This document shows positions 1 to 50,709 of a stretch of 50,709 nucleotides of DNA, in pieces. Both the position numbers and the translations under genes were made by a program. A model generated the notes under the pieces. The model made no database searches and was not told the DNA's origin. It saw only the letters and a program-made list of their open reading frames with translations. Source of the stretch: Bacteroidota bacterium (GTDB taxonomy: Bacteria; Spirochaetota; Spirochaetia; JABMQR01); the NCBI GenBank assembly GCA_013202335.1, contig JABMQR010000262.1, positions 1 through 50,709 of the forward strand, given 5' to 3'. Each line of letters starts with the position of its first letter. Position 1 is the first letter of the stretch.

Positions 1-93
1 TCCATAAACAGGTGAATTTTAATTGATTGTTGTTCTTTCAAAATTAATAATTTTGAAAGAACAACAATCAATTAAAATTCACCTGTTTATGGA
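1..93. repeat. Perfect 93-bp palindrome at window start
   Basis: Bases 1-46 are the exact reverse complement of bases 48-93, with a single A at 47 as the centre. The right arm runs into the ribosome-binding site (GGAGGG, 91-96) of the first gene, so it is the natural upstream DNA and the left arm is its inverted copy. A perfect 46-bp arm with a 1-nt spacer placed exactly at the sequence end is typical of a fold-back or chimeric read artefact. A real long palindrome is possible but would be unstable. Confidence 0.95.
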
Positions 94-103
94 GGGATGT
101 GAT

Positions 104-1090
104 ATGGAGAAAAAAATAATAGGAATAGGTTTTATTGGTGGAGGTGAAATCTCGATACTTCACGGCCGTGCCATAAAAGAGATAGAAAATGTTCGTCTGG
201 TTGGTCTTTGGAACCGAACCGTATCCACGGGTAAGCGGAGGGCAGAAGAGGAGGGTTGTCGACTCTTTGATTCTGCTGAAGCCTTGGTGAATGACCCCGA
301 TATTCAGGCTGTGTGTATACTCACCAATCTGGAAACACATTTGGAATATGCAAAAATGGCAATGGAAGCAGGTAAAGATGTATTAGTCGAGAAACCTTTA
401 TGTGCAACAAGAGAAGAGGTGAGAGAATTACAGAAAATCTCAAAAGAAACAGGGCGTCTTTGCTTACCGGGTCATAATATGATCTATGATGGAAGCTTGA
501 TGCGGACAAAAAAGCTTATGAAAAATGGGGATCTGGGGGATTTGGTTTCCTGTTATGTGATGTACAATATTTATCACAATGACGAGAGGACATCAACTTT
601 ACCAGGGGTGATTCGGCAGCTGCTGACGCATAATCTTTATACGTTAATGTTTGTCACCGGACAGAGACCGGTTAAAGCAATAGCGATGAAAAGCAATAGA
701 AAACATCCTCTGCAGCCGGATAAAGAGGATTTGGCAATGGTTATTTTCCAAATGGAATCAGGGGGACTTGCCCATTTAAGTGTCAGTTTTGCTGCTGACG
801 ATTTATCTCCTGCTCCGTGGACATGCACAATGAAATTAATCGGTACGGCTGGAACAGGGCACTATACTTATCAGGATTGGGTAGAAGTGAAGAAGGGAAT
901 CTCCCATTCTCATACTTACACAGCTTATCAGGACACTATCACGAATGAAGTTGAGAGATTTGTTAATTTAGTCCGTGATGGAAGTGGAGAAATTCTATCT
1001 ACTATGGAGGATGCTTTATGGGCCCAGATTGCCTTAGAAGCAGCCGAGGAGTCAATCCGGTCTGAAACGGCTGTAGTGATCTCATTATAA
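104..1090 (+). CDS. Gfo/Idh/MocA-family NAD(P)-dependent oxidoreductase
   Basis: Predicted cytosolic sugar or cyclitol dehydrogenase of 328 residues. An N-terminal Rossmann fold is shown by the glycine-rich GIGFIGGGEIS near residues 6-16. The family's EKPL motif (VEKPLCAT), whose lysine is catalytic, lies near residue 97, and a histidine in the QLLTHNLYTL segment fits the active-site histidine of the C-terminal domain. I chose ATG 104 because GGAGGG at 91-96 is 7 nt upstream; upstream in-frame starts fall inside the palindrome. The substrate cannot be read from sequence. A remnant of a cupin gene follows in the same frame after the stop, then an aldo/keto reductase, a common pairing in sugar-acid or inositol catabolism. 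Confidence 0.9.
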   Translation: MEKKIIGIGFIGGGEISILHGRAIKEIENVRLVGLWNRTVSTGKRRAEEEGCRLFDSAEALVNDPDIQAVCILTNLETHLEYAKMAMEAGKDVLVEKPLCATREEVRELQKISKETGRLCLPGHNMIYDGSLMRTKKLMKNGDLGDLVSCYVMYNIYHNDERTSTLPGVIRQLLTHNLYTLMFVTGQRPVKAIAMKSNRKHPLQPDKEDLAMVIFQMESGGLAHLSVSFAADDLSPAPWTCTMKLIGTAGTGHYTYQDWVEVKKGISHSHTYTAYQDTITNEVERFVNLVRDGSGEILSTMEDALWAQIALEAAEESIRSETAVVISL

Positions 1091-1276
1091 AAATCTGGAC
1101 AGCATTTCGAAAAATATCAAAATCCCAATAAGAAGATAAAAGTTTTTAAAGATTCGCTTATTGAAAGTCCAAAAGATATTGTACATTGCTGGTATAATGA
1201 AAGCAGCATCCCGATGCGGTTCATGGTAATAAAAGCTCCCAGGCCAACAGCGAAAGCTGAATTTGTCGGAAGTTGA
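1091..1276 (+). pseudogene. C-terminal remnant of a cupin-domain gene
   Basis: Directly after the TAA of the oxidoreductase, in the same frame, about 61 codons stay open to TGA at 1274-1276. They encode a segment resembling the last strands of a small cupin: DIVHCWYNESSIPMRFMVIK, where a histidine plus an aromatic turn and an MRFMVIKAP strand are typical of cupin C-termini. No start codon with a ribosome-binding site and no first cupin motif are present, so the front of the gene is missing. It is probably untranslated, unless the stop codon is read through. Confidence 0.5.
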
Positions 1277-1318
1277 TCAGACCTCGCGAAAAGTTATTAA
1301 CTGATAGGAGTGTACAGA

Positions 1319-2299
1319 ATGAAATATAGAAAATTTGGAAGAACAGGCTGGAATGTCTCTGAGGTGTCTCTGGGAACCTGGCAGGTAGGTGATCCCTGGG
1401 GAAGCGGCTTTGATGACCCCCTGGCAGAGAGCATACTTAATGAAGCTGTTGATCAGGGGATCAACTTTATCGATACCGCAGATGTGTATGAGAATCGACA
1501 GAGCGAAGCAGCAGTTGCCAGGGTAGTGAAAACCCGTTCAGAGCAGATTTATGTTGCTACCAAGTGTGGACGTTTTCTGACTCCCCATATCTCTCAGTCC
1601 TATACTCCTGAAGCTCTGACCGGATTTGTTGAGGCCAGCCTGAAGAATACCGGTTTTGAGACACTCGATTTGATCCAGCTGCATTGTCCTCCTGTCGAAG
1701 TATACTACCGCCCGGAGATTTTTGAAGCGTTTGATCGGATGAAAGAGCAGGGGAAGATACAGCATCTGGGTGTCAGTATAGAGAAGATTGAAGAGGGATT
1801 GAAAGCAATCGAATATTCGAATGTTGAATCAGTACAGATCATTTTCAATATGTTTCGGCAACGACCGGCTGAACTTTTTTTTAAACGAATTGAGGAACTG
1901 AACAGGGCTGTCCTGATACGGGTTCCACTGGCAAGTGGACTGTTATCAGGAAAATTCACTGCAAAATCAACATTTGCCCCTGGAGATCATAGGAATTTCA
2001 ACCGCGATGGAGCCGCTTTCGATAAGGGTGAGACTTTCGCAGGGGTACCATGGAAACTGGGGCTGGAAGCAGTTAGTCGACTTGAGAAGTTTTTGCCAGC
2101 ACCTATGGCAGAGGCAGCTCTCCGTTGGATACTGGCTTACGATCAAGTCTCCACCATTATTCCAGGAGCCTCCCGACCTGCTCAGGTAGCGGCCAATGTA
2201 AAAGCTTCAGATGCAGGATCTCTTTCTAAAGATGTTATGCAGAAGGTCCGGGAAGTCTATGAAGAGCTGATTAAAGATTCTGTACATCAACTTTGGTAG
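1319..2299 (+). CDS. Aldo/keto reductase
   Basis: A 326-residue (beta/alpha)8 NADPH-dependent oxidoreductase of the AKR superfamily. The catalytic tetrad is visible: Asp in IDTADVYE, Tyr in the same motif, Lys in VATKCGRF and His in LIQLHCPP. The C-terminal IIPGASRPAQVAANV segment fits the coenzyme 2'-phosphate-binding loop. I chose ATG 1319 because AGGAG (1306-1310) lies 8 nt upstream; the GTG at 1310 overlaps that site. Its position after the Gfo/Idh/MocA gene suggests a shared sugar oxidation or reduction route, but the substrate is unknown. It closely resembles the unassigned AKRs near sugar-catabolic genes. Confidence 0.92.
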   Translation: MKYRKFGRTGWNVSEVSLGTWQVGDPWGSGFDDPLAESILNEAVDQGINFIDTADVYENRQSEAAVARVVKTRSEQIYVATKCGRFLTPHISQSYTPEALTGFVEASLKNTGFETLDLIQLHCPPVEVYYRPEIFEAFDRMKEQGKIQHLGVSIEKIEEGLKAIEYSNVESVQIIFNMFRQRPAELFFKRIEELNRAVLIRVPLASGLLSGKFTAKSTFAPGDHRNFNRDGAAFDKGETFAGVPWKLGLEAVSRLEKFLPAPMAEAALRWILAYDQVSTIIPGASRPAQVAANVKASDAGSLSKDVMQKVREVYEELIKDSVHQLW

Positions 2300-2364
2300 G
2301 ATATCACGGGAACCAAAACCGGAGTAATGACCGGTACCATTAATCTGGGGGAATGATATTATAT

Positions 2365-2393
2365 TTGTACTCTTGATAACTTCGATATACAAT
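2365..2393 (+). promoter_or_regulatory. Predicted sigma-70 promoter for the GGDEF gene
   Basis: TTGTAC at 2365-2370 and TACAAT at 2388-2393 are separated by 17 nt and lie 47 nt before the GTG start at 2440. This is a sequence match only. Confidence 0.45.
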
Positions 2394-2439
2394 GAACTAA
2401 TTTCAGTACCTATAAGTTGGTGAAAAAGGAGTTTTGTTA

Positions 2440-3540
2440 GTGGTTAACTATGTGGTGCAATTTCAGATAAATATCTATGCTATCATGATACTGGTAGTGG
2501 TGCTCATTCTCATCCAGCTTAGATCAAAAGTTGAGTTTTATTCAAAGAAACTGCTTAAAATGGTAATAATAATCAATATTATTGCCCTCGTGATGGAGCC
2601 CATAACCTGGATTTCCGATGGAAATTCGACAGGGATCGGATATATTATAAGCTACGGATCAAACTTTTTATTAGTGCTGTTAGGTCCGGTTTTAGCTGGT
2701 TCTTTAGTAGCTTATGCTGATTACAAAATTCTTAACGACCGAAGCAGATTGAAGAGGTGTCTGTATTGTCTTATTCCTGCGATAATCGTAGTTCTCCTGT
2801 TAATTGTTAATTTCTTTTATCCGGTCTTTTTCACTATTGATAGAGGAACTGGTATATATGCAGCTGCACCATTGCAATGGATAAACTACCTGATCATTCT
2901 CGGAATATATTTGTATGTCTATATTCTGTTGTATAAAAATCGAAACAAAACAAATACGAGGGTTGTTCTGTTTGTTCTGCTGTTTTTTGCATTACCCATT
3001 ATTGGTATGATCATTCAAATTTTTTATATACAGTTATGTTTCTCCTGGTCTACCGTGAGTTTAGGGATACTTATTGCCTATGCTTTTTTGGAAATGACGA
3101 CAGGTGAAAAAGATTATCTTACCCAGCTCTATTCCAGAGCCATTTATGAAGAATATGTCAAGTTTCTTATAGAAGAAAAGCGAGACTTTCAGATAATGAT
3201 GATTGATCTTGATGGATTTAAGGCAATCAACGATAAATTCGGTCACCATATTGGAGACCAGGTCTTAATTGAGTTTTCAAATATTTTACAGCGGGTTTTT
3301 CCCAGTGAAAAGATGATTTCGCGTTTGGCAGGTGATGAATTCATTATAGTCATCCAAAATAATACACAAGAAGATGAGACGATTATTCAGGACATAGTTG
3401 CCTTGTGCAAAGCCAGCCTGGTTGCACAAGTACATAATCTTCAATTCAGTTATGGTTTTCAAGTTCACAGTGAAGATTTATCCTTTGATGAATTGTACAT
3501 CAAGGTTGATAACAACATGTACCTGAACAAGCACTCTTGA
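2440..3540 (+). CDS. Membrane GGDEF-domain protein (putative diguanylate cyclase, AGDEF variant)
   Basis: A 366-residue protein with about seven hydrophobic segments in residues 5-215, followed by a GGDEF domain. The metal-binding aspartates are in MIDLDGFKAIND (D256 region), and the signature loop reads AGDEF at 297-301 instead of GGDEF. Active cyclases with a first-position alanine are known in the family, so activity (2 GTP to cyclic di-GMP) is plausible but unproven. No inhibitory RxxD site is obvious. I chose GTG 2440 because AAGGAG at 2426-2431 has 8-nt spacing; the TTG at 2434 would be too close. The gene ends right at the left inverted repeat of the decayed IS, and its C-terminus is short, so slight truncation is possible. 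Confidence 0.85.
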   Translation: MVNYVVQFQINIYAIMILVVVLILIQLRSKVEFYSKKLLKMVIIINIIALVMEPITWISDGNSTGIGYIISYGSNFLLVLLGPVLAGSLVAYADYKILNDRSRLKRCLYCLIPAIIVVLLLIVNFFYPVFFTIDRGTGIYAAAPLQWINYLIILGIYLYVYILLYKNRNKTNTRVVLFVLLFFALPIIGMIIQIFYIQLCFSWSTVSLGILIAYAFLEMTTGEKDYLTQLYSRAIYEEYVKFLIEEKRDFQIMMIDLDGFKAINDKFGHHIGDQVLIEFSNILQRVFPSEKMISRLAGDEFIIVIQNNTQEDETIIQDIVALCKASLVAQVHNLQFSYGFQVHSEDLSFDELYIKVDNNMYLNKHS

Positions 3541-3582
3541 TTGGATGCAAAAGTAAAACGTACCAGGGAAAGCTCCGAAAAA
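3541..3582 (+). repeat. Left inverted end of the decayed IS
   Basis: This segment matches the reverse complement of 4057-4098 at 34 of 42 positions by hand alignment. The best part is AAGTAAAACGT followed by GGGAA and GCTCCGAAAAA. It begins immediately after the stop codon of the GGDEF gene. Confidence 0.7.
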
Positions 3583-3747
3583 CTCACACCACGTAATAAA
3601 TATACACCGTTTATTGCATAAATACTAAAAGACAGCAGCACACCATGTATGTTCGCCACTGAAATACCAAGTATTTTTGCTGCCAATCGGAGATTCTGTT
3701 ATACTAAAAGCAGCTAAAAGAAACAGTTTCTTGAGAGGTAATTCTCT

Positions 3748-3902
3748 ATGCTTAATAAACATATTGGACAACGAGATCTGTTTGATGAGATGGTATTCGA
3801 ACGATTGGTACAAAAGATCACTTGCTGGTAAAAATCGATACCATTATTGATTTTTCCTTTGTATATGAGACGATGCGGTGCTGCACGACAGGAAGCGAGT
3901 GA
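3748..3902 (+). pseudogene. Transposase N-terminal fragment, frameshifted and truncated
   Basis: From ATG 3748 (preceded by GAGAGG) the frame encodes GQRDLFDEMVFERLV, then shifts. The next frame gives KDHLLVKIDTIIDFSFVYET, ending at TGA 3900-3902. Together these match the start of IS1182-type DDE transposases, which usually read ..LVPxDHLLRKID..IDFSF... Adding one C in the GTACAAAAG stretch restores LVPKDHLL, so a single-base deletion explains the shift. Homology stops near 3875, before any catalytic residue. Confidence 0.7.
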
Positions 3903-4056
3903 AAACCGAAGCCTTAAAAAGCCAATTGAGCATATATTGATAGGTGAAGATGAAAACAGCTGTTTTCAGGTATACAACGGTAAAATAGTCTGTGAACAGG
4001 CATACAGATAATGCATATTTATACACGTATGCAAGAAGTATTGTTTTTAGGTGCCT

Positions 4057-4098
4057 TTTTTCGGAGCCTTCCCAGACACGTTTTACTTGAAAATCCAA
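4057..4098 (-). repeat. Right inverted end of the decayed IS
   Basis: Reverse-complement partner of 3541-3582, with the core GGAGCCTTCCC and ACGTTTTACTT on the plus strand. Just outside it, an 8-bp stem with a 3-nt loop (4107-4114 with 4118-4125) may act as a weak terminator-like structure. Confidence 0.7.
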
Positions 4099-4197
4099 AA
4101 AGCAAAAGGTTTTTATGAAAAACCTCCGTCCCTCCTAAACGTTTTCCCCAATGCATGGTAGTATGTGATAACCACTAAACAGATGTGGAGGGAATTA

Positions 4198-6147
4198 ATG
4201 GAACTAAATGAACAGCAAAAAGAGGCAGTAACCTACACCGGGGATGCAAAGAACATACTTGTTACCGCAGGTGCAGGCTGTGGAAAAACCCGAACAATAA
4301 TTGCACGAGCCGCACACCTGTACACAACCGGGACAGATGTATCGCGCATTCTGATTATGACTTTTACAAATCGGGCAGCCCGGGAGATTAAGCTGCGATT
4401 GAAAAGCGAAATCGGGGCAGCCTCTGAGCAGATGCAGGCGGGAACTTTTCATGCCTTCTGTCTGAAAGTAATGATCAAACTTCCCAAAAGCTTCGCCATC
4501 TCAGGCCTGAGTATCATCGACACCGATGATCAAAATAGTTTGATGGGTCTTATCCGCAAAGAGTATATAAAAACTCTTGGCAAGAGAAGGAAGGGATTCC
4601 CTAAAACCCGACAGCTGCTTACCTACTACTCCTACAGCAGAAACACCTGCCAGGGCCCGAAAGAGTATCTTGAAGCACAAAGTGACCTTGAACCGGATAC
4701 CATTACTGCCAGTTGTGAGCTCTTTTCTCAATATCAAAACGCGAAAGAGAGCAGGGGTTACCTTGATTATGACGACCTCCTGGAAAGATTTTCCAATGCA
4801 TTAAAAGAGAAACCAAAACTGAAACAGGCAGTCTGTACCTTATTTGATGAGGTTCTGGTTGATGAAATGCAGGATACCAATCCCATCCAGTTCGAAATAT
4901 TAAAACATTTTGCTGATGAAGGAGTAAGACTCTTTTGTGTAGGCGACCCGGCTCAGTCAATATATCGATTCCGGGGAGCAGAGTTTCGCCATGTGTATCA
5001 GTTTCAGGAGATATTTGGTGACAGTATCACCATCCCCTTATCACTAAATTACCGCAGCTATCAGGAAATCCTTAATTTCTCCAACTGGCTTTTGGATCGT
5101 TCGCCGCTTGAATACCGGAATGAGCTGACAGCACACCGGGGCACCTGCGGATATGTTCCGAAACTCGAGGAGTTTGAACACGGATCAGAGGAGGCTTCCT
5201 GGATCGCAGACACCATTCTTGAACGCTTCGAGGCCGATGTTCCGCTTTCTGATATCATGATCCTCTATAGATCAAGCTTTGATGCAAAACCCCTGGAGGC
5301 AGAACTCATTCGCAGAGAAATCCCCTATCGATTTATAGGAGGAACTATCCTGACAAAATCGGCACATGTTCGTGATGTGTTGGCTCTGCTGCGGATTGTT
5401 CGCAACACAAAAGATGACCTTGCCTGGCTCAGGTTTTTACAGTTGTGGCCAAGGATTGGGGAGAGAACTGCAGAAAAGATTTATACCCTCATCTCTTCAG
5501 CAGTAGATAATGAAATTGTTGAACGTGAACTTTCAGACTCCCTGGGCTCTGAACATCCGGCACTTGAGGCATTTCAGGCGGCGGTGGAGTATTATGATTC
5601 ACCGAAAAAATGTCTGAAAAGCGTTACAAGAAGTCTGAATTCGGCACTGCGAGACCGGTATGATAATTGGAAACAGCGATCTAAAGACCTTGAACTGCTT
5701 ATACGGGTTGCCGAAAACTATCAGAATACTGCCGATTTTATTGATGATTTCACTCTTGAACCGCTGAATGATACCGATATTAGTAAAAAATCGACTGATG
5801 ATGCAGTAACACTGATAACGGTGCATAGTGCAAAGGGGACGGAGGCGCCAATCTGTATTGTGGCGGGAGCTACCCAGTCAAACTATCCGCATTTCAGGTC
5901 CTTAGGTGATATTGATGCAGAAGAGGAGGAGCGGAGAGTTCTGTATGTTGCGCTGACCAGAGCGCAGAATGAACTAATTGTAACCCGGTCTTCGTTTCAC
6001 CGAAATGCTTTCTGGGTTCAGAGTTCGCCTGCCGCCGGTGAAAAGTATTTTCTTGAGGAGCTCCCGGAGGAGTTAATCATCAAAGAACTGCATGGCTGGT
6101 CGCCGGATACCGTATCCGGGCTGAGTGCCTTGGAGGATGTCTTTTAG
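4198..6147 (+). CDS. UvrD/Rep-family superfamily 1 DNA helicase
   Basis: A 649-residue ATP-dependent 3'-5' helicase candidate. Walker A is AGAGCGKT at residues 24-31. The DExx box reads VDEMQDTN (D222), where the usual residue after DE is F, S or A. Motif III is GDPAQSIYRFRGA, a late motif is LITVHSAKGTEAP, and the last motif is YVALTRAQNELIV. It is slightly shorter than UvrD or PcrA (about 720 residues) and lacks their long C-terminal tail. I chose ATG 4198 because GGAGGG at 4187-4192 is 5 nt upstream. Likely role: DNA repair or replication restart. It stands alone between the IS remnant and a toxin gene, so it may be a mobile-associated accessory copy. Confidence 0.9.
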   Translation: MELNEQQKEAVTYTGDAKNILVTAGAGCGKTRTIIARAAHLYTTGTDVSRILIMTFTNRAAREIKLRLKSEIGAASEQMQAGTFHAFCLKVMIKLPKSFAISGLSIIDTDDQNSLMGLIRKEYIKTLGKRRKGFPKTRQLLTYYSYSRNTCQGPKEYLEAQSDLEPDTITASCELFSQYQNAKESRGYLDYDDLLERFSNALKEKPKLKQAVCTLFDEVLVDEMQDTNPIQFEILKHFADEGVRLFCVGDPAQSIYRFRGAEFRHVYQFQEIFGDSITIPLSLNYRSYQEILNFSNWLLDRSPLEYRNELTAHRGTCGYVPKLEEFEHGSEEASWIADTILERFEADVPLSDIMILYRSSFDAKPLEAELIRREIPYRFIGGTILTKSAHVRDVLALLRIVRNTKDDLAWLRFLQLWPRIGERTAEKIYTLISSAVDNEIVERELSDSLGSEHPALEAFQAAVEYYDSPKKCLKSVTRSLNSALRDRYDNWKQRSKDLELLIRVAENYQNTADFIDDFTLEPLNDTDISKKSTDDAVTLITVHSAKGTEAPICIVAGATQSNYPHFRSLGDIDAEEEERRVLYVALTRAQNELIVTRSSFHRNAFWVQSSPAAGEKYFLEELPEELIIKELHGWSPDTVSGLSALEDVF

Positions 6148-6197
6148 GAAGCTGTAGTATTCCAGTAAAGAGTACGGATTGATGTGAAATAAAAATT

Positions 6198-6620
6198 TTA
6201 CAGTATCTTACATTTTAACCCGGGGAATTTGAGAAAATCACGATCTGATGTTACCCAGGTGTTTCCTGTGGCGATAGCAATAGCTGCGAGATAGGCATCA
6301 GGAATCAGATTGCCCTTTGGTTTGGTGATCATGCAGAGATGTGTGAAAATATGCCAGTGAGAGGCTTCAGGAAGGACTGCGATTGCATTTGGGTGTTCAG
6401 TGACTATTCGTACAAACTCCAGAGCCGTATCCAGGTCAGTTGGTTCATAAAATATTTTTGGGTGGGTGACAATTCTTAAGAATCCGCTTAAACAGAGAGG
6501 AGAATAGGAAAAGGGCTTTCCACTTTCCAATACTGTTTTGACGAAATGGTGCATAGTCTTGTGATCCGGAGAATCTTCCCTGTGGGCATTAACCCAGACG
6601 GTTACATCAAAGAGATACAT
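6198..6620 (-). CDS. vapC: VapC-type PIN-domain toxin ribonuclease
   Basis: A 140-residue PIN-domain protein. The first acidic residue is in MYLFDVTVWVNAH (D5), and the later acidic cluster is in IPDAYLAAIA and TSDRDF. The SGFLRIVTHP stretch places it in the VapC subgroup whose members usually read LSGFLRVVTHPRIF. Such toxins cut tRNA or rRNA and are restrained by a VapB antitoxin encoded just upstream. Here the upstream frame ends with TAG at 6621-6623, immediately before the ATG, so the two are coupled. The expected antitoxin is damaged at its front. All family landmarks of the toxin appear intact. Confidence 0.85.
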   Translation of the reverse strand: MYLFDVTVWVNAHREDSPDHKTMHHFVKTVLESGKPFSYSPLCLSGFLRIVTHPKIFYEPTDLDTALEFVRIVTEHPNAIAVLPEASHWHIFTHLCMITKPKGNLIPDAYLAAIAIATGNTWVTSDRDFLKFPGLKCKIL

Positions 6621-6809
6621 CTAGGAGACTCCGTCCATAATGTCCAGAAGGTTCTGACTATTATTCAAGTCGATACCGGGGCGTACACCAGAGCCTTTGA
6701 ATGTTGGGAGAGATTTTACCGGCACTGATGTATTATTCAGATCATACAGTTTGGTTTGCAGAGATTCTTCAATAATGGCAGTTAGACTCTTTTCTGCCCA
6801 AACATTTTT
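6621..6809 (-). pseudogene. vapB: VapB-like antitoxin, N-terminus missing or degenerate
   Basis: The frame that ends at 6621-6623 reads SLTAIIEESL and later GVRPGIDLNNSQNLLDIMDG, which match the ribbon-helix-helix end and the toxin-binding tail of VapB antitoxins paired with this VapC group. Going upstream, homology fades at about 6809. No ATG, GTG or TTG start lies in frame before a TAG at 6861-6863, so the DNA-binding N-terminus appears lost or shifted to another frame. A non-canonical start or a sequencing error would rescue it. Confidence 0.6.
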
Positions 6810-7220
6810 CTCTTTCCTTCCCCCAATTGAACAGGTACAATACCTCCGTATTGAGAACTCCTATCAAGGTGAAAGAGCGCTTGAGAGTTAATCAGGATGG
6901 GCAGGATGCCATTGAAGCGTTTGTTGAAGTTCGCCTGCAGGTATTGCAGGGGTGATATAAATCTCTACCTGGGGACCGTTAGTCCAGGTGGCAGCTGGTA
7001 TGTGAATGAACAGCGACGCTGGTTCTGTGAAGTAGTTGTTTCGCCATTAGCTGGTGCATTATATATCTATAAAGATGGCCAATAATAATATAACAGACTG
7101 GTTTGCCGAAGCGCCGGCCCTCTCCCTGTACTGTTGGTTTGGTGACTTTTCAGTATAGCAGAGTTTCATTGGAAATTTCTTTTTCACTGCTTTTTTGGAT
7201 CATTTCAATTTACAAGTCGC
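6810..7220. other. Gene-poor stretch with a short unassigned open frame
   Basis: I recognise no gene here. A 62-codon plus-strand frame at 6897-7085 encodes GDINLYLGTVSPGGSWYVNE, and a neighbouring frame just upstream (about 6875-6955) is also open. This could be a frameshifted remnant of a longer protein, but I cannot name a family. No ribosome-binding site precedes the ATG at 6897. Confidence 0.3.
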
Positions 7221-7250
7221 TCCATTAAAAAACACTTCCATTAAAAAACA
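7221..7250 (+). repeat. Two 14-bp direct repeats upstream of the importer promoter
   Basis: TCCATTAAAAAACA occurs at 7221-7234 and again at 7237-7250, a 16-nt period, ending 9 nt before the -35 box. The A-tracts could form an UP element or bent DNA, or the repeats could be tandem activator sites. Confidence 0.8.
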
Positions 7251-7259
7251 AAAAAATTA

Positions 7260-7288
7260 TTGACAAGTGAAGTATTGTGAGTTACTAT
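7260..7288 (+). promoter_or_regulatory. Strong predicted sigma-70 promoter of the glycan-utilisation cluster
   Basis: TTGACA at 7260-7265 and TACTAT at 7283-7288 are separated by 17 nt. The predicted start (about 7295) falls inside the 7291-7323 dyad. No gene lies between here and the first transporter gene at 7382. Confidence 0.75.
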
Positions 7289-7290
7289 CC

Positions 7291-7323
7291 TTGGTGTACT
7301 GTTTTACTAAAACAGTACACCAA
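7291..7323. promoter_or_regulatory. 33-bp operator-like dyad over the predicted transcription start
   Basis: TTGGTGTACTGTTTT (7291-7305) is the exact reverse complement of 7309-7323, with ACT as the centre. It starts 2 nt after the -10 box, the classical position for a repressor site. The centre lacks the CG typical of LacI operators, so the LacI encoded inside the cluster is not an obvious match. As RNA it would also form a 15-bp hairpin at the 5' end of the leader. Confidence 0.7.
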
Positions 7324-7381
7324 ATTTAAAAAATTAATATCCGTACTTTAGAATACTAAGAAAGAGAAGAGTTTTTTTAAC

Positions 7382-8362
7382 ATGAGTATGAATGAATTAT
7401 TATCCGTATCAGACCTGGAACTCTCTTTTAGGAAAGGGAAAAAATACTTTACTGCTATTGAACAGATATCATTTTCTATCAAACGCGGTGAAACAGTAGG
7501 CCTGGTAGGGGAATCCGGCTGCGGTAAAAGTGTTACGGCCTATACGCTTATGAATATGCTTCCTCCAAAATCATCAATGACCGGTAATATACTTTTTACC
7601 GATAAAAATAATAAGAAGTATCAAATATCAGAACTTAATCCAGCTGGAAAGGAGATGCAGAGTATACGGACAGGTGAAATTGGTATGATTTACCAGGAGC
7701 CTATGTCATCTCTAAATCCAGTCCATACTATCAACCACCAGATTAGCGAGGCGATTCTGGCTCACAACGATATTACCAAAAAAGAGGCTTCAGATAAGGT
7801 TGTCGAACTGCTTAGGTATGTTGGAATCAAGGATGCGGAAAAACGTTCCCGCCAGTATCCCCATCAGTTTTCCGGAGGGATGCGTCAGCGGGCAATGATA
7901 GCAATGGCTTTATCCTGCGATCCAAGCCTGCTTATTGCTGATGAGCCTACAACGGCTCTTGATGTGACCATTGAAGCACAGATATTGAGTCTCATCCGAG
8001 CCATCCAACAGGAACGTAATATGGCGATGCTGCTCATTTCCCACGATTTGGGCGTAATTGGGCAGATGTCGGATAGGATTATGGTGATGTATGCCGGGCA
8101 TATCGTTGAGGAAAGTACATCTCAGGAGTTGTTTGAGGATCCGCTCCACCCCTACACAAAAGACCTTATTCACGCTCGACCGGCTTTGGGCAGTAAAGAA
8201 AAACTCTATGAGATACCGGGAACAGTTCCATCAATCGGGGAACGTGGGAAAGGATGCCTTTTTGCCGGGCGTTGCAGTAAAGCCATGGATATCTGTTTTG
8301 AAAAAAATCCTCCCAATTTCTATCGGGGAGAAAGAGGAGTTAAATGCTGGCTTTATGAATAA
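7382..8362 (+). CDS. Opp/Dpp-type ABC transporter ATP-binding protein (OppD-like)
   Basis: A 326-residue ATPase that powers uptake through the permeases encoded downstream. Walker A is GESGCGKS (43-50), the signature is FSGGMRQR, Walker B is LLIADEPT, and the H-loop is in ISHDLG. The C-terminal oligopeptide-type tail carries the usual cysteines (GCLFAGRCSKAMDICFE), which in this family can bind an iron-sulphur cluster. First gene of the cluster behind the promoter at 7260. Transporters of this class also import oligosaccharides, for example in Thermotogales and Archaea. With the downstream glycosidases, an oligosaccharide cargo is the better guess here. ATG 7388 is an alternative start. Confidence 0.92.
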   Translation: MSMNELLSVSDLELSFRKGKKYFTAIEQISFSIKRGETVGLVGESGCGKSVTAYTLMNMLPPKSSMTGNILFTDKNNKKYQISELNPAGKEMQSIRTGEIGMIYQEPMSSLNPVHTINHQISEAILAHNDITKKEASDKVVELLRYVGIKDAEKRSRQYPHQFSGGMRQRAMIAMALSCDPSLLIADEPTTALDVTIEAQILSLIRAIQQERNMAMLLISHDLGVIGQMSDRIMVMYAGHIVEESTSQELFEDPLHPYTKDLIHARPALGSKEKLYEIPGTVPSIGERGKGCLFAGRCSKAMDICFEKNPPNFYRGERGVKCWLYE

Positions 8363-9371
8363 TGCTATGAATAATGAAATTCTGACAGTTAAGAACCTCT
8401 GTAAAAACTTTGAGATTCCCCAAGGATCTTTCAAAAAGTCAAAAACCTTACGTGCTGTTAATGACGCCACTTTTACGATCTCACGTGGACACACATTAGG
8501 GGTTGTCGGAGAGACGGGCTGTGGGAAGACGACTCTGGCGAGAACAATTATCCGTTTGCATAAACCAGACAGCGGATCAATAGTTTTTAACTCGAGCCGA
8601 CGTGGACAGTTTGATTTGGCACAAATTGCGGTAAAAGACCTGCGGGCGGTAAGACCTTCTCTCCAGTATGTGTTTCAGGACCCATATTCATCTCTTAATC
8701 AGCGTATGAATATCAGGAATGTCATATGTGAACCTCTCATGGTTCAGAAAAAAAATTCTAAACAGGAAATGACTGAAAAAGCGGTTTTTTATCTGGAAAA
8801 AGTTGGATTGAATGGAGATATGCTGCAGAGGTATCCGCATGAGTTTTCGGGAGGGCAGCGGCAGCGTATTGTTCTGGCTCGGGCTCTTATTCTGGAACCG
8901 GAAATTCTCTTCTGTGATGAACCGGTTTCGGCATTGGATGTGGCCTCTCAGGCAAAAACCCTAAATCTATTTAAGGATCTTGCAGATGAGTTTGGGCTGA
9001 CATATATGTTCATAGCCCATGATCTGAGCGTTGTGCAGTATGTCAGTGATTGGATTGTGGTCATGTATTTAGGGAAAATTGTCGAATATGGTTCAGCTAG
9101 CCAGATATATCGAGATCCAAAACATCCATATACTGAACTGCTGCTCAAGTCTATTCCCAATGTGGGGAAAGAGGTTATAGCTAAAAAGGATATAAGCGAA
9201 CTGGAATCCGAGGCACCGGATGTGGGGTGTGTATTTAGATCCAGATGTATATATAAGAAGGATATTTGCTCAACAATATCACCAGAAAAAATTAATACTG
9301 CAGATCAATCATGGTCCATGTGTCATTTTACAAAAGATCTTAAACTTCAGGGTCTACCTGGAGAAAATTAA
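8355..9371 (+). CDS. Opp/Dpp-type ABC transporter ATP-binding protein (OppF-like)
   Basis: Second ATPase of the importer, 338 residues. Walker A is GETGCGKT, the Q-loop is YVFQDPYSSLNQRM, the signature is FSGGQRQR and Walker B is ILFCDEPVSALD. The tail again holds spaced cysteines (GCVFRSRCIYKKDIC). ATG 8355 overlaps the end of the preceding gene by 8 nt, which implies translational coupling; ATG 8367 is an alternative. OppD/OppF pairs work as a heterodimer on the cytosolic face of the membrane. Confidence 0.9.
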   Translation: MNNAMNNEILTVKNLCKNFEIPQGSFKKSKTLRAVNDATFTISRGHTLGVVGETGCGKTTLARTIIRLHKPDSGSIVFNSSRRGQFDLAQIAVKDLRAVRPSLQYVFQDPYSSLNQRMNIRNVICEPLMVQKKNSKQEMTEKAVFYLEKVGLNGDMLQRYPHEFSGGQRQRIVLARALILEPEILFCDEPVSALDVASQAKTLNLFKDLADEFGLTYMFIAHDLSVVQYVSDWIVVMYLGKIVEYGSASQIYRDPKHPYTELLLKSIPNVGKEVIAKKDISELESEAPDVGCVFRSRCIYKKDICSTISPEKINTADQSWSMCHFTKDLKLQGLPGEN

Positions 9372-9385
9372 TAAAGGAGTTTATT

Positions 9386-11302
9386 ATGAAAAAACTGCTA
9401 ACTTTCTTGGTTCTCTGTTCATTGGTCTTCAGCGTTATGGCTGCAGGGCAGAGTGAAGCTTCAACAGAGATGCAGACGGCTGCAACAGAGATGGAATCCC
9501 CAATGCTTGCAGAGCAAGTTGCGGCTGGTAATCTTCCCTCTGTTGAAAAGCGGCTTCCTAAAAACCCGGTTATTGTAATGGGAGAGGAAATTGGAACTTA
9601 CGGAGGTGATTTGTATGTTGCTACAACCAATCCTATCAGCTTCAATGAGTCTTTAGATTTAATTGGCTTTGAGCCACCTCTCTGGCTCGACCCCCAATCA
9701 AATCTTGAACCGAATGTATTTGCTGCATGGGAGCATACGGAGGATTTTAAGGTATGGACTTTTCACTTCCGTGAAGGAATGAAATGGTCAGACGGGGATG
9801 CATTTGATGCAGATGACTTGATGTTCTGGTGGGATTATGAAGTTAATTATCCAGATTTAACAAGCAGCATCTACATGGCAGAGTTCCTTAATGCAACTGT
9901 GGAAAAAATTGATGATCTCACAGTTCGTTGGACTTTTAACAACGAAGTCTACCCAAACTTTGAATATACACTTGCAACCCAGTTTGGTTACCTTGGCTGG
10001 TTTTTCCACCCATCACACTATGCAAAACAGTTTCATCCGGAATTTGTATCTGAAGAAAAACTGGCAGAACTGCGTGAAGCAAATGATGTTAAAACCAATA
10101 AGGATCTCTATCGTTTAAAGGTTAGCAACTGGTCCGTTTTCCGAAAGAATCCCGGCATGCCGACTATTGCACCTTACGAAATTGTCAAAAAAACTGATGA
10201 AATGTCTGAATGGACAAGAAACCCCTACTATTGGAAGGTCGATGCTGAAGGACGACAGCTGCCTTATATCGACAAACTGGTTTTCAAAGGTGTAGGCTCC
10301 TCTGAAACTCTACAGGGGCAGGTCATTTCCGGACAATCAGATTTTGCTTCCTGGATTACCAAATTAAGTGACTATACAGTTTACAAAGAGAATGAGGAAC
10401 GTGGTGGTTATAAAACACTACTCTGGCAGGATGCCACTTCATCAGAAGTAAACTACTTTTTCAACCAGACTATTGATGATCCGATCTTCAGGGAACTTTT
10501 CCAAAAAGATGAATTTCGCCAGGCTATGTCTATTGCAATCGACAGGGATGAAATTAATAAGGTTATATATTTTGGACAGGCAGATCCGGTTCAGTTTACT
10601 GTCAATAAAAATGATGCCGCTTTCAACGAAGAGTGGATCACCAGTTTTGCTGAGTTCGATCTTGAGACGGCTGGTAAAATGCTAGATGCAATCGGTGCAA
10701 AAATGGGAACAGATGGGCTCAGAACTTATAAAGGTGAGAAGCTCGAATTCCTGATTATGTACTGGCCGGAAGAACCGGAAACAAAGACCCAGATTACTGA
10801 AATGATTAGAACACAGTGGAGGAAGGTTGGTGTTGACTTGATAATCAAACCAATAGATGACCGTGCAGCTGCCATGGATGCTCTTTCTGCTAATACATTC
10901 CATTTAACAAACTGGAACGGACGAGCACTTCCATTTCAGTGGTCAACAGGGTTTGGATACCTGCCATCAGATCAGGTAAGCTTTGGACCAGCATGGGGTT
11001 ATTATGAAAATCCCGATCCGACAAGTGATACTTACGATCTTCGTGAAGAGCCGCCAGTATGGTTGCAGAATCTTTATAATATTATGGATGAAATCAGGGT
11101 AACTACTGATACTGCAAGAAAAGCGGATTTAAGCGAACAACTTTGGGCAGCTCAGGCAGAGAAAGTGCTTGTAATTGGAACCGTTGGATATCCACCTAAA
11201 CCAATTATCATTCGTGAAAATCTTGGAAATGTTCCTGAGGACGCTGAATGGGGCGATCTATGGTTCCATAGATACCACCCGGAAATTCTTTTCCTGAAAT
11301 AG
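9386..11302 (+). CDS. Family 5 extracellular solute-binding protein
   Basis: A 638-residue periplasmic binding protein of the Opp/Dpp type (SBP family 5). It starts with a signal peptide (KKLLTFLVLCSLVFSVMAA) followed by GQSEA, a pattern common in spirochaetal binding proteins. The only cysteine lies inside the hydrophobic core and is not in a lipobox, so cleavage by signal peptidase I is expected. The WTFHFREGMKWSDGDAFDADD stretch near residue 130 is the family's usual signature. It is longer than typical peptide binders (about 530-600), as seen in sugar-binding relatives. ATG 9386 is preceded by AAAGGAG. Expected to deliver the cargo to the two permeases encoded next. Confidence 0.92.
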   Translation: MKKLLTFLVLCSLVFSVMAAGQSEASTEMQTAATEMESPMLAEQVAAGNLPSVEKRLPKNPVIVMGEEIGTYGGDLYVATTNPISFNESLDLIGFEPPLWLDPQSNLEPNVFAAWEHTEDFKVWTFHFREGMKWSDGDAFDADDLMFWWDYEVNYPDLTSSIYMAEFLNATVEKIDDLTVRWTFNNEVYPNFEYTLATQFGYLGWFFHPSHYAKQFHPEFVSEEKLAELREANDVKTNKDLYRLKVSNWSVFRKNPGMPTIAPYEIVKKTDEMSEWTRNPYYWKVDAEGRQLPYIDKLVFKGVGSSETLQGQVISGQSDFASWITKLSDYTVYKENEERGGYKTLLWQDATSSEVNYFFNQTIDDPIFRELFQKDEFRQAMSIAIDRDEINKVIYFGQADPVQFTVNKNDAAFNEEWITSFAEFDLETAGKMLDAIGAKMGTDGLRTYKGEKLEFLIMYWPEEPETKTQITEMIRTQWRKVGVDLIIKPIDDRAAAMDALSANTFHLTNWNGRALPFQWSTGFGYLPSDQVSFGPAWGYYENPDPTSDTYDLREEPPVWLQNLYNIMDEIRVTTDTARKADLSEQLWAAQAEKVLVIGTVGYPPKPIIIRENLGNVPEDAEWGDLWFHRYHPEILFLK

Positions 11303-11315
11303 TTATTTATTTATA

Positions 11316-11342
11316 TGTACCCGTCTCATAAGGACGGGTACA
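11316..11342 (+). terminator. Stem-loop after the binding-protein gene (attenuator or mRNA stabiliser)
   Basis: TGTACCCGTC (11316-11325) pairs exactly with 11333-11342 over a 7-nt loop. No U-tract follows, so complete termination is unlikely. Such hairpins after binding-protein genes often protect the upstream message and keep its dose high. A second, larger dyad (CCCTCTGC at 11351-11358 with 11389-11396) lies just before the permease start. Confidence 0.55.
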
Positions 11343-11412
11343 CGGATGGCCCCTCTGCACGATATCGGGATGCTCAAATTTCGGCTCGGCAGAGGGTTGC
11401 TTATGGAAGCGT

Positions 11413-12423
11413 ATGAAAATCGAAATATTATTTTATATTGCCAAACGCATTCTCCTTATGATTCCTACTCTCTTTTTTATCTCAATTATCTCTTTTATGG
11501 TAATTGAGCTTCCTCCAGGTGATTTTACAGAGTATCTTCTTAAGGCGTATAATATAAACAATCGCGTTGAAGAGGCGAAAATCCGGGCAGAACTTCAGGA
11601 AGAGTATGGATTGGGAGAGAATGTAACGGTTCGGTATTATAAGTGGATGAATAATTTCTTTCACCTCGATCTGGGCCGTTCATATGTGTACAGCGAGTCG
11701 GTATCTAAACTGATCCTCTCAAAACTTGGGCTGACTGTGATAATAAGTATCTTCACTATCCTGTTTACGTGGATAGTCTCTATCCCAATTAGTATATACA
11801 GCGCGGTGAAGCAGTATTCGGTGGGGGATTATGTGTTTACCTTTGTGGGTTTCATCGGGTTGGCGATCCCAAACTTCTTTCTGGCTCTAATTCTCATGTA
11901 TTTTGGTTATTCTGTCTTTAACATACCTATAGGAGGCCTTTTTTCGCGTGAATTTTCTATGGCGGCCTGGAGTTTTGCTAAGTTTATTGACATGTTGAAA
12001 CATCTATGGGTTCCAGTCGTGGTGATTGGTACTGCCGGAACAGCTCAGATGATAAGATTGCTGCGTTCGATGATCCTGGACGAGTTGAAAAAGGATTATG
12101 TACGAACAGCACGTGCAAAAGGATTATCAGAACTGAAAATATTATTTCATCATCCGCTAAGGGTGGCACTGCTGCCGATTATAAGTACTATCGGCTGGAT
12201 GCTTCCTGCGGTTATTTCTGGTGATGCAATCACTTCGCAAGTGCTGGATTTACCAACCACGGGACCGCTCCTGCTTCAAGCCCTGGCACAGCAGGACACC
12301 TATCTGGCGGGCAGCTTTCTCTTTATGGTTAGTATTCTTACAGTTATCGGAACGTTGATTTCTGACATAGCACTTGTTTGGGTTGATCCGCGTATCTCCC
12401 TAACGGAATCGAAATCAATATAG
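11413..12423 (+). CDS. ABC transporter permease, OppB/DppB type
   Basis: A 336-residue inner-membrane permease with an N-terminal membrane segment, a periplasmic stretch and about five C-terminal segments (BPD_transp_1). The EAA loop, which docks the ATPase, is visible as YVRTARAKGLSELKILFHH. The N-terminus (AKRILLMIPTLFFISIISFM) matches the DppB leader domain. The ribosome-binding site is weak (GGAAG at 11405-11409), possibly because the start region is partly held in the upstream dyad. It pairs with the next permease to form the channel. Confidence 0.92.
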   Translation: MKIEILFYIAKRILLMIPTLFFISIISFMVIELPPGDFTEYLLKAYNINNRVEEAKIRAELQEEYGLGENVTVRYYKWMNNFFHLDLGRSYVYSESVSKLILSKLGLTVIISIFTILFTWIVSIPISIYSAVKQYSVGDYVFTFVGFIGLAIPNFFLALILMYFGYSVFNIPIGGLFSREFSMAAWSFAKFIDMLKHLWVPVVVIGTAGTAQMIRLLRSMILDELKKDYVRTARAKGLSELKILFHHPLRVALLPIISTIGWMLPAVISGDAITSQVLDLPTTGPLLLQALAQQDTYLAGSFLFMVSILTVIGTLISDIALVWVDPRISLTESKSI

Positions 12424-12433
12424 GAGCCTTGTC

Positions 12434-13501
12434 ATGTTAAATCCGCATTCACCAATAGTACTCATGACGAGACGTTTTTTGAGGCACAAGGTTGCTGTAA
12501 TCTCGTTGATTCTTCTGCTGGTCTTTTATCTTGGATCAATATTTGCGCCGTTTATTGCTCCCTATAACACAGAGAGTATTAACACTGATATGCTTTATAC
12601 TCCGCCGGCAAAGGTTGGATTGGATTGGAACGGTCTTTTTGTTTATCAATATGAACATACAATTGATAAAGAAACATTCAAGAATATATATGTTGTCGAT
12701 AAGTCGCAGAAAATAAGGCTCAAGCTATTTCAAACGGGTCAAGAGTATAAATTTTTCGGTAAAAAAATGTCCCTGCATCTTATTCAGCCTGAAGGAGATT
12801 ATCCCTTTTTCCTATTTGGCTCTGACGGAATGGGACGCGATTTGCTTTCCCGTATATTGTACGGCAGCCGGATCTCGCTAACAGTTGGCCTTATAGGCAT
12901 TGCTATAAGTTTGGTCTTGGGGCTGATTATAGGCGGGATATCGGGATTTATAGGCGGCTTTCTGGATTCAGTAGTTCAGAGAGTAATTGAGGCGATCATC
13001 AGCATCCCTACGATTCCTCTGTGGATGAGTTTGTCAGTAATTTTGCCATATAACTGGTCTCCGTTAAAGATTTATTTTGGGATTACCATATTACTCTCCC
13101 TAGTCGGCTGGACAACTATTGCCCGAGTAACCCGCAGTAAATTTTTGGCATTACGATCAGAGGATTTTGTTTCAGCATCAATTACGTTTGGAGCTGGAAA
13201 TTTCTGGATTATCACCAAGCATCTTATCCCTTCGTTTATGAGTTATGTTATAGTTACTGCTTCACTCATGGTGCCGACTATGATCCTCGGTGAAACGGGT
13301 CTTAGTTTTCTCGGATTAGGGTTGCGTGATCCGGTAGTAAGTTGGGGAACCTTGCTAAATGGAGCTCAAAAAATTACAGTTATTGCATTATACCCCTGGT
13401 TGATGCTGCCGGGTTTATTCGTGATTATTGTTATTTTGGCTTATAACTTTGTAGGTGATGGGCTGCGTGATGCTGCAGATCCGTATAGCGATTTAGACTA
13501 A
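12434..13501 (+). CDS. ABC transporter permease, OppC/DppC type
   Basis: A 355-residue permease. After the first membrane segment there is a large extracytoplasmic insert (residues about 40-135) ending in FLFGSDGMGRDLLSRILYGS, the hallmark of OppC-type proteins. The EAA loop reads DFVSASITFGAGNFWIITKH. The insert is longer than in standard DppC, as in some oligosaccharide transporters of this class. It starts 10 nt after the preceding stop with AGGAG in front. A 92-nt gap then leads to the first enzyme-like gene of the cluster. Confidence 0.92.
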   Translation: MLNPHSPIVLMTRRFLRHKVAVISLILLLVFYLGSIFAPFIAPYNTESINTDMLYTPPAKVGLDWNGLFVYQYEHTIDKETFKNIYVVDKSQKIRLKLFQTGQEYKFFGKKMSLHLIQPEGDYPFFLFGSDGMGRDLLSRILYGSRISLTVGLIGIAISLVLGLIIGGISGFIGGFLDSVVQRVIEAIISIPTIPLWMSLSVILPYNWSPLKIYFGITILLSLVGWTTIARVTRSKFLALRSEDFVSASITFGAGNFWIITKHLIPSFMSYVIVTASLMVPTMILGETGLSFLGLGLRDPVVSWGTLLNGAQKITVIALYPWLMLPGLFVIIVILAYNFVGDGLRDAADPYSDLD

Positions 13502-13593
13502 TTGCAATAAACCAATTCTGATCTGGATTGAAGTTGGTAACCGCAGGAACATAATTAGATACAAGAATATTATAGTTAATAGGAATAAGCAGC

Positions 13594-15981
13594 ATGAGTA
13601 AATATCTAAAAATAAGATCATTGACTACAGGATATACTTTTACTCCAGGCCCTTACATCGTGCCGGAAGGAGAAGGGATTGTCGTTTCCGGGTCAGATTT
13701 CATTATTGATGGCAATGGTGCCAGTTTTGTATCTCAATTTGATCAAAATGAACCGCTTCCAGTAAACAAGAAAGTGTTTTCTGCCGGAGGACTCATTGTT
13801 CCCGGAATTCATTATTTACACAGTAAACGATTTGAACCGGAAAAGGTGTTTCCCTTTGTGGGAGATGCTGAAATCATATGTTCAGTTCAGTTTAGCTACC
13901 TTGGAGATATTGATGCTCTTTCGTTCTTTCTCAAAGAGCGTGATTGTGATGAGCTCAGAAAGGTAGATAATTTCAGGCAAGTGGAAAATGGGAACTTCCC
14001 CCGGTATACAGGGGAACTCAGCATAACTAAAATTCAGAATCAGTTTTCATTTGTTCTCCAGGTTACTGTTGGCAATAATGAACGAGTTATTGTTGATGAT
14101 ATAACAGTTACAGCTGCTGACGGCACTATCCTTTGGGAGGCAGATCCAGATGATCATTTAGGAAACTGCTATAATATAGGGTTTTCAATTTATAATCCGG
14201 CTAAGTATACCGAGTATAGAGGTACGGCAATTCGAATGGAGAATTGCCGTAATATTACCTTGCGTAATTTTTCGGCTAAAGGGTTTTCTACCGGCTTGAT
14301 TATGAAGAATTGTGAAAACTGTACTATTGAGGGCAATGATTTTTCTGAAAACTACAATGATACAGAATATGGATGGGGTGACGGGATAGTGGAGTATGGA
14401 GGAATTATCCTGAAGGATTCCCACCATAATATTCTATTGAGTAATCGTGCTGATAAAGTTTGGAATGGTCTTTCACTCACCCGCAGTAATGGAAATTTTG
14501 TGAGAAATAATACTATGTCGTACTGCTCAAATGTATGCTTGAAAATGAGTAATGCCTGTGATAATGCGATAGAAGATAATAACTTCTCCTGGGGGTTGAG
14601 GATTTACTCCGGTGAGGTGCATGCCCGTGATTCTGTTTCCTGCCTGATGGAGAATGGATCAAATCGTAATGTGATTTCCCGCAACGATTTTTCTTATGGT
14701 GGTGATGGAATCTTTATTCGGGTGCTGAATCACTGGTGCTCTATAGATAATCGCTTTATTGATAACAACTGTTCGCATGCCAATAATAATGCCATTGAAG
14801 CATGGTCGCCGCGAAACTACTATGAAGGCAATAATGCCAGTGATTCGAGTTATGGATTCTGGTTGGGCGGCTCGGATGAGACTGTGCTTCTAAACAACAT
14901 TGTTAATAAAAATGGTGGTGCGTTTCAGAATGCGCCTGAACATTTTGGAAATGCCGGAATTTCTGTAGTAAACGGTTCTGCTGAAGGGATAATCATGCGT
15001 AGTAATGAGTTGCGTGATAATCATGGTCCGGGATTTGCCCTGGGCTGTGAAGCTCCAATGCGCTCAGCCCATTGGTTGATAGTAAACAACCGGATTCACT
15101 CAACCAGGAATGACGACCGTGGTTATCGGGGAAATGCTTTTTATCTCTATAAGAGTGAACACATCGATATAATCAACAATTTACTGCAGAATATTGCGGG
15201 AAGTGATCTGGTAACCGGGCAGGGAGTCTCACATATTGAATACCAAAGTAATGCAGATTCCGATGCTGGAGAATTGCTGCCTGACCCAACTATTCTTGCC
15301 CATTCAAATTGGACGCAGGGAGAAACAATCAATCTTGCAGTCGAAGGGGCTGAAGAAGATCCTCGCTGGTTTGTTGATGGTAAAGAATATTGTGGGTATG
15401 AGGCAAAATTCATCCTGGATGAACCACGATTTTACCGAGCCTTCTTTCATGCCCGAAAGCAGTTGGGCTGGCATAATTTCTACCTGCTTCCGGCTGGAAG
15501 ATATATTACAGCTGAAGGAGCCAAAGAGGGATTTTATCGTGGTGTGACCGGAATATCCGGGGAAGCCGATTTTTACCGTGCTGTTTGCAACTCTGCAGAA
15601 ATCACTATTGATCTAAAGTGGGAATCAGAAATTTCTTTTTCAAAGAATTCCTTTGGAATATTTGTGCTCTTTAATCATGAAGCTGAATTAAGTGGGAAAG
15701 GACGTCAGCTGACCTTTGTCTTTCACTCTGAAAATGGGGATGCAACTTTCAAGATGCAGTATCCTGCGCAAGGTGGATTTGTACGTAGTGATCAACGCTA
15801 CGAGTTTTCTTTTTTTTCAATGTTAGGAACCAATGAATACCCTGAGGTTTCACGAACTGAAAGTTTTAACCCATCTCAAGTGGAGGGTGTATCAATTACA
15901 GCGAAAGCCGACAATGCAGGTATGGGTGAGTTAATTCTTGACTATCCAGTTGTTTGTGCGATTTCTGAAGATTGTAATTAG
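13594..15981 (+). CDS. Right-handed parallel beta-helix protein, no signal peptide
   Basis: A 795-residue protein. Residues about 210-560 form successive turns rich in Asn, such as NCENCTIEGNDFSENYNDTE and NRNVISRNDFSYGGDGIF, the pattern of PbH1/NosD-type right-handed beta-helix proteins. This fold carries carbohydrate lyases, epimerases and hydrolases. The N-terminal part (YIVPEGEGIVVSGSDFIID) resembles the capping strand. The C-terminal about 230 residues look like beta-sandwich domains. There is no signal peptide, so it should act in the cytosol with the other enzymes. No catalytic set could be assigned. The start has only a weak ribosome-binding site. Confidence 0.75.
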   Translation: MSKYLKIRSLTTGYTFTPGPYIVPEGEGIVVSGSDFIIDGNGASFVSQFDQNEPLPVNKKVFSAGGLIVPGIHYLHSKRFEPEKVFPFVGDAEIICSVQFSYLGDIDALSFFLKERDCDELRKVDNFRQVENGNFPRYTGELSITKIQNQFSFVLQVTVGNNERVIVDDITVTAADGTILWEADPDDHLGNCYNIGFSIYNPAKYTEYRGTAIRMENCRNITLRNFSAKGFSTGLIMKNCENCTIEGNDFSENYNDTEYGWGDGIVEYGGIILKDSHHNILLSNRADKVWNGLSLTRSNGNFVRNNTMSYCSNVCLKMSNACDNAIEDNNFSWGLRIYSGEVHARDSVSCLMENGSNRNVISRNDFSYGGDGIFIRVLNHWCSIDNRFIDNNCSHANNNAIEAWSPRNYYEGNNASDSSYGFWLGGSDETVLLNNIVNKNGGAFQNAPEHFGNAGISVVNGSAEGIIMRSNELRDNHGPGFALGCEAPMRSAHWLIVNNRIHSTRNDDRGYRGNAFYLYKSEHIDIINNLLQNIAGSDLVTGQGVSHIEYQSNADSDAGELLPDPTILAHSNWTQGETINLAVEGAEEDPRWFVDGKEYCGYEAKFILDEPRFYRAFFHARKQLGWHNFYLLPAGRYITAEGAKEGFYRGVTGISGEADFYRAVCNSAEITIDLKWESEISFSKNSFGIFVLFNHEAELSGKGRQLTFVFHSENGDATFKMQYPAQGGFVRSDQRYEFSFFSMLGTNEYPEVSRTESFNPSQVEGVSITAKADNAGMGELILDYPVVCAISEDCN

Positions 15982-16045
15982 GGAGTACAATGTTTCAGTC
16001 GCATATGCATAAAAATAGGAAAATGTTAATGGAGTGGATTGAACT

Positions 16046-18745
16046 GTGAAGAAAAAATTAAACGGTATATGGCAATGTGAACTGCCTGGTGATGTGCAGT
16101 TCTCAATGGAAATACCTAATTGTTGGGAAAAATACAGTGATCGCAAAGATATTGGCGGAACCGTTGTTCTGTCCCGAGATTTCGATCTGGATTTACTCAC
16201 CGGGCGATCATATTTCCTCTGTTTCGATGCTGTCAGTTATCACTGCAAAGTATTTCTGAATAACAGGGAGCTGGGGACGCACGAAGGAATGTGGGACAGT
16301 TTTTCATTTCCAGTAAGTGATATCCTGCTGAACGGGCGTAATTCGCTGAGAGTAGAGGTTGAAAAACCCGGTTATTATGACGATGATCCCTATCCTCTTC
16401 GTCAAGTTCTTTCTGGATTCATCCCTGATGTTCTGTGTACTTTTGGCGGAATTTGGGGGGATGTCTGGGTTGAAGACTGCATGTTTGGAATTGTCGATTA
16501 TCATTATGCAATGGGGACGGCAGATGGAAGTTTCAGCATTCACTGGGGTGTTGTAACTGAAAATGCTGATCAGGATATTGCCTGTCGATGGGAGATCTTT
16601 GACTCTTCCGGAATTCAGATCCGCAGCGGTGTCGGGAATGCCGCGGTACTCAAAAAGAGTTTGGGCGGATACAGCGAATGTGCCTTTTCTGTCAACAATA
16701 TTGTTAAAAATCCACGTCTCTGGAGCTCAAGAGAACCAAACCTGTATACTTATAATGTGGAACTCGAATCAGATGGTGAAAATGTGCAGTTGTCAGGATC
16801 TTTTGGATTTAGAACTATCCACTACCAGGGAACACAGCTGCTACTCAATAATGAACCGATATATATGCGCGGAATCCTGCATTGGGGATATTATGACAGG
16901 AATTACATTCCAGTACCTTCAACCGATGAGATTGATTTGGAGATTTTAGGAATCCGGAGGTACGGATTTAACGCTATTAAGCACTGCTTATATGTTCCCG
17001 GTAAAGAATATCTATCCCGGGCAGATGAAGAGGGAATTCTGCAGTGGGTTGAACTGCCGCTCTGGCTGCCGGAGGCGAATGAGCATTTGTCTGAACGGAT
17101 ACGACGTGAATTTCCGCGGATAATCAGGAAGATAGCCGGACACCCCTCAATAGTCTTCACTTCTCTTGGATGTGAACTTGATGCCACCGTTGATGGGGCT
17201 GTTCTGCAGGAAATGTACCATCTGGTTAAGGAATCTACTGCTACCCTGGTTCGTGACAACTCAGGGTCGGGGGAATGTTATGGAGGACTTAAAGAGGATT
17301 ATGCCGATTTTTGGGATTATCATTTTTATGGGGATCTCCAGAATATGGAGAATCTCATGGAAACATTTACTCCTGGATGGCGGAATTTTAGGCCATGGGT
17401 GTATGGAGAATTCTGTGACAGCGATACCCTGCGGGATATGCCGGCAATTCGTTCGGCTAATGGAGAAAAACGGGTAGCTTGGGAGTCTGGAGATTTTCGT
17501 GAGAACCCGATATCACGTTTGAAACCCGATTTTTATCTTGATCATTATGAAGAACGGATGGAGAAAAGCGGTATATCACAGGATTTTAAGCATTTGCATA
17601 TGCTTTCCATTGATCACTCGATGGTTCATCGAAAAACAACTCTGGAGATGACCAGATCCTTTCCGGGAATTGGCGGTTACAATATTACTGCAATACGGGA
17701 TGTTCCTATCTGTTCAAACGGCCTTTTTGATGACCTCGGGGCAGCAAAATTTGATGCTGAAGAGTTTCGAAAGTTTAATTTCGATGTAATACTGCTGCCT
17801 GCCTGGGATTTAACCCGGATTTGGGAACATGGTGATCGGGTTATGCACCGGGAGCGCTATAACTTTTTTGGAGGCTCGGAATATCGGCTGACAATACTCG
17901 TTTCAAATTACCTTCCTTCCAATCTCAAAGCTGATAAGATGCTGGTGCATCTCATTAATTCTACAGGGCAGGTGATTCTTGAAGATACAATAGAGCCTGA
18001 TCAGGAATATTTCAAAACGGGGGTGGTTACTAAGGCTGCTGAGGTCATCTGTCAGCTGCCGGTCCTTGAAAGCCCGGAGGATTACCTGCTAAGGGTTGAA
18101 TTGTATGCTGGAGATCAGGTTTTCACCAATCAATGGCCCGTTTTTACCTACCCGGAGCAGTTGGGAAACATAAGTTCAGTTGGATTAATTGACCCGATGA
18201 ATATCTTTCACTCGCTGGATAAACTCTATTCCGTTAAAACTGCCGGAGAGACGGTTCCAGAAGAAGAAATACTCATAACCTCTTATCTTTCTCCCGAAGC
18301 TCTGGATTTTGCCAAAAAGGGCGGGGGAGTGTTCTATGTGCAGCGGGGAGCCGGGATTCTTCCTGCAGAAGAGGTCTCTTTCTGGAGAGAGGGTATGATT
18401 GTTAGGCAGCCGCATTCATTATGGTCCGAGGTGAAACGCACCTCTTACATGGACGATTTGCGTATGTTCTCATTAAGTACCGATACAGCCTTTCTTATCG
18501 AACAGTTTCAGGATCTTGGCTTTACGAATCCAGTATCATTAATACGGCGCTATGATTGCCGGGAATGGAAAGCATCGGACTATATGGTCGAGATGGCATA
18601 TGGTAAGGGGCGAATTATTGCTACCACCCTTCGGATTGAGGGCGGTATGGGTAAACAGCCCCGCAATATTGTGAATAATCCGTTTGGGCGTTGGATACTT
18701 CATCAGGCTATGCAGTATCTTATGCTAAATAGTGCAAAGGGGTGA
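16046..18745 (+). CDS. Glycoside hydrolase family 2 protein
   Basis: An 899-residue protein with the GH2 order: sugar-binding jelly roll (about 1-145), immunoglobulin-like domain (about 150-255), TIM barrel (about 256-520), then extra C-terminal domains. The probable acid/base is E377 in TSLGCELD, where family members usually have GNE, and the nucleophile candidate is E455 in WVYGEFCDS. Known GH2 activities include beta-galactosidase, beta-mannosidase, beta-glucuronidase and alpha-L-arabinofuranosidase; the sequence does not decide. No signal peptide. The GTG start at 16046 follows GGAG at 16031-16034 with longer than usual spacing. The Cys in place of the motif Asn is odd and could alter specificity. 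Confidence 0.85.
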   Translation: MKKKLNGIWQCELPGDVQFSMEIPNCWEKYSDRKDIGGTVVLSRDFDLDLLTGRSYFLCFDAVSYHCKVFLNNRELGTHEGMWDSFSFPVSDILLNGRNSLRVEVEKPGYYDDDPYPLRQVLSGFIPDVLCTFGGIWGDVWVEDCMFGIVDYHYAMGTADGSFSIHWGVVTENADQDIACRWEIFDSSGIQIRSGVGNAAVLKKSLGGYSECAFSVNNIVKNPRLWSSREPNLYTYNVELESDGENVQLSGSFGFRTIHYQGTQLLLNNEPIYMRGILHWGYYDRNYIPVPSTDEIDLEILGIRRYGFNAIKHCLYVPGKEYLSRADEEGILQWVELPLWLPEANEHLSERIRREFPRIIRKIAGHPSIVFTSLGCELDATVDGAVLQEMYHLVKESTATLVRDNSGSGECYGGLKEDYADFWDYHFYGDLQNMENLMETFTPGWRNFRPWVYGEFCDSDTLRDMPAIRSANGEKRVAWESGDFRENPISRLKPDFYLDHYEERMEKSGISQDFKHLHMLSIDHSMVHRKTTLEMTRSFPGIGGYNITAIRDVPICSNGLFDDLGAAKFDAEEFRKFNFDVILLPAWDLTRIWEHGDRVMHRERYNFFGGSEYRLTILVSNYLPSNLKADKMLVHLINSTGQVILEDTIEPDQEYFKTGVVTKAAEVICQLPVLESPEDYLLRVELYAGDQVFTNQWPVFTYPEQLGNISSVGLIDPMNIFHSLDKLYSVKTAGETVPEEEILITSYLSPEALDFAKKGGGVFYVQRGAGILPAEEVSFWREGMIVRQPHSLWSEVKRTSYMDDLRMFSLSTDTAFLIEQFQDLGFTNPVSLIRRYDCREWKASDYMVEMAYGKGRIIATTLRIEGGMGKQPRNIVNNPFGRWILHQAMQYLMLNSAKG

Positions 18746-18747
18746 TT

Positions 18748-20313
18748 ATGGAGAAAGGATATAGTTTAGATAGTGTATTTAATCTGCAAAACAGCCGGAG
18801 TAACCGCATATCCAGCTATGATAAGTCTGGAGGGAACCATGATTGGATTGAAATTCCTTCAGGCGAAACTGCAGTTATTGCCGACATTAAAGAGGCCGGG
18901 ATTATCCGTCATATTTGGTGCACTCACCTGAGTGTTGATGCAGATTGGGTCGAGGAGCATGCTTCCCTGCGAAAACTCATACTTCGTATGCACTGGGACG
19001 GTGAAGAGCATCCCAGTGTTGAAGCACCTCTGGGAGATTTTTTCGGTATTGGATTTGGTAAGCGGAAGAATTTCTGTTCAGATCCGCTTTCGATGAGTCC
19101 GCAGGAGGGAAGGGGTATGAACTGTTATTTTCCTATGCCTTTCATATCGGGAGCGAAAATCACCCTTCAGAGTTTATGTGAAAACAGCACTAATTTCTAT
19201 TATTATGTTGATTATGAGACTGAAATCCCTATTCCACAGCAGGATCAGAGCGGCTATTTCCATGCCCGGTTTAACCGTGAATTTAACACTTCGGGTTCGG
19301 GACCCAGGGAGCCGGGACATCTGAAGCGTGAGAAGGCGGGTGTTCCTGATGAGCCTGACTGGTATCCAGCTCTATGGCTTAACAAGAATATTACCGGAGA
19401 TGGGAATTACACCATTCTCGAGGCTGAAGGGCGGGGCAAATATGTCGGCTGTAATCTTAATATAGATGTCTTTGAGCCGCAATGCAATGACTGGTATGGA
19501 GAGGGTGATGATATGATCTTCATCGATGGCGAGTCATGGCCCCCTTCTCTGCATGGTACAGGGACAGAAGATTATTTTAATACCGCTTTCGGGCCGTCGG
19601 AGGAGTTTTCCTATCCAAATTTCGGAATTCCTCTTTACAGCGGGAATGAAGCCGGTTTTATGTATGGCGGGAAAAACAGTATGTATAGATTCCATATTAA
19701 GGATCCCATCCATTTTCGGAAGTCAATTCGGGTAACAATCGAACACGGACATGCGAATCTTCTATCCAATGACTATTCGAGCACAGCGTACTGGTACCAG
19801 CAGGAGCCGCATACACCTTTCAGAAATGAAATTACCCGGGAATTTGTTCTTCCCCGCATTAATGCCTGGGAGAAAAGAGCCAGAAAAATGGAACATATAT
19901 CCAGCTATATTTGGGATGGTGCTTTGGTACCGGGAGCAGCAGAAATTCTAAGTGGACTGAAAAATGATGATGTCACTTTGGTCTGTATTGCTCCTCAGAG
20001 TGAAGCCTCAGATCAACTGCAGAATGGATCAGTACTGGATATATGTGATCATATCGTACAGCCTCCCAAGGCTGATGATGAAGGGAAAATTCCGTGGAAG
20101 TTTGCTGATATTACGGCATCACTGAAATTAGCACCTGATACCTGTATTGTTATTTCCAGAGAGGAGATCACGGTAGAGGCGGCTGGAAACAGCGGTCTGA
20201 AAACGATAGGCATTGGGGATGCTCAGAAATTATTTAAAGCCAACTATGTAGTTGGCGACGTCGGAGAATTATCTGCTGCAGTGATAAGGAAGCTATTTCT
20301 TCAAGAAAAATAG
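18748..20313 (+). CDS. DUF2961 / glycoside hydrolase family 172 protein
   Basis: A 521-residue protein with the DUF2961 signature WYGEGDDMIFIDG and GTGTEDYFNTAFG. DUF2961 was reclassified as GH172, with characterised members acting on difructose anhydride, fructofuranose and arabinofuranose linkages. E252 (YGEGDD) and E274 (GTEDYF) are spaced like the two catalytic glutamates of the characterised enzyme. No signal peptide, so a cytosolic role on imported oligosaccharide is likely. I chose ATG 18748 because AAGGGG at 18737-18742 precedes it by 5 nt; the GTG at 18742 would overlap the previous stop. Together with GH127 it hints at furanosidic sugars in the substrate. Confidence 0.88.
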   Translation: MEKGYSLDSVFNLQNSRSNRISSYDKSGGNHDWIEIPSGETAVIADIKEAGIIRHIWCTHLSVDADWVEEHASLRKLILRMHWDGEEHPSVEAPLGDFFGIGFGKRKNFCSDPLSMSPQEGRGMNCYFPMPFISGAKITLQSLCENSTNFYYYVDYETEIPIPQQDQSGYFHARFNREFNTSGSGPREPGHLKREKAGVPDEPDWYPALWLNKNITGDGNYTILEAEGRGKYVGCNLNIDVFEPQCNDWYGEGDDMIFIDGESWPPSLHGTGTEDYFNTAFGPSEEFSYPNFGIPLYSGNEAGFMYGGKNSMYRFHIKDPIHFRKSIRVTIEHGHANLLSNDYSSTAYWYQQEPHTPFRNEITREFVLPRINAWEKRARKMEHISSYIWDGALVPGAAEILSGLKNDDVTLVCIAPQSEASDQLQNGSVLDICDHIVQPPKADDEGKIPWKFADITASLKLAPDTCIVISREEITVEAAGNSGLKTIGIGDAQKLFKANYVVGDVGELSAAVIRKLFLQEK

Positions 20314-20314
20314 G

Positions 20315-20340
20315 ACTGGGTGAAATAGTTCACATCCAGT
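20315..20340 (+). other. Intercistronic hairpin between GH172 and GH127 genes
   Basis: ACTGG-GTGAA (20315-20324) pairs with TTCAC (20329-20333) and CCAGT (20336-20340), with a 4-nt loop and a 2-nt bulge. No T-tract follows. Likely an RNA processing or stability element. Confidence 0.5.
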
Positions 20341-20369
20341 GAAAAGTACATCCAATTCCGGGAGCGACT

Positions 20370-22286
20370 ATGATAGACAAACAGAAATATACTTTTTTCC
20401 CAGTAGGTACAGTTAAACCATCTGGATGGCTGCGTCGCCAGCTGGAAATACAGGCTGAAGGTCTTGGAGGGAAACTTCACACTTTCTGGCCTGATATAAA
20501 GGAGAGTAAATGGGTCGGTGGTGACCAGGAAGGGTGGGAACGCGTACCCTACTGGCTGGATGGATTTATTCCGCTGGCATATCTGCTCGGAGATGAAAAG
20601 TTTATTGAAAGTGCCAGGTACTATATAAACTATATTATCAATACCCAAATGGAAGATGGATGGATTGGACCTTTTGGAGCACCGGATGAACGAAAGCAGT
20701 GTGATATCTGGTCACATCTGCTTATAGCCAAGGTACTGTCCGTCTATGCAGAGGCCTCAGATGACCCGCGTATCCCTGAGGTTATGCTGCGGCTTTTTCA
20801 GGCCGTTGATAAGCATATAAGTGTAACACCGCTATTTGACTGGGCGCAGATGCGCTGGTATGAAGGTCTTATCCCTATTTTCTGGCTTTATGATAGAACT
20901 GGCGATTCCTGGCTGTTGGATTTTGCCACCAAACTAAAGGTGCAGGGTTTTGACTGGCGCTACTTTTTCGAGAACTGGCCCGAGAAGATGAAGAAACCGA
21001 CTCCGAAAAAGGAATGGAACCAGCTTGGACATGTGGTAAATAATGCAATGGCGATCAAATGTGCAGGCTTATGGTCGAGAATTTCCAGTGATAGTTCGGA
21101 TGCTGAATTTCCGCAGAAGATGATCGAAATCCTGGATCGCTATCATGGCACTGTTGTCGGGACCTTTACTGGTGATGAGTGCCTGGCGGGGACTTCACCT
21201 ATACAGGGTACAGAGCTCTGTGCTGTAGTGGAGTACATGTATTCACTGGAGTGGCTTACGGCAATTACCGGTGATGCGGCATATGGAGACAGGCTTGAGA
21301 AGATAACTTACAATGCCCTGCCGGCAACATTCCTGCCCGATATGTGGGCTCACCAGTATGATCAGCAGGTAAATCAGGTACAGTGTTCGCTTGAAGAAGA
21401 GGCTCCGTTCCGTACAAATTCCCCAGAGTCACATCTTTTCGGCCTTGAGCCGAATTTTGGCTGCTGTACTGCCAATATGCACCAGGGTTGGCCGAAATTT
21501 GCGGTAACCCTGGTTATGGCTTCAGAAACAGGAGTTGCGGTAACTGCATATGCCCCTGCGAAATTGGATGCTGTAATTGCCGGAAAGGCGTTCCGGCTCA
21601 CCATTGATACAGAGTACCCATTTAGAAACAGTATTCGGATTACAGTTGGAAGCAAAACTGAGTCAAAAATTTCAGTAGATTTGCGTATTCCTGCATGGTG
21701 TAAGAATCCGCAAGTTTCCCTGAATGGGGAATCGTTAGCTGTTGAACGTGGAACATATTTTTCAATAAAACGAGTGTGGAGCAAGGGGGATGAGATCAAA
21801 TTGCATTTTCCTGCTGATTTTCAATTGGTTAATCGCCCCAATGGAATGGTTGCAGTAGTGCAGGAACCATTGGTATATGCTCTTCCAATTGAAGAAGAAC
21901 GTCGCGAAGCTTCAGAGGTTCGCCGCAGAACATCATCCCATAGTGCTGATACAAATTGGGAGCTGCTGCCGGTATCAGCCTGGAATTATGGAATTGCAAA
22001 ACCTGGAGGTGGGGAATGGAAAGCGGGTGAAGTTACGATTCGGAAACCTGGTTCTTATCCATTTTCGCCGAAAGGAGCCCCTGTAGAGGTTAAGGTTGAG
22101 GTATACCCTGTTGTATGGAGCCTCGACAATGGGTTTTGTTCTGAGACTTCGGGCGCAGTGGTTGCTGGTGCTGCAGGAGAAGAGGTGATACTAGTGCCGT
22201 ACGGATGTACAAACCTGCGGCTTACGGAGATGCCGATAGTCACTAAACAGGGGCAGAACCCCAATTACAAGAAAATGTTGAGGTAA
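20370..22286 (+). CDS. Glycoside hydrolase family 127 (beta-L-arabinofuranosidase-like, DUF1680)
   Basis: A 638-residue protein with an alpha/alpha barrel and C-terminal beta-sandwiches. The zinc-thiolate site of GH127 can be traced: E282 and C284 in GTELCAVVEY, and C365-C366 in NFGCCTANM. In the Bifidobacterium enzyme HypBA1 the equivalent Glu, Cys and Cys-Cys bind zinc, and the first Cys of the pair is the nucleophile. This supports a retaining furanosidase, most likely on beta-L-arabinofuranose, although other DUF1680 members have other specificities. GGGAG at 20360-20364 precedes ATG 20370. No signal peptide. Confidence 0.9.
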   Translation: MIDKQKYTFFPVGTVKPSGWLRRQLEIQAEGLGGKLHTFWPDIKESKWVGGDQEGWERVPYWLDGFIPLAYLLGDEKFIESARYYINYIINTQMEDGWIGPFGAPDERKQCDIWSHLLIAKVLSVYAEASDDPRIPEVMLRLFQAVDKHISVTPLFDWAQMRWYEGLIPIFWLYDRTGDSWLLDFATKLKVQGFDWRYFFENWPEKMKKPTPKKEWNQLGHVVNNAMAIKCAGLWSRISSDSSDAEFPQKMIEILDRYHGTVVGTFTGDECLAGTSPIQGTELCAVVEYMYSLEWLTAITGDAAYGDRLEKITYNALPATFLPDMWAHQYDQQVNQVQCSLEEEAPFRTNSPESHLFGLEPNFGCCTANMHQGWPKFAVTLVMASETGVAVTAYAPAKLDAVIAGKAFRLTIDTEYPFRNSIRITVGSKTESKISVDLRIPAWCKNPQVSLNGESLAVERGTYFSIKRVWSKGDEIKLHFPADFQLVNRPNGMVAVVQEPLVYALPIEEERREASEVRRRTSSHSADTNWELLPVSAWNYGIAKPGGGEWKAGEVTIRKPGSYPFSPKGAPVEVKVEVYPVVWSLDNGFCSETSGAVVAGAAGEEVILVPYGCTNLRLTEMPIVTKQGQNPNYKKMLR

Positions 22287-22303
22287 CGGAACCTGGAGAT
22301 ACT

Positions 22304-24649
22304 ATGAGCAGAATGAGAGTTGTTGAAGAAATATATAAAAAATCCACTGCCTTGAATTTCGAAAGTATGTTTACTCAGGGTAATGGATATATTCACACAC
22401 GGGGCACACTGGAAGAGAAGTACCATAGCGGAGATGAGGATCGGGAATACCTGCGGAAACCGTTTAATGTGACTGTCGAGGAATTTCCTGAAACCGATTA
22501 CCAGGCAGGAACCTATATTCCCGTTATTGTTGGACCGCACCCGCTGTTGAATACGGTCTCAATAAATCTTCCCGGTTTTTGGGGATTCAAGTTGACATGG
22601 AACGGTGAATCCCTCATGCCGAATGAGGATAATTTTACGGCACATGAACGAGTTCTTAATCTTAATAATGGGGAGCTGGTGCGAAAAACACGGTGGGCAA
22701 CGTCTGATGGGGCTGAGATAGAAGTAACGTATAAACGGTTTATCTCAAAGGCTGAAAAACATTTAAGTATGCTGTCTATAGAGCTGGATGTAAAAAAAGG
22801 ATGTGGAAAACTGGGGGTTGTCTCGGGGATAAATGCCGGATTCAGGACTAATGGATATAACCACTTTACAAATATTAGCTGTGATGAAGCAGGTGATCTG
22901 ATCTATGCAAGAGTCGATACCAACGGAAATGATAGAGTAACCGTATCTTCCTGTCTGTATGAAGTTTGGGATTCAGAAAGGGGAAATGAAGCCGGCAAAT
23001 TATCTCTTCATAGAGGTGTTCACGGGAATGAGGTTCTTTTTTCAGGTGATTGTGATGTTGAGCAGGGATTCAGCATATCATTTGAAAAAAGTATTGTTAT
23101 TTCCACTAGCCAGGACGCGCTTCATCAAATGAACAGTTCGGTTATTGATTATCATAGAGTTTTCCATGAGCAGGCCCGAAAGGCAGGATATACTGTACTG
23201 GCAATGGAGTCGGCACTTGAGTGGGAGATTGAGTGGAAAAATGCGGCTTGTAGAATATCAGGTGATGATAAAGTACAGGAAGCCCTCGAATTTTCATTAT
23301 ATCATCTCCTGAGAAGCCAGGAGAAACGGAATGACAGAATAACAGTTTGTCCCAAGGGATTTGCCGGAGAAGCTTATTTTGGCCGGTTTTTCTGGGATAC
23401 TGAAGCTTTTCTCCTCCCGTTTTTTATTTACACCGATCCTGCGCGTGCTCGAGACCTTGTTATGTTCAGGTACAATACTCTTGAGGGTGCTAAAAGAAAT
23501 GCGAAGGATTCTGGATATGAAGGTGCAAAATATGCATGGGAATCATCACTTTCGGGTGATGAGGAGTGTCCAAACTGGCAATATGCTGACCATGAAATTC
23601 ATGTAACGGCAGATGTCGCCTATGGTGTATGGCATTATATTTCGATTGTTGAAGATATTGACTTTCTTGAGGCGTATGGATTTGAAATATTGTGGGAGAC
23701 AGCAAAATTCTGGGAGAGCCGTGTGGACCGTTTTGATGATGATTCTATTGGTTATGCCGGAGTGATGGGGCCGGATGAGTACTCTCCCTTCAGTACCAAC
23801 AATGTTTTTACTAATGAAATGGCACGTTTTAATCTTACCGTTGTCAATGAGGCTTGGGAAGTATTGCAGCGGGAGCGGCCGCTGGTAATTTCAGGATTAA
23901 CTGATCGTTTAGGCATTGGGAAGGTCCAGTTGCAGCATATGCAGGAACTGGCAGAAAGCATAGTAAAACCAGAAATTCATGATGGTGTCATAATGCAGTG
24001 CAAGGAGTTTCCCGGATTTGTTTCATTGCCCATTTCCGCTCTGCGCACTGATGACACAATTCCAGTTGGTACACTTGTATCCCAGGAGCGACTCTATCGG
24101 TCAAAATTGCTGAAACAGGCCGATGTTCTGGCATATATGACACTATTCCCGAAACAGTTTTTAATGCAAGAATTTAGGAAAAACTTGCAATTCTACGAGC
24201 CTGTAACTTCCCATGATTCATCACTCTCATACTCAATCCACGCACTGGCGGCAGCGTATGCCGGAAATGAGGAAGAGACAGCCAGGTTTTTCAACAAAGC
24301 ACTATATCTTGATTACAACCTTGAGAATGGTAGGGTGGAGCGGGGAATTCACATTGCCAATGCTGCCGGAGTTTGGCAGATACTGGTATCTGGTTTCTGT
24401 GGTATCAGAACAAATATGTGGTCCCGAATTCTTGAAATATATCCCTGCATTCCAGATGGACTGGGAGATGTCAATCTCCGTTTTGTCTGGAAAGGAAATA
24501 TCTTTGATTTTACTATAAATAATAAAGTTATTACTGTTAAAACCATATATAATAGTAAGATGAAAGATTGTTGCTTGCAAATTTTCCGGAAGCAGTATGA
24601 AATTCCGATTACAGGAAATGAAATATGTATTAAAAAGGCTGATAGATGA
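22304..24649 (+). CDS. Glycoside hydrolase family 65 protein (disaccharide phosphorylase-like)
   Basis: A 781-residue protein with an N-terminal beta-sandwich, an (alpha/alpha)6 barrel and a small C-terminal beta domain. The probable general acid is E431 in DHEIHVTADVAYGVWHY, aligned with the EIH motif of maltose phosphorylase. Other family motifs are GYEGAKYAWESSLSG and MGPDEYSPFSTNNVFTNEMA. GH65 enzymes mostly phosphorolyse alpha-glucosides (maltose, trehalose, kojibiose, nigerose, or glucosyl-rhamnose or -glycerol), giving beta-glucose 1-phosphate; a few are hydrolases. The acceptor sugar is unclear. GGAG at 22295-22298 precedes ATG 22304. Its stop overlaps the LacI start by 4 nt (ATGA). 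Confidence 0.9.
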   Translation: MSRMRVVEEIYKKSTALNFESMFTQGNGYIHTRGTLEEKYHSGDEDREYLRKPFNVTVEEFPETDYQAGTYIPVIVGPHPLLNTVSINLPGFWGFKLTWNGESLMPNEDNFTAHERVLNLNNGELVRKTRWATSDGAEIEVTYKRFISKAEKHLSMLSIELDVKKGCGKLGVVSGINAGFRTNGYNHFTNISCDEAGDLIYARVDTNGNDRVTVSSCLYEVWDSERGNEAGKLSLHRGVHGNEVLFSGDCDVEQGFSISFEKSIVISTSQDALHQMNSSVIDYHRVFHEQARKAGYTVLAMESALEWEIEWKNAACRISGDDKVQEALEFSLYHLLRSQEKRNDRITVCPKGFAGEAYFGRFFWDTEAFLLPFFIYTDPARARDLVMFRYNTLEGAKRNAKDSGYEGAKYAWESSLSGDEECPNWQYADHEIHVTADVAYGVWHYISIVEDIDFLEAYGFEILWETAKFWESRVDRFDDDSIGYAGVMGPDEYSPFSTNNVFTNEMARFNLTVVNEAWEVLQRERPLVISGLTDRLGIGKVQLQHMQELAESIVKPEIHDGVIMQCKEFPGFVSLPISALRTDDTIPVGTLVSQERLYRSKLLKQADVLAYMTLFPKQFLMQEFRKNLQFYEPVTSHDSSLSYSIHALAAAYAGNEEETARFFNKALYLDYNLENGRVERGIHIANAAGVWQILVSGFCGIRTNMWSRILEIYPCIPDGLGDVNLRFVWKGNIFDFTINNKVITVKTIYNSKMKDCCLQIFRKQYEIPITGNEICIKKADR

Positions 24650-25662
24650 TTAAGAAGAGAGTCAATGTTACTATTAAGGATGTTGCAAAACTTGCCGGAG
24701 TTTCGGTAACCACCATATCGAACTATCTCAATAAACGATATGCCAATATGGCAACTGCTACACGCAATAAAATTGAGAAATCGATTAAGGAGCTTGGTTA
24801 TTATCCAAGTATTGGGGCAATGGCTCTCGCGCGAAACCGAAAAACCAAGACAGTGTGTATTGTAATACCCCATAATATTGACTACACATTTCATCATCCA
24901 TACTTTGCCGAAGTAATGCGTGGTCTCTCTTCGAATCTTGATAAAAATCATTATCGGGCAATGATCCTGGTGGGTGGTGACCGTAGTGAACCAGATTTGA
25001 ATTATCTGAAAGTAATTAGCAAAGGGATAGTTGATGGGTTCATATTTTTTGATATTAATAATAAAGATATGTATATTCATGAATTATCTTCCATTGAAGT
25101 GCCAATTATGGTTGTTGGTAAAAATCCCAATGGTGAAAAAAATTATGTAGATTCAAATATAGTTGAAGGCGCGGCTCTGGGGACTGAATATCTGATTTCA
25201 CAGGGACATAAACGTATTCTGCTGATTTCCGGACCAGGAAGCCTGGTGTTTTCTGAACAGACTATTACGGGATACAAACAGGCGTTGGCCAATGCAGCCA
25301 TTCCATTTGATGCTGAGTTGATCAAGTTTGGTAAATTTTCCTTTGATTTCGGTTATGAGACCGGATGTTCTCTGTTTAATTTCAGTCAAAATGACATTAC
25401 TGCAATCTACTCGGCCTCCGGACAAGCGACCCTTGGATTTATGAAAGCTGCAGAAGAGTACAATATTAACGTTCGGAACACTTTTTCTATTGTCAGCTTT
25501 GGGGAGAATCCCCTCGTCAGATCCCTGTTCCCATGGATCCCCTTTATTAAGCAGCCGGAAGTGCAGATAGGTAATTCAATTGGGACAAAGTTAATTGATA
25601 TGATACAAGCGGATAAGCACGAGTGTGAGCCGGAAATCTTCCCGGTTGAACTAATTACATAG
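24646..25662 (+). CDS. LacI-family transcriptional regulator inside the glycan cluster
   Basis: A 338-residue repressor. The N-terminal HTH is clear (TIKDVAKLAGVSVTTISNYL, residues 8-27), followed by the hinge (ALARNRKTKTV) and a periplasmic-binding-protein-like sugar sensor. The start overlaps the end of the GH65 gene (ATGA), so it is made as part of the same transcript and is likely a local sensor of a pathway sugar. Whether it binds the dyad at 7291 is uncertain, because that site does not look like a classical LacI operator. Confidence 0.93.
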   Translation: MIKKRVNVTIKDVAKLAGVSVTTISNYLNKRYANMATATRNKIEKSIKELGYYPSIGAMALARNRKTKTVCIVIPHNIDYTFHHPYFAEVMRGLSSNLDKNHYRAMILVGGDRSEPDLNYLKVISKGIVDGFIFFDINNKDMYIHELSSIEVPIMVVGKNPNGEKNYVDSNIVEGAALGTEYLISQGHKRILLISGPGSLVFSEQTITGYKQALANAAIPFDAELIKFGKFSFDFGYETGCSLFNFSQNDITAIYSASGQATLGFMKAAEEYNINVRNTFSIVSFGENPLVRSLFPWIPFIKQPEVQIGNSIGTKLIDMIQADKHECEPEIFPVELIT

Positions 25663-25777
25663 TATGTCATAGCCGACATGTTGCATTATGCTAAAGCATG
25701 TGTCATTTGCTGCTAAGTACATAATTCTACTATATGTATGTTTTCGCAGTTGTGCCTATGATAAACAGGATAATATT

Positions 25778-28516
25778 TTGAAGAAAAAAACTCTTTTTAT
25801 TGTTTCACATACACATTGGGATCGGGAATGGTATCTGAGAAAAGAAGAATTTCTCATGATGCTGATCGATCTGGTGGATAGGCTAATAGAAATTCTCGAG
25901 AATGATCCGGATTTCTCTGTGTTTATGCTGGATGGGCAGACAATTGCTTTAGAAGATTACTTATCTGTACGTCCGGATCGGAGAAATTGTATCAGAAAAT
26001 TTATTGAGGATAAGAGAATTCTTATAGGTCCCTGGTATGTTTTACCAGATGAGTACCTTATAAGTGGTGAAGGACATATCAGAAACTATATGATCGGGAA
26101 AGCTTTTTGTCGTGAAATGGGTAATCAGATGAATATTGGGTATCTTCCTGATTCGTTTGGACATCCTTCACAAATGCCTCAAATTCTAAAAGGGTTAGGG
26201 CTGAATGAAATTGTATTCTGGCGTGGTTTGAATGCCGATATCACTGAAACTGAACTGCAATGGACCGGCCTTGACGGTACCGAAATTCTTGGAATTAATT
26301 TGCCCTTTGGATATGGAATAGGCGCCTGTTTACCTCAAAATTCTGCAGATTTTATTGAGCGGGTTCGATTAGTGATCCAAAAACTTACTCCTTTAACACG
26401 GACCAATTCATTGCTTATGATGCAGGGCGTCGACCATGTTGCTCCCATGTACAATCTTCCAAAACTTTTGGAGCATTCACGTAAGGAAATTTGTGATGTT
26501 GAAATCGTTCATGGAAGCCTGGAGGAGTATTTGGAGTCTCTGCCCGAAGCTCATGAATACCAGAAAATTTGTGGTGAATTACGATCAGGATACAAAGCCT
26601 ATTTACTAGGTGGGACAATATCTACCCGGATGCAGCTGAAACAGGAGTGTTTCAAAAGGGAATCAGAATTAAGCCGTTATGCTGAGCCTCTATCTTCCCT
26701 TGTTTCAGCATTTACTAAAACTCCATACAGTAGAGATATGATATATCGTGCCTGGAAACTGTATCTCCAAAACATGCCCCATGACAGTATCTGCGGATGC
26801 AGCATTGATTCAGTACATGAAGAGATGCAGATTCGGTTTTCAGACTTGGGCGCAGTCAGCTCCTATGTACTGAACCACTGTTTTTCAGCTGTCGGGGTTA
26901 TTTTGAGGAGACCGGATGGTGATTTCGACGGTTATATTGCTGTTTTTAATCCAGAACCATATGTGCGGAGTAGAGATATAGTAATACTAGTTCTCAATTA
27001 TGAGCAGAAGCTGTTGAGAAAGGTAAACTATGTAACTGGCGAATTGGAGGAGAACTGTCCCGAACTGCTTGAACCCGAACCTGAAGGAGTTACCCTTTAC
27101 AATGATATTGGAGAAGAGTTCATAGGGAGAATAACAGGCTCGGAAGAGGCGGATGATATGCTGCTGTCACTGGATACTCAGCCGGAAATGTACAGAACCA
27201 GGAAATATACCGTGGAAGTTCCTGTGACTGAGACCCCAGCTATAGGTATTGCTGTGTACGGCTATAAATGGAATTTTGCAGTTATTGCCGAGAAAGGTGG
27301 CCACACCAACCGTATTGAAAATGAAGAGTATGTGATTGAGGCTCAAAATGGTCAGGGGTCAATCTATTTATATAACAAACGTACTTATGGAGGGACCAAA
27401 ACCAGACTTACATTTATCGATTCAGGTGATGCGGGAGATGAATATACCTATTCAGCACCCGTTGTTGATTCTGAAACGGCCTGGATAATTGAGAATGTGG
27501 ATGTTACCTATTCTCCGATCTCATCTACACTGGTGCTAAAAGGTTATCTGGATATACCAAAAGAACTTTCAGAAGATCGCAAATCGAGATTAACCGAAGT
27601 ATCCAGGTGCCCCCTTGTGACTGAGATTACACTTTACAATGGTATTTCCCGGATACAGGTTAATACGAAGTTTGAAAACCAGGTTGCAGATCATCGACTG
27701 CGGGCAATTTTACATATCGGGATTTCGGCTTCTGAAATACATGCTGAGGGGCTGTTTGGTGTGGATTCAAGACCAGTTGGTGATTCTGAGAAGCAGGGCT
27801 ATGAAGAATGGGTAGAGCCTCCATCAACTTATCCGCATAAAACCTTTGCAGCGGTCTCAGATAATAGGCAAAACTGTTGTCTTGCAAATCGTGGACTTCC
27901 TGAATATGAAGCCTGGAAGGATTGCGAGGGGGAAACAGTATTGGCTCTTACTCTAGTCCGTAGTGTTGGCTGGTTGTCACGCTATGATCTTAAGGCTAGA
28001 AAGGGGAACGGAGGATGGACTCTTGAAACTCCGGGAGCTCAATGCAGAGGGTCACACTATTTTGAATTCTCAATTTTTACCGGATTTAACAAACTGGATT
28101 TTGCAGCTGCGGCAATGCAGGCACATGCCTATGCCTATCCTTTGATAGGGCGGCAAATTGATGCCGACACGTATGATCTGGTGGGTGAAGAGCAGTCTGA
28201 TGTGAGGGAGAGGAGTTCAAAGCTATCTTTTTTTGAAGTTACAAATCCTGCAATTGTCCTTTCTGCATGTAAGAAGGAAGAGGCCGGCACAGATTTATTA
28301 CTGCGTTTTTATAATACAACCCCTGAGAAACAGACCTGTTCTGTGCTCTTTGGTGTGCCGGTTAAGGCTGTTTTTGAGACAGATTTGCAGGAGGTTGCTA
28401 AAGGTTGTATTAATAAATTACTGGATGTACATAATGGCAGCAGTTTTTTTCTTGAATTTTCTTCTTGGGAAATTATTACCGTCAAGGTGAAACTGGTATC
28501 AGGGATTGGTAACTGA
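25778..28516 (+). CDS. Glycoside hydrolase family 38 alpha-mannosidase
   Basis: A 912-residue cytosolic protein. Zinc ligands H13 and D15 are in SHTHWDREWY, and the nucleophile D125 is in GYLPDSFGHPSQMPQ. The HDSICGCSIDSVHEEM segment is the conserved helical-domain motif. GH38 enzymes hydrolyse alpha-mannosidic bonds with retention. I chose TTG 25778 because AGGA at 25767-25770 is 7 nt upstream and the HTHWD motif normally lies about 10 residues from the start. ATG 25688 would add 30 residues (LLYVCFRSCAYD) without a ribosome-binding site. Its TGA overlaps the ATG of the next gene by one base (TGATG), tightly coupling it to a URO-D family protein. Confidence 0.9.
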   Translation: MKKKTLFIVSHTHWDREWYLRKEEFLMMLIDLVDRLIEILENDPDFSVFMLDGQTIALEDYLSVRPDRRNCIRKFIEDKRILIGPWYVLPDEYLISGEGHIRNYMIGKAFCREMGNQMNIGYLPDSFGHPSQMPQILKGLGLNEIVFWRGLNADITETELQWTGLDGTEILGINLPFGYGIGACLPQNSADFIERVRLVIQKLTPLTRTNSLLMMQGVDHVAPMYNLPKLLEHSRKEICDVEIVHGSLEEYLESLPEAHEYQKICGELRSGYKAYLLGGTISTRMQLKQECFKRESELSRYAEPLSSLVSAFTKTPYSRDMIYRAWKLYLQNMPHDSICGCSIDSVHEEMQIRFSDLGAVSSYVLNHCFSAVGVILRRPDGDFDGYIAVFNPEPYVRSRDIVILVLNYEQKLLRKVNYVTGELEENCPELLEPEPEGVTLYNDIGEEFIGRITGSEEADDMLLSLDTQPEMYRTRKYTVEVPVTETPAIGIAVYGYKWNFAVIAEKGGHTNRIENEEYVIEAQNGQGSIYLYNKRTYGGTKTRLTFIDSGDAGDEYTYSAPVVDSETAWIIENVDVTYSPISSTLVLKGYLDIPKELSEDRKSRLTEVSRCPLVTEITLYNGISRIQVNTKFENQVADHRLRAILHIGISASEIHAEGLFGVDSRPVGDSEKQGYEEWVEPPSTYPHKTFAAVSDNRQNCCLANRGLPEYEAWKDCEGETVLALTLVRSVGWLSRYDLKARKGNGGWTLETPGAQCRGSHYFEFSIFTGFNKLDFAAAAMQAHAYAYPLIGRQIDADTYDLVGEEQSDVRERSSKLSFFEVTNPAIVLSACKKEEAGTDLLLRFYNTTPEKQTCSVLFGVPVKAVFETDLQEVAKGCINKLLDVHNGSSFFLEFSSWEIITVKVKLVSGIGN

Positions 28517-29607
28517 TGAAAGCAAAAGATCGTATGATGCTGGCTCTTAATCTTGAGATACCTGATAGACTCCCGGCTACAATTCACCAGTGGCAGCCAT
28601 ATCACCTCAATAAATATATGAAGGGCATGACGGATGTTGAAGCATTCAGTTCGGTAGGGCTGGATGCAGCAATTACATGGTATTCAGTTCAGAATGAATC
28701 CGGAGCGGATTGGAAAATTTCTGAGGAGCACAGAGAGGGTTCTGGTGATTATCGGGTCAGACATTTTTCTGTAAAGACTCCTGGAGGTGAATTGACATTT
28801 GCTCATGGAGAAAACCCCATGACTACCTGGGTAGTGGAACCCTTAATAAAGCGGGATGAAGATATCAATCTGATAAATAAGTATCGGCCCATTCCCACAT
28901 TTGATCGCCAGGGTTTTCTGGCTAAATATGATGAGCTGGGGGATGGAGGTATTATGAGAACCTTTATCTGGGGTTATCAGGGGGGCTGCTGGCAGGATGC
29001 CTGTGAGCTGTTTGGATTGGAAAACCTGATTTTGGCAACTTTTGACAAGCCTGAATGGGTACACGAGTTGTTACAGACGCTGCTCAAACAGAAAATTGCC
29101 TATATTGATAATAATTTGTGCAGATTGCCGGTTGATCTTGTGGAGACAGGCGGCGGTGCATCATCAAATACAGTTATTTCACCGGCTATTCATGAGGAAT
29201 TTTGTCTTCCTTACGATAGGATGCTGCATGATGCGCTGAAATCGCATGGGTTTAAGGTTGTGTACCATACCTGTGGGGGGATGAGCAGGATTTTGGACCA
29301 GATTGCACAGAATGGGGCGGATGCATCTGAAACTTTATCACCACCGGGTGTTGGAGGTGATTTGTCTGTTGAGTCTCTGGCTCAGATAAAAAAAGGTTTT
29401 GGATCTAAGCTGGCCCTAATCGGTGGAATTGACCAGATTAATGTGCTTTCAGCTTCGGACGAGGTGATTAAATGTGATGTGCAGGAGAAGTTCGAATGTC
29501 TCGGCCAGGGAGGCGGATTTATTATGTCAGCCTGTGACCATTTCTTCGATCTTCCAGTGGACAGGTTGGAATGCTATGCTCGTAAAGCCATTAGGTGCGA
29601 ATATTAA
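28516..29607 (+). CDS. URO-D/MtaA-superfamily protein with full HxC...C zinc motif
   Basis: A 363-residue (beta/alpha)8 protein of the uroporphyrinogen decarboxylase superfamily. It has H251-T-C253 in VVYHTCGGM and C340 in SACDHFF, the HxC...C pattern that binds zinc in the methylcobamide:thiol methyltransferases MtaA, MtbA and CmuA. It lacks the arginine-rich N-terminal RQAGRY loop of HemE, so haem synthesis is unlikely. The best reading is a zinc-dependent methyl or alkyl transferase; the acceptor and donor are unknown. It starts on the stop codon of GH38, and two more superfamily members follow. Its closest relative in the window is the protein at 45999. Confidence 0.85.
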   Translation: MKAKDRMMLALNLEIPDRLPATIHQWQPYHLNKYMKGMTDVEAFSSVGLDAAITWYSVQNESGADWKISEEHREGSGDYRVRHFSVKTPGGELTFAHGENPMTTWVVEPLIKRDEDINLINKYRPIPTFDRQGFLAKYDELGDGGIMRTFIWGYQGGCWQDACELFGLENLILATFDKPEWVHELLQTLLKQKIAYIDNNLCRLPVDLVETGGGASSNTVISPAIHEEFCLPYDRMLHDALKSHGFKVVYHTCGGMSRILDQIAQNGADASETLSPPGVGGDLSVESLAQIKKGFGSKLALIGGIDQINVLSASDEVIKCDVQEKFECLGQGGGFIMSACDHFFDLPVDRLECYARKAIRCEY

Positions 29608-29648
29608 TAGATATACTAAATGAAAACTGCAAATGTGGAAAAATGGAT

Positions 29649-30956
29649 ATGAATAAAATCAGTACTACTGACTACCGCCTGATACAGCAGCTTGCCCGGG
29701 AAGTGAAGCAGATCGCTGGGCAGGGGCGGTTCGAGGCCATGCGAAAAGAGTGGATTATGTTTAATGATTCAGAGGGCATTGGGAAAAAGCTTGCACCACG
29801 AGTCTTGATTTATCCCGATGATGATGGAGCATGGAAAGAGCTAATACCGACCTCATTACTGAAAGTTAAGCATCCATTCCTCCGTTCTATCGAATTCCAG
29901 CTGCGCCGGAAAATTTATAGAGATCAGCACTTTCATGACGATTTTGTAATAGAGCCGCTTATCCGCTACGATCTTACCGGTGACTATACCGGATACCATT
30001 ATGGTAATCACAACCAGAAAACAGCCTGGGGATTAGCAGTTCACGGAAAAGAATCACAGAACGAAGGAGGATCCTATGCGCTTGAAACAGAGTTTAATTC
30101 CCAGGTTGATATTGAAACCTTCTGCAGTCACAAACTGGATTTTATTGTTGATCAGGAAGAGGCTGAATGGAATCGGATGATTCTGGAAGATGCTGTTGGT
30201 GATATTCTGGAGATTGAAGCTGTTGTTCCTTATAGTGTGCTGGTATGCAGCCTCGTAATCGAACTTGTGCACGTTATGGGATACACCAATATGCTGATGA
30301 AGCTGATGGATGATCCTATTTTAATGCACCGCATCATGAACCATATGGCAAACCAAAAGAACCAGCTGCTGGAAAAAGTTGAACAGCAGGGATTGCTGCG
30401 TTTAAATAATCGTGATGACTGGACTGGCGCCGGTGGCGTGGGGTATTCGTCCAGGCTTTTAAAAGGTGAAGCAGGTGCTGATTCATCACATAATAAAGTG
30501 AAATTATCGCATCTATGGGGATTTGCCGATGCTCAGGAATATTCTGATGTGTCCGTGGATATGTGGCGGGAATTTGCCTTTTACTACCAGGCTCCTCTGC
30601 TCAGGAAATTCGGGTATTCGAGTTATGGATGCTGTGAAAAGCTGGACGGCCGCTATGAAGATATATTTTCCAATCTACCGAATTTAAAACGGGTTTCTGT
30701 CAGCCCATGGGCGAATATATATGAAGCTGCAGATTTTTTGAAAAATACAAAATATATCTATTCAAGGAAACCCAACCCAGTGGATATAACGGATAATTTT
30801 AATGAAGAGAACTACCGGAATGGGCTTAAAGAAATGCTGGAACTTACGCGGGACTGCAATGTTGAATTTATCTTAAAAGATCTCAGAACATGCCGCGGCA
30901 ATCCTGAAAACTTACACCGTTGGGTCGATATTACCCAGGAAATGGCCAAGAGGTAG
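29649..30956 (+). CDS. Divergent URO-D-superfamily-like protein with GCC motif
   Basis: A 435-residue protein, longer than its neighbours. Where the others carry HxC or HxD it has SYGCCEKLDG (Y326-G-C328-C329), followed by LPNLKRVSVSPWANI, where the protein chain matches the strand pattern of the URO-D barrel. A late cysteine is in LKDLRTCRGNP. The two or three cysteines could hold a metal. The fold assignment is from pattern and context, so it is less certain than for the preceding gene. ATG 29649 is preferred over 29643 because GGAA at 29637-29640 then has 8-nt spacing. Confidence 0.65.
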   Translation: MNKISTTDYRLIQQLAREVKQIAGQGRFEAMRKEWIMFNDSEGIGKKLAPRVLIYPDDDGAWKELIPTSLLKVKHPFLRSIEFQLRRKIYRDQHFHDDFVIEPLIRYDLTGDYTGYHYGNHNQKTAWGLAVHGKESQNEGGSYALETEFNSQVDIETFCSHKLDFIVDQEEAEWNRMILEDAVGDILEIEAVVPYSVLVCSLVIELVHVMGYTNMLMKLMDDPILMHRIMNHMANQKNQLLEKVEQQGLLRLNNRDDWTGAGGVGYSSRLLKGEAGADSSHNKVKLSHLWGFADAQEYSDVSVDMWREFAFYYQAPLLRKFGYSSYGCCEKLDGRYEDIFSNLPNLKRVSVSPWANIYEAADFLKNTKYIYSRKPNPVDITDNFNEENYRNGLKEMLELTRDCNVEFILKDLRTCRGNPENLHRWVDITQEMAKR

Positions 30957-30971
30957 CATAAGGACATTTGG

Positions 30972-32012
30972 ATGAATACTATACTTATACAAAAAAAAGA
31001 GGCATATACATCGTTTTGGCAAAATGGGACACCGTTGATTGTCAATGGCTTGCAAACAGGAACCGGTTTCGAGGATGGTTTTATCCCAGCCCCGGGGATG
31101 CTCTATTACGAAACGGATACATATTTGCAGCATCTCCTTGAAATCCGCAGTAAACTCCATTTACGCGGAGATACGCTTCCCCTGGTCGATACAGATCTGG
31201 GTCCAGGATCTCTGGCTGTCTATTTAGGCTCTGAGCCGGTACGGGAAGAGGCCACAATATGGTTCAAGAAAATGGATGAAGATATACACAGCATTGAGAT
31301 TATCCAATCATTTGTGTCTTCCTGGTGGGAGAAAAGTCTCAAAACTCTCCAAAAAGCGGTTGATGTGTTAAAAGGTGAGTTTATTGTCCCGATGCCCGAT
31401 CTTGTTGAGAATTGGGATGTCCTTGCATCCCTCATAGGAACAGAAAATCTATTGATGCTGATGCTTAAGGCTCCGGATTTGGTGTTGGCAAGAATTAATG
31501 CTATTAATCAAGCTTATTTTGCCGCCTATGATGCTATATATCAGTTAACTGCACCCAATAATGGAGGCGGAGCATTTCATGCCTTCCAGCTGTGGTCACC
31601 AGGAAAAGTAGCTAAGCTGCAATGTGATGGTTCAGTTATGTTTTCAAAATCGATGTTTGATGAGTTTGTCCTGCCGTCATTAACAGCACAGGCTAAATGG
31701 TTGGATAATTCTATCTATCATCTTGATGGAACCCAGGCTGTTCATCACCTTGATTCCCTACTGGAAATTAAAGAATTGGATGCGATTGAGTGGACCCCGC
31801 AAACTGGAATTGAGGATGGCATTAATCCGCGCTGGTATGATATGTTCCGTAAAATTCTCAGTTCTGGAAAGAAGCTGCAGGTCCTGGTGACTGAACCTGA
31901 GTATATTGAACAATTTTGCTGTGAAATTGGTAAAAAAAACATCTTTTTTCTCTGCTTTCTTCCTGACTTTCAATTTTGCAAGGTGCTTGATGTTGTTGCT
32001 GGTAAACAATAA
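30972..32012 (+). CDS. URO-D-superfamily protein, HLDG subgroup
   Basis: A 346-residue protein. H250-L-D252 in SIYHLDGTQAVHHLD replaces the zinc HxC motif, followed by LLEIKELDAIEWTPQTG. The same arrangement occurs in the protein at 38172 (YHLDGPGALTHLDTLLDIKELDAVQW is its counterpart segment), so the two are paralogues. No cysteine ligand is evident, so this subgroup may bind a different metal or act without one. It follows the preceding gene by 15 nt and is the third superfamily member in a row. Confidence 0.7.
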   Translation: MNTILIQKKEAYTSFWQNGTPLIVNGLQTGTGFEDGFIPAPGMLYYETDTYLQHLLEIRSKLHLRGDTLPLVDTDLGPGSLAVYLGSEPVREEATIWFKKMDEDIHSIEIIQSFVSSWWEKSLKTLQKAVDVLKGEFIVPMPDLVENWDVLASLIGTENLLMLMLKAPDLVLARINAINQAYFAAYDAIYQLTAPNNGGGAFHAFQLWSPGKVAKLQCDGSVMFSKSMFDEFVLPSLTAQAKWLDNSIYHLDGTQAVHHLDSLLEIKELDAIEWTPQTGIEDGINPRWYDMFRKILSSGKKLQVLVTEPEYIEQFCCEIGKKNIFFLCFLPDFQFCKVLDVVAGKQ

Positions 32013-32345
32013 TGAGGATTTACATAAAATGTAGAAGGTCAACTTGGGTTCTGGCTTCATTTATAACTCCATTTTGAAAGATCTTCGAGTTTGTAATAAA
32101 GCACAAACCATGATTTTTCCTGTACAAAATAAACTACCAATCAAAACTCACGATGGGGACTGGATACTATTATTAGTTAGCAGGCCGTTATCGGTATCTA
32201 TAACGATAGTGAAGTCGCTGAGGAAAGGACGGTGATTCGTGATATGCTGGTAACACATTTGAACCGGCATATTGGTACTGGATGGATTCATAATATTGTG
32301 TAGAATAAAACTTGATAAGATAGAAATCAATACAGTGAGGACAAT
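32013..32345. other. Intergenic stretch with a possible 40-codon gene remnant
   Basis: No complete gene. At 32181-32303 a start-less plus-strand frame encodes VIGIYNDSEVAEERTVIRDM and then LNRHIGTGWIHNIV before TAG. This looks protein-like, perhaps the C-terminal end of a lost gene, but I cannot name a family. A dyad (CGTTAT with ATAACG) lies at about 32186-32205. GTGAGGA just before 32346 serves as ribosome-binding site for the next gene. Confidence 0.35.
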
Positions 32346-33701
32346 ATGAAAATAGTACTATTCGGTGCCGGAAGTGCCCAGTTCGGGTACGGCATGCTGG
32401 GAGATATGTTCCAGAGTGAAATTCTTGCAGGCTCTGAGATTACTTTGATGGATATAAATTCTGAAGCGCTTGGGAAGGTGTATAATACTGCCCGGGAGTA
32501 TATAAAAACTAATAATCTCCCGTTTACCGTCAGTGCGACAACTGATAGAAAAAAGGCTCTGGAAGAAGCGGATCATGTGCTGATATCTATTGAAATAGGT
32601 GACAGGTTTGCATTGTGGGAAGAGGACTGGTCAGTACCCCAGCAGTACGGTATTCGACAGGTGTATGGTGAGAATGGCGGCCCCGGTGGTTTATTTCATG
32701 CCCTGAGGATTATACCACCTATTTTAGAGATATGCGGTGATGCAGTTGAAATTTGCCCTGATGCACATATATTCTGCTATTCCAACCCGATGACGGCGAT
32801 TACAACAGCCGTCTACCGTAAATTCCCTGGTATTAAATTTTATGGAATGTGCCATGAGGTTGCCTCACTCGAAAGATATCTCCCGTCAATTCTGGATACT
32901 TCTTTTAGTAACCTTGAACTCCGGTCTGCCGGTCTGAATCATTTCGGTGTTCTGGTTGAAGCAAAGTATAAAGATACCGGTAAAGATGCTTATCCTGATA
33001 TTCTCAGAAAAGCACCGGACTTTTTTGAGAAGGAGCCCGGCTACAGCTCTGTTTGGGAGTATGTTCAGAGAACGGGAAAAATACCTGAAACGGAAGGTTC
33101 ACGGGAGCGGTTTCTCGAAGCAGGGACAGCAATTAAACCCTGGGCTGACCGTGGACTGTTTAAAGTGATTCTTGAGAACTTCAACCTTTTTCCGATTACT
33201 GTCGACAGTCATCTGGGTGAATATATCCCATGGGCTTACGATGCTGTGGATCATAAAGGAATTGTTGATTTTTTTGCATTTTATAAGCATGCACTTGCAA
33301 ATATCAATCCGGTTATTACCCGCGAAAGGCAGGAAAGAGCTGTCTACATGATAGAGGGTATGATTACCGATTCACGTTATGAAGAGGTAGCGGTAAATAT
33401 CCCAAATAAAGGGTTTATTCCCGGACTGCCGGAAGATGCAGTCGTAGAAGTTCCTGCGATGGTTGATGCCTCCGGTGTGACGGGTATAGCATTTCCGGAC
33501 TATCCAAAAGCATTCGGTGCTCTGCTCAGGAACTATACCGGTGTCTATGATCTTACCGCAGATGCAGTATTAACAGGAGACAAAGAGCTTGTTAAACAGG
33601 CGATTCTGGTGAATCCGCTGGTGACTGAATGGAGACGGGTAGAAGAGCTGGTTGATGTAATGCTGGATAAACAGAAAAAGTGGCTTGGGTATATACGATA
33701 G
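32346..33701 (+). CDS. Glycoside hydrolase family 4 protein (NAD- and Mn-dependent)
   Basis: A 451-residue member of GH4, which cleaves glycosides by transient oxidation at C3 with NAD+ and a divalent metal. The dinucleotide site is IVLFGAGSAQFGYGML at the N-terminus. The metal ligands Cys and His are in FYGMCHEV and another His in SAGLNHFGVL. The asparagine in CYSNPMTA is also conserved. GH4 includes alpha-glucosidases, alpha-galactosidases, alpha-glucuronidases, alpha-galacturonidases and 6-phospho-glycosidases. No phosphotransferase genes are nearby, so an unphosphorylated substrate is likely. Last gene of the plus-strand cluster; a hairpin array follows. Confidence 0.9.
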   Translation: MKIVLFGAGSAQFGYGMLGDMFQSEILAGSEITLMDINSEALGKVYNTAREYIKTNNLPFTVSATTDRKKALEEADHVLISIEIGDRFALWEEDWSVPQQYGIRQVYGENGGPGGLFHALRIIPPILEICGDAVEICPDAHIFCYSNPMTAITTAVYRKFPGIKFYGMCHEVASLERYLPSILDTSFSNLELRSAGLNHFGVLVEAKYKDTGKDAYPDILRKAPDFFEKEPGYSSVWEYVQRTGKIPETEGSRERFLEAGTAIKPWADRGLFKVILENFNLFPITVDSHLGEYIPWAYDAVDHKGIVDFFAFYKHALANINPVITRERQERAVYMIEGMITDSRYEEVAVNIPNKGFIPGLPEDAVVEVPAMVDASGVTGIAFPDYPKAFGALLRNYTGVYDLTADAVLTGDKELVKQAILVNPLVTEWRRVEELVDVMLDKQKKWLGYIR

Positions 33702-33762
33702 GCTGATTCTCAAACGAGCGAGAGAAGTGGAGCAGCATGATGGTCCATTTCCGATGTGAGTG

Positions 33763-33923
33763 AACAACCAAAGGTTGTTTCAGGAGTTTGCGTTGCAAAC
33801 TCCAAAGACGAAACCGAAAGGGTTCGTCCGAGAAAGCAAGGAAACATACCCCGCCCCTTTGGGGGCGGAAAGAACCGCCAAAGGCGGTTCTGGGTCCAGG
33901 GCTTACCCTGGGGTATTGATACC
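33763..33923. repeat. Tandem array of seven short hairpins
   Basis: Seven back-to-back inverted repeats with small loops: 33763-33779 (AACAACC, loop AAA), 33783-33803 (GGAGTTTGC, loop GTT), 33807-33828 (GACG-AACC, one bulge), 33851-33868 (CCGCCCC), 33872-33890 (GAACCGCC, loop AAA), 33896-33911 (CCAGGG, loop CTTA) and 33912-33923 (GGTAT, loop TG). It lies between two convergent genes. The region is also GC-richer than its surroundings. A single terminator would need only one stem, so this is a separate structured repeat element. Confidence 0.85.
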
Positions 33924-33942
33924 TTTCCTTTTTATAAGTTTA

Positions 33943-34794
33943 CTACTCTGTTGTTTCAGCTGTTATCTTCTCCCGGTATGCTGTTGGTGAGTATCCGAAA
34001 TACTTTCTGAAAGCCCGGGAGAAGTAGAGAGGATCGGGAAATCCCAATTGATATGCTGCCTCCTTTATGGGTTTCTCCGGATGCTCAACCAGAAGATGTT
34101 TCGCCTTCTTCATACATATCTGTTCCCGCATTGCAGAAAAAGAGATGCCTGTATCTTCTTTGAATTTATGCCGCAGACGGCTTTCACTCTTGCCGGCAAT
34201 ACCTGCAGCTTGGGCTAAAGAAATCCTCAGATTCGATTCATTCATATATTCTATTACATTCTGAACACACGAGCTCTCTCTTTTTTGAATCATATGCTTC
34301 AGATTGATAAGATCTGTCAGGCTGGAAAAAAGGGAAATAATACTATTAGTTTTATCGGAATCAAAGCGAGGTATCTGTGTAAAAGCACAAATTACTTTTT
34401 CCCGGACCCCCAATTTTTCAGAATCCTGCAGAACAGATAAAGGGATTTTTTTTTCACTGGTGAATTGACCTATCATAATAAAACCAGTGAGGGTTTCTCC
34501 TTCAAATAATGGCTTTACCGCTTCGGTACATCCACCATGGCACCTGTAGGTTTGAAGAGTTTTCGTCTTTTTTGCTGCATTAAGTACCGCATGGTCAAGC
34601 GCAAGACACTTATCATGATATCCTAATACATCCCGCATCATTCTGCAGCAAGGTGATATCCCCGCGTTATGCCCAACTTTGTATTCACTGCCGTCCGGAA
34701 GGAAGTAGGCAATTCTGACAGAAAAAACAGATGAGAAATTGTCAAGAATTTTTAATAGTTCCGGTTTCAGGATGATTGATGGTTGGTTTCCCAA
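33943..34794 (-). CDS. AraC-family regulator with N-terminal PocR sensor domain
   Basis: A 283-residue regulator. Residues about 8-170 match the PocR domain: cysteine-containing segments SPCCRMMRDVLGYHDKCLALD and TYRCHGGCTEAVKPL are typical, and the domain is thought to sense small metabolites. The AraC double HTH is at about 185-278 (LAQAAGIAGKSESRLRHKF and EAAYQLGFPDPLYFSRAFRK). The start is TTG 34794 with GGGAG about 7 nt upstream on the minus strand. It is divergent from the URO-D gene at 34928, across 133 nt, and is the obvious candidate to control it. Confidence 0.9.
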   Translation of the reverse strand: MGNQPSIILKPELLKILDNFSSVFSVRIAYFLPDGSEYKVGHNAGISPCCRMMRDVLGYHDKCLALDHAVLNAAKKTKTLQTYRCHGGCTEAVKPLFEGETLTGFIMIGQFTSEKKIPLSVLQDSEKLGVREKVICAFTQIPRFDSDKTNSIISLFSSLTDLINLKHMIQKRESSCVQNVIEYMNESNLRISLAQAAGIAGKSESRLRHKFKEDTGISFSAMREQICMKKAKHLLVEHPEKPIKEAAYQLGFPDPLYFSRAFRKYFGYSPTAYREKITAETTE

Positions 34795-34927
34795 GTGTAT
34801 TCTCCCATAGCTTAATAGGGGCTATTATGCAGCCGAAAAGTCCATATTAACAGCCACGGTGTGAATGTACAACCCGTAACGGCTCATTTATGATGAGTTA
34901 CAGACTATATAAAAGCGGAGTAAAGGA

Positions 34928-35926
34928 ATGATGGATAACCGGCAATTAGTAATTGATACATTGAATCATAAAGAGCGGGAAATTGTCCCATATCAACTGG
35001 ACTTGTCTGCCGAAATGGAAGAGAAGGTAATACAGGCACTCGGGCCGGATTTTCTATCCCAGGTTGATAACTGTTTCGCCATTGAACGGAATGAAATCTT
35101 TGAGAAGGTGGATTCTTATCGAACACGGGATATGTTTGGTGCCGTTTGGCTTCTTGATCAGAAAGGGGATTTTGGAATTGTTGAAAACTGCCAGATTCCT
35201 GAACCTGCTTTGCAGGGATATGATTTTCCACTCCCCGATGAACAGACTATCCGCAGAAAATGTGAGCGTCTGGTCAGCAAAAAAAATGAGACGAAGTTTA
35301 AAATGTATACGATCGGCTTTTCACTCTACGAGCGGGCCTGGACCCTGCGGGGAGTGGAGAATGTTCTGATGGATATGATCCTTCATCCGGAATTTATTAC
35401 CGGACTGCTGGATCGGATCGTCGACTATAATATGGCGGTGGTAAAGATAGCAATGGAGTATCCTATTGACGGGATATTTTTTGGGGATGACTGGGGTCAG
35501 CAGAAAGGGCTTATAATGGGACCGCACTACTGGAGGGAATTTATCAAACCTCAGCTTGCCCGGCAGTATCAATTTGTAAAAGATCATGGACTCTATCTTT
35601 GTCAGCACTCCTGCGGTGATATTCAGGAAGTATTTCCCGATTTAATAGAAATTGGTCTTGATATATATAATACGTTTCAGCCGGAAATTTATGATGTTGC
35701 CCACATTAAAAAAACGTTCGGGGATCAGCTTACTTTTTACGGGGGAATTAGCACACAGCATGTACTTCCGTTCGGAACTCCTGCCGAAGTTGCTGAAGAG
35801 ACAAAAATGATGATTGATATTATGGGGAGGGACGGAGGATATGTTGCTGCCCCGACGCACGCGATGCCCGTGGATATTCCGGTTGAGAATATGCTGGCTT
35901 TTTTGGAAGTGGTGAGAAATCAGTAG
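34928..35926 (+). CDS. URO-D/MtaA-superfamily protein with HxC but no late cysteine
   Basis: A 332-residue barrel protein. H227-S-C229 is in CQHSCGDIQEV, as in MtaA-type zinc sites, but the late position reads YVAAPTHAMP, with no cysteine. A histidine there might serve as the third ligand. GDDWGQQKGLIMGP near residue 185 is a superfamily motif. GGAG at 34917-34920 precedes ATG 34928. It is divergently paired with a PocR-AraC regulator and followed by a strong terminator, so it forms a single-gene regulated unit. Confidence 0.85.
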   Translation: MMDNRQLVIDTLNHKEREIVPYQLDLSAEMEEKVIQALGPDFLSQVDNCFAIERNEIFEKVDSYRTRDMFGAVWLLDQKGDFGIVENCQIPEPALQGYDFPLPDEQTIRRKCERLVSKKNETKFKMYTIGFSLYERAWTLRGVENVLMDMILHPEFITGLLDRIVDYNMAVVKIAMEYPIDGIFFGDDWGQQKGLIMGPHYWREFIKPQLARQYQFVKDHGLYLCQHSCGDIQEVFPDLIEIGLDIYNTFQPEIYDVAHIKKTFGDQLTFYGGISTQHVLPFGTPAEVAEETKMMIDIMGRDGGYVAAPTHAMPVDIPVENMLAFLEVVRNQ

Positions 35927-35957
35927 CAATGGGGGTCAGACCCCCATTGCTCTCTTT
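35925..35957. terminator. Bidirectional Rho-independent terminator
   Basis: AGCAATGGGGGT (35925-35936) pairs perfectly with 35940-35951 over a 3-nt loop, followed by CTCTTTTT on the plus strand. It ends the URO-D transcript and lies between convergent genes. Confidence 0.9.
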
Positions 35958-35968
35958 TTCAGGTGATG

Positions 35969-36541
35969 TTACTTTTTTTGTTCTTCAAATTCAGTATATT
36001 CTACTGTTATAATAGAGGAGTCACTGCTGCTGTATTTTACCACCCTTAATGGAAGTACTAGGGAAAGTCCTCCAATAAGAATAGCTGAAGAAATAATTGC
36101 TGCCTTCCCTAATGGTGATTTGCGCCCCACTATACCTACTGCCAAACCAATAACTACCAGGGAAATTCCTAATAATAATGAAATGTTTCCGAAAATTCCT
36201 GGCGTCCCTGAGAGCTCAGAGATTATCAGAACAAGAATTGGTAATACGACTCCGCTAATGACAATGATTAAAGCCCATTTTCCCAATTGCTGTTCTGTGT
36301 AGGTAGGTACTTTTTTTGAAACATTGCTTTGAAATGATTCTGGTGTCTCCATTTCATCTATTACACTCTGAATCTCCTCCTTTGTAGGACTGATGGAAAA
36401 CCTTGCTTCCAGTGCTTCGTATATATGCTCTTCCAGAGATCGCAGCAGTGCATGCTGTTCTTCCCGGCTTTTTTCCCGAATATTCCATTTTATGGATTTC
36501 AGGTATTTGCTTATTGGCTTCTTTGCATTTTTGTTTACCAT
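35969..36541 (-). CDS. HAAS/DUF1700-type membrane protein
   Basis: A 190-residue protein. The N-terminal helical part (SREEQHALLRSLEEHIYEAL and TKEEIQSVIDEMETPESF) is the HAAS signalling domain pattern, followed by three membrane helices (about 88-168) and a short polar tail. HAAS proteins are nearly always encoded beside PadR regulators, as here, and are thought to modulate membrane processes. It starts 3 nt after the PadR stop codon with AAGGAG in front, so the two form an operon. Confidence 0.85.
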   Translation of the reverse strand: MVNKNAKKPISKYLKSIKWNIREKSREEQHALLRSLEEHIYEALEARFSISPTKEEIQSVIDEMETPESFQSNVSKKVPTYTEQQLGKWALIIVISGVVLPILVLIISELSGTPGIFGNISLLLGISLVVIGLAVGIVGRKSPLGKAAIISSAILIGGLSLVLPLRVVKYSSSDSSIITVEYTEFEEQKK

Positions 36542-36544
36542 CTG

Positions 36545-36883
36545 CTACTCCTTTCCAGCTTGATTATTGATCAAGTCATCAATTGCATCTTTAAGATTTC
36601 CCCAGTAACTATTCAAACTATCCAGGTATACTTTTCCTGAAGTGGTCAGGGAGAAGTATCTTCTTGGAGGTCCATTAGATGAGGGTTCGGCACGCACCTG
36701 CAAATACCCATCTTTGCCTAATCGTGCGAGAATGGGGTAGAGGGTGCTTTCAGTTAAAGCCAGCACTTCGATTCCTTTCAATTTGTGAACTATTTCATAC
36801 CCATAACTCTCATTGTCGCACAGTAGATTTAGTAAGCATAATTCGAGTAATCCTTTTCTAAACTGCCTTATCCACTCCTGCAT
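36545..36883 (-). CDS. PadR-family transcriptional regulator
   Basis: A 112-residue winged-helix repressor. The core reads GLLELCLLNLLCDNESYGYE followed by a recognition helix region (ALTESTLYPILARLGKDGYL) and the wing (RRYFSLTTSGK). I chose the inner ATG at 36883 because GGAGG lies about 5 nt before it; the outer ATG at 36895 overlaps that site. A 13-bp inverted repeat overlaps the predicted promoter just upstream, which suggests autorepression. It is not obviously linked to the metabolic genes around it. Confidence 0.9.
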   Translation of the reverse strand: MQEWIRQFRKGLLELCLLNLLCDNESYGYEIVHKLKGIEVLALTESTLYPILARLGKDGYLQVRAEPSSNGPPRRYFSLTTSGKVYLDSLNSYWGNLKDAIDDLINNQAGKE

Positions 36884-36898
36884 GAACTCCTCCATATC

Positions 36899-36944
36899 AG
36901 TACTATGTATTGGGTACTATATAATACAAAGTACTGGTTGTCAA
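36899..36944 (-). promoter_or_regulatory. PadR promoter with overlapping operator
   Basis: On the minus strand TTGACA (36944-36939) and TATAGT (36921-36916) have a 17-nt spacer. An inverted repeat, AGTACTATGTATT (36899-36911) with AATACAAAGTACT (36923-36935), matches at 12 of 13 positions and covers the -10 region. Probably the autoregulatory PadR site. Confidence 0.75.
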
Positions 36945-36995
36945 GAATTGTACTAAAATATTAAAGGAAATTATTTTTGTATGAGCGGGTGAGAG

Positions 36996-37019
36996 GGAGG
37001 GACGGAGGGACGGAGGGTG
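36996..37019. repeat. Short purine-rich tandem repeat
   Basis: GGAGGGAC occurs twice in tandem (36996-37011) and a third, imperfect copy follows to 37019. It lies in a 160-nt gap without genes, downstream of the convergent URO-D gene. Confidence 0.7.
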
Positions 37020-37104
37020 GGGTTTGGAAGTTGTTCTCAGCTATTTACTTGATGCTTGATAATATTATTGAGATTATTTTTTATTTCCTGTTAATAGTTC
37101 AGAA

Positions 37105-38175
37105 TCAATAGCGGCCAAAATCCTCAATTGCTCTTATTATCTGGGGATAGCTTTTTTTCCAGCAATCTGGGGGCGGGTTTTCAGAGATCTGAATCTGCAG
37201 CCGTCCGGAATCGCCAGCCTCGGTAAGAAGCTCAACAGTTGTCCGGTAGATATCTTCTTCGCTCCCCAGATGAACGGAAGAGGGAAAGTTCAGCATAAGG
37301 CGCATATCCGGCCACATGCTGTTAGCTGCAGCTACTGAGGTATCGTTGTCAGGCGGCGGAGAGAATGAATCCAATCCCCTGACGCCGGATTCTCCAATAA
37401 GAGGCCAAAGTGGTTTAAGATCCCCATCCATATGTACGATAAGCGGGATCTCTTTTTCTGCAAAGAGTTCTGAAACCTTCCGGTAATAAGGAACACAATA
37501 CTTCTCAAATCGTTCAGGTCCTATCAGCGGGGCGGTAATATTATCACCGATGACTATATAAGGAATTTCAATCTCATCAGCGACTCGGGAGGAAACAGCG
37601 GCTGCCTGTAAAGTGATGTCTCCGAAAAGAGCCATGACTTCATCAAGAAGGATCGGATCGTCCATCAAATGGAAGCTCAGATCCATCATGGATACCCAAT
37701 TTACCCAGAGTTCCTGAAAAGGGGTTCTGCCGATCCATGTGTGCGGTAATCCATCATCTCCAACATAATCCCAGCTGCTTGTCAATTTTTTCCGGTTTTC
37801 CACAACACGGATGTCCGATAAGTAGGCCAGAATGATTTTGTAATCTTCGAGAGAGGTGATGAAATGCTTGTTGATATTTGTCACTTTGGGAATTCCCGGT
37901 ACAGGGACCCGCTCCTGATACAGAGTGCCGACAGGTGTATGTAGTGTGGTTATATACACAACTCTACCGTTTCTCGTTATTTGGTCAATCTTCATTGTGC
38001 AGTGTTCGGTCACCAGGCGGTAAGCTTCAGTCCAGATGGAGATTCCCATATTCTCACGTCCCAGGACACTCCAGATCTCTTCATTGGGTGCACCGATATT
38101 GTCATACTGAACGAAAGGAACCCGGTCAATGGGGAGACCTTTGATATAGCGGGACATTCTCTCTTTATTTGTCAT
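37105..38175 (-). CDS. URO-D-superfamily protein, HxD variant
   Basis: A 356-residue protein with H248-M-D250 in IVHMDGDLKPLW at the place of the MtaA zinc HxC. The last barrel strand reads IQISENPPPD, without the late cysteine. The N-terminus (TNKERMSRYIKGLPIDRVPF) is the usual superfamily opening. The ATG overlaps the stop of the upstream gene by 4 nt (ATGA), so both are made together. An acidic residue replacing the cysteine argues against a thiol-transferase zinc site. Confidence 0.8.
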   Translation of the reverse strand: MTNKERMSRYIKGLPIDRVPFVQYDNIGAPNEEIWSVLGRENMGISIWTEAYRLVTEHCTMKIDQITRNGRVVYITTLHTPVGTLYQERVPVPGIPKVTNINKHFITSLEDYKIILAYLSDIRVVENRKKLTSSWDYVGDDGLPHTWIGRTPFQELWVNWVSMMDLSFHLMDDPILLDEVMALFGDITLQAAAVSSRVADEIEIPYIVIGDNITAPLIGPERFEKYCVPYYRKVSELFAEKEIPLIVHMDGDLKPLWPLIGESGVRGLDSFSPPPDNDTSVAAANSMWPDMRLMLNFPSSVHLGSEEDIYRTTVELLTEAGDSGRLQIQISENPPPDCWKKSYPQIIRAIEDFGRY

Positions 38176-39260
38176 TTTTTACGTACTCCCCAAGATGATA
38201 TTTTTTTCAGGATAGAGTCGGCTTCATCCTGAGAGCCGGCAGTCACTTTCATCCATACGCCTTCCGGAGAGAGGGATTCTGTGATAATTTCCAGCTCATC
38301 CGGAAAGACCTCAGTCAATTGTATACCTTTTCCGGCTTTTTGAATTTTTCTATATATGTGAAGATGATCTGATGCCCGGCCGTTACCGGCTCCATAGACC
38401 CACTGTACTGCATCCAACTCCTTAATATCAAGAAGTGTGTCGAGATGGGTGAGAGCCCCGGGACCATCAAGATGGTAGAGGTTCTTTTCCATATGTAACA
38501 TCTCTTCTATGAGCGGCTTGAGGAAAATTTCTTCAAACATGTTATTGGAAATCATACAGGAGAAATCATTGGAAGGAACATGCCATTTACGGCTCGATAC
38601 TATTCCCGGCCATCCGGTAATTGCCTGATTACTGTTAGTGAGTTTTGTGAAATAGTGATCGTAGAGCGTGAAGAAATCTTTCGTAATCTGAACCAGAGCC
38701 TGTTTCACTTCAGAACTGTTGTCAATAACATCAAAATTCATGTTCATTGGACCGCGAAATCCAACCAGACCATCTGCTCCGGTGTGAATATCAGTCCAGC
38801 CGGTATAGAATTCGCCTTTTCCCGCCTCAAGAAAAGCAAGGTACAACTCTTCCATTTTTAGAAAATATTCATTTGTTTTACTGAATGAGAAATCTTGGAA
38901 ATCAGACCAGTTTGAAAGAAATGGTTCTATATAGGAGGTATCTTCCTGGAAATGCAGTGTCCCCCCGAAACAGGCACAGAAAAAATCTGGACCTAAATTT
39001 GGATTTGCTGTAGGGAGTGCATCACCCAAATACGTAGTGTTTTTCACTTTTGCCAATACTGTTTCTGTCTGGTATGAAACATCAGTCCATCGTTCTGCTA
39101 ATGTAGGGTGCCTGTTTTTTGGATATGGAAATAATGAGGGTGAGTTTGTTACCTCGATGCAGACAACAGGTCGATCAAGAACAGCTTTATCCCAGAATGC
39201 ATCCTGCCGGTTTATTCTCATTTCCCAGTCATCAATTTTATTAATTGGCATGATTTTCAC
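38172..39260 (-). CDS. URO-D-superfamily protein, HLDG subgroup
   Basis: A 362-residue protein, paralogue of the one at 30972. H263-L-D265 is in LYHLDGPGALTHLDTLLDI. The N-terminal MRINRQDAFWDKAV and later SLFPYPKNRHPTLAERW follow the family outline. I chose GTG 39260 because AGGAG lies 6 nt upstream on the minus strand; TTG 39275 would overlap that site, and ATG 39251 is also possible. It heads a two-gene operon with the HxD protein and is divergent from an AraC regulator across about 75 nt. Confidence 0.75.
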   Translation of the reverse strand: MKIMPINKIDDWEMRINRQDAFWDKAVLDRPVVCIEVTNSPSLFPYPKNRHPTLAERWTDVSYQTETVLAKVKNTTYLGDALPTANPNLGPDFFCACFGGTLHFQEDTSYIEPFLSNWSDFQDFSFSKTNEYFLKMEELYLAFLEAGKGEFYTGWTDIHTGADGLVGFRGPMNMNFDVIDNSSEVKQALVQITKDFFTLYDHYFTKLTNSNQAITGWPGIVSSRKWHVPSNDFSCMISNNMFEEIFLKPLIEEMLHMEKNLYHLDGPGALTHLDTLLDIKELDAVQWVYGAGNGRASDHLHIYRKIQKAGKGIQLTEVFPDELEIITESLSPEGVWMKVTAGSQDEADSILKKISSWGVRKK

Positions 39261-39335
39261 AACATACTCCTGCAAGCAGTATCACCTGAAACCGGGTATT
39301 TTGAAAGTGTTAATTTTGTTGTAGTATGTGGACAA

Positions 39336-40199
39336 ATGTTGCAAAGAAAACTTTCAAAAGATTTAAATCAGGAAATAATACCTATCATAGGCATGATGCC
39401 GTCTGAAGCAGTTTCAGAAATGTATATATCGACGGTTGGGATTTTCCAAAGCAGCGGACACTTCTATTGGGAGCAGATAGCACCCGGGGTCTGTATTCAT
39501 TTTATCTATGGCGGTGCCGGTATATTTGAGGTTGATAACAATCAATATGAAGTAAAAAGTGGAGAAGTCTTCCTTTTTTGGCCGGGTCAGCGTATTCGGT
39601 ACTGGGATTTTCCCGATAGACCCTGGCGATATACCTGGATGTCTATCGATGGTGATGAGCTGTCCTGGATTTACCGTGAGGCTGGTTTATCCAGGAGAAA
39701 CCCTCATCTGGTTCTGCAGGATATTCCGGAATTGACTCAAAGTATTGATGATATTGTGTGGACTTTTAAGCAGGGTCAATATTCATCCCTATACCCCTGT
39801 CATGCAGCTGTTCGTCTTATTGATCTTTTGGGTGCACAAGTTCGCTCATTAACTCCGTCAACTTCTGAACCGTTAGGCACTGCTGTTAAGAGACTAATTG
39901 ACAGTTTTCATCTCTCCGTACCCTCAGTCGATGAAATTTCTGATCAGCTTAAAGTGAATAGGGCAACAGTATACAAAGCGTTCCATGCACTTTATCGGAT
40001 GTCAGTAAAGGAATATATTGAGATAAATCGATTTGAAAAAGCCTGCAGGCTGTTGTCAACTTCGCCTGCAAGTATTAAGGAAGTGGCCTTTTTCTGTGGT
40101 TACCGGGATTCAAGATATTTCAGCCGCACGTTCCGGAAAAGATTTGGCAAGACACCGAGCGAGTGGCGGAATGGGAAATTCACAGTAACCAGAGTGTAG
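39336..40199 (+). CDS. AraC-family regulator with cupin-type sensor
   Basis: A 287-residue regulator. The N-terminal half (about 30-130) is a cupin-like AraC ligand-binding domain (GVCIHFIYGGAGIFEVDN and EVFLFWPGQRIRYW). The C-terminal double HTH reads VDEISDQLKVNRATVYKAFH and VAFFCGYRDSRYFSRTFRKR. It is divergent from the operon 39260-37105 and convergent with the URO-D gene at 40258. Likely a sugar- or glycoside-type sensor controlling the divergent operon. Confidence 0.9.
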   Translation: MLQRKLSKDLNQEIIPIIGMMPSEAVSEMYISTVGIFQSSGHFYWEQIAPGVCIHFIYGGAGIFEVDNNQYEVKSGEVFLFWPGQRIRYWDFPDRPWRYTWMSIDGDELSWIYREAGLSRRNPHLVLQDIPELTQSIDDIVWTFKQGQYSSLYPCHAAVRLIDLLGAQVRSLTPSTSEPLGTAVKRLIDSFHLSVPSVDEISDQLKVNRATVYKAFHALYRMSVKEYIEINRFEKACRLLSTSPASIKEVAFFCGYRDSRYFSRTFRKRFGKTPSEWRNGKFTVTRV

Positions 40200-40257
40200 G
40201 GTGAAGATAATTTATATCAAAAACCTTCTAAAGCCATTTATTAATGGTGAAATTGGC

Positions 40258-41184
40258 TCATGTTTCATTAAACTTTCTGAAGACGCTCAGCATGTACTCA
40301 TAATTTGAAAGCGGAAGTCCCGGAAAAAGTGAATTTGAGGTGCTGAAAATATACCCCCCACCCGGAGCACCATGCTCCAGAGCATAGAGAGCTGAATCTC
40401 GGATGGCTTCATCCGGACCATCCTGCATTAAGCTGCACTGCACATTTCCCATTATTGCAAGCTTTCCGTATGTTTGCTTTTTAACTTCTGCGATATCAAC
40501 TCCTGCCATGGGGTCAATAGATTGTAAGCAATGTGCTCCAAGGTCAATTAATTGATCTAAAACCGGCATTATCATACCATCAGTATGGATAAATGCATAC
40601 ATTCCAAGCTCCTTCACATGATCAACCTGTCTTTTCCAGTAGGGAGCAATAAATTCTGCAAAATGAGCGGGAGAGATAAAGGGATTAGCGTTGAACGCTA
40701 TATCATTCGGCATGTAAATAAAATCGGCACCTGCAGCAGCCAGCTGGTCGATTGTTTCTATTGCCTTGCTGCACAGGGTTTCAGCATGTGCATGGAGTTC
40801 AGCAGGATTTTCCAGTAAATTAATGGCAAAGGTAGTCCAGTCAGTTACATTTTCTATTGACCACACTCCATTTCCGCACATCCCGCCAATAAGAATTTCG
40901 TCACCGAACTCCTTTTTAGCAGCTATGATGCCTTCAGGATCAGACCAGGGCCAATACACGCACAGCGCATCCCATTTGTACTGTTCAACAATTAAGCGGT
41001 AAATTTCCATACATTCATTAATTGCGATTTTTTTTTCCGGAGCGCTCATGGAATTCCAAAGTGCGGGATCTGGAAAGTGTTTTCCAAAAGCTAAGTCTTC
41101 AAGCTCGAACATGACCTCAAAGTGGGGAGGTCTGTCAGGTTGTTCAAACCGAAGTGCCATTTCCATTCTCTGTTTTCCTGTCAT
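40258..41184 (-). CDS. URO-D-superfamily protein, H(T/S)DG subgroup
   Basis: A 308-residue protein with H200-T-D202 in AFIHTDGMIMPVL and YMPNDIAFNANPFISP. The last strand reads YIFSTSNSLFPG, with serine where some relatives have cysteine. It is the closest match in the window to the protein at 48447 (FHSDGYLMDAL and VADDIAFNSGLFLPP). AAGGAG precedes ATG 41184 with 7-nt spacing on the minus strand. It is divergent from the HTH-less sensor gene at 41306. Confidence 0.85.
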   Translation of the reverse strand: MTGKQRMEMALRFEQPDRPPHFEVMFELEDLAFGKHFPDPALWNSMSAPEKKIAINECMEIYRLIVEQYKWDALCVYWPWSDPEGIIAAKKEFGDEILIGGMCGNGVWSIENVTDWTTFAINLLENPAELHAHAETLCSKAIETIDQLAAAGADFIYMPNDIAFNANPFISPAHFAEFIAPYWKRQVDHVKELGMYAFIHTDGMIMPVLDQLIDLGAHCLQSIDPMAGVDIAEVKKQTYGKLAIMGNVQCSLMQDGPDEAIRDSALYALEHGAPGGGYIFSTSNSLFPGLPLSNYEYMLSVFRKFNET

Positions 41185-41257
41185 TTAATTTCTCCTTATC
41201 AACCATGTATTACCAACTGTTACAATCCCACCTGCTTCGGGTCACTTCATAAAACTA

Positions 41258-41286
41258 TTGACTGCCGGCACTCTTTTCCCTACCAT
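41258..41286 (+). promoter_or_regulatory. Predicted promoter of the HTH-less sensor gene
   Basis: TTGACT at 41258-41263 and TACCAT at 41281-41286 are separated by 17 nt, 19 nt before ATG 41306. Confidence 0.5.
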
Positions 41287-41305
41287 TACATAAGGATCAA
41301 CAAAT

Positions 41306-42139
41306 ATGGCAACTCCAAAAAAAAAATTAATAGAATGCTGCATCTCATTATCTCATTCAGGATTATCTGAAGATCTTTTTTTTATTCAAGTGCTTGATGG
41401 TATTGTCAAAACCTGTGAAAACACAGGATATCATCTCGTATTAAATACACTCTCCGCTAATTCTCCGACAAGTTTGAGAGATGATTTTACAGGAATATCC
41501 GGGGTGATTCTTATAAATCCTCTTTCTGACCACTCATTGATTGACAAATTAAATGCATCAAAAATCCCCTTTGTTGTTATAGGTACACCGGAAATACAGG
41601 AAGACGTATTCTCTGTTGATATTGATGTAGTAGGGGCTGCTTATCAGGTGTCACACTATTTGATAGCAAAAGGTCATAGCAACATCTGCTATATCAACAG
41701 CCCCGGCGATTATATGCATAGCAATCAATATAAAAGGGGCTTCAAGCTCGCCCATCATGAGAGTCAGGTCCCCTGGTTCGAAAAAAACTATTCAGAACAA
41801 CACGTTACCTCAGAAGCTGGTTACCAGGAGACCGAAAAAATATTACATACATTTCCGGAATGTACAGCCATTGTCACCACCAATGAAACTGTTGCAAAGG
41901 GTGTTCTGGATAAATTGCACGAAGCCAGAATCCGTATACCTAAAAAAATGGCTGTGATGAGTATGGGCGGAACCCCGGTTGGTTATCTTTATAAACCTGG
42001 AATTACAACCATTGATTATTCATCGATAACATTAGGTACCGTTGCTGCTGATCTTCTTGTTGAAGTAATTTCAAAAAAAAGAATACGCCCAAGCCATCTA
42101 CTGCTGCCTACGCAACTGATTGAACGGGAAACAACTTAA
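41306..42139 (+). CDS. LacI-type sensor domain without DNA-binding HTH
   Basis: A 277-residue protein made almost only of a LacI/GalR-like periplasmic-binding-protein fold (LACI-type motifs GVILINPL, VGAAYQVSHYLIAKGHSNIC, ITTIDYSSITLGTVAADLLV). It starts directly at the first strand (KKKLIECCISLSHS) and lacks both the HTH and the hinge. There is no signal peptide, so it should be cytosolic. AAGGA at 41292-41296 precedes ATG 41306. The upstream 121 nt are shared with a divergent gene, leaving no room for a lost HTH. It could sense a ligand and act through a protein partner. Confidence 0.8.
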   Translation: MATPKKKLIECCISLSHSGLSEDLFFIQVLDGIVKTCENTGYHLVLNTLSANSPTSLRDDFTGISGVILINPLSDHSLIDKLNASKIPFVVIGTPEIQEDVFSVDIDVVGAAYQVSHYLIAKGHSNICYINSPGDYMHSNQYKRGFKLAHHESQVPWFEKNYSEQHVTSEAGYQETEKILHTFPECTAIVTTNETVAKGVLDKLHEARIRIPKKMAVMSMGGTPVGYLYKPGITTIDYSSITLGTVAADLLVEVISKKRIRPSHLLLPTQLIERETT

Positions 42140-42146
42140 TTTACTT

Positions 42147-43445
42147 TTATTGACACTCCTTTTTTAGTCCCTCTTCCAAAATATCAAGCGATGTATGCAT
42201 TTGGTCTGAAGTTATGGTTAATGGCGGACAAATCCTGTTGGGGACAAGGCGAAGCCCATGTTTCATACAATAGAGATACACCCTGTTCCATGCTTCATTA
42301 TCAACCTCTTTGGTAATCTTGTCTTTTACCAGTTCAATTCCCCAAAGCAGACCCTTTCCCCGTACATCACCAACAGATTTGTATTTTTCAGGCCAGGAAG
42401 AGATTCTCTCTTCAATTTCTTTTCCTCTTTCCGCCGCATTGTGGATTAGCTGTTCATCTTCCATAACTTCCATAGTTCCCATCGCTGCGGCAACTGATAA
42501 TGGATTTCCACCGAAGCTGGTACTGGACCCGCCGCCTCCTGCTGCTCCGTAGGGGTATGCGGACATGATCTCTTTTTTCCCGCCGACAACCATGACGGGG
42601 AAACCACTTCCCAGCCCTTTTCCGAAAGTTGTTATATCCGGTTCTACATCAAAATGCTCAATAGCTAAAAATTTTCCAGTCCGTCCAACTCCGGTTAATA
42701 CTTCATCTGAAATTATCAGTATGTCTTTTTCTCTGCAGATTTCCGCAAGCCGTTTCCATGCACCTGGGGGTGGGACGATGATTCCCCCCGCTCCTGCGAT
42801 CGGTTCAAAAATTACTGCAGAAATTTCCTCTGTTCCGCTTCCCTGAATCAGGTCAAATGATGCCTCTATACAGGCAAGTCCGCACTCCGGATGTTTCAGT
42901 TTCATTGGGCAGCGGTAGCAGTCGGGATAGTGCAGGCGTGTTACATTTACTGCCGGACCAAACTCTTTTGGCAGCAGGTAGGATCCCAGGCTTCTGGTTA
43001 ATAGGGTTCTTCCATGGTAAGCGTGTGTCATTGCTGCATAGAACCAGCGTTTGTTATAGCTGCTTGCTGCGCGTAATGCAGCTTCAACAGTTATTGATCC
43101 TTCGCAGTAAAAAGCAAAAGTATCGATATCTTTCGGCATATGTTCTGTCAATTTTTGACAGAGTTCGGCCCTTTCCGGTGTTGGGAATGCGTATACATGC
43201 CAAAGCTTTTCGGCCTGCTCTTTCAGTTTACTTACGAGTTTTGGATGGCAGTGGCCGGTTGATGAGGTAAGTATTCCTGCTGAGAAGTCGAGGTATTTAT
43301 TGCCGTCTACATCATAAATGTATACACCTTCTCCTCTGTCAAATACTAAAGGCAGACTGTCAGCGATGTTTGATCTTCCGGAGATAACAAATTCAATATC
43401 CTTATCCCATAACTCTTTCGATTTAGGTCCTGGTAAATTATACAT
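42147..43445 (-). CDS. Class III PLP-dependent aminotransferase
   Basis: A 432-residue transaminase of the GABA/ornithine type (aminotransferase class III). The PLP lysine is K276 in TTFGKGLGSGFPV, and the conserved aspartate is in ILIISDEVLTGVGRTG. The cofactor-phosphate region is around YCEGSITVEAA, where GABA transaminases read NSGSEA..EA. An insert with four cysteines (PDCYRCPMKLKHPECGLAC) resembles that of GabT-like enzymes. AAGGAG precedes ATG 43445, 11 nt after the stop of the methyltransferase gene, so the two form an operon. The likely substrate is an omega-amino acid released or formed by the partner enzyme. Confidence 0.88.
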   Translation of the reverse strand: MYNLPGPKSKELWDKDIEFVISGRSNIADSLPLVFDRGEGVYIYDVDGNKYLDFSAGILTSSTGHCHPKLVSKLKEQAEKLWHVYAFPTPERAELCQKLTEHMPKDIDTFAFYCEGSITVEAALRAASSYNKRWFYAAMTHAYHGRTLLTRSLGSYLLPKEFGPAVNVTRLHYPDCYRCPMKLKHPECGLACIEASFDLIQGSGTEEISAVIFEPIAGAGGIIVPPPGAWKRLAEICREKDILIISDEVLTGVGRTGKFLAIEHFDVEPDITTFGKGLGSGFPVMVVGGKKEIMSAYPYGAAGGGGSSTSFGGNPLSVAAAMGTMEVMEDEQLIHNAAERGKEIEERISSWPEKYKSVGDVRGKGLLWGIELVKDKITKEVDNEAWNRVYLYCMKHGLRLVPNRICPPLTITSDQMHTSLDILEEGLKKECQ

Positions 43446-43456
43446 AGTACCGCTCC

Positions 43457-44893
43457 TTACAAATTTCTTTCTTTTAGTTCACATGCATATAATGTGTCGA
43501 TTTCACGGCATACTGCCGAATCTCTGCTATATAGTGGGGTTTCAGTAATAATTTTTTCTGCTTCTTCTTCTGCCAGATCGACCAGAGTTTTTATTTCACC
43601 CTGACCTATGTTTGAAGTTTTAGGAATAAATAATTCCGATCTGAAATTATCGAAGGTATGGTCTGCGTCAAGAAAGTGACCGCCGATACCACGTTCTTTT
43701 ATTAAATCAACACAAAGAGACTCTTCTGTTACTTCTATCCCTTTCAGAAAGTGAGCTGCCCAGTCAAAGGCTTCCATATCCAGGCATGCCTGTGTCGGAG
43801 AGCAGATTAAACCTGCACCCAGTTGTCCGACAGAAGGATATACGCAGTTTGCTAAGGTTGTCACCGCTACCTTCATTGCTCTTTCGTATCCACTTTGATA
43901 AGAGGGGTAGGAAGCATCTATATAATCGGTAGGTGCGAGTAGTGGAATGTCATAGTAGGTGCTGTAAAGCTGAGCCATGCCAACGTCCTGCAAAACTGCA
44001 TCAGGGGTGGAAAAATTCGCGCCTCCGTTTCTCATATCTAAAATACCGCTTAACATAATATGTTCCTGCGCACTTTCGCAGGCAACTGCATCGAGGGCAG
44101 TGATCATCCCGAGGATTTCTGCGTTAGCGATGAGTAGAGCTGAAGCTATGGTAACCGGTGCTGTAGCACCTGCCAAAGGCATCGGTGCCAGACCCAGGGG
44201 CATCTTTCTTTCTGCCAGTGTATAGAGGACATCTGCTGTTTCGAATCCAATTTTCAAAGGAGAAATTGTGCATCTTACACACAGAAAAGAGTCCTTTTTT
44301 TGATTATTTCCAATTATTTCATTCAGTTTTTCAGCGTAGAGTACATCCCGACGGGAGTCGATTTCAGCTACACCCGGTTTAGCGCAGTGTTTTGCTAAAT
44401 AGGTCATTCCTGCCAGCAGTCGCTGATTGGCGGAAATTTCATTTTCATTCTCATCGTACGCCATTTGAACAGGCGGGCCGCCGACGGATAAGATGCGGGG
44501 ATGCCCGTTGCCAAATCTAACCATTCGTTCTAAATCAGCATATTTGGCAATACGTGTGCTTTTCCTGTCAGATCCGTTTACGTATAGGGCGGTGCCGCCA
44601 AAGTTAAACATGAGTGGTTTTACCGGGCGCTCCAGTAATACTTCCTGCGCTGGATTATGGTGAAGAAGCGCTTTTTTTCCCGAGGTTTTTTTGACTGCAT
44701 CGTGAACAAGTTTCCGGGGGAATTTTGCGGTACGGTGGGTATAATCAATTTCAGCTCCGACCGCTTCAAGTTTATGCAGGAAGCCGTCATGATCAATGTA
44801 CAATCCTGTTTCAGCCAGGATATCCAGTGTACGTTCATGAAGTGTTTCCATTTCATGGGGTTCCAGGAGGAGCAGTGGTCTTATTTTTTTCAT
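43457..44893 (-). CDS. MttB-superfamily methyltransferase, non-pyrrolysine
   Basis: A 478-residue member of the trimethylamine methyltransferase (MttB) family. Features include the opening PLLLLEPHEMETLHERTLDI, HNPAQEVLL and NFGGTALYV, and the glycine-rich MPLAGATAPVTIASALL. It has no in-frame amber codon in the barrel and ends at TAA, so it is one of the many homologues without pyrrolysine. Characterised non-pyrrolysine members demethylate quaternary amines (glycine betaine, proline betaine, carnitine) onto a corrinoid protein. No corrinoid protein or activase is seen in this window. A palindromic operator-like site lies just upstream, shared with a divergent LacI gene. Confidence 0.9.
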   Translation of the reverse strand: MKKIRPLLLLEPHEMETLHERTLDILAETGLYIDHDGFLHKLEAVGAEIDYTHRTAKFPRKLVHDAVKKTSGKKALLHHNPAQEVLLERPVKPLMFNFGGTALYVNGSDRKSTRIAKYADLERMVRFGNGHPRILSVGGPPVQMAYDENENEISANQRLLAGMTYLAKHCAKPGVAEIDSRRDVLYAEKLNEIIGNNQKKDSFLCVRCTISPLKIGFETADVLYTLAERKMPLGLAPMPLAGATAPVTIASALLIANAEILGMITALDAVACESAQEHIMLSGILDMRNGGANFSTPDAVLQDVGMAQLYSTYYDIPLLAPTDYIDASYPSYQSGYERAMKVAVTTLANCVYPSVGQLGAGLICSPTQACLDMEAFDWAAHFLKGIEVTEESLCVDLIKERGIGGHFLDADHTFDNFRSELFIPKTSNIGQGEIKTLVDLAEEEAEKIITETPLYSRDSAVCREIDTLYACELKERNL

Positions 44894-44915
44894 GCGGACC
44901 TTCTTTTGTAATTAA

Positions 44916-44929
44916 GTGAACAAGTTCAC
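44916..44929. promoter_or_regulatory. Operator-like palindrome between mttB-like and LacI genes
   Basis: GTGAAC and GTTCAC flank a central AA. It lies 23 nt before the methyltransferase start (minus strand) and about 50 nt upstream of the LacI -35 box. Likely a repressor site for the divergent LacI, but a CG-centred LacI core is absent. Confidence 0.6.
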
Positions 44930-44978
44930 CAAAAGTAGATAAATAAAAATAACATGTAAAACAAAATGTGACAATAGG

Positions 44979-45007
44979 TTGACAATGGAATTGAATACTA
45001 ATATTCT
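44979..45007 (+). promoter_or_regulatory. Predicted sigma-70 promoter of the LacI/URO-D unit
   Basis: TTGACA at 44979-44984 and TATTCT at 45002-45007 have a 17-nt spacer, 25 nt before the LacI start at 45033. Confidence 0.7.
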
Positions 45008-45032
45008 TAAATAATTATTCAGGGGCAGTGGA

Positions 45033-45998
45033 ATGAAAAAAAACATTACAATGGATATTATTGCTAAAAAAGCCGGCGTATCAAAAAGTACGGTCTCGTA
45101 TGTACTTTCCGGGAAAAAGAAACTCAGTGAATCAGTGAAAGCGAAAGTTCTTAATACAGCTGAAGAGTTGGGCTATCGTCCACAGAAGGTGGCTCCTGAA
45201 CTATTTTTGGACCAAGTTCGGCGTATACGGCTGGAAATTGATCAAACGCAATTATCAAATGATTCAGCGGTCTGCAGGCAAGAAATTATCCGGGGAATAA
45301 TGAATCAGCTTGCCGGTACAAACTATGAATTATGTTTATCACCGCATCCGGAAAAACTTACTCAGGCAGATACTGATTCTTTACAGGGAATTATTTCAGT
45401 TTTTCGGGAGAAATTGATTGCGGTCACATCTGCCGGTACAGAGTTTTTAAACCATCTTCCTACCGTCTATATAGGTCGTCATGATGGAGAAATGCAATCA
45501 TTTTTGATTGATGCTGATGGTCTGGGGGCCGGGTATCAGGCCGCTTCATGGGTTCTCAGGAGAGATGCTAAGCGGGTTCTTTTTGTCAAAGACCAGGATT
45601 GGCCGCTCTGGTGTGAGCAGTATGAAAGTGGATTTCAGATGGCCTGTGAGGAGAATAAGAATTCACGGTTGAATGAAGATTTTATTTCTATTGAATCTTC
45701 ATCAGAAATTATATCTATTATTAATCAAAGTAAGCCTTTTGATGCAATAATCGTTCCATCGAACAGTATGGCAAATCAGTTGACTTATCATCCTTTGTGT
45801 CAACAGTCGACAGTTCTCTCTATGAAACAGTTTCCGGATATGCTGCAGTCTGATACCCCTCACCATCATCCAGGGACTGTTTTTCCTGCATATGAAATGG
45901 GTAAAGAGGCGGCTGCGATGCTTTTGGGTATTATTTCCAAACAGCGGGTAGCGCACAACTCAGTAATTATTTCCTGCGACTTTAACGAAGGGGTATAA
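45033..45998 (+). CDS. LacI-family transcriptional regulator
   Basis: A 321-residue regulator with a clear HTH (TMDIIAKKAGVSKSTVSYVL, residues 6-25) and the LSGKKKLSESVKAKVL extension. The sensor domain is somewhat divergent and about 15-20 residues shorter than the family norm. It is divergent from the methyltransferase-aminotransferase operon and directly abuts the next URO-D gene (stop TAA, then ATG with no gap). It therefore probably regulates both sides. Confidence 0.92.
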   Translation: MKKNITMDIIAKKAGVSKSTVSYVLSGKKKLSESVKAKVLNTAEELGYRPQKVAPELFLDQVRRIRLEIDQTQLSNDSAVCRQEIIRGIMNQLAGTNYELCLSPHPEKLTQADTDSLQGIISVFREKLIAVTSAGTEFLNHLPTVYIGRHDGEMQSFLIDADGLGAGYQAASWVLRRDAKRVLFVKDQDWPLWCEQYESGFQMACEENKNSRLNEDFISIESSSEIISIINQSKPFDAIIVPSNSMANQLTYHPLCQQSTVLSMKQFPDMLQSDTPHHHPGTVFPAYEMGKEAAAMLLGIISKQRVAHNSVIISCDFNEGV

Positions 45999-47162
45999 AT
46001 GGAGACTAAGACAAGAATGCTTACTGCCCTCGATATGGGGGTTCCCGATCGACTTCCCTGCACCACACACGAAATAATCCCATTCTTTCTTGATTCCTGC
46101 GTTGACGGGATTTCGGAATCTGAGTTTTTCGATAAATTTCAGCTGGATAAAACTATCTGGTTAAATCCCCTGCGGGCGCTTAATGGGGTGGGTGCCGGTG
46201 TCGGTGTTGGGGAGAAGGTTTCTCCGATAGAAAATTTGTATCAGCCATTTATTGAGACCGGGGAATGGAAACTTCAGTCTGAATCTGTTTCACAATCCGG
46301 ACGTACCGGAGTTAGGTATACAATCAGTACACCGATAAAAGATTTAACCATGATCCTGGAAAGTAATGAATATACTTCATGGATAAGTGAACCTCTTATA
46401 AAAGAGCCCAAAGATATTGATCTCATTGCTCAATATGCACCATCCCAGACCTGTGATGCTGAGAAAGTGCGTTCTGCTGCGTCAACAGCTGGAGACTCTG
46501 CAATAATAAGGGGTATGATTCCAGGATTTGAAATCAATGGGCAGCCTGGATGCTGGCAGGATGCAGCCTGTTTGTTTGGGATTGAGAAACTTATCTATAA
46601 AACATTTGATGATCCGGCTTGGGTAAAAACTTTGCTCTCAATTTTGCAAAAACGGAAACTCACCTATGTCGATTCACTTAGAGACAGCGGCTATGATCTT
46701 GTTGAACTGGGTGGTGGAGATGCCTCTACAACGGTTATCTCACCGGCAATTTTCAGAGAATTTGCAGCTCCTTACGACACGCCTATAGTAGAAAAAGTTA
46801 GAGAACAGGGAATTCGGGTCACCTACCATACGTGTGGAGGGATGATGCCTATTCTGGAAGATATTGCTGAGATGGGAGTTTCGGCTATGGAGACTTTTAC
46901 TCCCCCGGGGATGGGAGGGGATGTCGATTTGGCCGAAGCAAAAAAGCGTATCGGGGATAGAGTTTGTCTTATCGGTGGATTTGATCAAGGTTATTTTTTC
47001 ACAAAGGCTACGGAGGCTGAAGTGGAAAAAGAGGTTATTCGGTGTTTTAAAGCTGCCGGGGAAAACGGGGGATTCATTCTTACGCCTTCTGATCATTTTT
47101 TTACTGCTGATCCGAAGCTGTTAACGGCTTATTCCCGGGCTGCCAAAAACTGTACCTACTAA
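45999..47162 (+). CDS. URO-D/MtaA-superfamily protein, HxC with late Cys replaced by Ser
   Basis: A 387-residue protein, paralogue of the one at 28516. Shared segments include PDRLP, GCWQDA, TVISPAI and YHTCGGM. H277-T-C279 is kept, but the late ligand position is S364 in LTPSDHFF, where the paralogue has C340 in SACDHFF. Loss of this zinc ligand suggests altered metal binding or catalysis. It begins right after the LacI stop codon with AAGGGG as ribosome-binding site. The C-terminus (SRAAKNCTY) has another cysteine that could substitute. Confidence 0.85.
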   Translation: METKTRMLTALDMGVPDRLPCTTHEIIPFFLDSCVDGISESEFFDKFQLDKTIWLNPLRALNGVGAGVGVGEKVSPIENLYQPFIETGEWKLQSESVSQSGRTGVRYTISTPIKDLTMILESNEYTSWISEPLIKEPKDIDLIAQYAPSQTCDAEKVRSAASTAGDSAIIRGMIPGFEINGQPGCWQDAACLFGIEKLIYKTFDDPAWVKTLLSILQKRKLTYVDSLRDSGYDLVELGGGDASTTVISPAIFREFAAPYDTPIVEKVREQGIRVTYHTCGGMMPILEDIAEMGVSAMETFTPPGMGGDVDLAEAKKRIGDRVCLIGGFDQGYFFTKATEAEVEKEVIRCFKAAGENGGFILTPSDHFFTADPKLLTAYSRAAKNCTY

Positions 47163-47232
47163 TCATGTGGCATTACTTTTCTGTGTAAAATTCCATATTA
47201 AAGGTTTAAGTAAAATTAAGTAATAATAACTG

Positions 47233-47260
47233 TTGATAATTATTAAAAATGGTTTACAAT
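47233..47260 (+). promoter_or_regulatory. Predicted promoter of the last URO-D pair
   Basis: TTGATA at 47233-47238 and TACAAT at 47255-47260 with a 16-nt spacer. A palindrome lies 12 nt downstream. Confidence 0.55.
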
Positions 47261-47272
47261 ATTGCATATAAG

Positions 47273-47286
47273 CTTAAAGCTTTAAG
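47273..47286. promoter_or_regulatory. Operator-like 14-bp palindrome
   Basis: CTTAAAGCTTTAAG is perfectly symmetric and sits just after the predicted -10 box, near the transcription start. A likely binding site for the LacI encoded downstream at 49507. Confidence 0.6.
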
Positions 47287-47312
47287 TAATATATGATTTT
47301 GAGGGAGAGGAC

Positions 47313-47326
47313 AGGTGTATACACCT
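47313..47326. promoter_or_regulatory. Perfect palindrome spanning the GTG start codon
   Basis: AGGTGTATACACCT is symmetric and contains the GTG start at 47315-47317. It shares the GGTGTA/TACACC half-site with the ends of the dyad at 7291-7323. It could be a regulator site or an RNA element hiding the start codon. Confidence 0.5.
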
Positions 47327-48460
47327 AAACAACGCATGCTGAATGCCTATAAGGGTATAATCTCTGATAGATATCCTGTAGCACCGGAGTTCTGGTACCT
47401 CTATCCGGCAAAAGTCCTGGGTGTGAGCATGATGGAATTTGAACGTGAAATTCCATTCTGGAAATCACTACAGCAAATCTTTACGATGCATAAGACCGAA
47501 GGGTGGGGAGCTGCATTCCCGCAGGTACATAATCCTGATTTGGAGAAGGAGATCTCTTTAAAGAAGACTGAAGGATCCCAATATCTCGAAACAACCAAGA
47601 TGCGGTTTAAAGGTACCCCTTTTGAGAAATCGAAAATCTTTGATGAAAACGAACCATCGTGGGTTAAGCAGCACGTTGTTAAAGAGACTAATGATTTAGA
47701 ACCGGCCTTGGAAATGGAGCTGTCACACAAAAATGAGTTTGATTTTAGCCAGGTTAATAAAGCGCATAAAGGTGTAGGAGAAGATTACCTTCTTGAAATG
47801 TGGATGGGTACTCCGTTTTTTGATTTTCTGGCTGAGATGATGGGGTTTGAAGATGCGGTAATGATGTTTGCAATGGGAGATGTTAAGAAAATTGAAGGAA
47901 TCAGAGAGAGGTTTATAAATTACCAAAAGCGGTTTGTTCGTGAAGTCTGCAAACATACTGAATTTGAATCATTCGTTATAGGCTGTTCCTATTCCTGTAA
48001 TTCCTTAATCGGGCCGAATATGTGGAGACAATGGGACAAACCGTATATTGAGGCTATGGCCAGGGAAATTCATAAACAGGGGAAACTTCTTCACATTCAC
48101 TTTCACGGCAGATCGATGGAGACGGTAAAAGATTTTGCTGAGATCGGGATTGACTGTGTCTGTCCTTTTGAGAGAGGACCAGGTGGCGATGTTGATGGAC
48201 TTGCAGGGTTGAAGCAGGTTCGCCTACTCTTAGATGATAAAGTTACCATGAACGGCAATGTACATACTGTTGAGACCCTGATAAGGGGTGGGGTTACGGA
48301 TGTTATTCGTGAAGTTCAGGAGATAAAAGAGGCCTTTAACGGTTCTCCAAGACTTATAATTGGAACGGGAGACCAGGTAGGCAGGGAAACTCCGGAAGAG
48401 AATATTGAAGCTATGATAGAAGAGGCAAAAAAAACAGGTGGTAAATATGACAAAAGTTGA
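47315..48460 (+). CDS. URO-D-superfamily protein, HxH variant
   Basis: A 381-residue protein. The metal-motif position reads H262-F-H264 in LHIHFHGRSMETV, and the chain then gives VTMNGNVHTVETLIRGG and LIIGTGDQVGRETPEEN. The N-terminus TPKQRMLNAYKGIISDRYPV is the usual superfamily opening. It starts with GTG 47315 after GAGGGAGAGG. A histidine-rich site could bind a metal without thiolate. The end overlaps the next gene by 14 nt. In context it is the first gene of a three-gene unit with a LacI regulator. Confidence 0.8.
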   Translation: MYTPKQRMLNAYKGIISDRYPVAPEFWYLYPAKVLGVSMMEFEREIPFWKSLQQIFTMHKTEGWGAAFPQVHNPDLEKEISLKKTEGSQYLETTKMRFKGTPFEKSKIFDENEPSWVKQHVVKETNDLEPALEMELSHKNEFDFSQVNKAHKGVGEDYLLEMWMGTPFFDFLAEMMGFEDAVMMFAMGDVKKIEGIRERFINYQKRFVREVCKHTEFESFVIGCSYSCNSLIGPNMWRQWDKPYIEAMAREIHKQGKLLHIHFHGRSMETVKDFAEIGIDCVCPFERGPGGDVDGLAGLKQVRLLLDDKVTMNGNVHTVETLIRGGVTDVIREVQEIKEAFNGSPRLIIGTGDQVGRETPEENIEAMIEEAKKTGGKYDKS

Positions 48461-49490
48461 AAGAATGACAGCAGCTATCAATCATCAGGAAGCAGATAAA
48501 GTTCCCAAAGGGGAGATCTGTATTGAAGGTTTAATTGCAAATAAACTACTGGGTTCCGATTATCCTCTCGACTACCAGCATTATACCAGGGATAAAAAGA
48601 TACGGGAGTTGCTGCATATGGACTTTATTAATGCAGGGGACTGGCCGGCAGATGAGATTGGCAAAGATGGAAATGGAAATACCTTGTATAGAAGTATTTA
48701 TGGCTATGAATTTGCCACTAATGGTGTGAGTAGGCATATTACGAAGCCTCCTCTGGATAACATTGAAGATGCGGAAAAATATCCTGTTCCGGATAGTAAA
48801 AAAGTGTCCGGTGCATTAATAAAAAAATACCGGGAAACAACCGATCTCTATGTAATGGGACAGATTGGCGGTCCGGTCAGCATGCTGGATGAGATGTTCG
48901 AAATGGAAGATTATATGGTCTACACCATGACGAACACTGCTGAGATGAGAATTCTTGGTGAGAAAATCATGGAGCATGAAATAGCAAAAGCAAAGCTGTT
49001 TATTGATAATGGTGCACATGCTGTTCTGGTTGCTGATGATATTGCATTTAACTCCGGCCTTTTCCTGCCTCCTCATATCATGCATGAAATTGTCTATCCG
49101 TTCTATAAAATTGCTGTTCAGGAGATAAAAACACACAAGAACGTTCCGGTCATTTTCCATTCTGACGGATATCTCATGGATGCTCTGGATATCATTGTAG
49201 AGTGTGGATTTGCTGGAATTCAATCCATACAACCTTCAGCAGGTATGGATATACGTGAAGTAAAAAGAAGGTATGGGAAAGACCTCTGCCTGATTGGTAA
49301 TATTGATCTTGATCAGGTAATGACTTTCGCTTCACCTGAAGAGGTTGAGCGGGTGGTGAAGGAGACAATTGATATCGCAGCACCCGGCGGCGGCTTTATT
49401 TTAAGTACCTGTAATACACTGATAAATGCTATTCCTCCTGAAAATGCTCTTGCAATGTATGAGACTGCAGAGTCTTATGGCGTTTATTAA
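48447..49490 (+). CDS. URO-D-superfamily protein, H(T/S)DG subgroup with late Cys
   Basis: A 347-residue protein, paralogue of the one at 40258. H238-S-D240 is in VIFHSDGYLMDAL, and C322 is in ILSTCNTLINAIPPEN, where the paralogue has serine. I chose ATG 48447 because AGGTGG at 48436-48441 is 5 nt upstream; the GTG at 48438 overlaps that site. It overlaps the end of the previous gene by 14 nt, and a LacI gene follows 16 nt after its stop. Confidence 0.85.
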   Translation: MTKVERMTAAINHQEADKVPKGEICIEGLIANKLLGSDYPLDYQHYTRDKKIRELLHMDFINAGDWPADEIGKDGNGNTLYRSIYGYEFATNGVSRHITKPPLDNIEDAEKYPVPDSKKVSGALIKKYRETTDLYVMGQIGGPVSMLDEMFEMEDYMVYTMTNTAEMRILGEKIMEHEIAKAKLFIDNGAHAVLVADDIAFNSGLFLPPHIMHEIVYPFYKIAVQEIKTHKNVPVIFHSDGYLMDALDIIVECGFAGIQSIQPSAGMDIREVKRRYGKDLCLIGNIDLDQVMTFASPEEVERVVKETIDIAAPGGGFILSTCNTLINAIPPENALAMYETAESYGVY

Positions 49491-49506
49491 GAAGGAAGAG
49501 GAACCT

Positions 49507-50520
49507 ATGGTAACCATAAAAGATGTCGCTAAAAAAGCGGGAGTATCAATTGCAGCTGTCTCGTATGCGCTGAATAATAAGAGCGGTGTAAATGAGGAGA
49601 CAAAGAAGAACATAAAGAGAGTCGCAGAGGAGATGGGCTATGTTCCTAATTCACTTGCGCAGGGGCTGCTCAGCAAAAAAACAAATTTTATTGGATTAAT
49701 TGTTCCTGATATTGCGAATGTGTATACCGCAAATTTTATTACCTATCTCAATCAATATGCCTATGAAAATAACTTTTTTCTCCTCCTGGGAAATACTTCA
49801 GGAGACATAGAAGAGGAGAAGAAAATTGTTGATAAATTTATTGGGAAAAATGTTGATGCATTAATCATCGTTCCCCATAACTACAGAAATGAGGGGTTCT
49901 ATCTGGATCTCATAAAATCAGCCAGGAAAAAAAAGGTACCCTTTCTCTTTGCAAATATGAGCTTTCCGGGGATTAAGTCCAGTTTTGTTGTTCCTGATTT
50001 TGAAGAGGGGCAGTACAAAATAACCAAATTTCTATTGGATAGCGGACTCAAAGAGTTTGTTTTTATGGGCGGTCCTAAAAATCACTACTACTCAGAAATA
50101 AAGTATCAAGGGTTTTTGCGTGCCCTCAATGAGGCAAATATTACCTATCTTGATGAAAACTATGTTGAATGCGGCCGGAACTACACCTTCGATGACGGTT
50201 ATAAGATGATTAAGGAGTATGTAAAGAACTCGCCGCTTCCGGAAGCTTTTATTGCGGTTAGTGATTTAATGGCTCTGGGTATTGTGCAGGGGTTGAATGA
50301 ATGTGGTATTAACGTGCCGGAAGATGTCTCTGTAACGGGGTTTGATGATATTGAAGTCCCGACTGTAAAATCAATAAATCTTACCACAGTGCGTGTTCCG
50401 CTTAAAAATATGGCAAAGCTCTGTATTGATATTTTAAAAGAGGGTGCAGGGGGTAATGTGTTAAAACAATTTGTTCTGCAGCCTGAGGTTGTTGTGGGTG
50501 AATCAGTTAAATCCCGGTAA
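49507..50520 (+). CDS. LacI-family transcriptional regulator
   Basis: A 337-residue regulator. The HTH is TIKDVAKKAGVSIAAVSYAL (residues 3-22), followed by the hinge (LAQGLLSKKTNFIG) and a full sugar-sensor domain ending with VRVPLKNMAKLCIDIL. AAGAGG at 49496-49501 precedes ATG 49507. It closes the three-gene unit that begins at 47315 and probably controls it through the palindrome at 47273. Confidence 0.95.
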   Translation: MVTIKDVAKKAGVSIAAVSYALNNKSGVNEETKKNIKRVAEEMGYVPNSLAQGLLSKKTNFIGLIVPDIANVYTANFITYLNQYAYENNFFLLLGNTSGDIEEEKKIVDKFIGKNVDALIIVPHNYRNEGFYLDLIKSARKKKVPFLFANMSFPGIKSSFVVPDFEEGQYKITKFLLDSGLKEFVFMGGPKNHYYSEIKYQGFLRALNEANITYLDENYVECGRNYTFDDGYKMIKEYVKNSPLPEAFIAVSDLMALGIVQGLNECGINVPEDVSVTGFDDIEVPTVKSINLTTVRVPLKNMAKLCIDILKEGAGGNVLKQFVLQPEVVVGESVKSR

Positions 50521-50542
50521 GTGAATCCGTAAAAGTAAATTG

Positions 50543-50581
50543 AGGCAATTTCAAAAATCGAAGATTTTTAGGAAATTGCCT
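50543..50581. terminator. Hairpin after the last LacI gene, probable terminator
   Basis: AGGCAATTTC (50543-50552) pairs with 50572-50581, and AAAAATC (50553-50559) with 50563-50569 around a GAA loop, with a 2-nt bulge. It is AT-rich, lacks a clear T-tract and may be the first unit of the end array. Confidence 0.55.
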
Positions 50582-50584
50582 TAT

Positions 50585-50707
50585 GAAGTTTTTGAATAGA
50601 AGTGGTTAATATGTTATCATACAATAAATTATCAAAATTCAAAAACTTCTGACAAATCGAAGTATGCTATGCATACTTTTAAGAATAAGATGCTTTGCAT
50701 CTTATTC
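50585..50707. repeat. Run of inverted repeats at the window end
   Basis: GAAGTTTTTGAAT (50585-50597) pairs with 50637-50649. Next, AAGTATGC (50660-50667) pairs with 50671-50678 over TAT, and GAATAAGATGC (50683-50693) pairs with 50697-50707 over TTT. The sequence ends 2 nt later, consistent with a contig break in repetitive DNA. Confidence 0.8.
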
Positions 50708-50709
50708 CA

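Follow-up and report, generated by a model that had tools for sequence, protein, structure and literature searches.

Why should one stretch of spirochaetal DNA carry ten genes of the URO-D superfamily, and what might their products do? The window analysed here, 50,709 nucleotides of contig JABMQR010000262.1, holds these genes among glycoside hydrolases and regulators (Table 1; genes are named by their first position). We consider it probable that these proteins are corrinoid methyltransferases, each with a substrate of its own and all sharing a hub, that they act as O-demethylases, and that several serve glycan-linked substrates. Related genomes suggest that methyl groups would be stripped from different compounds and handed to a common vitamin-B12 protein.

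Table 1. Genes of the window considered in this work, in order of position.
Feature	Position	Strand	Remarks
GH38 gene	25688..28516	+	PF01074 E 7e-36; one-base overlap with 28516
URO-D protein, HTC	28516..29607	+	PF01208 70 bits; Cys near third ligand position
29649-type URO-D-fold protein, YGCCE motif	29649..30956	+	family without Pfam hits
30972-type URO-D-fold protein, HLDG motif	30972..32012	+	family without Pfam hits
GH4 gene	32346..33701	+	PF02056 E 7e-46; 333 bases after 30972
PocR-AraC regulator	33943..34794	-	PF10114 + PF12833; divergent from 34928
URO-D protein, HSC	34928..35926	+	PF01208 82 bits; divergent from PocR-AraC regulator
URO-D protein, HMD	37105..38175	-	PF01208 43 bits; 4-base overlap with 38172
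Second 30972-type protein, HLDG	38172..39275	-	28% to 30972, E 2.7e-22; no Pfam
AraC regulator	39336..40199	+	divergent from 38172/37105 pair
Short URO-D protein, HTD	40258..41184	-	PF01208 92 bits; 57% to L132:12539 (genome G224)
LacI-type sugar-binding protein, without HTH match	41306..42139	+	divergent from 40258
Class III aminotransferase	42147..43445	-	PF00202 E 3.5e-94; 11 bases after MttB gene
MttB-superfamily protein, no in-frame stop	43457..44893	-	PF06253 E 8e-51
LacI-HTH gene	45033..45998	+	ends directly before 45999
URO-D protein, HTC	45999..47162	+	PF01208 86 bits; 49% to L128:12952 of G224
URO-D protein, HFH	47315..48460	+	PF01208 64 bits; 46% to L132:14563 of G224
URO-D protein, HSD	48447..49490	+	PF01208 110 bits; MtaA 4ay7 E 2e-8
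LacI regulator after 48447	49426..50520	+	start may be further in

All ten proteins have the URO-D fold, as a sequence-only reading of the window had proposed. Seven exceed the curated cut-off of PF01208; 29649, 30972 and 38172 fall below it in the profile search, and are placed by structure models that match URO-D/MtaA structures (29649 and 30972, the latter with MtaA as its top solved-structure match) or by homology to 30972 (38172). Since PDB sequence searches with 30972, 29649 and profile A1 returned nothing convincing, the fold of 29649 and 30972 is read from the models. A search of IMG/VR with 30972 returned zero relatives. Together, 29649 and 30972/38172 represent two large families without Pfam hits, most members of both being listed either under no name or as 'hypothetical protein'. 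The MtaA/MtbA family (4ay7; TIGR01463, PRK06252) shares the fold, and no other curated models match the seven Pfam-positive proteins better, yet these score only 33.5-79.1 bits to TIGR01463 against a cut-off of 235.4, so that none of the ten, the best of which is at 79.1 bits, belongs to MtaA/CmuA by that measure. Nor is any of them HemE by curated cut-off: the best TIGR01464 score among the ten is 33.1 bits against 302.95, and an RQAGR-type loop string, present in 5/5 HemE rows, occurs in 0/7 Pfam-positive proteins. A HemE-like role was rejected on these two grounds.

The paralogue pairs proposed earlier had a mixed outcome. The homology of 30972 and 38172 is clear, and 40258 and 48447 join in our tree only at 93/65. 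In contrast, 28516 and 45999 are not recent local duplicates: 28516 groups in a starred clade with an Armatimonadota protein (L058 u4, 48% identity) and 45999 with a protein of the Sphaerochaetaceae genome G224. As the nearest tree relatives of both sit in other genomes, we rejected a recent tandem duplication; their split is old. The tree includes HemE rows, was built without MtvB, MtoB, CdmB and CmuA, and has long branches at 37105, L058 u1-u3 and G126_0, the last of which may not belong.

What surrounds the genes? The run 28516-29649-30972, of which 28516 is the first gene, comes after a glycan run with GH2, GH127, GH65 and GH38, the GH38 gene being its final member, and is followed by GH4. 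The separate regulators expected from the sequence are present as several local ones, of PocR-AraC, AraC and LacI types. The MttB-superfamily protein 43457 scores 203 bits to trimeth_pyl against a cut-off of 525 and may be one more methyltransferase, with a different fold. In the 37 window proteins that were scanned, we found neither a corrinoid protein nor an activase nor a pterin-type MT2. The link to C1 metabolism that had been proposed is supported, as corrinoid chemistry, from related genomes rather than from the window itself.

In Spirochaetota, an expanded URO-D set goes together with the corrinoid activase RACo. Of 392 genomes, 30 count as expanded, with at least 8 first-look URO-D candidates; RACo was found in 29 of these, against 58 of the remaining 362. 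The Fisher test on these first-look numbers carries no kinship correction, the genomes are not independent, and at most five candidates were scored per genome, with full counts for 13 genomes. The exception, G376, is expanded and has no RACo match. Nor is expansion special to the window, since other Spirochaetota reach up to 60 copies: eight genomes with 60, 23, 15, 14, 12, 11, 8 and 3 URO-D matches (counts that include hub fusions, and HemE where present) each have a single non-MetH corrinoid protein. Sharing of one hub is not general, because other expanded genomes carry many corrinoid proteins (18 B12-binding matches in G068, 12 in G004). Of the three nearest genomes by UvrD identity (G327 68%, G224 64%, G357 61%), G327 and G224 each combine URO-D genes with a corrinoid protein and RACo, and a search of G357 found neither URO-D nor RACo.

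A hub operon recurs, composed of RACo, a PocR-AraC regulator, a corrinoid protein, a URO-D::thioredoxin fusion and CobW; here and in the loci described below, corrinoid protein, RACo, fusion and CobW were called by custom BLAST queries and profiles, with Pfam or NCBIfam on part. The hub run of G224 likewise has a PocR-AraC regulator, as found beside 34928, and a cobalamin riboswitch lies upstream of the corrinoid gene in three of four hub loci scanned. The fusion of the relatives keeps two Cys. As to an H4folate route through PF00809 enzymes, that family has one match each, in a frame of MetH length, in G224, G261, G329, G370 and G376, none in G144, and further matches in others of the 30 expanded genomes.

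The two Pfam-less families also occur beside corrinoid genes. On the Armatimonadota contig L058, a corrinoid protein, MtaB, two 30972-type genes, one 29649-type gene and five URO-D genes lie on one strand within about 13 kb; all three window classes thus sit behind corrinoid protein and MtaB, and one of the URO-D proteins is 48% identical to 28516. Genes of 30972 type adjoin corrinoid proteins also in L018, L046 and L050, with only 66 bases between the two genes in L046 and 99 in L018, and the runs of L018 and L050 include a homocysteine S-methyltransferase gene (PF02574). A six-frame scan of all 80 loci around 30972-type genes found a corrinoid protein in 6 and none within the stretch scanned in 74. 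Of 50 genomes that carry a 30972-type gene and were checked for RACo, 46 have it, a raw proportion across the phyla sampled.

These co-occurrences bear on the reading that the ten act on sugar acids as lyases, epimerases or decarboxylases that need no cofactor, with HxD in acid-base chemistry during glycan breakdown and no B12. The URO-D barrel of HemE, the classic family member, decarboxylates without cofactor or metal. Moreover, zero B12 genes were found in the window, the run 28516-30972 lies between a glycan run and GH4, and, URO-D aside, no family occurs more often than GH31 next to 30972-type genes (8 of the 97 proteins surveyed; these came from 113 neighbours, of which the 16 shorter ones were left out, at 59/80 loci, a basic ORF caller having failed to call the gene at the other 21). 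However, RACo co-occurrence and runs with corrinoid proteins would be unexpected for B12-free enzymes, and TIGR01463 or PRK06252 outscores hemE in all seven Pfam-positive proteins; we regard this alternative as unlikely.

Corrinoid methyltransferases of this superfamily with other substrates are known. Cdm, MtvB, OdmB, VdmB and MtoB are MT1 enzymes that methylate a corrinoid protein, and known members, according to PMC13222342, use methoxylated aromatics or chloromethane, with paralogues in A. dehalogenans. The window proteins could be aromatic or haloalkane demethylases of this Mto/Mtv/Cdm type, unrelated to the adjacent sugar genes; but sugar genes lie next to genes of the window and, in G224, next to two of the homologues (GH38, Gfo/Idh, ADH, PfkB, melibiase), which makes this quite doubtful. 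For some G224 URO-D genes the neighbours are instead TRAP transporters, DUF362 or a gene of the enolase superfamily (of the 20 selected neighbour proteins annotated, 6 had no Pfam hit and two were TRAP transporter DctM). According to PMC13222342 and PMC8630106, Cdm does not need zinc and several paralogues occur per genome, as here; the clusters described there place one or two MT1 genes beside a corrinoid gene, whereas hub genomes have up to 60 URO-D matches per one corrinoid protein.

The metal sites are as diverse as had been claimed, with HxD in five of the ten proteins and HxC in three (28516, 34928, 45999). In the alignment of the seven Pfam-positive proteins, His-Cys-Cys is possible in 28516 at most; in the motif table 45999 reads HTC without a Cys near the third ligand position. 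Both 30972 and 38172 read HLD, and the alignment register of 29649 at the motif is not settled. According to PMC10418091, S-methyltransferases of the superfamily retain His-Cys-Cys, and O-methyltransferases have Cys replaced by carboxylate or lost. With HxD in five proteins and all three ligands conceivable only in 28516, the earlier thiol-methyltransferase interpretation is weakened and not supported. Type 1 Mlps, in the same paper, are reported invariably to have His-Cys-Cys (several Mlps1 excepted), to cluster with corrinoid protein and RACE, to come as up to three orthologues per cluster and, in some hosts, to do without an H4folate methyltransferase; in the window, ten proteins that diverge from one another, fall into three classes and are mostly non-His-Cys-Cys lie beside sugar genes, and the 37 proteins scanned include no such corrinoid protein and RACE cluster. 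Thiol or selenol methyltransferases that scavenge methyl-sulfur or methyl-selenium, as in those clusters, are thus very improbable here, even though HxC persists in three proteins, 28516 may retain the third Cys and the relatives' fusion retains two, because ligands and clustering both fail for most of the ten. The sequence-only reading therefore stands on superfamily, non-HemE identity, motifs, regulators and corrinoid C1 link, and is unsupported on thiol chemistry and on a recent local duplication of 28516/45999.

Based on these observations, we favour O-demethylation through a shared corrinoid hub. Each MT1 'spoke' would bind its own methylated substrate inside the URO-D barrel and methylate a corrinoid protein, encoded outside the window, in its cob(I) form; we observe fold, families, neighbourhoods and co-occurrence, and infer the transfer, its acceptor, the substrates and that the organism carrying the window has a hub. 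In most spokes, activation would use a hard-ligand (HxD) site or do without a complete zinc-thiolate site, as O-demethylases are expected to. The HxC..C zinc site of MtaA/MtbA is mostly not retained in the window proteins. The hub would comprise corrinoid protein and RACo, and the URO-D::thioredoxin fusion is likely the second methyltransferase of this lineage. Several spokes lie beside glycoside hydrolases and regulators of the LacI, AraC and PocR types; as substrates of these we think O-methylated sugars, or methyl groups carried by glycans, the likeliest, a link suggested by neighbourhood. Parallels exist in the split methionine synthase/MtgBCDE system, which according to PMC12478193 has an MtgC-like corrinoid protein and common modules, and which the PF02574 gene of the L018 and L050 runs recalls; the donor enzyme is MttB-type there and URO-D-type here. 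A fuller scheme of glycan demethylation, which we hold only tentatively, would have dozens of URO-D-fold demethylases of three classes (two Pfam-less), many in sugar regulons and all of them donors to a single corrinoid protein, with the fusion (FVC..C site, CxxC domain) emptying it instead of an H4folate methyltransferase and adjacent 30972-type/URO-D pairs forming heterodimers.

To our knowledge, few anaerobic routes for O-methyl removal outside aromatics have been characterised. Our literature search, which covered the titles and abstract openings listed and few subscription papers, and is thus weak evidence of absence, yielded no report of a spirochaete URO-D expansion, a URO-D-thioredoxin fusion or corrinoid sugar demethylation. 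With the hub design, a single activase and a single purified corrinoid protein would be enough to test the specificity of dozens of enzymes. If our reading is true, spirochaetes and degraders of the Verrucomicrobiota/Planctomycetota type hold a large and unassigned stock of B12-dependent demethylases, which includes two big families that are at present mostly unnamed or 'hypothetical protein'.

The URO-D-fold proteins of the window are, in our best reading, probably corrinoid methyltransferases of the MT1 kind, which carry a methyl group from substrate to corrinoid protein; we favour this because of their fold, their link to the reductive activase RACo and the runs that such genes form with corrinoid genes. 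Among 392 Spirochaetota genomes, 87 carry RACo and 131 carry URO-D. RACo occurs in 29 of the 30 genomes with at least eight first-look URO-D candidates, G376 being the only expanded genome that lacks it, versus 58 of the 362 remaining genomes (Fisher p 4e-20, with genomes treated as independent despite kinship). Full URO-D counts, which include hub fusions and, where present, HemE, were 60 in G147, 26 in G310, 25 in G163, 23 in G001, 15 in G224, 14 in G361, 12 in G374, 11 in both G261 and G349, 8 in G370, 6 in G329, 3 in G327 and 0 in G357. With MetH-like frames excluded (about 770 codons or more, most with a pterin-binding match), G147, G001, G224, G361, G374, G261, G370 and G327 each encode exactly one corrinoid protein. 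However, B12-binding matches number 18 in G068, 12 in G004, 9 in G040 and 8 in G087, which counts against one corrinoid protein per genome as a general rule; G004 and G068 each have 34 scored MttB matches. In G147, all 60 URO-D matches stand against one corrinoid protein and one RACo match, with no MttB match.

By UvrD identity, the closest of the 392 genomes to the window are G327 (68%), G224 (64%) and G357 (61%). G224 and G327 each have a single RACo match and a single non-MetH corrinoid protein; G357 has no RACo, and its one B12-binding match lies in a 354-codon frame.

The putative partner of these proteins is a hub operon, which in G224 runs RACo, PocR-AraC, MtgC-like corrinoid protein, URO-D::thioredoxin fusion, CobW, MetH-activation-domain-like protein and ROK. 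In stretches picked by long URO-D frames or corrinoid/RACo matches, and thus a selected set rather than a survey, BLAST recovered the first five components in G370, G261 and G325, and in G374 with RACo at the end of the set; G349 and G361 carry the set split, with RACo, PocR and the corrinoid gene in one place and the fusion and CobW in another. Within the stretches taken, the corrinoid part was not found beside the fusion of G329 and G144, nor the fusion in G212, G147, G163, G245 and G310 (BLAST). In L128 (from G224), L141 and L143 there is a cobalamin riboswitch upstream of the corrinoid gene; none was found before that of L136, in the window or in L058. The G224 fusion is identical to a database protein assigned by one source to a Sphaerochaetaceae bacterium. 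Among the matches listed, all 120 fusion relatives, that of G224 included, keep FFVCG[ND]A, PGCD and CxxC, and none has HxCG; therefore the zinc site of the fusion, if any, would be without the MtaA histidine. We infer that the fusion is likely MT2, the second methyltransferase, which takes the methyl group off the corrinoid protein. P0126, a close 29649-type protein, and P0304, a fusion-hub protein, probably come from the same genome.

Genes and runs discussed in the text (L, DNA stretch scanned; other positions are those of the window)
Feature	Position	Arrangement
34928		PocR-AraC regulator divergent from it
PadR gene and HAAS-like gene (sub-cut-off match)	35969-36895	between URO-D genes
37105/38172 pair		4-base overlap; AraC gene divergent from pair
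LacI-type sugar-binding protein without HTH match	41306-42139	divergent from 40258
MttB-superfamily gene without in-frame stop, and class III aminotransferase	42147-44893	between URO-D genes
45999, 47315, 48447		preceded by one LacI gene; second LacI gene after them
URO-D::thioredoxin fusion	L128:3982-5328 (G224)	adjoins CobW and corrinoid protein
L018		30972-type, corrinoid protein, homocysteine S-methyltransferase (PF02574), DUF1638, RACo
L046		corrinoid gene 66 bases upstream of 30972-type gene (NCBIfam)
L050		corrinoid protein, URO-D, homocysteine S-methyltransferase (PF02574), 30972-type
L058 (Armatimonadota), run	L058:7614-20724	two 30972-type, one 29649-type and five URO-D genes; single strand throughout
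L058, first half		corrinoid protein, MtaB, 30972-type, URO-D, 29649-type, unassigned gene
L058, second half		three URO-D, unassigned gene, URO-D, 30972-type
L065		RACo, corrinoid protein, fusion, CobW; then divergent URO-D; 30972-type gene adjoining GH127

None of the 37 window proteins scanned has a B12-binding or activase domain, and physical linkage comes from other phyla. The best 80 of 234 confirmed 30972-type loci, taken from named genome records, are mostly from Verrucomicrobia, Planctomycetes, Lentisphaerae, Chloroflexi and Armatimonadetes and include a single spirochaete. Six-frame scanning of all 80 (1,205,912 bases) detected corrinoid proteins at 6 loci, RACo at 3 and further URO-D frames at 24; in 11 of the 80 a same-strand URO-D frame lies within 200 bases of the 30972-type frame, as in the 37105/38172 pair. 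Of the 77 genomes with a 30972-type gene that are distinct by record prefix, 50 were tested and 46 of these have RACo, a raw count without a phylum baseline. The fourth URO-D protein of L058 is 48% identical to 28516 and shares a starred clade with it; given this relative and the gene order, L058 links all three window classes (PF01208-matching, 29649-type and 30972-type) physically to a corrinoid protein, albeit in another phylum. In L018/L050-type runs, homocysteine may be the methyl acceptor. The spirochaete-like hub of L065 lies in a Lysobacterales record, reflecting either transfer or a mis-binned contig.

At the position of the zinc HxC, five of the ten window proteins read HxD, three HxC and one HFH, the register of 29649 being ambiguous. 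When the seven proteins with a PF01208 match were aligned together, the MtaA-type third ligand (PGC/PAC) was absent in most; 28516 has a cysteine one column away that would align if a single-residue gap were introduced. A cysteine at the same offset is present in 48447, but with HSD where HxC is expected. Among the matches listed, 119 of 120 relatives of 30972 conserve HLDG, and 116 of the 119 for 29649 conserve YGCCE; on this sequence conservation both motifs look like working sites of separate families rather than decayed HxC. PMC10418091 gives a rule by which the ligand set guides assignment to S- or O-substrates, and CdmB is described as independent of zinc in PMC13222342.

A sugar-linked role is suggested by gene neighbours, the glycan genes of the window among them. 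28516, 29649 and 30972 form a run with gaps of 41 and 15 bases, in which GH38 overlaps 28516 by 1 base and GH4 lies 333 bases downstream of 30972; upstream are an oligopeptide-type ABC transporter, a beta-helix protein, GH2, DUF2961, GH127, GH65 and a LacI gene. In G224, ADH, Gfo/Idh, GH38, PfkB and melibiase are encoded no more than about 5 kb from the homologues of 40258 and 47315, and GH31 accounts for 8 of 97 neighbour proteins of 30972-type genes in other genomes. However, TRAP transporters, an enolase-superfamily gene and DUF362 beside other G224 URO-D genes count against a uniform sugar role. The MttB-superfamily/aminotransferase pair of the window perhaps points to an N-methyl substrate. 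PhyH-family oxygenases make up 6 of the 97 neighbour proteins (L001-L080), odd beside an oxygen-sensitive cob(I) system.

UroD-superfamily corrinoid MT1s, genomes with multiple paralogues and mlp clusters are already known. As far as the listings from literature searches show, the association of two Pfam-less families with corrinoid chemistry, the ratio of URO-D-fold spokes to a corrinoid hub and the conserved URO-D::thioredoxin hub are new.
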